In this document: one piece after another, positions 1 to 64,000 of the stretch
How positions within the stretch are numbered: position 1 is the first letter of the stretch
Layout of the letters: each line of letters begins with the position of its first letter
NCBI GenBank assembly: GCA_905160935.1
Contig: CAJHZI010000822.1
Coordinates: 270,001-334,000, forward strand
Direction of reading: 5' to 3'
DNA length: 64,000 nucleotides
DNA from: Enchytraeus crypticus
Taxonomy: Eukaryota > Annelida > Clitellata > Enchytraeida > Enchytraeidae
Notes under the pieces: model-generated
Seen by the model: the letters and a program-made list of their open reading frames with translations, nothing else
What the model was told of the DNA's origin: nothing
Databases searched by the model: none
Made by a program: the position numbers and the translations under genes

Positions 1-4
1 TCTA

Positions 5-35
<31 letters not shown>

Positions 36-51
36 CTCTATATATGTGTAC

Positions 52-120
<69 letters not shown>
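1..120. repeat. (TA)n microsatellite
   Basis: Nearly pure TA dinucleotide repeat at the left edge of the window, broken by a few TC and TG steps. No coding content is visible. Confidence 0.9.
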
Positions 121-123
<3 letters not shown>

Positions 124-297
124 TCTCAGGTGTTCTTTTATGCATGCATGATGGGTGATCAACTAGATAGGTTTTTTAAACCTCTTTGACGGCCTAGTGT
201 GTGTGCATATTTGAGTGTATTTTTTAAAATAAAACATAGTTCTCTCTCTCTCTCTCTCTCTCTGTATCAATCGAAGTGTTCTCCTGGTTGAACTTTC

Positions 298-520
298 ACT
301 GTTCTTACTTCTTGTTCTCTAACTTGTATCGCAGCGACAGCGGCGGCGCAGAATAAACCTTTTACGTCAGTTAGGAAACTAACGTAAAAGCTTTATTTCT
401 AGTTCTTTGATCAGCTGCTGTTCTTACTCGTTGTTCTCTATATCTCGTATCACTGCGACAGTGGCGGCTCAGAACTGTGGTCAGCAGGTGGAGCTGATAA
501 ACGTGAATCTGTTGTTAAAC
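298..520 (+). repeat. Two decayed copies of a SETDB1 exon 5' edge
   Basis: Two segments (about 298-360 and 395-520) repeat the intron end and first bases of the exon that starts at 602. Both have a TTCTTAC/TTGTTCTCT pyrimidine tract followed by a GACAGYGGCGGC core. The second copy also keeps the part coding AQNxGxQVE before it runs into stops. Both lie just upstream of the apparently functional third copy. They look like decayed tandem duplicates and not used exons. Confidence 0.75.
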
Positions 521-601
521 CTTTAATGATATTATTTCTAGTTCTTTGCTCTTTGATCAGCCGCTGTTCTTATTCGTTGTTCTCTATCTCATATCTCACA
601 G

Positions 602-3600
602 TGACAGCGGCGGCTCAGAACTCTGGTCACCAGGTGGAGCCGATAGACGTGGATGCTCTGACAGACAGCGCGGAGGAGGCTGAGGCGGTGGAGAACAATG
701 CTAGACGTGAGGAGACATGCAGGAAGCCTGTCGCTAAGAAGAGCACGGCCAAGATGAGCTCCTCCGTGGCACACGCCGAGTCCAGCGGCAGACAGAACGG
801 CTCAGTGCAGAAGAGTTTCGCTAAATCCAGTTAGTACTGGTTCTGTTGTGTGTGAGGTGTTTACAACAACAACAACACTGAATAAACTAACTCAGTGGTT
901 GTTGTTGCTGTTATTATTTCGTATTGATATTGTTGTTAAGGACAGAGAGGATTTGAGACAGTCTATTCTATCTATCCCGACCCTGGTGAAACTGGGATTC
1001 CAGGGAGGATGATATTGGTATTATACTTATTATTATTAGTCTTATTTTTATTGTTATTATTATGATTATTACTTTTATTATTATTGCTATTGTAATTGTT
1101 ATTATTACTTTTACACCATTGAGTCCCGGACACTGAACAATTTAGCAACTGGTAGCTGCATGTGTCTTAAGAGGCAACATCCTCTAAGCTGTAGCAAGAC
1201 ATGGCGTGTAATGATGCTGATATTATGTTCAGTCTGCCGTGTTATTGTCTATGAGGTTATTTTAGCGGCCTTTTTCTTTTAACACTGGGATTTGAATTGA
1301 CAACATCCACTTCTCAGCAATAATAAAAAAAGTTTAACATCCGTTTCCTCATACAAGGATGATGTCGGGGACGTTAATGCAAGCGTTCATTCGACTACCC
1401 TAGCGGTACATTTATAAGTTAATTTACCTTGTGGTTTTGTCGCTTAGATTCTGACAGGGGTCTTGGAAGACTCTGTAATATTAAATCCCCTCAACTCAAC
1501 AAGATAGGCCAGTCCCTCTTCGGTATGTACCCTCCTAGATCTCTGTCTCTCTGTGTCTATGTGTGTGTGTATGTGTAGCTGTGTGTGTGTATGTGTGTGT
1601 ATGTGTGTGACAGTCTCTCTACAGTATATATCCAGCCAGCTTTGTCTGTGTGTGTGTGTTTGTGTGTCTGTATGTGTATGATGTGCATTTGCATGTATAG
1701 AATGAATTCTACAATCACTGAATGAGGCTATATCTAAACTCTTAATTCCTGTAAAATCTCAATTATCGTTTTTTTCTTTTATTTCATATTTCCACAAGAT
1801 TAATATCTCAAGCCTAGTCTTGACCTAAGCTGCTAATATTCTCTACTACCAAATCAAATTTCTTAATACTTAGATCTGACCTTGGCGGGCTATTGAATAC
1901 TTATTTTACCCTATATATACATTGTGTATTTTTTCATGGACCTATGAGTAACAGTGCTTGTCTATTGTTTGCATGGACCTATGAGTAACAGTGCTTGTCT
2001 ATTGTTTGCATGGACCTATGAGTAACAGTGCTTGTCTATTGTTTGCATGGACCTATGTGTAACAGTCAGTGCTTGTCTATTGTTTGCATGGACCTATGAG
2101 TAACAGTGCTTGTTTATTGTTTGCATGGACCTATGTGTAACAGTCAACCATCTATGTTCGCCCGCCTGTGTTAAAGACACTGAAGTGGATCCATGGGAAC
2201 ATCGTGGAAAAAACCCGCTGCTATTTCCTCTGCTCATGGGCTGGGAAAGGTTTGTGGAATTACCCAGTGTTTAATTTTAGAATTTTTATTTGTAATTCGT
2301 GTGGATCTATTAAGGATTGATATAGTTCTTATATTAATATATTAATTGAATGTTTCCATCTCATGTAATTGAAAAGAATTTAAATCTTGATTTAGCTCTC
2401 CATTTACTCTCCCACTCAATGCAGAGCACACCTTTGATCAGCCATTACTAGATATGATTGATTGACAGCCTAATTAAATGTTTGTGTGATTGATTGATTG
2501 ATTGAATGTTTGATTGATAAATTTGACTGACTGACTGATTTATTTGCCAGTTATTTGATTGATTGATTGACTGATAGATTGATTTATTAACTAATCCATT
2601 GACTGATTGATTGATAGAGTGATTTATTAGCTAAGCCTTTGATTGACTGATTGATTGATTGAGCAGGCAGTTGGCTAAGCAGAAGCCCTATGGCAGAATG
2701 TCAGTGTGGTACCGGGCGCCGTGTGGACGGAGACTGAGGAACATTGCGGACATTGACCGCTACCTGGTGCAGACACAGACCCGTCTCACCATAGATCTGT
2801 TCAGCTGTGACCCTCACCTGCGTGTAGACACTGAATACGTGCCGGTCAAGGTCATTAATCAATCAATCAATCAATCAAACATTGAGTGGCCGGTGTTGTG
2901 ATAAATAATAGTTAATAAATACTGTTGGTTGGAAACTTGTTTTGTTAGGTTTTGTTGTATTTAATGATTTCCTGATAATTAGAGACTAAACGTCCATTAA
3001 CAAGTCATTCCTATCTGTGGCTAATGTGTGATTTGATTGATTGGCTGGCTGATTACTGATTGATTGATTAATTGATTGACTGATTAATTGATTGACTGAC
3101 TGATTGATTTACTAATTGGTTGATTAATTGATAAGTTGAATGATTGGTCTATACTGTGATTTATTGATTGATGAACTGAAGTGTACTCACATTGATCTGA
3201 TCTATTAGTTAAGTGTATGATAGATTTATGATTTGACAGATTGGTTAATTGTTTGATTGATTATCTGACTGATTTATAGTTTGAAGGATTCCTTTATTAA
3301 TTAATTGACTGGTTGAATGATTGATTGATTAAATGACTGACTGAATGATAGATCTACTGATTGATGGATTGATTGATAAATTAAATGACTGAATGAATGA
3401 TTGAATTATTGTTTGATGGATTGATTGATAAATTAAATGACTGAATGAATGATTGATCTATTGATTGATGGATTGATTGATAAATTAAATGACTAATTGA
3501 ATGATTGATGGATCGAATGATTGATTGATTGATTGAATGATTGATTGATTAATTAAATGACTTATTGATTGATTAATTAAATGATTGATTGATTTTCCCT

Positions 3601-6349
3601 GACATCATCCCTGGATGAGGAAACGTACTTTAAACCTTTATTATAAATATTATTAATTGATTGATTGGGGGTGCAGACATTCTGCGACATAGAGGACCTA
3701 TCATACGGCAAGGAGACGATAGCCGTGCCTGCGGTTAACGCGTATGACAGAGCTTACCCCGACTACTTCGAGTACTCCAATCAGCGCATGCCTTCTGAGG
3801 GTGTCAATCTCAATCTTAACCCCGCCTTCCTCGTGGGCTGCGACTGTACGGACGGCTGTAGGGTAAGACTGTTGGTAAAAGCTGGTAAAGCTAAGGTTAA
3901 CGTCAGTTTCCTCACTCGAAAGCGAAGTCAGTGACGGGTGAGCCCAGGATTTGAATCCGCACGTGCTTATCCGCGGGCTAATATCTTACCGACTTCGCCA
4001 CTGGCTCCACCCAGTGTTGCAACTTTGATCTTAACAATATGCTGATGGTCGAGTGGATAGCACGTTGGCTTGTTGAGCAGGGGGTTATAGGTTTGAATCT
4101 TAGTCGAACCGTCTCTGATAGTGCCTTCGGTGATATGCAAACAGACATTAAACTTAGCTTTATAGAATTATGATAATTATAATTATGATAATTATGATAA
4201 TTATGATAATTCTATTTATTATGATGATAATTATTTAAACTGGGATTTAGGGGAAGATGATGATGATATGATTATTATTGTAATAATAATAATTATTATA
4301 ATTATTATTATTTTTATAATTACATTTTGTATTATTATTATTGTAATTTATTATTAATTAAATTGAAATTGTGAAGGAGGGAGAGAATGTTTTGCAGTGA
4401 ATGGTTGTATAACAATCAATGTCTTCCTGCGGGTTAGTGGCTGTGGTTAAAATGGAAGGGGATGTGGGGGAACTCAGTTCCCCTAGCTCATATATTTCTG
4501 AGATGCGTTCCCCTGCCAGGGGCCCATATTGGATACTAGGAGATCTCTAGATATATTACAGAGGACCCGAATATTCTGACCGTTTCCTAGCTCTTAGTTT
4601 CAGTTTTAACCATTGATTGATTGATTAATTTATATATTGATAGATTAATTGATTTGCTTGATTAACTGATAGATTGATTGATTGATTGACTGACTTATGG
4701 ATGGATTGATGGATTGATTGATTAATTGATTTATATATTGATAGATTAATAGGTTGATTTATTGATTGATTTATTGATCGACTGAGTAACTGATTGATTG
4801 ATTGATTGACTGATTGATGGATTGATCGATCGATCGATTGATTGGTTGATTGATTGATTGATTTACGTAGGTGAGATCTAAGTGTCGCTGCATACAGATG
4901 ACTGTAGAGGCGACCACGTGGACAGCTGATGGTAAACTGAACCCTGATGCAGGCTACCATAATAGACGTCTAAATGACCAGCTTCTTACTGGGTCTGTCT
5001 CTCTCTCTCTCCGTATCTGTATCTCTCTCTATCTCTCTGTCTGTCTCTCTATCTCTCATGTATGTATGAACCGATATGTGTACATGTATGTATAAACGTT
5101 TATGTACATGTGTGTGTACATGGATTTGTGCATGTATGTTTATCGGTATTTTATGCATGTATATGTTTGTTTGTATACATGTATGTGTATGTATATGTGT
5201 GTGTATGTGTAGGATCTACGAGTGTAATGTGAACTGTAAGTGCGACTGTCGCTGCGTGAACAGAGTTGTACAGAACGGTCTACAGCTGAGACTTCAAGTC
5301 TTCAAGACTGAGCACAAGTAAGAGTCTACGTCTTCCTCATTCTGCTCCTAGCTTATATACAACTTGTGACTACTGTCACAGGCCATGGTTTAGTCGATGA
5401 CTTGTTGGCAAGGTGTTGCAAAGCGGATCAGTAGTTGCAGGGTTCAAATCTGGTTAAAATCTCACCGTCACTCACTTTCTTACTTAAGGGTTCAAATCTG
5501 GTGCTCTCCTTTGACTAATACGCTATCGAGCAGGAAACTGACGATAAACTTGACATTTTGACTTTCAACGTCTTAATTATTCACTTTTAATTAACGCGAT
5601 TGTCTGATTCCACCGACGGGTAATGTTAAGTGACTAGTGGAGTAAAAGATAATTATTAAATTATTTAATTTTTATTATTATTTAATTTAATTAATTAAAT
5701 TATTAATTGAAGATAATTATGATTTTTACCTTTAAGCTTCTTTTGCTGACACATCAGAGTAAGTAACTATAATGACCAGTAGCAGGCTGTTGAACAAATG
5801 TGGTCCAGATGCTTTACTTTGTACGTCATTACTTCGAATGGTGGCGATTGATTTGATATATTGATTTCTTGATTGATTAATTGTTTGATCAATTGATATA
5901 TATTGATTGATGTTTTGTCTGATCAATTTAATTTATTTATTAAAGCTCTGATGGTTTGATTGATTGATTTAGTGATTAATTTATTGATTGATTGATTGTA
6001 GAGGGTGGGCACTGAGATGTCTGGATGATATACCTGCGGGAGGCTTTGTCTGTATCTACGCTGGTCAGCTCCTCACTGAGAATCTTGCTGATAGGGTCTG
6101 TTGCTCTCTTTACTCTCTCTCTCTCTCTCTAAACTCTCTCTCTCTCTCTAAACTCTGTCTCTCTCTCTAAACTCTGTCTCTCTTTCTCTCTAAACTCTGT
6201 CTCTCTCTAAACTCTGTCTCTCTCTCTCTCTCTAAACTCTGTCTCTCTCTAAACTCTGTCTCTCTCTCTCTCTAAACTCTGTCTCTCTCTCTCTCTAAAC
6301 TCTCTCTCTAAACTCTGTCTCTCTCTCTAAACTCTGTCTCTCTCTCTCT

Positions 6350-6387
<38 letters not shown>

Positions 6388-7532
6388 AACTCTGTCTCTC
6401 TCTCTCTAAACTCTGTCTCTCTCTCTCTCTCTCTAAACTCTCTCTCTCTCTAAACTCTGTCTCTCTCTCTCTCTCTAAACTCTCTCTCTCTCTAAACTCT
6501 GTCTCTCTCTCTCTCTAAACTCTCTCTCTCTCTCTCTCTACTCTACTCATCGCCTTTACAGATAGTCTTTCTATTGAACTAGTACAAATTAGTGAATATA
6601 TGCATCATTGATTGATTGATTGACTGATTGATTGGTTGATCGATTGATTGATTGATGGATTGAATGATTGACTGATTGATAGATTTACTGATAGGATGGT
6701 AAGGAGTATGGAGATGAGTACCTTGCTGAACTAGACGACATAGAGGTCGTGGAGGCTGATTGATTGACTGATTGACTGATTGATTGACTGATTGATTGAC
6801 TGATTGACTGTTAGGATGGTAAGGAGTATGGGGACGAGTACCTCGCTGAACTAGACTACATAGAGGTCGTGGAGGGAACGAAGGAAGGCTACGAGAGTGA
6901 TGTTGTCGAGGATTTTGATGATGTGGAGGAGGTGAGCGGAGCTTGGAGGGAGGAGGAGTCTAAGGCGGCAGAGGGCAGGGATTCAGGTAGAGCGAGGGCG
7001 GGGCCTAGGCATGCCGGGTCAGTGAGGTCAAAGGCTCAGAGCAGCAGCGTGGCTGAGAGTAGGAAGTCTGAGGAAGAGAGATACGACTCCGATAGGTTAC
7101 TCTACCTCTCTCTCTGTGAACCTGCTGGTCTCTCTGTCTGTTCACTATCTCAATGCCATATGGCATTGCCATAGTAGAATGCGATGCCATTTGGTATAGT
7201 TGGATACAATGCCATTTGATATAGTAGGATATGTTGCAATTTGGTATAGTTGGATATGTTGCAATTTGGTATAGTTGGATATGTTGCAGTTTGGTATAGT
7301 TGGATATGTTGCAATTTGGTATAGTAGGATATGTTGCAATTTGGTATAGTAGGATATGTTGCAATTTGGTATAGTTGGATATGTTGCAATTTGGTATAGT
7401 AGGATATGTTGCAATTTGTACGCTGTCTCTATTATCTGCTTTTTTCTTTGCTTCTTTGCATTTATTTTTATCTCTGTCTCACTCTCTCTCTATTTTTTGC
7501 TTTCCTCTTTGTTTCTTCACAGTATACTTTAG

Positions 7533-7588
<56 letters not shown>

Positions 7589-7931
7589 CTATACATTTAT
7601 TCTCTATTTCTTTTTGCATCTCTTCATCTCTCTTTATTTATATTTCTTTTTCTTTAGCTCTCCTTGCTTATCTTTCTCTCTTTTTTGTTGTACTTTCGTC
7701 TAATCTGTACTGTTGTTACTTTGTTATACTTAGCTTTAGTTCTTGTCAACAAGACCTTCACAGATGATATAAATTATGCACTTGATAAATAACGGATGAC
7801 TTTCCATACAAGGTAATCTACAGTATCTTATACTGTAATATGCAATTGTGTACAATTGATGTATCTATTGCACAGCCTAACGGCAGATCCATGGCATATA
7901 GCTCTTCCAACTGTGTATAATTGTGACATTG

Positions 7932-7998
<67 letters not shown>

Positions 7999-8023
7999 TA
8001 TCTATATATAGTTATATATACCT

Positions 8024-8057
<34 letters not shown>

Positions 8058-8060
8058 CAG

Positions 8061-8121
<61 letters not shown>

Positions 8122-8646
8122 ATATATATATAGCTAATGTTAACGTCAGTTTCCTCACTCGAAAGCGATGTCAGTGACGGGTGAGCCCAGGTTTTGAACC
8201 CCACACATACTGATCTGCAGTCGAATACCTTACCGACATCGCCACTGGCTCCAGCCAGTATAAATGTATTTCATGATGCTGCACTCAGCTGTCTATGCTC
8301 ATATCTAGCCCGTGTACTAACTACGGTGTTTCTCTCTTCTAAATCTCTCTGTGTTTATTTACAGTTCTTTTGAGCTGTACAAGAAAACGGGAAAAAAGAA
8401 GACAGGAAAGAGGTTTGTGCTCTTCACCGATCGACTGATTTCTTGTGAAATGTTTCCAGTAGCATATATTCTAGTACACTTGCGTCAGAAGCAGGAGGTC
8501 TCTGATTTCAAGAGCAGCCGATCCTTATCTGACTTTATTTTCAATCAGACGTTAAATGCGGCGTCATGGCTTTATGTTGTAGAAATGACACTGAAGTTGT
8601 TTCTCTAGCATTTCTAGCTGTTATAGTCTCTTTCTCTCTCTCTATT

Positions 8647-8680
<34 letters not shown>

Positions 8681-8701
8681 CAGTATATGTATGTATGTAT
8701 G

Positions 8702-8751
<50 letters not shown>

Positions 8752-11700
8752 TCTCTCCCTCTCTTTCTCTGACAAAATACAATTGAACTTGACAAAATAC
8801 AAATTATTTAGGATTAGAAATATATTATTATAGGATACAGAGGTAGAGAGATGGTAACACTGTTTTAATTTGATTTATAAAGAGGTTGTAACCCTGTTTT
8901 AATATGATTTGTCGCAGGAGACGTAAGAAGAGAGATGGTAACACTGTTATAATTTGATTTATCGCAGGAGACGTAAGAAGAGAGATGGTAACGCTGTTGA
9001 CAAGGTCGCTCGCACTAGTGCAGCGCAGAAGACCGCGAGAGAAGCAAAGGGGCGACGAAAGTAAATCATATGATTTGTTCTTAACTCCTTCTAACAATCT
9101 ATCATTCCTCAGTTCATTAGAGGATTTCCTTTGTTAAATCCTCTTTCTTCACAACTCTTTATTCAGACTAAATTCTACTAAAAGAAATTATCTCAGTGAT
9201 ATTAATAATCCCGTCGTTCATTGACATCATCCTTGTATGAGGAAACGGACGCCAAACCTTTATTATTACTATTGTTATTTATTCATTCAGTTGTTATTTG
9301 TAATCCTGTGGTTATTGGTAATCCCGTGGCTACTGGTAATCCCGTGGTTATAATTATTTATTTATATATTTATCTCGTGGTTATTGGTAATCCCATGGTT
9401 ATTATTATTGATTCATTTATATATATTAAGCCCGTGGTTATTGGTACTCCCTTGGTTATTATTATTGATTTATTTATATATTAAACCCGTGGTTATTGGT
9501 ACTCCCATGGTTATTTGGTATCCCATGGCAATCAGCGATGTTTGCAGTTATATGATTTAGATATTGTGATGTATACTTCCATACTATGATGCATAGTTTG
9601 AAGCAGAGCATTTCTAGCCATACCCCACCTGCACGAAATACATTTAAAAATTATCTTATAAAGCTAAAAGCTAAGGTTAATGTCAGTTTCCTCACTCGAA
9701 GGCCATGTCAGTGACGTATGAGCCCAAGATTTGAACCCCGCACCTACTGATCCTCGGTCGAGTATCTTACCGATTTTGCCACTGGCTCCTGCCATATATA
9801 TTATAGGAGGTATCTACGAAACACGAAGAAATTACATGAAATTTTAGTTGCAGTCAGGCTAAATCTGTAGACCTTAGAATTTTAATTAGAATTAGACTTT
9901 ATAATCTATTTTGAATTACATAAAGTTGCTTCTTCTCTTCATTGAATATATTTAGTAATCCCGTGGTTATTGGTAATCCCGTGGCTATTGGTAATCCCGT
10001 GGCTATTGGTAATCCCGTGGTTATGGGTGATCCCGTGGCTGTTGGTAATCCCGTGGTTATTGGAAATCCCGTGGTTATTTGGTAGTCCATAGTAATCAGC
10101 AATAGTTGCTGTTATATGATTTAGATGCTGTTGCTTTTCCTCATCATTGCTGATTGTACTGGTCTATGTAACTGAACGGTTGTTGACGAGTAGGAAGCTG
10201 GCGGGGGAGGAGTCGTGGATGGTGGGCGGGGACTCGACGGATGATTGGCAGACAAAGCAGGAGTCACAGCGCCGCACAGAGGCGTGGGTACAGGAGGTGA
10301 GTCAGCGAGCCAGCGACGCCATCTTGATCAGCGACGATGAGTCTGACACAGCTGCTGAAGCTGCTCCAGCTGCTGCTGCTGTATCGGCTACAGCTGCTGC
10401 AGGGCTGCGGGAGGCAGCAGAGCCTGAGCACACTGGCAGCTGTTCCAGTAGTGCTGCTGCTGCTGATCAACCAGCAACAGCTGCTGCTGCTGCGTCAACA
10501 GCTGCAGGAAATCCTCCGCTAAGTTCTTTAGACGTCTCTGCGGCTGGTGTCGCTTCCACTCATGTAACGTCTAACTCCGCTCTCCTCCGCCGCAGCTCCT
10601 CCGACAAAACTCACGACAGCTACGACGAGGACGTAGAGCCGTCAGACACGGATGACGAGGCAGCGGCGGGTTGTCGCAACCGCAATGATCTCATCCCGGC
10701 GTCTCGGCTCAGCGGCGACATCGACGAGGCCCGGCGTAGCCACAGCGACGACGACGATGTTGAACCAGATTCTCCGCTGTCACCTCAGTCTAATCTACGG
10801 GACTCTAGAGTCCCGGAGAGAGTCGATCCAGATTCACCGAGAGTTCCTCCAGGCTGCGACAAATCTCTCAGGTTCACGTTCAAGAGAGACTGCGGCGTAA
10901 CCGGTCTCGTGGGAGAAGCCGCCGGTGTGGACGAGGCTGGCTGGGTCGTTGAGCCGGTCGATAAGTTGGGTTTAGAGGAGTCGTCGGTTGATGTGGTGAC
11001 GGACTCAGAATTAGGTCAAGTTGTCGGTGAGTCGGAATTAGGTCAAGTTGTCGGTGAGTCGGAATTAGGTCAAGTTGTCGGTGAATCAGAATTAGGTCAA
11101 ATTGTCGGTGAATCTGGAATAGGTGAAGTTGCGTGTGAATCAGAATTAAGTCAAGATATTGGCGAATCAAAGTTAGATCATTCTAAGTGCGAGACAAGAA
11201 TGAACCATAATATTGATTTCGACAGTGAAACGGCAGAAAAATTTAGATTTGACGATAAGGAATCAAAGAGTGAGTTAACACTTGTGAAAACTGACATAGC
11301 TAAGCCGGGCATGTATAAACAAGATATGTATAAGTTAGAGGCCGGTGACTCAGGACTAAATAAGTTAGACTTAGACCAATCTGATGAGTTGGTCTCAGTT
11401 AAGTCATATAGAACGGACACTGATAAGCCAATCTTAGACAACTTGAACTTTTGCAAATCAGCTACAGACTGTGACATAGAGTTTAAGCTTGCACGCTTTG
11501 ATAAGGTTGATAAAACTGATAAAGTTGATACAACTGATAAAGTTGATACAACTGATAAAGTTGATACAACTGATAAGGTTGATAAAACTGATAAAGTTGA
11601 TACAACTGATAAAGTTGATACAACTGATAAAGTTGATAAAACTGATAAAGTTGATACAACTGATAAGGTTTATAAAACTGATAAGGTTTATAAAACTGAT

Positions 11701-14700
11701 AAGGTTTATAAAACTGATAAAGTTTATAAAACTGATAAAGGTGACGACCCTGAAGACTCGAAGCCGCTATCAGTGAACTCCGATAAGCAAGTGTTTGATA
11801 AACGAGCCTCCGCTGTACCTAATGGTCTGCATCCTGAAACGTTGAAAGCCTGCGCTAAAGAGAATCGCGCAGTTACGCCATCGGTCGATGCGAACAATGA
11901 TGCTTGCAGGGTGAAATTAGACCTGCAGAAGAAGGATGAGGACGCTATAGCAGATATGAAGGATATAAAACCTGCGGAGGGATGTGAAGAGTTAATTGTA
12001 AAGTCAAATAGAGAACTGGAACAATGCGAGGCTGAAGATAGCGACGATAGGATACGTAGCGTCAAGATGAAAGAGGACCTGGGTAAAAGCGACATTAAGC
12101 CGGAGTCAGACATCGAGATAAAAGACGTGATGTCGCTCGACGAAGACAACGATATTACATTCCTGAACGACTCGAGGATTTCCGCTGATTGCACGAGGAA
12201 GACCGAGTCGTTAGACGGTGATGACAACAAGGCGGAGTCTGTAGCGGAGATGAAAGAAGAAACCGATGAGGATTTTCTGATCTCAGACGTCCACACCAGC
12301 CTGGAGGTCGTTAGGATGTGCCGCGGCTCAACCGAATCGGAATGTTGCCGGAGCGAAGATGCCGCGATGAGCTGCGATGAATCGATGGATACGACAGACG
12401 CCGGAGAGCGGCTAAGCCGTCAGGTTTTAACTCAGCCGCTCTGTGCTTCGGGTAGTAGCCGAGGGCTAGGACACGACGTACGCACAAGTTTACCTGAGAG
12501 AGCAACAATGAAACGACCGTTGAGCGCCATGCTGAACTGTAGAATGGCTGTAGTCAAATCTAAATTCAAGTCATCGTCTAGTCAATCTGACAGCGGCTTA
12601 ACTCTGAACGGCGTAGCAGCCGGTATAGCGAGTAGCGGCATGTTAGCCGATGGTGATGCGGAGGCGTTGGAGAATGATGGAGAGGTGGAAGGACATGGAG
12701 GAGATATTGATCGGGAGACGCTTCATATAAACAACATGCCGGGCTGTGATATATCTACGTCGTCTTTGTGTATCGTCTCAGTAGCCTGTGATATAAGTGG
12801 CACGATATGTAACAACGGCACGGTGTGTGACAGAGGCAATGTGTGTGACAGCGGCACGGCGTGTGACAACGGCACGGTCTGTGACAATGGCACAGCGTGT
12901 GACAATGGCACAGCGTGTGACAATGGCACGGCATGTGTCAGTGGCACAACTTGTGACCGTGGCACGTTGTTAAACAGCAGCACGTTTAGGATTGTTATTA
13001 GTAAAGACTATGGTGCTAGTCCTGATGTTAGTACGTCTTGTTTACCTCTCACATCTACTGCTAACTCTATGGAGACGAGCATCTCTGCAGAACATCCTGC
13101 GGCTGATGAGTCAACAACAACTACGGCAGCCAATCACATCGCTCCGTTATCCTCTTTGGCTGCACCGCTAGCTGCTTCCCAACTAGCTGCTGCCCAGCTA
13201 GCTGCTACCTCGTTAGCTGCTGCCTCGTTAGCTGCTACCTCGTTAGCTGCTACATCGCTAGCTGCTGTAACATCTACTCAATCTCATGGTACAGCTCCTG
13301 CAGAAGAAGTTGTTGTCAGGTCTAAAACTGGTGCTACTGCTGCTGTGGTAGCTGCTAACTCAGCTACAGCAGCTAAAATCAATATCTCAGCTGTTGCAGC
13401 AGCAGCGAACAGTGCTGCAGCAGCTGACAGTGTAGCAGCAGCTGACAGTGTAGCAGCAGCTGACAGTGTAGCAGCAGCTGACAGTGTAGCAGCAGCTGAC
13501 TGTGCAGCAGCAACTGACAGTGTAGCAGCAGCTGTCAGTGCAGCAGCTGCTGCATCAGTCAGCGCAATGACTGCTGTTTCAAATATTGAAACAAATATGG
13601 CGTCTGCCGGTGAGCAAGAGATAGGGGAGGGGCTTATAGAGAAGAGGGTGGAGCCTGAGAGCAATGATGTAGACGTAATGGACCTCTGCGATGAGCTGGG
13701 GGTGGAGCTAGAAGCTGTCAATCAAAGCAGCAGTCCTGTTACTGCTGGCCAGGGGGTGGAGTCAGGGACTGTCAATCATGTTGACGAGCAGGCTACGGGT
13801 GGGCGGGATCTAGAGGAAGATATGGAGATAGTGGGCGTGGAGATAGCAGGAGGTAGGGCTTGTCGATGTGCTGTAAAATCGTATTACTTATCTCTCTCTC
13901 TTTCTCTCTTAGTGCACTGCCTACTGGCAGGTCCATGGTATATAACGCCTTCACATATTTCTATCCCCTACCTTTCTCTTCATATCAACATCTCTCTTAG
14001 TGCACTGCCTACTGGCAGGTCCATAGTATATAACGCCTCCGCATATTTCTATCCCCTACCTTTCTCTTCATATCAACGTCTCTCTTAGTGCACTGCCTAC
14101 TGGCAGGTCCAAGGTATATAACGCCTCCACTCTTCTCTATTTTCTGCCTTCCTCTTCATTCCACATATGAGTGGGTCTTTAAATCATCTAACATACCTAA
14201 TCTCGACCTGCCCCTGCGTTTTACTTATATTATACTGTTATTACTATAATTAGGATAAGCAGAATTGTTTTCTCAGGGAATGACGCCCCTGCCCTGTAAA
14301 TGTTAGTCAAAGCTGAGGAAGGCATAAGGAGCCCACCTCTTCATAAGCAGAATCGCCCAAGAAATGGTATATAATAACAAGAATGAGTAGCCTATTGCTA
14401 GAGAATTTAAAGTTTCGTTCATATTTAGACATAAAGAAAAAAATCAAAGATAGAGAAGAGTGGAAGCGTTATTTTCGACGGACCTGCAAGTAGGCAGTGC
14501 ACTGAGAGAGAGATTAGTATCATTTGTTGTTGTGTGTCATGTTAATATTCTCATGTGATCGGCTGGTAAAATAAGCTGGTAAAGCTAAGGTTGACGTCAG
14601 TTTCCTCACTCGAAAGCGATTAAGTGACGAGCGAGCCCAGGATTTGAACCCCACACATACTGATCAGCGGTTGGCATGTCTCTTTGACTTGTCCTAAAAT

Positions 14701-17700
14701 CCCAGTTTAGCCAGGGTCTGGACTAGTGTTATTATTACTAACGAGATTTTAAATAATAACTTATTATTATTATTATTATTATTATAGCAATTAGTACTGT
14801 AATTTGTTATAATAATTGTTGTTGTTCCACTCTACAGCACATGTTTTTTTCAGATCTTTTGGGGTTAATTGATTTGTAGTGACATGTGATGGGGGGACGT
14901 CCCTAACATCATCCTTGTTTGAGGAAACGGACGTTAAACCTTTATTATTATTATCTACAGTAGATAAGAGTGATTAATGTTAATGTATTACTAGTATTAT
15001 TCTAGTTGTTGTTGTTGTTGTTGTTGTTTGCAGTGGATGAGAGGACTGGGGGTGGATGCTGTATTAATGTTATTATTAATAACAATAATAATTTATTATT
15101 ACTATTATTTTAGTTCATGTTGTTGTTGTTGTTGTTACAGTAGACGTGAGGGCGGGGTGTGGGTGCTTGACTGTTGTTGTTGTTGCTACAGTAGCTGAGA
15201 GGACGGGGTGTGGGTGCTTGACTGTTGTTGTTGTTGTTGTTGTTGTTATAGTAGACGTGAGGGCGGGGTGTGGGTGCTTGACTGTTGTTGGTGCTACAGT
15301 AGACGTGAGGGCAGGGTGTGGGTGCCTGACTTGTTGTTGTTGTTGCCACAGTAGACGTGAGGACGGGGTGTGGGTGCTTGACTGTTGTTGTTGTTGTTGT
15401 TACAGTAGATGAGAGAGCGGGGTGTGGGTGCTTGACAAGGTCGCACTCAGCTCAGTACTGGAAGCTGCCTGACCCCACAGCCAAGAACACTCTGCCCACA
15501 GCCAGGAAGAGAACACGAAGACCTGCAGGACATCACAAGGGTTAGCCATCCTCTAGCTACCATCTCTAGCTGCTCTATAGCTGCTCTCTCTAGCTGCTCT
15601 CTAGCTACCATCTAGCTGCTCTATAGCCATCCTCTACCTACCATCTAGCTGCTCTCTAGCTACCATCTAGCTGCTCTATAGCCATCCTCTACCTACCATC
15701 TAGCTGCTCTATAGACATCCTCTAACTACCATCTAGCTTCTCTATAGTCATCCTCTAGCTACCATCTAGCTGCTCTATAGCCATCCTCTAGCTATCATCT
15801 CTAACTACTCTCTCTAGCTGCTCTCTCTAGCTGCTCTCTCTAGCTGCTCTCTCTAGCTGCTCTCTAGCTGCTCTCTCTAGCTGCTCTCTAGCTGCTCTCC
15901 CTAGCTGCTCTCTCTAGCTGCTTTCTAGCTGCTCTCTAGCTGCTCTCTCTCTAGCTGCTCTCGCTAGCTGCTCTCTCTCTAGCTGCTCTCTCTAGCTGCT
16001 CTCTCTAGCTGCTCTCTCTAGCTGCTCTCTCTAGCTGCTCTCTCTAGCTGCTTTCTCTAGCTGCTCTCTCTAGCTGCTTTCTAGCTTCACATAAATATAA
16101 ACACTCATTTTTGTTTGGACTGAGCAAGTGGCAAGTCGCTAATTAAGTAGGAACTGTAGGTTTAGGGTTTAAATCCAGTCACTGTTAAATGGATTAATGA
16201 CTAACGATTATGCAGATGCACTAAAATGAAAGATATAATCATGGATGATCGATTTCTATGTAATGTCTATTAGCGGCGGATATTTTCACGTGGATTGACT
16301 GTCCTTATCTTTATAAGATTGGTTTTTAATTCTTTCTGTTGATTTCTGTTCTTATTTCTCTGGAGATAAAACAATAAACTTATATTGGTAAATCAGTGCC
16401 CAGTAGAGTGCTCGATATTGTCATGGACTGTGACTGAGCTGTTGTTTGTCGTACAGACTCGTCGGGAGAGAAGGTCAGGTTCATAAGAACTCGGTCGTTC
16501 TTCGGCGAGGAGGGATGCTACATCATGGACGCCAAGTCCATCGGAAACCTGGGCCGCTACCTCAACGTACGAACTCTTCTCAGTGGCAACACTGTTCTAC
16601 TTGTTATTTGTTTAGCTGCAGCCTTTAGCAAGCTGCCCAACGCTGTTCTACTTGTCATGCTATGTGATCATCCTGGGGCTGGTTCCAGCCAAAGATTTCT
16701 CTATGATGTTCCTTCACAAAACTCTATTCTGTGTTTCCTTGATGTTCATTCTTCTTCTTCCTTCTGTTCTTCCTTAAATGTTAACTCCAGCAGCCTTCAA
16801 GTCTTCTACGAGGCAGTCCTTCCATCTTCTTTTAGGTCTTCCCGCTCTTCTCTTGCCGTCTGCTTTATGGTTAAAAATTTTTTGAGGGTTTTCAGTAATC
16901 TCTCAAGTAGAACACTGTTCTACTTCTTATTTGTTTATATGCAGCCTTTAGCAAGCTGCCCAAGTCGTCACTGTTGCTGATACGCTTATTCTAATTAGTT
17001 TTTTTTATTACTAGTCCTCTATTTCTTTTCTTGCATTCAAAGTGCAGAACGGAGTTGATTAAGTGAATGGATTGATTGATTGATTTGCTTTATTTATTAA
17101 TTTATTTATAAATATATTTATTGATGTACACATTGCATTGATTGATGTATTGTTTTATAATTAATTGATTGATTGATTGATTGATTACAGCACAACTGCT
17201 CTCCTAACATATTTGTACAGAACATGTTTGTGGACTCACATGATCTCAGGTTTATTGATGGATTGATTGATTGATTACAGCACAGCTGCTCTCCTAACAT
17301 ATTCGTACAGAATGTGTTCGTGGACACGCATGATCTGAGGTTCCCGTGGGTTGCGTTCTTCGCATACGAGTACGTACACAACTTATCTACCGCTTCAACG
17401 TCCACGAAAACATCTGTGCTTGACAAAACAAAGCTTACAGCTTTGATTGATTGACTGATTGATTGATGGATTGATTGACTGATTGATTGATTGATGGATT
17501 GATTGATGGATTGACTGATTGATTGATTAATTGATGGATGGATTGATTGTCTAATTGTGTTGCTTAATGAGTGCATACTCGAATAGTTTGTGGGCTTGGC
17601 TTGAACTTGTCAGTAAGTTGTTCGTCTACAGGTCAGCAGGTGCAGGATTCAAATCCAGAGCCGATCCTGTCACTGATCTGTCGCTTAGGCTTAGGACTGT

Positions 17701-18766
17701 CGCTTAGGCTTAGGCTCTAGTAAGAGGTTTTCTATCGCAACACTGCTTTCACTTTGGCTTAGTCTTTTGTGGTCTAGTTCTCTATCTCAACACTGCTTTT
17801 ACTTGGGCTTTTGTAGTCTAGTTCTCTACCTAAACACTGCAGTCACTAGTCTTTGATCTTGATTGATTGGCCCTGCATTGCTTTTGATCATTTTCTCTAC
17901 GTCTGTGTATTGGATTGCTAGACTATTGTGCTAATTGCATCGTTATTATGTGCATCATGTGTCATCATCGTGTACTGATGCATCGTGTAATGCATCATGT
18001 GCTGATAGAGATTCCTAAACTTTATTTCTCTCCAGTGTTCTGCCAAGTGGCAGGTCCAAGGTACATATTCCTACTCACAGTCCGCTATCATGCTCTAAAA
18101 AGAGCACTCTATCGATCTACAGGTTAAGCTCTTCACAGAAGGCTCGTAAAAAAGCTGGTAAAGCTAAGGTTAACGTCAGTTTCCTCATTCGAAAGCGTTG
18201 TCAGTGACGGGCAAGCGCAGGGCTTGAACCCGCACATACTGATCCGCGGTCGAGAATCCTACCGACGTCGCCACTGGCTCTGCCTCATCCACTGATAATG
18301 TAGCTTATCGCTTGGACTAATTTAACCTCTGAGGTGGTTACCCATTGTCTTCCTCAGTTGTAGCCTAGCTACCGTTGCTGTAGCGTGATGATTGCGCTGT
18401 GTTGTATAGAATATTTCAAAAGCGTATGGGTAACGTCATGAAGTTATAAATGGCAGATCCTGAGGTGAATTGAATCCTCGTGGGTTCGAATCCCAGCCGC
18501 GCTGATCTGAGAGTAAAATCTCGGACATTCACTGGACTGGTTACACGGAAAATGGTCTAAATTGCCCAACGGTTTAAATATATGGTATCGAAAGTGGCAG
18601 GTATCAACATAGTTGATCTTTCACTATAATGTGTGTTTTTTATGGCAGACACATAAAGGCTGGCACAGAACTCACGTGGGACTATAACTACACTGTAGGC
18701 AGTGTGCCGGGCAAAGTGCTGCACTGCTACTGCGGGTCGTCTGAGTGCAGGGGTCGCCTCCTCTAG
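602..18766 (+). CDS. SETDB1: SETDB1/eggless-type histone H3K9 methyltransferase, 3' part
   Basis: Nuclear enzyme that trimethylates H3K9. Sixteen phase-consistent exons can be traced: 602-829 (start uncertain), 1448-1522, 2144-2249, 2667-2850, 3677-3862, 4871-4992, 5213-5317, 6002-6095, 6815-7095, 8365-8412, 8968-9060, 10194-13852, 15406-15540, 16457-16566, 17281-17369, 18649-18766 (TAG). They give about 1876 residues. An MBD lies near residues 136-197 ([11 protein letters not shown]). Pre-SET cysteines follow ([22 protein letters not shown]) at about 198-330, then the first SET half (GFVCIYAG). A very long acidic insertion comes next, then the second SET half from about 1772 with [19 protein letters not shown] and post-[16 protein letters not shown]. 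The AdoMet-binding and catalytic motifs look intact. The split SET is diagnostic of the SETDB family; the MBD and order match SETDB1. The insertion (about 1380 aa) is several times the vertebrate one. Tudor exons should lie left of the window. Confidence 0.95.
1328..1376 (-). mobile_element. Retroelement 3'-end fragment, family G
   Basis: Reverse-complement copy of the family whose fullest example is at 48765-48900. Its core on the other strand reads GAGGAAACGGA then TGTTAAAC. It lies inside a SETDB1 intron. Confidence 0.6.
1930..2143 (+). repeat. 39-bp tandem repeat ending at a SETDB1 acceptor
   Basis: About five to six units of a 38-42-bp repeat built on TGGACCTATGAGTAACAG. The last unit supplies the true acceptor, after which exon 2144-2249 begins with TCAACC. 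Two units read GTGTAACAGTCA, so they carry the acceptor AG plus the first exon bases. This is one of the exon-edge duplications described in the findings. Confidence 0.85.
2459..2660 (+). repeat. (TTGA)n tract at a SETDB1 intron 3' end
   Basis: Degenerate GATT/TTGA tetranucleotide repeat running almost to the acceptor GAGCAG at 2661-2666. There is no long polypyrimidine tract in front of this acceptor. Confidence 0.85.
3035..3596 (+). repeat. Long (TTGA)n tract in a SETDB1 intron
   Basis: About 560 bp of degenerate GATTGATT repeat with higher-order units, for example GATTGATAAATTAAATGACTGAATGAATGA repeated near 3375-3500 (given here only as a period of about 60 bp). It is complementary to a short AATC run at 2856-2878 just after the donor of the same intron. 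Confidence 0.85.
3597..3650 (+). mobile_element. Retroelement 3'-end fragment, family G
   Basis: Carries the family core CCCTGACATCATCCCTGG then GAGGAAACGTAC and a TTTATTATAA tail. It is inserted inside the intronic (TTGA)n tract shortly before an acceptor. Confidence 0.65.
3881..4012 (-). mobile_element. tRNA-derived SINE, family A
   Basis: Read on the minus strand, it starts GGAGCCAGTGGCGAAGTCGG (box A region), then GGATTCAAATCC (box B), TCACTGACTTCGCTTTCGAG and AAACTGACGTTAACC. It ends in AGCTTTACCAGC. It begins only 18 nt after the donor at 3863, so the intron opens almost directly into a SINE. Confidence 0.85.
4036..4165 (+). mobile_element. tRNA-derived SINE, family E
   Basis: A second tRNA-like family: GGTCGAGTGGATAGCACG resembles box A and GGTTTGAATCT resembles box B, followed by CAGACATTAAACTTAGC. 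A related copy is at 34503-34632. Confidence 0.6.
4441..4614 (-). mobile_element. MITE-like element, family H
   Basis: Reverse-orientation copy of the 166-bp element at 28151-28316. It shares GTTCCCCTAGCTC, GGGGCCCATATTGGATAC and a terminal TTTTAACCATTG. Confidence 0.65.
4615..4865 (+). repeat. (TTGA)n tract before a SETDB1 acceptor
   Basis: Degenerate GATTGATT repeat ending in GATTTACGTAG at 4860-4870, the acceptor of exon 4871-4992. Confidence 0.85.
5391..5560 (+). mobile_element. Old SINE family A remnant
   Basis: Weak match to family A: GCGGATCAGTAGTTGCAGGG, then TTCAAATCTGG and GGAAACTGACGATAAAC. A box-B-like segment appears twice. It is much more diverged than the other copies. Confidence 0.4.
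6108..6545. repeat. CT-rich array with AAACTCTGT punctuation
   Basis: Variable CT dinucleotide runs interrupted every 15-35 bp by TAAACTCTGTCTC. It occupies most of a SETDB1 intron. Confidence 0.9.
6695..6757 (+). pseudogene. Partial upstream copy of SETDB1 exon 6815-7095
   Basis: Copy of the acceptor and first roughly 60 nt of the next exon, coding [20 protein letters not shown]. It differs at four codons from the true exon, three of them synonymous. After GTGGAG it breaks into a (TTGA)n tract (6758-6812), with no donor consensus at the break. Confidence 0.85.
7170..7420. repeat. 24-bp tandem repeat
   Basis: About ten units of GATATGTTGCAATTTGGTAT plus AGTT/AGTA in a SETDB1 intron. It is open in several minus-strand frames only because the unit length is a multiple of three; I see no gene. 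Confidence 0.9.
7535..7585. repeat. (CT)n microsatellite
   Basis: Pure CT run followed by T-rich intron sequence to about 7740. Confidence 0.9.
7925..8130. repeat. (TA)n microsatellite
   Basis: Long TA dinucleotide repeat with occasional C and G, directly abutting the SINE at 8132. Confidence 0.9.
8132..8257 (-). mobile_element. tRNA-derived SINE, family A
   Basis: Minus-strand copy with box-B-like GGTTCAAAACC and the GTTAACATTAGC end. It sits in the SETDB1 intron before exon 8365-8412. Confidence 0.85.
8850..8967 (+). pseudogene. Partial copies of SETDB1 exon 8968-9060
   Basis: At 8918-8950 the acceptor GTCGCAG and the first roughly 33 nt (coding RRKKRDGNT) are repeated before the true exon. 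An older, more eroded copy of GAGATGGTAACACTG lies near 8848-8865. The spacer TAATTTGATTTATCGCAG is repeated with them, so the unit is intron end plus exon start. Confidence 0.8.
9226..9275 (+). mobile_element. Retroelement 3'-end fragment, family G
   Basis: Core GAGGAAACGGACG then AAACCTTTATTATTA tail. It is followed immediately by a tandem repeat. Confidence 0.6.
9285..9540. repeat. TAATCCCGTGGTTATTGG tandem repeat, first block
   Basis: About 18-bp units with insertions of ATTATTGATTTATTTATAT. The same unit recurs at 9955-10090, on the far side of a SINE. Confidence 0.85.
9661..9793 (-). mobile_element. tRNA-derived SINE, family A
   Basis: Minus-strand copy inserted between the two blocks of the TAATCCCGTGG repeat. 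Box B reads GGTTCAAATCT. Confidence 0.85.
9955..10090. repeat. TAATCCCGTGGTTATTGG tandem repeat, second block
   Basis: About seven 18-bp units that end 100 bp before the acceptor of the large SETDB1 exon at 10194. Confidence 0.85.
10999..11110 (+). repeat. 27-bp coding repeat in SETDB1 (SELGQVVGE)
   Basis: Four to five units coding SELGQVVGE inside the giant exon. The period is a multiple of three, so the frame is kept. The units diverge gradually downstream ([27 protein letters not shown]). Confidence 0.9.
11500..11745 (+). repeat. 18-bp coding repeat in SETDB1 (TDKVDT)
   Basis: About 14 units coding [12 protein letters not shown] or TDKVYK. The array is lysine- and aspartate-rich and probably disordered. 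The other frames are open only because of periodicity. Confidence 0.9.
12785..12965 (+). repeat. 18-bp coding repeat in SETDB1 (CDNGTA)
   Basis: About ten units coding [12 protein letters not shown], placing a cysteine every six residues. This is an unusual composition for the normally disordered SET insertion. Confidence 0.9.
13185..13535 (+). repeat. Alanine-rich coding repeats in SETDB1
   Basis: Two arrays: 15-bp units coding [10 protein letters not shown] (13185-13265) and 18-bp units coding DSVAAA (13425-13535). Both keep the reading frame. Confidence 0.9.
13890..14165 (+). mobile_element. Repeat family D, three tandem units
   Basis: Three head-to-tail units of about 88 bp, each starting CTTAGTGCACTGCCTACTGG then CAGGTCCATGGTATATAACG. 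They lie directly after the donor of the giant SETDB1 exon. Single diverged copies occur elsewhere in both orientations. Confidence 0.8.
14430..14515 (-). mobile_element. Repeat family D fragment
   Basis: Reverse copy: AGAGAAGAGTGGAAGCGTTA, then GGACCTGCAAGTAGGCAGTG and CACTGAGAGAGAG. Confidence 0.7.
14573..14675 (-). mobile_element. SINE family A, truncated
   Basis: Minus-strand copy that loses its box A end after the box B region. Confidence 0.8.
14860..14956 (+). mobile_element. Retroelement 3'-end fragment, family G
   Basis: Longer copy, starting near GATTTGTAGTGACATG, with GGGACGTCCCTAACATCATC and a TTTATTATTATT tail. Confidence 0.7.
15034..15405 (+). pseudogene. Six partial copies of SETDB1 exon 15406-15540
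   Basis: Copies start at 15034 (older), 15141, 15192, 15252, 15300 and 15352, each after a CAG or TAG acceptor. Each carries about 30 nt coding [11 protein letters not shown], then breaks into (TTG)n. The true exon starts TAGATGAGAGAGCGGGG at 15406 and continues into [13 protein letters not shown] instead of the repeat. Seven near-identical acceptors in 400 bp should compete unless strongly ranked. Confidence 0.9.
15546..16085. repeat. CTCTAGCTGCTCT tandem array
   Basis: Starts a few bases after the donor at 15541. It evolves from CCATCCTCTAGCTACCATCT units to CTCTAGCTGCT units of 12-14 bp. Confidence 0.9.
17191..17253 (+). pseudogene. Partial upstream copy of SETDB1 exon 17281-17369
   Basis: Acceptor plus about 60 nt coding [21 protein letters not shown], compared with [19 protein letters not shown] in the true exon. 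Of eight codon differences, five are synonymous. It breaks into TTGATTGA instead of coding PWVAFFAY. It duplicates the catalytic core motif of the SET domain. Confidence 0.9.
18030..18125 (+). mobile_element. Repeat family D fragment
   Basis: Diverged copy: CTGCCAAGTGGCAGGTCCAAG, then an AAGAGCACTCTATCGATCTA segment shared with the copy at 55755. Confidence 0.55.
18150..18283 (-). mobile_element. tRNA-derived SINE, family A
   Basis: Full-length minus-strand copy. Box B reads GGTTCAAGCCC. Confidence 0.85.
18410..18632 (+). mobile_element. tRNA-derived SINE, family F
   Basis: About 220 bp with GGGTTCGAATCCCAG (box B), GAGAGTAAAATCTCGGACAT, CCTAACGG-like and GGTATCAACATAGTTGATC. It ends about 16 nt before the acceptor of the last SETDB1 exon (18649), so its tail probably supplies the branch-point region. 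Confidence 0.8.
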
Positions 18767-18950
18767 GTGGGTCGTTTCCTCTAGGTGGGTCATCTTCTCT
18801 ACGTGGGTCGTCTCCTCTAGGTGGGTCGTCTCCTCTAGATGGGTCGTGTGGGTCGTCTCCTTTAGGTGGGTCGTCTCCTCTAGTCGTCTCCTGTAGGTGG
18901 GTCGTCTCCTGTAGGTGGGTCGTCGCCTCTAAGTGGGTCGTCTGAGTGCA
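18764..18950 (+). repeat. 18-bp array built from the SETDB1 stop codon
   Basis: Units GTGGGTCGTCTCCTCTAG start at the stop codon and repeat about nine times. Because the period is 18, TAG recurs in frame at 18782, 18818 and 18836 (TAC at 18800). The array ends with a diverged copy of the last 34 coding bases, GTCGTCTGAGTGCAGAGG (18938-18955). Confidence 0.9.
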
Positions 18951-19669
18951 GAGGTCGTCTTCTACCAGTGTGTTCCACTTTGTGGAGTAGTCTGGTAGTG
19001 AAGGTCATAGAGAGGTCAAGGTCATAGAGAGGTGAAGGTTGTGTTGTACATGTTGAATATTTAGAATAATTGTAACAATAGCTTGTTATAGGCAGCAGTA
19101 GTCGTGAGAGCTGAGTGAATGATTGATTGATTCATTGAACGATTGATTAATTGACTGATTCAATGATGGATTGATTGATTTGTTGGTTGATTGATTAATC
19201 AATCGATTGATTGATCGATTGACTGATTGAGACATCGCACGTCATACACAGCTCTCTCTTTGGGCTGTTCTAATGTTTGGTGTCTGGCAGTGACTGTTGA
19301 AGAACGGTTTATTATAGTCTGTAACCATGAAATATTAAGTTTCAGTAATTATAATTATTTGTCTTTATATACAAATAATAGTAATTCATAATGGTGTTTA
19401 TGATATAACAATAAATAATAGTATTTCAGGTGAATATACGTAATCATGAAAACGGTGTCATATTCTCAATACCTTCCTCAGCTCTAGTTTCGCAGTTAAT
19501 GAGAATCGAGGCAATGGCTTCAAAAGAGGCCCCGAATCGGTTCCGAATCCGAAGAGGCACGAGAATCGGTTGACTCTGTCACAGAGTTAATTCGTAATTT
19601 ATAACTTAAAAGAAAACTTCTTTTCGTTAATCGTTTCCTGTTAATATCCTGCGCTCAAGGTTATTGAGA

Positions 19670-19745
19670 CGTCCTGTGGGATTTCCCTGACGTCCTGTGG
19701 GATTTCCCTGACGTCCTGTGGGATTTCCCTGACGTCCTATGGGAT
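19670..19745. repeat. 21-bp tandem repeat
   Basis: Four units of GACGTCCTGTGGGATTTCCC, each one base longer than written. Confidence 0.9.
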
Positions 19746-20049
19746 TTCCCTGACTGGAAATTCCGCTGATTTAATTAGACTGGAAATTCTACTGATGTAA
19801 TTAGAATACTACTCTGCTCTTGAAATCCTATTCTAGAATATGTAAGCTGAATATGCTGAATACTCTGTAGACTATTCTACGAGTGTTTTTCTTGGCGGTG
19901 TAACTGATTGTGTGGTTTAGTTCAAGTTGTTGCTGTTCTCTAATTCTGCTTTTTATTGTATTTTATGTGTTAAGAGCCGCGTCGAGTTTTATTTATTTAG
20001 ATTAAGTTCATTCTGCCATTGACTGTTGATACTGTTACTAGAGCAAGGT

Positions 20050-20335
20050 TAAGCCAGGGTTATAGAGCCAGGCTAATAGAGCCAGGCTAATAGAGCCAGG
20101 CTAATAGAGCCAGGCTAATAGAGCCAGGCTAAGCCAGGCTAATAGAGCCAGGCTGCTAGAGCCAGGCTACAAGAGTCAGGCTACAAGAGTCAGGCTAAGC
20201 CAGGCTAATAGAGCCAGGCCAAGCCATGCTACTAGAGTCGCGCTACTAGAGCCAAGCTACTAGAGCCACGCTACTAGAACCACGCTACTAGAGCCAGTCT
20301 AAGCCAGGCTACTAGAGCTACGCTACTAAAAGCTG
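20050..20335. repeat. 17-bp tandem repeat (GCCAGGCTAATAGA)
   Basis: About 16 diverging units of AGAGCCAGGCTAAT, becoming CTACTAGAGCCA at the right end. Confidence 0.9.
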
Positions 20336-20501
20336 GTTTTTAAAAAGCTAATGTTTATCGTTAATGTTTTGCTGATGATACATATCTCAGAGTACCATCA
20401 TCACATCTTCATTCAACAGAAGTAGAGTTAATGAACTTAGAAAGCTGGGCTACAGCAAACCATCTACAGCTAAACGGAAGTAAATTTAAGGAAATCCAAC
20501 T

Positions 20502-20637
20502 GGCTGGAGCCAGTGAAGAAGTCGGTAAGATACTCGACCGCGGATCAGTTGATTCAGGTTCAAATCCTTGGCTCGCCCGTCACTGACATCGCTTTCGAGT
20601 GAGGAAACTGGCGTTAACCTTAGCTTTACCAGCTTTT
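20502..20637 (+). mobile_element. tRNA-derived SINE, family A
   Basis: Plus-strand full-length copy: AGTCGGTAAGATACTCGACC, box B GGTTCAAATCC, then GAGGAAACTGGCGTTAACC and AGCTTTACCAGC. Confidence 0.85.
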
Positions 20638-20974
20638 TAAATAATCTTTAATGTTTAATTAATGTTTAATAGAGTATATCATGCTAAGGCATCTCTATAC
20701 TTTACAACAATTACAGTAAAACAAGCAATATACAGTAAAATGCACACAGTAAAAATCACTAAAATATCAAATAACTATCATACACAACGTAACGCATAAT
20801 ATTTAGTCTGATTACAAATATGTAAGCTACGCAACGTAACGTGGCTTAAATATTGCAATCTGAGAAATTTATCAGTTAGCAGAATTTAAATGGAATGATC
20901 TAGCAAAAAGATGCCGAAGTCGCTCTGTTTAAGTCACCTTGCGTTAAGCGTCAGATAATTGAAGTGCCCTACTT

Positions 20975-21165
20975 AGATGGAATAGAACGAGTCCATTCCC
21001 AAGCTATAGGCTACATAAGGTATGGATAAGGCATAGACTTTGTGAAGGGATTAACTTGTAGATCTAAGGAGTGCTCTTATGGAGCGAGAAAACAGACTTT
21101 GAGTATGAATATGCATCTAGAACCTGCCACTTGACAGTGCACTGAAGAAGATTACTTCTACGAAA
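20975..21165 (-). mobile_element. Repeat family D fragment
   Basis: Reverse copy containing GAACCTGCCACTTGACAGTG and CACTGAAGAAGA. A similar segment occurs at 29480-29600 and 30595-30692. Confidence 0.6.
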
Positions 21166-21193
21166 CCGTACTTCTTCGACTAAGTGCTAATCA

Positions 21194-21250
21194 ATCAATA
21201 AGAATTTAACGTCCGGTTCCTCGCCATAAGGCAATATCAGGGACGTGCTA
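21194..21250 (-). mobile_element. Retroelement fragment, G-like subfamily
   Basis: Reads TTTAACGTCCGGTTCCTCGC then CATAAGGCAATATCAGGGAC. The same variant recurs at 40108-40157. Confidence 0.6.
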
Positions 21251-21689
21251 GTGTTGTTCCATCCATTTTGAGTTAGAACTTGATAGCATATGACGTTAAG
21301 TTTAGAAAAGTAGACGAGTAGTGAGAGACAGCTTGAGTGAGTTTTAGGGTTTAGTGTTTTGTCAGTTTACTGAAATCGTGGAAATGCTAAATGATTTTAA
21401 ATGACTTAATTCCCATCTTGTGTTATTTTAAGCCATGCTGATATTGTACATTTGACTATCAGTATCATGTGAATATGGGCTTATGAAATACGGTTTTTAA
21501 CGTCTAGTTATTGTGTTAGGACAGTAGGGTTCACTGTCCGTAGGCACTAGCAGCGTTGGTCCCATGTAGAAGTGCGTTCATGAAGTTATGCTTGTGAGGA
21601 CTTTAGAGATTTCACGTTGATATTTGTTTAATAGTTCAATAAAATGTTGTTCAAATTGAATTTACTCTGTTGATTGGTGACATTTTTTA

Positions 21690-21960
21690 TTCTTATATCA
21701 CCATCATCTTCCTCGAAACTAAGTTTAGCTAGGTTTGGATACGAATAGATCTTCTCCACTTCTCTCTGTGGAGTGAGAAACTTTTCCATTCGTTTTAGAA
21801 AGTTTTGTTGCAGTTTCTAGTGTATAGGCGCTCGCCAACCGGATGCACTTTCTGTCGTCGGTTTGGATCTTAGTGCTTTGTCGCCTTTTATTAAACATGC
21901 ATTCTACGGTTGGTTTATTCTTTATCATCCCGGACACAAATTCGGTCTTATTTAAATTAC
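21690..21960 (+). mobile_element. Repeat family B
   Basis: Copy with CATCATCTTCCTCGAAACT, then CTTTCTGTCGTCGGTTTGGA, TCTTAGTGCTTTGTCGCC and GGACACAAATTCGG. Best-preserved copies are at 25119 and 63131. Confidence 0.65.
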
Positions 21961-22124
21961 ACTTTTTATAAAATTATGATCTAGGGTCTATAGAAATATT
22001 ACGTTTGGTCAAAAGGCTCATTTTTTTTAATTTAGTATCATTTATTTGTTCACCACAGCACAATGTTATACGAGCAACAGGAACAAGCATGTAGTTAGAT
22101 AAACAAACAATAGAGCTCAGTGCG

Positions 22125-22240
22125 GTAATAACAACAACAATAAATAGAGTGCTACAATCAGCAATGACAACACAAAATCAAGCCGGCGAGCAAAATGAAG
22201 GTCCAAAAAGGGTGCAAATGCCAAAATCCAGAAAATCAGT
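22125..22240 (-). mobile_element. Non-LTR 3' end, family C
   Basis: Reverse copy of the 3' end seen at 32456-32600 (AGTGCTACAATCAGCAATGA, then CAAGCCGGCGAGCAAAATGA and GGTCCAAAAAGGGTGCAA). Confidence 0.75.
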
Positions 22241-22707
22241 CCAAGTTATAATAAAGAAAGTTATTATATAAATAAAAATAAGTTATTAAAATAATAAAAG
22301 ATTATATTATAAATAAATAAAATTATAAAGTTATTATATAAATATAATTTTAATAAGTAATACCTTAAATTAACAGCTATAGAAAAGTCTACTCAAGTCT
22401 GAAATACAAAAAATTTATATTACACTACCAAACAGTAAAATCGCCGGTAGCCATACCCATATAATGGAATATTTCCAAATTAAGAATTAGTCTAATAATA
22501 ATGACAGCAACAATCAGAGTGCTACAGTCATCAATAAAATTGTTTAACATAAAAGAGATAACACTAGCGAATATAATTTCATAAACAGCTGTAACAAACT
22601 GTTTATCGACTGTGAAAATATCACACTAGAGATTATCCTGTGAGGATTTGAATCAGTGTCCTCTTGTTAATTGGGCAAGCATGTCACAGTGTCAATTCAA
22701 AATGTTT

Positions 22708-22947
22708 GAATGTCTCAATAGCGCAATGGTTAGAGGTGTAGATAACGTCATGAAGTTTTAAATGACAGATCCTGAGGTGAATTGAACCCTCGTCGGTTCG
22801 AATCCCAGCCATGCTGAGCTGAGAGTAAAATGTTGGACATTCACTGGACTGGATACACGGAAAAGGGACAAAATTGCCTAACGGATATAACATGTGGTAT
22901 TAAAAGTGATAGATATCAACGTAGTTGATCATTTCACTCTAATGTGG
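22708..22947 (+). mobile_element. tRNA-derived SINE, family F
   Basis: Full-length copy: AATGTCTCAATAGCGCAATG, box B GGTTCGAATCC, GACATTCACTGGACTGG, ending ATATCAACGTAGTTGATC. Confidence 0.85.
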
Positions 22948-23980
22948 GCTATTATTATTAATATCTGTTGCTGTTTGTCCACGACTACACCGCCACCGCG
23001 AACCATGAAATCGATTCAAATATATCTCTATACGACTGCAGTTTACAATATCCATTTATTATTATTAACAGCAAATAAATTATAGTGTCACTGTTGTCAA
23101 TGACAAAATCGAGCTCTGTCAGCTTCGATCCAATGATCAACAAACAAAGAGTTTCACAATTTTAAAAATTTAATTAAACTTTCCAATGATCCATCGTAAT
23201 CGGACATGACTGAAATGCAAAGAATTTCGTAAAATTTTGAGGAAAAAGTATATTATTGGTAATTAGGTGCTTCCAGTGTAAGAAAACCTTTCTATAGTTA
23301 TCCAATAATATCTCATCAAACTATTGCTTTTGCTGGCTTTTTATACCGATAAAGAATAACTGAAAGTAATATCTTTTAAGTAAACAAACAGAGTGACAAA
23401 CTTTTGTTTATGTTCCGGTGCGCATGCGCTGTTCAATGTACACGTTATTAATTGCAATGAAATTTATTATTTAATTATGTAATTAATAACAGCGGTAGTA
23501 ATGACGTTCTCGTTAAATTTGTTTAACTTTAATTTTTGTAAATTTTTATTTCATGTTAATCATTTTCTTCTTAATATTGATTTAATTCTATAAATATTTC
23601 CGTGTCCTATATATATATTGCAAAATTGGATTATAAAATTATTTTCTGTTTTAAAGTTATTATTTTTATTAGACAATCGCTAAATGCACCTAATTCGTTT
23701 ATTTGCGTTCATTCTTTTGTGAATTTGACATTTTTACAATTTCTGACAAATCTGTTCCTTTTCAGCGAATTAGTTAATTGCAGCAAAATTGTTTTAAATT
23801 ACTGACTATCAAAATTTTTACTGACCTTATTACATTTCGTTATAAATATTGTTCTTGTTGCTGTGGATTACATTACTGTGGATTATCTGTCTGAAACCGT
23901 TGACAAATTTGACAAAAATAGTATTAGAAGTGCTTCAAATAGAAAGATTAATCTTTCCGGAAACTACGTAATCTAAAATC

Positions 23981-27193
<3,213 letters not shown>

Positions 27194-27204
27194 TGCAACA
27201 TTCT

Positions 27205-27375
27205 GCCACTCTCTCTATCTCTCTCTCTCACTCTGTCTCTCTCTCTGTCTCTCTCTGTCTCTCTATCTCTCTCTCACTCTGTCTCTCTTTCTGTCTCTCT
27301 CTCTCTCTCTCTCTCTGTCTCTGTGTCTCTCTCTCTCTCTATGTTTCTCTCTCTCTCTCTCTCTCTGTCTCTGTG

Positions 27376-27433
<58 letters not shown>
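27205..27433. repeat. (CT)n array in the ARL1 3' flank
   Basis: CT dinucleotide runs with GT interruptions, starting 12 nt after the ARL1 stop. If transcribed it forms most of the 3' UTR. Confidence 0.9.
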
Positions 27434-27639
27434 GATCATTCAAGCGGATGTGGATTGGCGCACGACTGCTCGATGTTGTCATAAGACGATAGACTGAACG
27501 TGAACTGAATCAATTCAGCTGATTTCAATTAAATTTTTCTCTCTCATCGGGGCACTTGCCTGCTTTGAGTCTTCATAGCATGTGATACATGTACAGTGTG
27601 TATCAAAATAATATAGTCTGTAACCATTACACAGTACGT

Positions 27640-27800
27640 TATCATCATCATCTTCCATTCAATCCCAGACTGGTTTAGCTAGGATGCGAATATTCTGCAC
27701 TCATCTCCGTGTGAGGTGGAGAACTTTTCCATTTGTTTTAGACAATATTCTAGCAATTAATCGAATGCCCTTTCTGACGTTTATAGAACAGTTTAGTACT
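27640..27800 (+). mobile_element. Repeat family B, partial
   Basis: ATCATCATCTTCCATTCAAT and GAATGCCCTTTCTGACG mark it. The second motif is repeated near 27865. Confidence 0.55.
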
Positions 27801-28000
27801 TCTATCATGTGAACAATGCAGTACAGTTAACACTATATAATATAACACTATATAGATTCAACCTAATGCCCTCTCTGACGTTCATGGAACAGTTTAGTAA
27901 GTACTATTTTTATCACTCGACTAGCTTGATGTGTATTTGATGAATTAAACGTATCCCGTGTGGCACTAGACGTGGGGCTTTTTAAGCTTTTCTTAGCTTT

Positions 28001-28133
28001 TAGCTGATCAAGCTGATGTTAACGTCAGTTTCCTCACTCGAAAGCGATGTCAGTAACGGGTGAGTCCAGGATTTGAACCCCGCACATACTGATTCGCGAT
28101 AGAGTATCTTACCGACATCTCCACTTGCTCCGG
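28001..28133 (-). mobile_element. tRNA-derived SINE, family A
   Basis: Full-length minus copy, box B GGTTCAAATCC. Confidence 0.85.
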
Positions 28134-28150
28134 CCTAAGTTGTGTATAAC

Positions 28151-28316
28151 CAGTGGTTAAAGTTGGAATTGAGAGCTAGGGGAATGATCAGAATATTTAG
28201 GGCCCCCTGTAACGTATTTAAAGGTCTACTTGTATCCAATATGGGCCCCTAGCAGAGGAAAATATGAGAGCTAGGGGGACTGAGTTCTCCCTGCTTTCCC
28301 TACCACTTAACCACTG
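28151..28316 (+). mobile_element. MITE-like element, family H
   Basis: A 166-bp element bounded by perfect 10-bp terminal inverted repeats, CAGTGGTTAA at 28151-28160 and TTAACCACTG at 28307-28316. The interior has AGAGCTAGGGG twice in direct orientation and ATATGGGCCCC. There is no coding capacity. A target duplication is not clear. Other copies: 4441-4614 and 33999-34176. Confidence 0.75.
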
Positions 28317-28724
28317 AAGATATTGTACAAAGAAGTTAACTGGGCTTATTTAATGTGAGTATTGCGATTGTGTGCATGTGCTTGCTGATTTAGACATTTA
28401 GATTTTGTACAGTGTGTATTCGTCTAATTTATTGTACGTTTATCTTTAACCGATACGATTCCTACTGCTTTTCATTCAATTTGTTACGAGATTTAATTTG
28501 ATTCGACGAGTGACATGGATGATGAGAGAGCTCTGTGTGATGTATTTAACGTTTTGTTATGATATGATATAGCGAAGTGATGGGTGATGGTATCGACATG
28601 ATTTCGGATGATAAATAATAATAACCATTGATTCAACAGCCGTGGTTTGTCAGCCTTTATCTCAGTGTCATTTTGTTCGTTTGTCGTGTATGGAATAAAG
28701 CAGGGCTGTATTTGTCATGTATTT

Positions 28725-28815
28725 GCAGGGATGTGTGCTGTTGGGGACGTCCCTGACATCTTCCCTGGATGAGGAAACGGACGTTAAACCTTTGTTGTTA
28801 TTATTATTATTACTT
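28725..28815 (+). mobile_element. Retroelement 3'-end fragment, family G
   Basis: GTGTGCTGTTGGGGACGTCC, then GAGGAAACGGACGTTAAACC and a (TTA)n tail. Confidence 0.7.
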
Positions 28816-28887
28816 GTTAAATTTTTTCTGAGGAGGCCGTTGGGGGGATGAATATTTGCAATGGGTTTCATCTGTACTTTATAATAA

Positions 28888-29022
28888 AGCTGGTTAAGAT
28901 AATGTTAACGTCAGTTTCCTCACTCGAAAGCGATGTCGGTGACGGGCGAGCACAAGATTTGAATCCCGCACATACTGATCCGCGGTCGAGTGTGTTACCG
29001 ACATCGCCACTGGTTCCAGCCG
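28888..29022 (-). mobile_element. tRNA-derived SINE, family A
   Basis: Full-length minus copy ending CACTGGTTCCAGCCGG. Confidence 0.85.
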
Positions 29023-29197
29023 GAGTGTTCTTACTGGAGGTCACATATTTATCAAGGGGGAGGGGTGGAACCTTCATAATCACCAGCTATTACTACCCTG
29101 GAATAAAGTTATATTTAACGTCGTTTCTGTTGACTAGTGTATATGAAAGACAGTTCGACTGGGTGACAAGTCACTGACAACACGTGCTTGCTCTCTT

Positions 29198-29262
29198 ACG
29201 TCCCCGACATCATCGTTGTATGAGGAAACGGACGTTAAGCCTTTACTACCTTTATTATTCTT
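29198..29262 (+). mobile_element. Retroelement 3'-end fragment, family G
   Basis: CCCCGACATCATCGTTGTAT, then GAGGAAACGGACGTTAAGCC and a TTTACTACC tail. Confidence 0.65.
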
Positions 29263-29724
29263 ATTATCAAGCGCAAGTGTGCTACCAACCTGTGCTTACC
29301 TAGCTCCTTTTTCTCATTGCTGTGTCATGATTTTCTCCCTTATTGTGTTCGAGACACTGAAGAATAGACCAACCGTAAACTGCACGTGTCATTAGAACTG
29401 ATTTGGCAAGAACTGAGGAAGGTAGCGAAAATCCAACTCAGGCGCCCGAGTTTTCCCAAGCCATAATGATCAGGCATTTTTATAAGGCATAGACGTGTGT
29501 GATGGGATTACTTGTTGATGTTTGGAGTGCTCTTTATGAAGAGTGAAAGTGGGATATGAGTAAAGATATGTACCCTGGACCTGGAACTTGGCAGAACACT
29601 TTACATCACATAAACCATGACAACCTCAATAACTCTAACGAAACTCATTTTTATCAAAACGTATAATTATGCGAATGACAGTGAATTCAAAATTAAACGT
29701 CAATTTCTGCTGCAAACAGTATTG

Positions 29725-29805
29725 TCATAGACTTTACGGCTGAGATTCGAAGCTACAACCTCTTGGTTACGAGGCAAGTGTTCTGCGGACAGGCCATCTA
29801 CTGGT
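29725..29805 (-). mobile_element. tRNA-like SINE remnant
   Basis: On the minus strand it reads CACTTGCCTCGTAACCAAGA then GGTTGTAGCTTCGAATCTC, the D-arm/anticodon and T-arm order of a tRNA. I do not see a foldable complete tRNA. Confidence 0.5.
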
Positions 29806-30981
29806 ACAGCGTGTAGCGGTGACGATAGCGCAGAGATTGTATTTCTAGAACGAGGACTGCAAGGGAAAATCACCCCGGTGACTCTGACTGTTGCTGCAAT
29901 GCGGCAGTTACTAGACTGGACTGATTACGGGACAGTCCAGCTCTTGCTGACTCATAAGGTCCCGCCTCTTTCTGCTGCTGTAGGCGGAGCCTAGGCAGGC
30001 GATGTTAACGCAGGCCAGCAGATCCTCCTGTCAATCAATGTCATCAACCAATCACACAATCAGTCATAGCATTTTTTGGACTAAAACAAATTTGTGTAAT
30101 CGTCTCTATCTGACTTGGGGTAATAGCACGGTAATTAATCCATCTAACTGAGGAAGGCAACGGGAAACCACCTCAGAAGCCATAGTTTTCCCAAGCTATC
30201 GGCTATAGACCTTTTATAAAAGGTGTTTATTTAGAAAAATCACCTTATGTATTATTTCATTCCTTGGAGCGGCGCCACTGTACAATCATAAAATGATTGT
30301 TTTGCGGAAGGTAACTGCAATGTAATATATCCTAAAAATTTAAGATATCCTCTCTGGATATTCTATCTAGACATATATTAAATGTAAATTAAGACATGTT
30401 CATCATCATTTGAGAAGTAATTGAAATATAGGCCCCCTAATCTTTTTGTAATTATCTAAAACACCATTCTGTTAATAAATGAAGAAATACATAAGAAACA
30501 TATACGAATATCTAGCATTTTGGCAGCCGTCTATATAAACACACGCCCCTCCCCACTCTCCCACTAGGCTTTGTTTACATTCTGAACGGAGTTACCGCTA
30601 GGCTACATATTATCAAAGGTCTATGTAAGGTGTGGATAAGTACCTTAGTATAGGTACCTTGAACCTGCCACTTGGCAGTGCACTGAAGAGAAGTGTATAC
30701 TAAATTCCGCGGGTTCGACATCCGCCCGATCGTCATATACCCACTGTGGCTTTGATACGGACGTTAAACAATGCTCTATAGCTTTTTATATAATAGCAAA
30801 AGAATTCGATCATTAGGCCCTACAATTAAAGTTAGGCCGAAAATGATTTTCAGAAGTATAGATATCGGAGAAACGAAACTTTCGGCCTAATATAAAAGTT
30901 TCGGCTTAATTAAGACGATAGTATTATAAGCCGGAAATAGTTATTATTCGGTGGGTCTCTAGGCTAATGAAACTGACTAAC

Positions 30982-31299
30982 CTTCTGATAGCAAAGCGTA
31001 CAGGCCACAATGCACAGATCCACCGAGTCGAACTGTGCGTAGTCCAACTCTCCCTCGGGCAGGGGAACCCTTAGGGGCGCTGCCCGGGCCTGCCTGACCA
31101 GATCCGCCCGGGCTTGCCAGGCCGGGTCCACCCGGGCCTGCCTGACCGTGTCTGCCCGGGCCTGCCTGTCCGGGGCGAAGTGGTCGCCGGGCGGGGAGAG
31201 ATGGCCCCTCAAAACACCCGCATCCGTGTGAGATGGGCTAACGAGCAGTAGGGATAAAGCGACCAGAAACGGTGCCAGTCCAGCGAAACTATCTTTCAT
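30982..31299 (-). CDS. First exon of a small secreted, repeat-containing protein
   Basis: Not recognised. A 106-codon exon that opens with MKDSFAGLAPFLVALSLLLV, a convincing signal peptide with likely cleavage after SHTDA. It is followed by four 8-residue repeats (QARADTVR, QARVDPAW, QARADLVR, QARAAPLR) at about residues 45-76. The end is GELDYAQF, then CIVACTLCYQK with three cysteines. The sequence AAG|GTTAGT at 30981 is a good donor in phase 0, so at least one further exon is expected at lower coordinates; I could not find it. The exon is far more GC-rich than its surroundings. The architecture (signal peptide, repeats, short Cys motif) would suit a peptide precursor or small extracellular protein. 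This is inference only. Confidence 0.6.
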
Positions 31300-31684
31300 C
31301 TCTTACGTGGATCTTGATGACTAGAAGAACAGGTGACTTTTGGAGTCTATATTATAACGATTCTGTCTCCAGTAGCTTTGTTTCAGTGGTAGGCAAATAA
31401 TTCAGATGATTTCTGTACGAAACTAAAATTCGTCAGTGACTCGTTATGATATGAGTTTGTAGAAGAGGCACGACTAGTCAGTGCCACTCCACTTCTTGTG
31501 TATCTAACCTCCGTGTGTTGAGAGATGAAACAGTCTAATAAAAGCAGCTTTCAGAATACGACAAGATTTGTGGCTTATAATTAATGAAATAGCTATAATT
31601 ACTTAGTATCATATTATTAAATGTATATACACGATCTGCAACAACATTTATATACAGTAGATGTATATTTATGTGCATGTCCCC

Positions 31685-31790
31685 ACTTATATGTGGACAC
31701 GAAGAGAAAAACGAAAGACAGAGAAGAGTGGAGGCGTTATATGCCATGGACATACCAGTAGGCAATGCACTAAGAGAGAGAGAGAGAGAT
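31685..31790 (-). mobile_element. Repeat family D
   Basis: Reverse copy: AGAGTGGAGGCGTTATATGC, CAGTAGGCAATGCACTAAG. Confidence 0.75.
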
Positions 31791-32206
31791 TTATGTGGTA
31801 ACTGATTCCTAAAGATATCGCATCCGCAGGGTAAAGTGGGACACATCCGCTTGGTTTTCGAGAAATTCAGCGTTGTGTCACTAACATGCTGAGTAATAGC
31901 TTAAAATTAATACCGTAGGCGTATATTCTCTTGCCATTCAGCTAGCTTAGTGTAAACTATTTAATATTTACTTTAAATTTCACGCAATTTATGAAATCGA
32001 TGTTAACCGACACCATATAAAACTAAAGAACTTGCCCCACTTCGGGGCTAGTTTTTTTTAGGATTATAGGTGCAAGTCCGTTTTTGATTAGGCGTAAACG
32101 CGTGAAGAATATTAAGTGAAAAACTTTGATGCTTCAATAAAGGCAGGTTTAAATAACTTCAACATACTGTATGTGAATAATATTTATGCTAACTTAAACA
32201 AATTAG

Positions 32207-32600
32207 ATGTTAATATTTTACATTAATTTTCTAACTCCAGTTTATTTAAACGACACCTTGCAGCATGCTGCACCTCAGATCTGGAATTCTCTTCCATCCA
32301 ATCTTCGGAAATCTTCATTAGAATCACATCGGCCTTTGCTTTCCTATGAGCAGTTCCATTGGCAGTTGAAGACCTATCTTTTCCACCTCTCTTTTCCATC
32401 CAGTGTCCATGAGCCTAAACCTGCGCCTAAACCACCCTTTCTTTAACACCCTTTTCTTTGGACTGAATTTCTAGATTTTGGAATTTGCACCGTTTTTGGA
32501 CCTTCTTTGTTGCTCGCCGGCTTGATTTTGTCTCAATAGTGCTCGATGTTGTCATTGATGACTGTAGCACTCCAATTGTTGTTATTATTATTAATTGTTG
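32207..32600 (+). mobile_element. 5'-truncated non-LTR retrotransposon, family C
   Basis: About 65 codons at 32230-32446 code the C-terminal tail of a non-LTR reverse transcriptase: HAAPQIWNSLPSNLR, then WQLKTYLFHLSF. A 3' UTR follows (TTTGGACTGAATTTCTAGA, GCTCGCCGGCTTGATTTTG, GATGACTGTAGCACTCCAAT) with a TTGTTATTATTATTA tail. The tail motif is typical of CR1/L2-like clades, but I cannot assign the clade firmly. Copies of the 3' UTR alone occur at 22125, 39755, 55860 and 62615. Confidence 0.8.
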
Positions 32601-32894
32601 TTATTATTACCTATCTACAGAATCCTACTACTTCATTTCGTTCTTACTGCAGCCTCTCTAGTAGAGACACGCGTGTTATGATGTAGCAGCCAATGAACGT
32701 CTTCATTAGATTACCTACATACGATCACTCGGCTTATTATATACAGAGACAAATGTGATTAACAAATTTATAGAGACAAATGAGATTAACTAACCGCTGG
32801 AAACTCAGTGTGATAGGTGAGCATTGCCGCTGTGATGAACTAACAAGAGATCAGAGCATAGTGACTGAGAGAGAACCGTTGTGTGGGAGAGAAA

Positions 32895-32941
32895 GAGACA
32901 CAGAAACAGACAGAGAGAGAGAGAGAGATAGATAGATAGAT

Positions 32942-32988
<47 letters not shown>

Positions 32989-33003
32989 GAGAACAGGATA
33001 TAA

Positions 33004-33052
<49 letters not shown>

Positions 33053-33064
33053 AAGAGATATAAT

Positions 33065-33124
<60 letters not shown>

Positions 33125-33195
33125 ACAGGATATAAGAGGGAGAGAGCGAGAGAGAGAGAGCGAGAGAGAGCGAGAGAGAGAGAGAGAGATAGAGC
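32895..33195. repeat. (GA)n array
   Basis: GA dinucleotide runs with TAGA and AGAACAGGATATAAGAGGG interruptions repeated about 135 bp apart. Confidence 0.9.
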
Positions 33196-33380
33196 AAGAG
33201 AATGTGAAGAGCGAAAAAAGATTTTGTTAGTACATTTGATCTTCATTTTTCCATCTTTCGCTCCGTTTCTCGATTAATAAGTCTTCACTTTCTCCAATTA
33301 ATTTATAATGATTATCTTCTCCATTATAAACTATAGAGAAAATGAAAATTTATTACTCGAAAAATGGAGAGCCAAGAAGA

Positions 33381-33383
<3 letters not shown>

Positions 33384-33430
<47 letters not shown>

Positions 33431-33500
33431 GAGTGTGAGTGTGAGAGAAAGAGAGAGAGAGAGTGGGAGAGAGCGAGAGAGAGAGAGAGAGAGAGGGAGG
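33384..33500. repeat. (GA)n array
   Basis: Second GA array about 190 bp from the first. Minus-strand or plus-strand open frames across it are compositional. Confidence 0.9.
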
Positions 33501-33767
33501 GAGCTAGATCTAGGGAGGCAATGAAGCATTGTGTTGTTACATGTATCTCATGCCCCTGTGTATTATAACACGTTCTTGTACTCCCACAGTTTCTTGTTTC
33601 AATTTCTCGCTAACTCTTAATACCCAAGACGTGTTGAGTTTTGATACAACTCCATAGCACTGCTCAAACAGTAACAACAACAACAACTCTGTTAGTGTGT
33701 TACTGTTGTTCACGTCAACATTGAGCACTAGGGAGACAAAACGAATCGATCAGCAGGTTATGGTAGA

Positions 33768-33947
33768 AAGCTTGTAAAGCTAAGGTTAACGTTAGTATCC
33801 TCACTCGAAAGCGATGTCAGTAACGGGTGACCCCAGGATTTGCACTTGACCGCGGATCAGTATGGGCGGTGTTCAAATCCTGGGCTCGCCCGCCACTGAC
33901 ATCGCTTTCGAATGAGGAAACTGACGTTAACATTAGCTTTACCAGCT
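33768..33947. mobile_element. Inverted pair of SINE family A halves
   Basis: A minus-oriented partial copy (33768-33842) meets a plus-oriented partial copy (33843-33947). Both arms carry GCTAAGGTTAACG-type ends outward, so the locus is a near-palindrome with arms of about 75 bp. Each arm is truncated near the box B region. Confidence 0.8.
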
Positions 33948-33998
33948 TTTTAGTCACTGTAGTCAGTTAAATCAGACGAGCAAGCAATGATGTTTTAG

Positions 33999-34176
33999 TC
34001 AATGGTAGAAGTGGGAATTGAGAGATAGGGGAACGGTCAGAATTTTTCGGCCGCCCCTTATAATGCATTTACAGATCTCCAGTATCTAATATGGGCCCCT
34101 GGCAGGGGAAAGCACCTCAGTTTAAATGAGAGCTAGGGGAACGCAGCTCCCCCGATTCCTCCCACCTAACCACTAA
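33999..34176 (+). mobile_element. MITE-like element, family H
   Basis: Diverged copy with GAGAGATAGGGGAACGGTCA, ATATGGGCCCCTGGCAGGGG and terminal CCTAACCACTAA. Confidence 0.65.
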
Positions 34177-34502
34177 TCAGTGAAAAGTTTAAAAGTAAAG
34201 CAGCCAATGAAAGCGGAAGTCAGGGATAGTTCATTTGTTTATCAGATTCTACTAACATCCGCCTGACGTAGACAGAGTTTTGCTTTGTCACCAGAATTCC
34301 ATCACAAAATGTTGAAGGTTTCAGCGGTTGAAAGATTTGAGGGACAAATTGCTTCAAGGTCGTTTACTATACAGTCAGGAAGTGTCTCATTTCAGCATTA
34401 TGCAGCAGGGAAAATTCAAAACTCTAGTTAGAGTTCCAATAATTAATTGGTTCCATAAATTGATTGCATATATGTAGGCTACGTATCATCGCCATGTATT
34501 GA

Positions 34503-34632
34503 CTGTAGTGGTTGGTTGGATAGTCGAATGAGTTGCAAGCTTGACTGAGACGGGAAGCTATCTGTTCGAATCCTAGTTGACCGTCTATTGCAGTATCCCT
34601 TGTGATAATGAGACAGACGTTAAGCTTAGATG
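34503..34632 (+). mobile_element. tRNA-derived SINE, family E
   Basis: GGTTGGTTGGATAGTCGAATG and TGTTCGAATCCTAG resemble boxes A and B, ending AGACAGACGTTAAGCTTAG. Confidence 0.6.
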
Positions 34633-35435
34633 ATTACAGGCACGTGTGTACACAGTAGTTTTTTGTACAGTAGTGGCTGTATTCAGTGGCTGACTGGCTC
34701 CCAAAGGCCCACTGAGGAAATTTTTGCCACAAGAAGAATCAAATTACAACAGAACCTGTAATTTCATGCAGTAGTTATTTTGGCAACGTTGTGATATTAT
34801 ATTCTTTCACTACTCCTCCTTCCGCTCCTAATATTTATTCGCCGGTTTTAACCTGATCTCAAGTGGTCAAATTTCACATTTTTACCGTTCAAATTCAAAT
34901 TTTTCTTTCGTTTTCATTTAATTTTTTTGCTGCAGGGGGCCCATGGGGTCCACAGGGTGAGGGGGGCCCACTGAGGGATCCCTCAGTCCCTCACCAGGCC
35001 AGTCCGCCCCTGGCTGTATTACAGGCCTATAGACTGTATAGGCCTAAGAAGGCCTGTATATACAGTTGTGGGCGAAAGATCAAACACCAAATCTAGAAGG
35101 ACAGAGTATAATCGCAAACCTAAGATATAGATATAGGCGAGGATGTACGAGTCTCGCAGCAGATGTAGGCCTATACAAGCGGTTCATGGAAGGAATGATT
35201 TCTAACTATTGCGCATACGCACAAGAATTGTAATAAGAATTTTTTATATGGTATTACGAATTTCTAGTACGATTTGTAGGCATCATATAATCAACTGTAG
35301 CCTATGGGTGTAGGAGGGAGAGGGCGATAAAACAGGACTGCAGGGAAAGCCTTCACAAACAAACAATTAACTGCAATTATAACTTCTACTGTTGTCTTGA
35401 ATGTTAAACTTCAAAAATTAACAATGAGCAAAGCT

Positions 35436-35603
35436 GAACGCATCAAGATTTTGGATTCGTGGAACGTTTTGCTGCAGTTAGCTACCATTGTTGACGGAGA
35501 CAAAAACGCAAACGAGTCATTTATATTAGTCGTACAGCAGACACGCTGGAACCTTCTTAATAAACAAAGAACTCGTGTCTGTAGGAACGTGACTATATTC
35601 TAT
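35436..35603 (+). other. Weak coding-exon candidate
   Basis: An ATG-initiated open stretch (MSKAERIKILDSWNVLLQ...) of 56 codons ends at TTCTAT|GTAAGC, an acceptable donor. The composition is more coding-like than its surroundings, but I recognise no family and see no downstream exon. It could be chance. Confidence 0.2.
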
Positions 35604-35799
35604 GTAAGCTTCTTCTTCTTTCTTCCATGTATTCTATTAATATTCTTTTTCAAATTCCTCCAAATATTTTCGCTATAAATACACAAATTGCGTACATGCA
35701 TACGTATGAGTTATTTTAATTTCCATATGCGTATTTTAGTACTATAAATATTTGTGTAACCTATGCGTGCCTAGTTATATGCATTATGCGTGAGAGAGT

Positions 35800-35902
<103 letters not shown>

Positions 35903-36637
35903 AATGTTTATTTCAGCATCAACTCTACACCAAATACACTGACAAATATAAATTCAAATTGCAATAAAATTTAAAAAGAAATAAAAAATTCCTAGAAATA
36001 ATGCGCAGTGCATCAAATAGTTTAGAAAATTAGAAAAACAGCTGTCCAGGAAGATGATACACATCTTATCTAGCTTACCATCGCCAATAACTATGTTTCT
36101 TTTCTGTAAATGCAAATATCAACTGAAATACACGCTTAGCTCAGAATTAATGAACAAACCGAGAGAAAAGAAATTATAACATAATCAGATTAGGTAGCAG
36201 TTAGCAATATAGCAATACTAGCACGATTAAAATGTGCGACGCCGCGACGATATTGCGAATTATTATAATAACGATATATATTACTCTAATACTGATCTAT
36301 CCTCTCCGTCCTCTCTATCAAATGGCCATGCGGGCACTACTGTACACACAAGTCACCTACCTAGCTAATAATTAATTAGGCTTTGAGGTGACGCTACGCT
36401 AATCAGTATCTTACTAGAATCCTACAGGATTGAGTCAGACACACATCATCCACTCTCCAGTGTCCATGGATGCACTTATAGTGTCCAGAACATCTCTATG
36501 CATAATAGATAAAACGACGTCGCCGAGAATATCACAGTGGTGACATAATATTCTAGAATCGCAAATATAGCAACGGATCAATTGCTCTAGTAAGGCAGGT
36601 GTGATTGATGTCTACCCCGGCAAGGTCACATATGATG

Positions 36638-36862
36638 AATAGTGCAGTGGTTAGAGGAGTCAGGTAATGTTATGAAGTTTTAATTGACAGATCCTGGGGT
36701 GAAGTTAGGCTTAACTGGATTATGGCTTCGATTCTCGGCAACGCTGATCTGAGAGTATATATCTCAATGAGATTTTTATGACTGCATGGTTACAAGGACA
36801 AACTGATGTACTATAAACTGCTATACTGACTATAAAGACATGTGGTACTGAAAGTGCTATAT
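36638..36862 (+). mobile_element. SINE family F, diverged
   Basis: GTTATGAAGTTTTAATTGAC, AGATCCTGGGGTGAAG and GATCTGAGAGTATATATCTC match the family. Box B is eroded. Confidence 0.6.
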
Positions 36863-37290
36863 ATATAAATAGCAATTTTAACGAACATGTTTAGGCATTG
36901 CACTATAGGCATTTTCACTGTAGGCCTAACCCAATGCCAACGTGTTAGCTTAATATTATCAATACAGGTTAATTTAAAATTAATTTTTATCCGTACAGTT
37001 CATATACTGGTGTATCGGCCAAACCAATCATATTATAGCATTTAATTAGGCTTACAAGCTTTATCTTCAGCTGTATTTTTCTTACATCTTTTGTTACGAG
37101 TTCATTTGTCTTCCAGAAAGTCTTTTAAATTTTCTGTGCAAATTGCAATTCAACATTTTCCGTCTTAAACTTTTCGACATCTGTACATGTATATTGGTAT
37201 ATGAATGGTCGACCCTATAGTTTTAATATTTGAAGCCAATTCGCATTTGTTCTAAACGTGTATATTGCAAATGTATCAAATACGCATATT

Positions 37291-37818
37291 TTACAATGTT
37301 TTAGAGAGAGGTCTATAACTATAAATAGGCCTATTATTTATTAGTGTACGTGTCGCGAACAGCCTTGCTGCCTGTTCGTCCTCGAGCGGTTGTCTTATTC
37401 TGGACCCGCTCGACGGTCGGCAGTACTTCGAGACGGCAGCTTTTTCGTCGAATGCTTTATTAAGGGTACCGCTTGTCAGGAGGAACCGAGGTGCTGCGTC
37501 TTCAAATGATACTTCTTTCCTCGTATCATCCGTCTCGATAGGCCTTTCTTGTTCGTTACCGACTGAGTAGGCCAAGGTCCAACCACCCTTGTCTACTTCG
37601 TAATTGGGTCCTCGGGAACCCGGCGCACAGCGTCCACGCTGGACCGAGTCGGGAGTAGAAGCATACTCCACGTCTTCTATGTATTTAGACGATGATGGTT
37701 GATTTTCTTCCATGCTCCTTTGGTAGATCCTATCCCGTAATATCTGTGGTTCTCGGGGCGAAGTGATGTGGTGACCCGAACCGGTAGTGGAAGCGTCTGC
37801 GTTATCTTGGGCGATCAC
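37291..37818 (-). CDS. Unrecognised ORF in a GC-richer block
   Basis: 175 codons on the minus strand (TAA-side end at 37291). The frame stays open upstream of the ATG to about 37857, so the 5' end may be an acceptor or an earlier start outside the frame shown. The product is hydrophilic: SPREPQILRDRIYQRSMEEN near the start, GGWTLAYSVGNEQERPIET in the middle, and RTLINNRPIYSYRPLSKTL at the end. No domain recognised. The codon composition and GC content differ from the AT-rich flanks. Together with 38016-38640 it could be part of one mobile or otherwise foreign block. Confidence 0.4.
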   Translation of the reverse strand: MIAQDNADASTTGSGHHITSPREPQILRDRIYQRSMEENQPSSSKYIEDVEYASTPDSVQRGRCAPGSRGPNYEVDKGGWTLAYSVGNEQERPIETDDTRKEVSFEDAAPRFLLTSGTLNKAFDEKAAVSKYCRPSSGSRIRQPLEDEQAARLFATRTLINNRPIYSYRPLSKTL

Positions 37819-38015
37819 GGTTGGATTTTCTACCCTGCTTCCTAGTTTTACAAACTTGTAGTATATAATTAATTGATTGGTTGTTTTAACTGCGACGAAC
37901 TTTATTTTCTTTACCCTATTAAAACGTCCCTTTACCTTTTTTTAGACTTATCCTTCCCTATCCTTTTACTATTGGTCTTCCCGTATTTTCTACTCCTAAT
38001 AGGTAATCCTACTCC

Positions 38016-38280
38016 CGCCTGCAGAGACACACTCGACCCAGGCGCTTAGCAAATACCCGCAGAGACGGACTCGACCCGGGTATTGCCGTGGACTACCAGC
38101 CTCCTCGCCTGCAGAGACACACTCGACCCAGGCGCTTAGCAAATACCCGCAGAGACGGACTCGACCCGAGTATTGCCGTGGACTACCAGCCTCCTCGCCT
38201 GCAGAGACACACTCGACCCAGGCGCTTAGCGAATACCCGCAGAGACGGACTCGACCCGGGTATCGCCGTGGACTACTAGC
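38016..38280. repeat. 90-bp tandem repeat carrying paired hairpins
   Basis: Just under three units of exactly 90 bp. Each unit consists of two related halves with the shared core GCAGAGAC..ACTCGACCC. In the first half the core is enclosed by CGCCTG/CAGGCG, in the second by AATACCC/GGGTATT. One frame is open across the array (30-residue period), but a structural role looks as likely. Confidence 0.85.
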
Positions 38281-38640
38281 CTCTTACCTGGGCCTACCCA
38301 GGGGGACACCGAACTCTCTTGCCTCCAAATTAGCCTTCGCGGCTTGGAACACTAGCCAACCTGAGGGGCCCCCTTACCTATCCCGTAGGGAGTCGGTAAG
38401 GGGAAGGATCATTGAGACTCGATCCTTTATGAGAACTACACGTTGTACACCGTATAGACCCATCGGAGCCGCCCTCCTGGGAACCTACTCAGACGAACCA
38501 AGTAGGCCCCCGGCCCCAACTTGTTTCTATTGTATCTCCGGCCGCTTAATATACTACTCAAGCGATCGACTTCAGCCAACCACGGCACTTCTCGTTTAAT
38601 CGATTTACGCGTTAGCTGCGTCACTTTGGAAATACCCAGC
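38281..38640. other. GC-rich tail of the unrecognised block
   Basis: Contains CCCCTTACC...GGTAAGGGG (38369-38403), able to form a 9-bp stem, and CCTGGGCCTACCCAGG at 38287-38302. A 62-codon minus-strand ORF (38436-38624, MTQLTRKSIKREVPWLAEV...) shows no recognisable domain. DNA turns AT-rich again after 38640. Confidence 0.35.
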
Positions 38641-39380
38641 GTAATAATCTAGCTAGGCCTACTTATAACTTCGACTTATATAATCTATCATAAATCTTTG
38701 GAAATACCCTACGTCACTTAATATTTATAAATAACAGCTGTATAATATTTGCTTTCGATCTATAATATATATTTCCTAATATATTAATAACTGCTATATA
38801 ATATCTGTTTTCTATCTACAATATATATTTCTTAATATAATAATTGTGAACAAGGCGTGTTCATTACAGTACGCATTTCTGAAAGACTAAAATCCGCGTA
38901 TAGCATTTTAGGTAGATGACGTTAGAGATGGGTAATATATAAGATTAATTATCTCTAGAAAGTAAAATATACATAGGCACTATAATAACTATAAGAACTT
39001 CGGAGAGGTAATTTTCTGTTGAATGTATCTGATTTTCTGATTTAACTGCTGCTATGATAATAAAATATAATATAGGAAGATCAATGAGAATACAACATAC
39101 ACATCGTGAAATTTGCGCATTAACTAAATATCTAAATAAAATAATTAAAATTATTTTAAAGGATAAAAATGTTGTTTACCAAATTTAATAAAGAGGTTTG
39201 CGAAAGTTGGCAACACTAATTTACGTCCGGTCGGCATTGAGTCGTTCCTGTTCCAGTTCTAATGAAAACAAAAATAAAATCTTTGTTTTCACAATTTTTG
39301 ATCATTTTCATTTGTTAAAGACATTGCAATTAGAAAATCATTAATACTGTTTATAAACTTGCACCTAATTGCTTAATAAA

Positions 39381-42300
39381 ATGTCTGCTGACGATTCCCT
39401 GCAATACGATTATCGGATCGGAGATTTCGTTTGGGCTAAGATGAAGGGATTTCCTCCCTGGCCGGGCCGGATTATGGAGCCTAAGCCCGATATGAAGGTG
39501 ACGAAAATAAAGGGAAAGCAGCTGGTGTTTTTCATGGGTTCTGAGAATTACGCATGGATTAACGAAGAGGTAGTGTGGCCGTATACAGAGTTTAAAGACA
39601 AGTATGGATCGCCGTCGAAACCCCATAAAGGTGAGACGATTTATGTCAAATGAATTATTTACATCGCTCTATATTTCGCCTTTGCCTAAAATGAAGGTGC
39701 AGTGAAAGGTAGCATGATTGGTACCTAGAGTGCTCTAGAAATACATGTTATTCTCCAATACTTTGGACTGAATTTCTGGATTTTGGAATTTGCACCGTTT
39801 TTGGACCTTCTTTTTGCTCGCCGGCTTGATTTTGTCTCAACAGTGCTCGATGTTGTCATTGATGACTGTAGCACTCTAATTGTTGTTGTTGTTGTTGTTC
39901 AGTGTTGATATTTTACTGCTGTAAAAAAGTAAGCATGCATTATAGTGAAATGATCCACTATGTTGATATATGTCACTTTTAATGAGTGTGTAACAGTATT
40001 TTCTATCCTAAACGGCTTAATCGACGTCAAATCTGAATAATCGTCCCCATTGCTTTGTTAACATACAGAAATGTAAACACAATTTGAGTTGTAGAGTCTA
40101 ATTAAATAAATAACGAATTTAACGTCCGGTTCCTCGCCATAAGGCAATGTCAGGGAATAAATAATTGTAACATTTAAGGTGTTTTCTTTCAGATTTCATC
40201 GAGGGAGTGCGGCAAGTGGAGGAGCAATTAAAGGCCAACCCCCCTTCAGCCATTCCCCGCAGGGCCCGTACCCCCTCCCCCCCTCGCTCCACCACCTCCT
40301 CCGTCGACCAGAAATCATCTGGAAAGAGTAGAAAGCTCTCCGTCAGTTCAGCGACTAAAACAACCGCGCTATCAAAGACCCAGCAGTCTACTCCTCTGTC
40401 CACCTCGACTGGAAAGAAACGTGCCGCCACTGACGAAAAGAAGAACTTCAAGTCGGGGAAGTCTCTGGCAAGCCCCGGCAAATCCCGTCTGTTGGAAAGA
40501 GACTTCAGTCCTAAGAAGCTGAAGATGGCGGGAGAGAACAGGTTGCTGGAATTCGGTTCCGAATCGGACTACGGAGATACTTTGTCGTCAGCTAATCATG
40601 CTGCGGCTCTCTCGGAGCCGTCGACGTTCATGCCTGATATTCTGCCGCTGTCGTCGCCAGATCAGATGCTTGCGAAGAAGAACATTGTGCCGACGCCGCT
40701 CAAGATCGGTTTCCTCGGCATCGGAATCATGGGGAGCGGTATGGTGGAGAACCTGCTCAAGTCTGGGCACGAAGTTACGATATGGGTATGACGCTCGATT
40801 AGTTAGAGTATGAGATGTTGGATTGGTCAGAGATATGGGTATGAGACGTTAGATTAGTTAGAGATATGGGTATGAGACGTTAGATTAGTTAGAGATATGG
40901 GTATGAGACGTTAGATTAGTTAAAATATGGGTGCGAGACATGATTGCTTAAAATATGTATATGAGAGGTGTAATCGGTTAAAATATGGATATATGAGGCG
41001 TATGATTGGTTAAAATATAAATAAGATACTTAAGGTTGGTTAGAATATGTGTATGAATCATATGATTGTTTAGATATAAAGGTAAGAGATGTTTGATTGG
41101 TTAGTGATATGAATATGACGTTGTTGCTGTAGCTTAGAATCCTAGCTATGCTAACTGATGTTGTTGTTGTAGCTTAGAATCCTAGCTATGCTAACTGATG
41201 TTGTTGTTGTTGCGTAGAATCGTAACAACGCTAAGTGCCGGGAGCTAGTTAACGAGGGAGCGTTGAAAGGCAGTGACCCCGCGGAAGTCGTGCAGTCATG
41301 TGACATCATCTTCTCGTGCGTCAGTGATGGACCAGCGCTCAAAGATCTCGTGTTTGGCAACTCTGGCGTGCTTCAAGGCATCTCTGCCGGCAAGGTGCTG
41401 CACTCTGCCTTGTCACGATGTTAATTAAATAATTAATTAAATTAAAATAATATGATTTTAATTAATTAGTTTAATTAAATAATTTTATAAACAGTTTAAT
41501 TCTGCAACAGTCTGAGCATTCCTTATAATGGATTTAATTGATTGACTGACTGATTGACTTGCTGATTGACTGGTTGATTAATTGATTGACTGACTGATTT
41601 ATTGACTGTTTGTTTGTTTGATTGAATGACTAATTGATTGATTGACTGACTGACTGAATAATTGTACGTTTGATTCATTGATTGACTGATTGATTGATTG
41701 ATTGATTGTTTGATTGACTGACTGATTGATTGACTGTTTGTTTAAAATTGATTAACTGACTGATTGATTGATTGATTGACTGATGCAGTATTTTGTGGAC
41801 CTGTTGATTGACTGACTGATTGATTGATTGATTGACTGATTGATTGATTGATTGACCCAGGGATTTGTGGACCTGTCCACTGTGGACGTGGAGTCTATAC
41901 AGGATGTTAACGAGGCGGTGGTGACGAGGGGCGGCAGGTTCCTCGAGGCACCGGTGATCGGCACGAAGGAACTCGCTAAGCACGGTCAGCTGCTCGTGCT
42001 GGCGTCCGGTGATAAGACTCTTTACGATGACTGCTACTCGTGCTTCCAGGTGAGCAAACTGTGCCGTTATCGGTGCTTTGTGCCTTTATCAGTGTGTTGT
42101 GCCGTTATCAGTGTGTTGTGCCTCTATCAGTGCATTGTGCCGTTATCAATGTGTTATGCCGTTTTTAGGGTTAAAAGAATGCGTTGTGCTGGTACCTTTG
42201 TACTCTATTTTTCACACTATTTTTACATTTCATTCTGTTAGCCTGTATTCCTTATATTGTGCAGTTGTACATTGTATATACTATTTCTTGTATTGTATTT

Positions 42301-42814
42301 CCCTTGTACTGTATTTAAGTATTACATTGCACTAATTGCATTTTATTGTGCTGTAATGTATTACACTGCACACAATTTACAAGTATTGTATTGCACGGCG
42401 CAGGCTATAGGGCGGCACACAAAGTTCCTGGGTGAGATAGCCTCGGCCACGCGCATGAAGCTCGTCATCTCGCTGTTGCTCGGCACCACGCTCGCCGGCT
42501 TAGCCGAGAGCCTGGCTCTAGCCGACAAGCTCGGCTTAGCGACGGAGGACGTACTCCGAGTCCTGACCTTCACCTCCGCCTCCAGCCAGTTCCTGAAGGA
42601 GAAGGGCTCCGACATGATCCACAGCCGCCTGGATGAGCCGAGTTGTAAGCTCCAGATCATGGCTAAAGATCTTCGGCTATCCATTAACATGTCTGACACG
42701 GTTGATCAGCCGCTGCACGTCGGCTCAGCCGTCTGCGAGCTGTTCAAGAAGGCGAAGGCCAAGGGATATGGTGAGCACGATGTGGCGGCTGTGTATAGAG
42801 CGGCTGATCTGTAG
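39381..42814 (+). CDS. GLYR1: GLYR1/NPAC: PWWP plus dehydrogenase-like nucleosome factor
   Basis: Nuclear protein that reads H3K36me3 chromatin and is the LSD2 (KDM1B) cofactor in vertebrates; the fly orthologue is a nucleosome-destabilising factor. Five exons: 39381-39630, 40193-40785, 41218-41394, 41861-42049, 42404-42814 (TAG). They give 539 residues, close to 553 in human. PWWP domain at 11-90 ([18 protein letters not shown], with PPWP at the signature). Basic and Ser/Pro-rich linker at 90-245 with [11 protein letters not shown]. Rossmann motif [12 protein letters not shown] near 255, then [18 protein letters not shown] and [14 protein letters not shown]. The helix [11 protein letters not shown] keeps a lysine where vertebrate GLYR1 has methionine. 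The ATG was chosen because PWWP follows directly. An array of its last codons follows the stop. Confidence 0.95.
39755..39900 (+). mobile_element. Non-LTR 3' end, family C
   Basis: Solo 3' UTR in GLYR1 intron 1: TTTGGACTGAATTTCTGGAT, GCTCGCCGGCTTGATTTTG and a (TTG)n tail. Confidence 0.8.
40108..40157 (-). mobile_element. Retroelement fragment, G-like subfamily
   Basis: TTTAACGTCCGGTTCCTCGC then CATAAGGCAATGTCAGGGA. It ends about 35 nt before the GLYR1 exon 2 acceptor. Confidence 0.6.
40786..40925 (+). repeat. Donor-side tandem copies after GLYR1 exon 2
   Basis: The exon end plus donor (ATATGG|GTATGA) recurs at about 30-bp spacing as GATATGGGTATGAGACGTTA, roughly four times, each followed by GATTAGTTAGA. 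Every copy carries a usable-looking GTATGA donor. Confidence 0.8.
41138..41217 (+). pseudogene. Two eroded upstream copies of GLYR1 exon 3
   Basis: Copies at 41138-41157 and 41178-41197 (TTAG then AATCCTAGCTATGCTAACTG) match the true start after GTAG (AATCGTAACAACGCTAAG at 41218). They are separated by (TTG)n. The two copies are identical to each other, so they arose by a later duplication of a decayed first copy. Confidence 0.75.
41529..41860 (+). repeat. (TTGA)n tract before GLYR1 exon 4
   Basis: Degenerate tract ending GATTGACCCAG. It contains a 16-nt copy of the exon start at 41789-41804 (after GCAG: TATTTTGTGGACCTGT, against GGATTTGTGGACCTGT in the exon). Confidence 0.85.
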
Positions 42815-42975
42815 AGAGACGGCTGTGTATAGAGCAGCTGTTTGGTGTAGAGACCGGCTGTGTATAGAGCGGCTGATCTGTAGAGCCAGCTGTGTATAGA
42901 ACGGCTGATCTGTAGAGAGACGGCTGTGTATAGAGCGGCTTAACTTTGTAGAGAGATGGCTGATTTGTGTAGAGA
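42815..42975 (+). repeat. 34-bp array built from the GLYR1 stop codon
   Basis: About five copies of the last coding bases plus stop (GCTGTGTATAGAGCGGCTGA, TCTGTAG) separated by AGAGACG. The copies decay to the right. This parallels the SETDB1 array at 18764. Confidence 0.9.
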
Positions 42976-43412
42976 GTATATTAAGCCGTATTTAATCGTG
43001 CGCATTAAGAACTGTGTGTAAGCCGTGACTGTTGTATTTCAAGGTATTTTATTGTATTGTTTTATTTCTATAAATAATTAACGCGAATCACAGTGAAGCG
43101 ATCAATTATATTGACATCGGTCTCCTTTCTATTTGAAGATCCTTCGCCGTAGTTTCTCTATCGAGAAGTTCAGCAAGTAAACGGTTGTATTAAACCGTTC
43201 CATTTATTTTACTCTTCGAGGCAGCTGTTCAGTTGTTTTAAATGGTTTTATTAAGAAACGGTAAATGTTAATTTTATGATAGACTGAAGTGTTTGCTGAA
43301 AGGACAGTTTTTGTTAAATCTGCGCTGTAAGAGGAGGACGAGGAATTGTATTACAGTCGCTTGTGTTCTTATTATTTCTTTGATTTGGTTTAATATCTAA
43401 TTAGACTTAGTA

Positions 43413-43418
43413 AATAAA
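43413..43418 (+). terminator. Candidate GLYR1 polyadenylation signal
   Basis: AATAAA about 600 bp after the stop and past the stop-codon array. Other A/T-rich hexamers are nearby, so the choice is uncertain. Confidence 0.35.
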
Positions 43419-43761
43419 TATTATAAAACTGGAATTGTAGTAACTTGATTCAGTGTTAAAATTAAAAAGTGTTTAGGGACTGGGGTTTTTACTACTCACA
43501 TCTTTTTTATTGGCTGTGTTATAAATACGCAGTATGTTAAAATCACATTCCATTGGAAATGAGACAAGAATTATCCTGCAACAACTCATCCCTCAGTCTC
43601 TCTGTGTTGTAGAACGCTTAAACTGGTTTGACTGCAGTGTTTCAGTTTTTATACTGATGTACGAGCTGAAATCAGCTGTAAATCATGTAACATCTGTCTT
43701 TTTGCAGGTTCAGTCAGAAGTAGTAAAAAAAGTAACACTCATTATGAGGAAACGATCAAAT

Positions 43762-43974
43762 GTGTTGATATCTAGCACTTTTAAAACCACATGTTTAAAC
43801 CGTTAAGCAATTTGGATCATTTTCCGTGTAACAAGTCCAGTGAATGTCCGAGATTTTACTGTCAGATCAGCGCGGCTGGGATTCGAACCCATGAGAGTTC
43901 AATTCACCCCAGGATTTGTGATTAGAAAATTTCATGACGTTACCCCTAATCTATTGAGACATTCTATGTAATAA
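43762..43974 (-). mobile_element. tRNA-derived SINE, family F
   Basis: Minus copy: GTTGATATCTAGCACTTTTA, CCGAGATTTTACTGTCAGAT, box B GGATTCGAACCC on the complementary strand, ending AATCTATTGAGACATT. Confidence 0.8.
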
Positions 43975-44194
43975 TTAAATACTGTAATTAAATTATATTA
44001 AAGTATTATTTAACGCACTTAATAGATAACATTAATACAATCTTAGAATTAAAACAAAATAATAACACATTAATTAAATGCCGGCAAAGCCAATGTCAGC
44101 GTAATTAGATCTGTAATTAAATATTTTACTGTTATTAAATAAAATAAATTAAAATTCAATTTCTGTAGGCCTACAGTTTGCCCTTGTCTTGTCC

Positions 44195-44300
44195 ATTGCT
44201 ATTGAAGAATAGACCAACCACGAACTGCGCGTCGTAATAGGCGACCATGCTGGAACTGAGGAAGGCAAAGAGAAACCACATCAAAAAAGCATGCCTTTTT
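44195..44300 (-). mobile_element. Repeat family B fragment
   Basis: GAAGAATAGACCAACCACGA, ACTGCGCGTCGTAATAGGCG and GAGGAAGGCAAAGAGAAACC. Similar minus copies are at 29340-29440 and 59170-59370. Confidence 0.6.
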
Positions 44301-44768
44301 CCAATCTATATTCTACAATAAGGAGTAGAAAGGCAGACCCATATTATGGGTTAAACTTGCCTATCGATAGAGGGTGGAAGGAGACTGGGAATAGAAATAT
44401 TTACATCGAACCTATAAGTAGGCATAACTCTAAAGACAGAGCCAGTTTTGTACAAATCTGAAATGGCTCTGGCAATAGCCTTGAACATCTTGTAATGCTA
44501 ATTTCTTAACAGGCATGAGGTTGAAGGCTTATTTCTAGAGCAAAGTGGTGACGTGTGTGATAACATATTTGAATCTTTTATCATATATGCTGAAACATTG
44601 ATATTTTTACTTATGATTGGGGCACAAAATTTATCGGTGTCGTTGCTCTTTTTAGCTTGGAGATAGTTGAAACAAAACACGGAAGTTCCTCCATCTGTAT
44701 TTTAAGAACAGGAAATAAGTTTCAGAAGTAAACAAGTCGTTGTTTTATTATTAAATTAAATCCCAAAA

Positions 44769-54573
<9,805 letters not shown>

Positions 54574-54979
54574 CTGAATGCACTGGCAATCTACTTCAGT
54601 TCCATTAGCTCCAGGACTATGTTGTAACCTGTAATTAATTGTTCCGTTGTGTCCAATGACTGTAGAACGAAGAGTCGAAGAAATTTTCAGTCTGTGTTGA
54701 GTGAATACACTGGAAAACTATTTCAGTTAATTAACTCTCTGTTAGACGTAATCAATGTTACGTCAGTTATATTTAATTATTGTGTTGATCATCAGCCCCT
54801 GATGGGAACTGCTATAGTGTAGTTCTCAGAGTTCTACAAATGGCTGCTTACTATTGCGCCACATTGTATTACAGATTTGGTATGATGCTGCCGATTCTGT
54901 AGTCACTGATTGTATTACAGATTTGGTATGAGGCTTTGTCTGTTTTGTGATTGGTTTAGTTTTGTATTCTGGTTCATAT

Positions 54980-54985
54980 AATAAA
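54980..54985 (+). terminator. Candidate PSMC6 polyadenylation signal
   Basis: AATAAA about 410 bp after the stop codon, before the SINE at 55046. Confidence 0.6.
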
Positions 54986-55045
54986 TATCTCATTTAATGA
55001 CTACAGTTTTGAAGGTTATAAATTTTTGTCTTAGTTCATATTTAC

Positions 55046-55180
55046 TGGCTGGAGTCAGTGGTGATGTCGGTAAGATATCCGACCACGGATCAGTATGTGC
55101 GGAGTTCAAATCCTGGGCTCACCCGTCACTGACATCACTTTGGAGTGAGGAAACCGACGTTAACATTAACTTTAGCAGCG
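55046..55180 (+). mobile_element. tRNA-derived SINE, family A
   Basis: Plus copy; the converging minus copy at 55454 makes a wide inverted pair. Confidence 0.85.
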
Positions 55181-55453
55181 TTACTTTTTTACTTCGCGAA
55201 ACGGAGTTTTTACCTGATGTTTTTCTATCCAACGACTACTAGTAAGAAAAGAAATTACAGCAGTAACATCAATGTAACTCTATCAGTTATCAAGAAGTGT
55301 TAAACTGTTTTATAACATCAATTAAACTCTATATCAAGTGATATGATAACGCCATGATAATGATAGTATGACACGTATATGCAATAGTAATTTAATATGA
55401 ATGAGTGTAATATATAATACAGTGTTCTAGTTAATTGCAGCACACACTCGTCC

Positions 55454-55588
55454 TGGTTAAGCTACGGTTAACGTCAGTTTCCTCACTAGAAAGCGATGTC
55501 AGTGACGGGCGAGCCCAGGATTTGAACCCCGCACATACTGATCCGCGGTCGAGCATCTTACCGACTTCGCCACTCTCTCCAGCCAGTG
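55454..55588 (-). mobile_element. tRNA-derived SINE, family A
   Basis: Minus copy, box B GGTTCAAATCC on the element strand. Confidence 0.85.
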
Positions 55589-55754
55589 TAGAATTGTTTT
55601 TAGTCGTATTGATTCGCAATTGCTTAATGTTAATCAAATTGAATTGGTAGCCTGTTTTGAACACGTGCAGTTTGAGGTTAGTCTACACTTCAACAGTCTA
55701 AATGAATGGATTTAATACACAAAAATATATTGTTTTTCTATCTCTCTCCATAGT

Positions 55755-55850
55755 GATTATTATGAGGCAGGTTCAAGGTACACATTCTTACACATATACT
55801 GCTTTTTGACTCCATAAAGAGCACTCGACGATTCACGAGTTAATCCCTTG
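55755..55850 (+). mobile_element. Repeat family D fragment
   Basis: GCAGGTTCAAGGTACACATT and AAGAGCACTCGACGATTCAC, as in the copy at 18030. Confidence 0.5.
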
Positions 55851-55859
55851 ACAAAATAG

Positions 55860-55995
55860 CAATAATGATAAAAGAATTGGAGTACTACAGTCTTCGATGA
55901 CAACATCGAGCACTATCGAGACAAAATAAAGCGGGCGAGCAAAAAGAAGGTCCAAAAACGGTGCAAAATCCCGAAATCCAGAAAATCAGTTCAAT
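55860..55995 (-). mobile_element. Non-LTR 3' end, family C
   Basis: Reverse solo 3' UTR: GCGGGCGAGCAAAAAGAAGG, TCCAAAAACGGTGCAAAATC. Confidence 0.75.
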
Positions 55996-56245
55996 AAACA
56001 TGTATAAAAGACAACTATTTGTACACATTTTAATGTAGCTGGTAGCGTGGGTATAGTATAGCGTGATTTCCCGTTGCCTTCGTCACTTCTTGATCAGTCG
56101 ACTCTTACGACACGTGCAGATTTCGATTGTTTTATTCTTCAGTGTATCGACCATAACACGGGGATGTAATATTTACACACTTAACAATCATAAAGTCAAA
56201 CTTGGGCTTGGCTACATGCCATCAATTAATGAATGTCAAGCCATA

Positions 56246-56445
56246 TTGAATGTCTCAATAGCGTAGGGGTAACGTCATGAAGTTTTAAATGACTGATCCT
56301 GATGTGAATTGAACCCTCGTGGGTTCGAATCCTCGCCGCGCTGATCTGAGAGTAAAATCTCGGACATTCACTGGACTGGTTATACGGAAGATGGACTAAA
56401 TTGCCTAACGGTTTAAACATGTGGTATTAAAAAGTGATAGATATC
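56246..56445 (+). mobile_element. tRNA-derived SINE abutting the INSM-like stop codon
   Basis: Family F copy with box B GGTTCGAATCC, ending ATATCAACG and then TTTACTTTACTTT. It ends about 18 bp from the stop codon of the minus-strand gene at 56464, and may define that gene's 3' end. Confidence 0.8.
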
Positions 56446-56463
56446 AACGTTTACTTTACTTTA

Positions 56464-58413
56464 TCACATCACACTGGGGCGGTGCCACCGCAGATGGGAG
56501 GCTAAATTGGCAGATGAGGTGAAGGTTTTACTGCAAGGTCTACATCTGTAGATATCTCGTTTGATGGCCATACAGTTGTGCTCTGCTAGCTTAAAGGCGT
56601 CCTCGAAAAGAACATGACAGAGGCGACACACGTAGGCTCCGAGGTGGTTCTCTATCTCCTGCAGTCTCGCTTTAGCCTCGGGTGTGCCCAGCGACCCTAG
56701 CTGGTCGGGCTTGTCCAGAGCTGGTTTTCTTTTCTTCGACGTTTTTTTGTTTGTGTTCTCTACTACAGATTTGCAGGTGTTGTCGCTGCTACTGTTGTTG
56801 CTGTTGCTGTTTTTGTTATTGATGATGCTGTTGTTGCTGTTGTTGTTGAAGAGGTTGAAGTTGATTTTGTCCTCACAAGGTGTTGAGAAGAGAGGAGGGT
56901 ATTTGAACATCTGATCGACGGGTTGAAGGTGGGATAACCAAGTCGTTTCACTGTTTGGCATCGTTGCGTTGTACTTCTTCAAGTACTGGTTTGTGTTATC
57001 CCAGATGTTAACAGGCTCATTTAAGTTAATACAGCTGCTATTGTGGCTGTTAACCCGCTTATTTAAGCTACTCCAGCTGTTAGTGTAGCTCTTAACCTGC
57101 ATATTTAAGTTACAGCAGCTGTTAGTGTAGCTGTTAACACGTTTATTTAAGCTACAAAAGCTGTTAGAGCAGCTGTTAACATGTTTATTTAAGATAGTGC
57201 AGCTGTTAGCATGCCTATTTAAATTATTACAGCTGTTAGTGCAGCTGTTATTGATGCCATAGTGACGATTAGTGAAGAGGTCATTATTAAGCATCCAGCT
57301 GTTATCTATGTATCTGCTGCTGTCGTAGCTGTTATCTGTACAACAGTTATTTATAGAGTTACTAGTCAAGCTGTTAACATTAACATCACAGCTGTTAGTA
57401 ATCAAATCACAGCTGTTAGTATTAACATCACAGCTGTTAGTATTAACATCACAGCTGTTAGTGTTAGCATCACAGCTGTTAGTATTAACATCACAGATGT
57501 TAATGTTAACATCACAGCTGTTAGTGTTAACATCACAGCTGTTATTACTAATATCACAGCTGTTAATGCTCGCTTCGCAGCTGTTAGAACCTCTCAAAGA
57601 ATATTCTCTAGCTCTAGAGCAGCTGTTAGTTAAACATGTTATTTGAAATGAATCCTTAACTAAGCTAATGCTATCATAACAGCCGTTAGCATCTGGATTA
57701 GTTTCAGCTAAGCAGCTATTAACAGCTGGACTAGAGCCAGCTGAGCAGCAGCTCGCAGCTGGGCTAGTGTCAGCCGAGCAGCTGTTAACAGCTGGGCTAA
57801 TAGTTGAGCAGATGCTGTAGGCAGCTGTTCCGCTGTTATCTGCACTGTAGCTGTAAAAGATATTAGACTGACAGCTGCTAGACTGACAGCTGCTAGGCTG
57901 ACAGCTGCTAGACTGACAGCTGCTAGACTGACAGCTGCTAGACTGACAGCTGCTAGACTGACAGCCGTTAGACTGACAGCTGCTAGACTGACAGCTGTTA
58001 GACTGACAGCTGTTAGACTGACAGCTGCTAGACTGACAGCTGTTAGACTGACAGCTGCTAGACTGACAGCTATTAGACTCACAGCTGTTAGACTGACAGC
58101 TGCTAGACTGACAGCTATTAGACTGACAGCTGTTAGACTGACAGCTGCTAGACTGACAGCTGTTAGACTGACAGCTGCTAGACTGACAGCTGTTAGACTG
58201 ACAAGTGCTAGTGTGGCAGATAACTGAGTAGTGTAGATCTTCGACATCTCGTGGCCTATATCTCGTCGAACAGCTGATCTCATCGTCACGTGACATCTCC
58301 AAGTCTCTCAGTCCAACATCACGTGGCCTCGTCATCTCCTCACAATCAGCTGATGATCCGAGAATTAGATCTTCTGTTAACTGCACGCGTTTTATCAGAA
58401 AGACACGCGGCAT
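56464..58413 (-). CDS. INSM/Nerfin-like SNAG zinc-finger transcription factor
   Basis: Probable nuclear repressor of the INSM family. The N terminus MPRVFLIKR matches the SNAG motif MPRSFLVKR that binds LSD1/CoREST. A 649-codon single exon. Residues 70-190 are about 25 pentapeptides of the NSCQS/SSCQS type. Residues 270-350 are NSCDVNT-type repeats, and 370-450 NSCTNLNKHV-type repeats. Low-complexity Asn/Ser follows, then KKRKPALDKP. The only fingers are at 590-645: LGAYVCRLCHVLFEDAFKL..HNC (C2HC type) and YRCRPCSKTFTSSANLASHL..H. This pair, with LxEHxC and SANLASHxRWHxP, matches the first two INSM1 fingers. Vertebrate INSM1 has five fingers, fly Nerfin-1 three; here the frame stops after two, next to a SINE. 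A missing exon or truncation is possible. CCCCA|GTGTGA could be a donor. Confidence 0.8.
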   Translation of the reverse strand: MPRVFLIKRVQLTEDLILGSSADCEEMTRPRDVGLRDLEMSRDDEISCSTRYRPRDVEDLHYSVICHTSTCQSNSCQSSSCQSNSCQSSSCQSNSCQSNSCQSSSCQSNSCESNSCQSSSCQSNSCQSSSCQSNSCQSNSCQSSSCQSNGCQSSSCQSSSCQSSSCQSSSCQPSSCQSSSCQSNIFYSYSADNSGTAAYSICSTISPAVNSCSADTSPAASCCSAGSSPAVNSCLAETNPDANGCYDSISLVKDSFQITCLTNSCSRAREYSLRGSNSCEASINSCDISNNSCDVNTNSCDVNINICDVNTNSCDANTNSCDVNTNSCDVNTNSCDLITNSCDVNVNSLTSNSINNCCTDNSYDSSRYIDNSWMLNNDLFTNRHYGINNSCTNSCNNLNRHANSCTILNKHVNSCSNSFCSLNKRVNSYTNSCCNLNMQVKSYTNSWSSLNKRVNSHNSSCINLNEPVNIWDNTNQYLKKYNATMPNSETTWLSHLQPVDQMFKYPPLFSTPCEDKINFNLFNNNSNNSIINNKNSNSNNSSSDNTCKSVVENTNKKTSKKRKPALDKPDQLGSLGTPEAKARLQEIENHLGAYVCRLCHVLFEDAFKLAEHNCMAIKRDIYRCRPCSKTFTSSANLASHLRWHRPSVM

Positions 58414-58424
58414 ATCGAAGACTC

Positions 58425-58540
58425 GGAACGGTGAAGTGGTTCAGTGCTTGTCTGTGAAGATAGCAGGCTGGGGTTCGATTCCTGCTGAAGTTCTGAGAGT
58501 AGGTGCAATGGAATATGACTTGTCCAAAACTTTCTCGATA
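58425..58540 (+). mobile_element. tRNA-like SINE remnant near the INSM-like start
   Basis: GGTGAAGTGGTTCAGTGC and GGGGTTCGATTCCTGC give box A and B order, followed by GAGAGTAGGTGCAATGG. It overlaps the presumed 5' UTR or promoter of the minus-strand gene. Confidence 0.5.
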
Positions 58541-58969
58541 GATCTTGACAGTCAAAGTTAGATTGAGTTGTAACTGATGACCCAGCAAGACGATTATTAA
58601 GTGAAATATATCAGTGAATCATACAGAAATGTTTAGTGTATCGGCTGGTCCAATGGGGCAGCTCAGCTGTAGATCTATAGCAATTATGAAACATATGAAG
58701 TCGATGGCGATACTGCAGGCTTCACGTCACGTGACGTCTTGTTGTTGTTGTTTCTGCTGTATTCGTTGTAGTTATTGTTGCCGTTGTCGTCGTTGTTGTT
58801 GTTGTTGCTGTCGTTGTTGTAGTTGCTGTTGTTGCTCTTGTTGTTGTTAGCGTTGTTGTTGTTTTATTTAGAGATATAGGTCAAACTGATCAGCTTAATG
58901 TCGCTGTACATTTAGTCTTTAAGATCTTGTGGCATAACAATACGAAAATGGCTGCAATTAAAAGGCTAG

Positions 58970-59090
58970 AGTTATTAGGCCTAATGAATTAATAGGCTAG
59001 AGTTATTAGACCTAATGAATTAATAGGCTAGAGTTATTAGGCCTAATGAATTAATAGGCTAGAGTTATTAGGCCTAATGAACAACTATAT
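58970..59090. repeat. 32-bp tandem repeat
   Basis: Four units of GGCTAGAGTTATTAGGCCTA plus ATGAATTAATA. Confidence 0.9.
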
Positions 59091-59169
59091 TAGTATAATA
59101 TAATGCTACACATTATATCTGAGATAAGTATTTCTATTGTTACTAGCAATACATTATTACCTGTGTTGC

Positions 59170-59370
59170 ATTCGGGTTGCATAAGAATAAACCCACCGTA
59201 GACTGCACATGTCGTAAAAGGCGACAAAGCAGTAAGAACAAAACAATGTCAGAAGGGGATTGGGTTAACGAGCGCCAAGGCCCCAGATATTGCTAAGAAC
59301 TTGTCCAATACGAATGAAACGTTTATCCCGACCCCAGTTAAACTTGGATTCAATTGGTGAATGACGATGG
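59170..59370 (-). mobile_element. Repeat family B
   Basis: Reverse copy: GCACATGTCGTAAAAGGCGA, TCAGAAGGGGATTGGGTTAA and CCCGACCCCAGTTAAACTTG. Confidence 0.65.
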
Positions 59371-59539
59371 TGCTTTTAGAAAAATATTATAGACTTTTAT
59401 TTCCAATTAGAAATCATGTCTGTCAAAGATCTGACAATTATACAACTCTGCAGTATGAAAGCGGACGTCAAACTAATAGTATTTTAATATAAGATATGAT
59501 AGTAAATAGAAATTAATTATCTTCTTTTTCTATTATTCT

Positions 59540-59620
59540 TCTAGTGCACTGCCTAACGGAAGATCCATGGCATATAACTCTTCCAACCAATTCTATCTTC
59601 AGCGTTCCTTTTCATCTCTT
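59540..59620 (+). mobile_element. Repeat family D
   Basis: TCTAGTGCACTGCCTAACGG, then AAGATCCATGGCATATAACT. The same subtype as the partial copy at 7862-7915. Confidence 0.65.
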
Positions 59621-59894
59621 CTAGTTAATTTGTTATTTGATTTGTTAACAGATTTGTTATTATGAATTTATTATATTAATTATAATTGTATAAAAGTTAT
59701 GTTTACAAATAATTTGTTGACTCATTCTTGAATTATAGCGTTTTTAACAATTTGAACCGCTATGCTATATTTAAATTAAACTACATTATGGCAGCTAGTA
59801 TAAAGAGGCAATTAATATAAATAGTTTTTATGAATTGATTATTGATTTTGAGTTATTGTTTTAATACCTACGATGTAATCTACTTGCAATCGAT

Positions 59895-60060
59895 CTAATT
59901 ACATTATAGTCTACATGTAATCTATGTGTAATCTACATATAATCTCTGTAATCTATGTGTAATCTACATGTAATCTCTGTAATCTATGTGTAATCTACAT
60001 GTAATCTCTACATATAATCTACACGTAATCTATATGTAATCTAAATATTACCTACATGCA
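59895..60060. repeat. TGTAATCTACATG array
   Basis: Irregular 10-25-bp units of CTACATGTAATCT and CTATGTGTAATCT. Confidence 0.85.
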
Positions 60061-60904
60061 ATCGCTCTATTTGAACTAAAGTTTTATCTAGTACAATCCT
60101 GATAGACTTTCCAACAGTTTCCCCGCATCAATGAGATATCAGGGACGACCTCAGTCATTTATATAGCGAACATCTAAATCATTGTCAGAGACATTATCTC
60201 TTCATTTCTCTTAATCGCTTGAATGATTGATGGCTGGAGAAAAGTTACGTTGAAGATGCGAAACTAAACTCTCTGATAATCGTTGAAGAAAGATGCGGTT
60301 ATATGCCCCCCCTCCCCCGTTCATGCAGTAGTTTCAGAATAGTTAGAGACTCTGTAGAGAAGTTGCTCTAGAAGCTCAAGGTCCGGAGTTCAAGTTTCAC
60401 TGAAGAGCTGAGCATTGAATTTTATTGAATGCATTTAATTGATTCGATTAAATTATTTTAATTTAATTTTAGCTAAATTGATTTGATTTCATCAATTTAA
60501 AAATAATTGATTTGATGTCATTGTTATAGATCAAATTCGGTTGATTTAATTTATTTGATTTAACTGATTTGTTTGAATTAATATAGGCATTTGTATGGCC
60601 TTCATTGTTTTGTTTCATTCTTGTAAGTCAATGCAATTTAGAACAAGAAAGCAAAGGAAAACTAAAGTATGTGAATATTTCGTTGAATCACGTACATACT
60701 TCATATTGAGTACGCAGTGTTTTAAAAGCGACCCTCCCTGCTTAATGTCACAGTGGTGCCGCTAGAACAGCTGCTACAGCTGTTGCTGCTGCAGCAGCTG
60801 TGTAATTATTTAAAAGGATCCACAAGATGGAACTGTTTCCACTTCCGTTTTGATTCCGACATTAAACTCTGACAGCCAAAAGTTTTCATTTACCAAGACT
60901 TGAG

Positions 60905-60910
60905 TGAGGG

Positions 60911-60969
<59 letters not shown>

Positions 60970-61063
60970 TGAGATAGAGCGAGTAAGAGAGAGAGAGAGA
61001 GAGCGAGCGAGGGAGAGAGAGAGCGAGTGAGAGAGATAGAGAGAAGCAGAAAGAAAGAGAGCG

Positions 61064-61099
<36 letters not shown>

Positions 61100-61290
61100 T
61101 GAAAGAGAGAGAGAGAGTGAGAGAGAGAGAAAGAGAAGCAGAGAGAACGAGAGCGATCGAGAGAGAGAGAGAGAGAGAATGAGTGAGAGAGCGAGTGAGA
61201 GAGAGACAGAGAGAGAGAGAGATATATATATACAGATAGATAGAGAGAGAGAGAAGCAGAGAGAATGCGAGCGAGAGAGAGAGTAAGCGT
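60905..61290. repeat. (GA)n array
   Basis: GA runs with GCGAGTGA and GAAGCAGAGAGAA interruptions. Confidence 0.9.
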
Positions 61291-61554
61291 GACAGTGAGT
61301 ACAAGAGTAAACAACTAGACTATGAATAAGCGCCTAGGAAAATGTGCCTTGGACTGGATCTGCCGATGTATGAAAGACTAGATCAAAAGAGCAAGATAAA
61401 TTTAGACTGAAGAATTTACGGCTACACTGGTCGCTGGTGATCTCTTTGAGAATGGTATCCGTTGTTAGGGTGGTCTTAGGCTCTTATCAATTAACTGCAA
61501 CGAATGCTCAGCAGAGTTTCAAGACTATTAAAATTTCAAATACGAGAATCTGAG

Positions 61555-61930
61555 AGGACAGCTGTTGTAAGCTATGCACAGTGTACATTATCAGCTGGGC
61601 AGCAGCTGAACAGCAGGGGAGCAGCAGCTGAATAGCAGCTTAACAGCAGCTGAATAGCAGCTGAGCAGCAGCTGGGCAGCAGCTGAACAGCAGCTGAGCA
61701 GCAGCTGAGCAGTAGTCAATAGCAGCTGAGCAGCAGCTGAGTAGCAGCTGAACAGCAGCTGGGTAGCGGCTGAACAGCAGCTGAACAGCAACTGAGTAGC
61801 AGCAGGACAGCAGCTGAATAACAGCTGAGCAGCAGCTGAATATTAGCTGGGCAGCAGCTGAATAGCAGCTGAGCATCTGCTAAGTAGCAGCTGGGCAGTA
61901 GCTTGATATCAGTTTAGCAGCAGCTGTAGA
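61555..61930. repeat. CAGCTG E-box minisatellite
   Basis: Irregular 9-12-bp units of AGCAGCTGA giving about 22 CAGCTG palindromes by hand count. It lies 3.1-3.5 kb upstream of the INSM-like gene. Confidence 0.9.
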
Positions 61931-62614
61931 TTGATCAATGAGACTTTATTGGACGCTTGGTTTGAATTTTATTCGCTACTCATGAATTTTTCAAAGCATT
62001 CGTTTGATGATTTTTATCTATTGTTAAAGTCGAGAGATGAAATTCAGTTTTGAACGGCCGATAAATTTCGAGAACATTTAACTTCTGATTCGAAATTTCT
62101 GTTAGAATTTAAACAACTTCATAAAAGTCGCGCCATTTAACCAAACTAACCATTTCTTTAAGTGTAAAAATTCTACCTTCGTCAGTACGAAGGTAGAATT
62201 AGTATGAATGTAGTTTACATGCATTTTAGATTACGCATTTAACTACGTCTTGTTGTTTTCTTCAAATATGGCCGACACTGGATATCTGGTAGAATATAGG
62301 AACCAGGTTGAGATGCGCTTTGAGCGTCCACAATGTTTACATAGTCAATGGCCTCCTTACCGGCTTACCAACTCAACTGCTCTTATTTGTCTAAATGTCG
62401 CTTTATCTCACTCTTACTGTCTCCCTAGATGTCTCTGCTTGTAGCACTGCCTAGAGGTCGAGGTGATATGACGTTTAGAAGTGGTGCAGTCGAGAAATTT
62501 TCAAATTTTAGCGAAGAAAACCGGTAAATTTTCATTCTATTGTTATTCTTTAGCTTCTATTTGGTGCTACCTATCTGTTTATTTTATGCTTAATCGTTTC
62601 GTTACCATAGCATA

Positions 62615-62745
62615 ACAACAATTAGAGTGCTTCAGTTATCAATGACAACCTAAAGCACTATTGAGAAAATCAAGCCGGGGAGCAAAAAGAAGGTCCAAAA
62701 ATGATGCAAATTTCAAAACCCTGAAAATCAGTCCAAAGTACCCTA
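62615..62745 (-). mobile_element. Non-LTR 3' end, family C
   Basis: Reverse solo 3' UTR: TTAGAGTGCTTCAGTTATCA, CAAGCCGGGGAGCAAAAAGA. Confidence 0.75.
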
Positions 62746-62749
62746 TTGA

Positions 62750-62990
62750 TTTATTGATTTGATTGTGTGATAGATTGAATCAATGATTGCTTGACTGACT
62801 GCCTGACTGACTAACTGACTGACTTACCCATCGATTGATTGATTGTGTAACTGACTCTACGAATTGGTTGACAGACTGACTGATTGACTCATTATTTCAT
62901 TGCCTGACTGACTAGCTGACTGACTGACACATTGATTGATTAATTGACTGACTGACTGACAGATTGACTGATTGATTGATAGATTGGCAG
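62750..62990 (+). repeat. (TTGA)n / GACTGACTGA tract
   Basis: Degenerate tract ending directly at a coding-like fragment (62995). Confidence 0.85.
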
Positions 62991-62994
62991 CTGC

Positions 62995-63090
62995 AGCGCA
63001 GTCATGGCCTCAGCCACGATGTGATGGAAAGACTTGATCTCCGTCTCGCTCAGCTTGAGCTTGTCTCGCTCAGCAAGAAAACTTAACTAA
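62995..63090 (-). pseudogene. Orphan coding-like fragment
   Basis: On the minus strand one frame reads FLAERDKLKLSETEIKSFHH then IVAEAMTALQLP. It starts after a TTAAG or GCTGAG that could be an acceptor and ends in the (TTGA)n tract without a donor. The form is that of the partial exon copies elsewhere in this window, so the true exon may lie outside. Family not recognised. Confidence 0.35.
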
Positions 63091-63130
63091 ACTACTTTCT
63101 CTAATTGTTCGTTACACAAACTCTAGATTC

Positions 63131-63380
63131 ATCATCATCATTATCATCTTCCCATAAATCCCAGTTTAACCAGGGTCGGGATAGAATAGACTTTCTCCAG
63201 TCAAGTTTATCTATTCGTTTAAGTTTTTTGTAGCAATTTCTGGAGCCTAAGCGCTCACCAACCGAATGCCTTTTCTGTCGTTGGTTTGGATCTAGTTTTT
63301 ATGTCGCCTTCTACGACACGTGCCTATTTACACGGTTGATCTATTCTTCAAGCAACCCGGACACAACACGGGGACACAGC
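63131..63380 (+). mobile_element. Repeat family B
   Basis: Well-preserved copy: CATCTTCCCATAAATCCCAG, TTTAACCAGGGTCGGGATAG, GAGCCTAAGCGCTCACC and CGGACACAACACGGGGACA. Confidence 0.7.
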
Positions 63381-63434
63381 ACAAACTTTAGATTAACTGG
63401 AGATAATCCTTTCAAGAATTGATTGATTTATTCG

Positions 63435-63525
63435 TCAGCATAGCCCGATTACTCATCAGCAACGAGCTCGGCTGAGGATTGAACCCAGGACCTCTCGAGC
63501 TCCTAGCCACGTCGAGCCGTTATCT
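63435..63525 (-). mobile_element. tRNA-like SINE remnant
   Basis: On the minus strand: AACGGCTCGACGTGGCTAGG, AGCTCGAGAGGTCCTGGG, TTCAATCCTC. This gives box A and B order without a foldable tRNA. Confidence 0.5.
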
Positions 63526-64000
63526 TTTCTTAGAATATCTCAACTGGACAAAGCATTGCCACTCATCAAGACCACGTGAGCAAACAATCGTTTAGTCATC
63601 TTCCATGTGAATCAGTACTGGAATATCCTTTTCATCTGTATAAATCAGGAATATGGAATCTCAAATAGATGACCGTTGCTTTCCTAAGAAGCAAAGTTAA
63701 CGCAATTTCCAAAAAAATTATTGAAGCTTTTCCTGCTTTTTAATTTAACATAGTTTTCTTAGACAAATATGATCAATCCATATTTGGGTCACTTCGTGGT
63801 CAGTCAGTCGATCAATAAATCATTTAATCAATCAATTTCATTAATCCGTGAATCAATGTCTAGACACTATACATGTATTTAACTTCTCAATCAATTTCAT
63901 CAGCAATATTTAAATCCGTGGTCGTTCTAATCGATATAAGCCACGCCTCCGCCCACAATCGCATCTCGGTATAATCAGTTGATTGACAGCTGTCACGTGT

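Follow-up and report, generated by a model that had tools for sequence, protein, structure and literature searches.

The window analysed here is a stretch of 64,000 nucleotides of Enchytraeus DNA (positions 270001-334000 of contig C719), and the genome-wide part of the work covered 524 Mb in 802 contigs. The window contains four genes, SETDB1, ARL1, GLYR1 and PSMC6, all on the plus strand, with 34 complete introns of 220-1553 nt. Models of the four genes were built by hand, the sequence being read over most of the gene-bearing stretches, and all of them splice into open frames when the last acceptor copy is used. The product of the first gene has an MBD, a pre-SET and a split SET domain, a make-up that we take to be that of SETDB1. 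The spliced ARL1 and PSMC6 products align with solved ARL1 and PSMC6, respectively, and the GLYR1 product comprises a PWWP domain and a dehydrogenase part that matches N-PAC.

At a number of exons in these genes, the adjoining intron carries further copies of the exon edge. The original prediction had named 17 such sites, 14 at acceptors and three at donors. A real exon copy is present at 13 of them, 12 on the acceptor side and one on the donor side; three of the other four are real arrays that include at most 7 nt of exon, and the last is a match that does not rise above chance. In SETDB1, exon copies are found at the predicted acceptor sites 298-520, 6695, 8918, 15034-15405 and 17191, all of them, like every copy described below for the window, on the plus strand. 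The first SETDB1 exon in the window [602-829] has, in the gene model, its true acceptor at 601/602. By sequence comparison, an outer copy of this acceptor and exon start is located at [336-353] (17/18 nt), and an inner copy of the exon start, in which the AG is lost, at [457-508] (46/52 nt). The start of exon 6815 is copied at [6695-6755] (57/61 nt, in a unit of about 120 nt), that of exon 8968 at [8918-8948] (30/31 nt, unit of 50 nt, with a joint that lacks a TTGA or TTG array) and that of exon 17281 at [17191-17252] (54/62 nt, unit of 90 nt). Five close copies of the start of exon 15406, beginning at 15141, 15192, 15252, 15300 and 15352, fill the segment [15141-15382], and an older copy can be recognised by eye at 15034. 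An exon copy had also been proposed at 1930-2143. The array there is genuine, consisting of a 37-nt minisatellite [1922-2144] that ends at the acceptor of exon 2144 and includes it, but it holds at most 3 nt of exon.

In ARL1, the predicted acceptor sites 24857 and 26196/26287 both hold exon copies. The start of exon 24948 is copied at [24857-24887] (25/31 nt), with a weaker copy near 24741 seen by eye, and the start of exon 26374 is copied twice, at [26196-26260] (64/65 nt) and at [26287-26351] (65/65 nt, unit of 87 nt). The end of exon [25767-25960] has a donor-side copy at [25964-25997] (28/34 nt). In one attempt, a second allele of the ARL1 region was not found among the scored matches. 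Two of the predicted acceptor copies are real and short: that of GLYR1 exon 41861, predicted at 41789 and located at [41792-41804] (13/13 nt), and that of PSMC6 exon 45847 at [45730-45751] (18/22 nt). The copies predicted at 47470, 48014 and 51409 in PSMC6 repeat the starts of exon 47555 [47470-47508] (35/39 nt, unit of 85 nt), exon 48102 [48014-48051] (35/38 nt, unit of 88 nt) and exon 51526 [51409-51455] (43/47 nt, unit of 117 nt). The copy proposed at 41138/41178 in GLYR1 is a 15/20 nt match, not above chance. Arrays do exist at the two other predicted donor sites, a 31-nt array [40808-40939] beside the GLYR1 donor 40785/40786 and a 41-nt array [46795-46955] at the PSMC6 donor 46797/46798. 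They take in only 7 and 3 nt of exon, respectively, so at both donors it is not true that every copy retains 16-65 nt of the exon.

Copying in the window was measured by comparing 40 nt of the neighbouring exon with 600 nt of its own intron, the other introns serving as the null. Twelve of the 34 acceptors beat every null, and 11 are real after removal of the match at the ARL1 intron 4 acceptor (10/11 nt), which was dropped as chance. SETDB1 exon 602 stands outside the 34, since the window edge truncates its intron, and is the twelfth copied acceptor. On the donor side, 2 of 33 beat the null; the match at the PSMC6 intron 2 donor (14/17 nt) was dropped as chance, and the one kept is the ARL1 copy at 25978. 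Control 40-mers from the middle of the window exons had copies in 0 of 36 cases.

The window holds other repeats as well. The large SETDB1 exon [10194-13852] holds several coding minisatellites that keep the frame (units of 15, 18, 24 and 27 nt), which indicates that tandem duplication also takes place inside exons where the frame survives. ARL1 intron 2 contains an interspersed repeat of about 285 bp [25116-25397], which has at least 39 further matches in the genome at 87-94% identity. A recurrent element with a tRNA-like stretch, probably a SINE as judged by eye, is found in either orientation at about 9670-9790, 18150-18290, 46400-46520, 47190-47330 and 51130-51270. In PSMC6 intron 9, on the minus strand, an open frame [52136-52657] resembles by eye part of a LINE reverse transcriptase. 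Also on the minus strand, a 658-codon open frame [56467-58440], with a short repeat in which Ser, Cys, Gln and Asn abound, is probably a tandem repeat and not a gene.

Exons outside the window were identified through family searches, and their flanking sequence was examined along with them. The sample consists of 52 chaperonin exons (52 of the 57 matches listed; five with long open frames, on contigs C373, C259 and C400, were omitted), 30 myosin-head exons (those given as loci among 81 matches) and 27 proteasome exons (all 27 matches listed). Contigs C259 and C400 carry two pairs of chaperonin-like matches that score equally and stand at a constant offset, and they represent a recent duplication or an uncollapsed haplotype. 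Copying is not confined to the window: upstream copies accompany 23 of these 109 exons and downstream copies 9 of them, whereas trials with the flanks of other families gave 2 and 3 matches, respectively, in 545. Since exons match the flanks of other families this rarely, the copies are no dispersed element, and an introner-like family spread over unrelated genes was rejected on the same counts. Upstream and downstream copies were found, respectively, in 15/52 and 2/52 chaperonin exons, in 3/30 and 3/30 myosin exons, and in 5/27 and 4/27 proteasome exons. A strong acceptor excess characterises the window and the chaperonins; in the myosins and the proteasome it is weak at best.

When the four gene sets were pooled, 33 of 144 acceptors had upstream copies (76 in all) and 7 of 142 donors had downstream copies (22 in all; p = 1.1e-5), so that both an acceptor-side and a donor-side form exist. 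At most eight copies were counted per exon, and matches that start more than 15 nt inside the exon edge, exons shorter than 25 nt and flanks shorter than 300 nt were left out; this strict rule misses the case at C368:271-338. Donor copies may be undercounted in this comparison because exon borders outside the window, those of the chaperonins included, are the borders of the family matches and are inexact. With donor matches allowed anywhere in the exon, the counts become 34/143 and 10/142 (p = 1.2e-4). The donor-side form can be extensive. A proteasome-family exon at locus L066 (reverse strand, from about 590 downward) has a donor array of at least ten copies, spaced 54 nt apart and each with 42 nt of exon, and the same exon also has an acceptor-side copy.

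Tandem copies are also common within introns, and the exon edges have to be viewed against this level. In the window, non-microsatellite 40-mers from introns have a nearby copy upstream in 21% and downstream in 24% of cases, while intergenic 40-mers have a copy on either side in 13%. Exon starts (10/35) are near the intron level and exon ends (0/33) are below it. The closeness of 10/35 to 21% could suggest that plain intron background explains the copies in full, but the placement of the arrays and the distance profile show an acceptor excess, and this explanation was rejected. The placement test used the window and chaperonin genes, with introns longer than 2000 nt or shorter than 100 nt dropped. 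The remaining 68 introns contain 89 minisatellite arrays, which are present in 57 of the 68. Arrays that cross the acceptor and extend into the exon by 10 nt or more number 17, against 5.4 expected (0 of 2000 random placements were as high), and 31 arrays end within 60 nt of the acceptor or beyond it, against 14.2 expected. A single array crosses a donor, against 5.4 expected (55 of 2000 random placements were as low). In these genes, therefore, the acceptor is favoured and the donor, if anything, is spared. The distance profile, which covers the same genes and drops introns longer than 2000 nt or shorter than 80 nt, shows that 40-mers 0-100 nt from the acceptor are copied upstream in 31% and downstream in 39% of cases, and those 300-500 nt away in 5-8%. 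Two bins more than 800 nt away are high again, and these are small (25 and 11 40-mers). The fall of copying with distance may partly reflect dilution by mobile elements. Neither the enrichment of acceptors nor the peak of tandem copies near them would be expected of a duplication blind to splice sites, a point that weighs against the explanation preferred below. In the window and chaperonin genes, arrays gather at acceptors beyond random placement; an extension to exon edges in general fails on the donor side, which is not enriched.

The copies extend a median of 31 nt into the exon (15-85 nt), and their median identity to it is 94% (median difference 5.7%). The nearest copy lies 33-146 bp away in 31 of the 33 exons, and 214 and 387 bp away in the other two. 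One to eight copies were counted per copied exon, and some loci have at least eight. In 11 of the 33 arrays, which can be described as clean, the match run obtained after a shift of one unit equals the unit length within 6 nt, which is the mark of a head-to-tail duplication; the other 22 are blurred by indels, decay or the presence of several units. The clean units of 37-120 bp consist of 7-58 nt of intron end and 18-65 nt of exon start. Their joints share 0-5 nt, a microhomology that is not telling as a pointer to mechanism. The original prediction of head-to-tail tandem duplications across exon edges, above chance and recurring in unrelated genes, is upheld.

The differences between the exon and its nearest copy are distributed unevenly over the codon. 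In the 33 exons, first, second and third positions differ in 31/440, 23/433 and 55/428 cases, respectively (chi-square p = 3e-4), and in the window alone, where the frame is exact, in 9/153, 7/153 and 24/151. This third-position excess is what is expected if the copy drifts freely while changes in the exon are mostly silent, and the pattern shows the copies to be non-coding relics that drift neutrally. The reading frame shows that the last copy, which is joined to the body of the exon, is the real exon start. Of 62 acceptor copies, 58 retain the AG; this count spans 27 of the 33 exons and 62 of the 76 copies, six exons without a placed AG and copies whose alignment starts more than 8 nt into the exon being left out. 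With the AG intact at this frequency, the decoy acceptors are not obviously being removed.

Structures of this kind have been described before, so the statement in the original prediction that no such process is known does not stand. As reported for amphioxus, mirages are minisatellites that span intron/exon boundaries in the globins, Adh3 and troponin C, with similar repeats in PGBD5 (PMC3087553; PMC3902484), and the Enchytraeus arrays are likewise minisatellite-like tandem duplications across the boundary. Both forms occur in amphioxus too, on the acceptor side in BflGb6, whose units are 81-100% alike, and on the donor side in BflGb9; the units there are 10-160 bp, and splice signals are kept in many copies, as here (PMC3087553; PMC3902484). 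In their structural features, the present arrays agree with mirages: head-to-tail units of intron and exon, unit size, copy number and kept splice signals. RT-PCR or mRNA data in amphioxus are said to suggest normal splicing, and the 2010 paper considered that mirages are possibly general in cephalochordates (PMC3087553; PMC3902484). The amphioxus cases described there amount to a handful of loci, whereas in the present genome 33 of the 144 acceptors sampled are affected, with a measured acceptor bias. Among the titles and abstract openings listed from the open-licence literature, no mirages outside amphioxus were found. Intron gain by tandem duplication, as described in potato (PMC4974935) and Drosophila (PMC2891723), also involves a short duplication next to coding sequence with splice signals; however, a new intron position arises there, whereas here an existing exon edge is multiplied and the intron presumably stays put.

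Amphioxus itself, suggested by the mirage papers, was considered and rejected as the host. A search of the genome for the GFP family, run without a positive control, gave no match, and contig C802 has, by eye from translations, the mitochondrial order ND3-ND2-COX1-COX2-ATP8-COX3, which we take to fit annelids. The best-matching entries of a muscle myosin exon are ones that we take to be from scallop. Judged from these sequences, the host seems not to be a lancelet. The mirage structure is already known; the scale, the acceptor bias, the annelid-like host and the sense (TTGA)n tied to acceptors are new.

The (TTGA)n repeats are strongly polarised. The strand bias was determined in 77 introns, 34 from the window and 43 from chaperonin genes, the latter possibly with missed exons inside. 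Among perfect intronic arrays in this sample, TTGA exceeds TCAA by 153 to 3, CT exceeds AG by 25 to 1 and GTT exceeds AAC by 22 to 1, and over all perfect arrays the T-richer strand is favoured by 300 to 33. Window introns with sense (TTGA)n include, for example, [3033-3594], [4612-4863], [25508-25762] and [53860-53925]. The density of the motif TTGATTGA is 0.74 per exon over the 50 nt that precede acceptors and 0.01 per exon over the 50 nt that follow donors. Genome-wide, GCAGG follows within 10 nt of a TTGA array in 1580 cases and of a TCAA array in 108, a 14.6-fold difference in which overlapping matches are multiply counted; by strand symmetry, the TTGA and TCAA arrays themselves are equally common. 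In Daphnia introns, CT, GT and ATT likewise exceed AG, AC and AAT on the sense strand (PMC3152781). T-rich sense repeats are common to both genomes, and here TTGA dominates, by the 153 to 3 given above, and abuts acceptors. Neither the TTGA motif nor its association with acceptors appeared among the titles and abstract openings surveyed, in searches worded without TTGA itself.

Two ways of relating these repeats to the donor were considered and rejected. A bridge across the intron between donor-proximal (TCAA)n and acceptor-proximal (TTGA)n was set aside, as TCAATCAA occurs at only 0.06 per exon just after donors. For (TC)n, considered as the equivalent at donors, TCTCTCTC is most abundant immediately downstream of donors within the sample, but the signal is weak genome-wide (58 against 29 overlapping matches). 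The general form of the branch site is yTnAy. TTGA repeats contain neither AG nor GT, and each unit supplies one yTnAy word, the branch-point-like TTGAT. Tentatively, intron 3' ends could be a hot spot at which the branch region, the acceptor and the exon start are repeatedly duplicated, with (TTGA)n as serial branch regions and exon definition directing splicing to the last acceptor, a possibility to which we give limited credence. From its strict strand and place, the (TTGA)n microsatellite may serve as a splicing signal.

The mirage duplications are real, genome-wide and, in the pooled sample, biased towards acceptors. They are probably tandem duplications, similar to minisatellites, in which the repeated DNA is a short stretch across a splice site, in most cases the acceptor. 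A short segment across the site would be duplicated head to tail in a DNA event that may be slippage, template switching or the repair of staggered breaks. The upstream copies, being inside the intron, would presumably be spliced out with it and then drift neutrally, and selection against wrong splicing and frame breaks would decide which duplications survive. As for the acceptor bias, we lean towards two causes: the repeat-prone, T/G-rich 3' ends of introns may seed duplications, and an extra upstream acceptor may, as we assume, be less harmful than an additional donor downstream. That the myosins and the proteasome share the bias weakly or not at all counts against this explanation.

The original prediction attributed the copies to the exon and an adjacent (TTGA)n or (TTG)n array, between which replication would switch template or unequal exchange would occur. 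Joints do run into TTGA- or TTG-type sequence in 8 of 10 tested window exons, and copied acceptors are more frequent among those with TTGATTGA within 100 nt (13/39) than among those without (20/105). However, this association is not significant at three distances (p = 0.08-0.18; odds ratio 2.1 and p = 0.08 at 100 nt), 20 of the 33 copied acceptors lack a TTGATTGA array within 100 nt, and TTGA or TTG is absent from the joint in clear cases (SETDB1 exon 8968, C368:323-374 and C795:347-394) and from the donor arrays at L066 and L029. From the 13/39 and 20/105 counts, (TTGA)n is not needed for copying. The joining into such sequence is thus a property of most tested window exons that does not carry over genome-wide, and exchange with a microsatellite does not hold as the general cause; we regard it as unlikely to be the mechanism.

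An origin or benefit coupled to splicing or transcription, with the acceptor itself as the hot spot, through RNA-templated repair from pre-mRNA or splicing intermediates, R-loop breaks at intron 3' ends or selection for spare acceptors, seems rather improbable, somewhat more so than microsatellite exchange. It would account for the graded enrichment, which is highest where arrays span both acceptor and exon (17 against 5.4), weaker for arrays near the acceptor (31 against 14.2) and absent at donors, and for the AG kept in 58/62 copies. The copies are, however, tandem, include unspliced intron and drift as neutral DNA; moreover, donor arrays exist, one of them with at least ten copies, and two gene sets lack the acceptor bias.

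Use of some copies as alternative exons in regulated splicing is very unlikely. Most copies keep the AG, and two loci could serve in this way: in the SETDB1 array before 15406, the frame of the exon is open over at least the last two units (open reading frame 15330-15542), and the PSMC6 copy at [51409-51460] consists of an acceptor followed by a donor-like GGTGAGTTT, which makes a ready cryptic exon of about 34 nt. On the other hand, in 7 of 10 window exons the copy runs into TTGA-type sequence, which as a perfect repeat places TGA in every frame, and the copies show no coding constraint of their own. Assembly or sequencing error, by which reads would be collapsed or mis-joined, is scarcely credible: assemblers are known to struggle with tandem repeats and one amphioxus mirage was reportedly mis-assembled in the draft (PMC3087553), but the copies lie on many contigs and differ by a median of 5.7% with a third-position excess, which argues against such errors because they are blind to the reading frame.

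Tandem duplication of a short segment across the splice site, our preferred explanation, leaves the cell with the task of choosing the last of several near-identical splice sites. With dozens of arrays of differing copy number, this genome offers a natural experiment in how the spliceosome selects one acceptor when several almost identical ones lie in cis. Should roughly one quarter of the acceptors in another phylum carry mirages, short tandem duplication at splice sites would be a major force on gene structure. If they are so common, mirages would be a hazard for gene prediction and, at the same time, would readily supply new introns and alternative acceptors.
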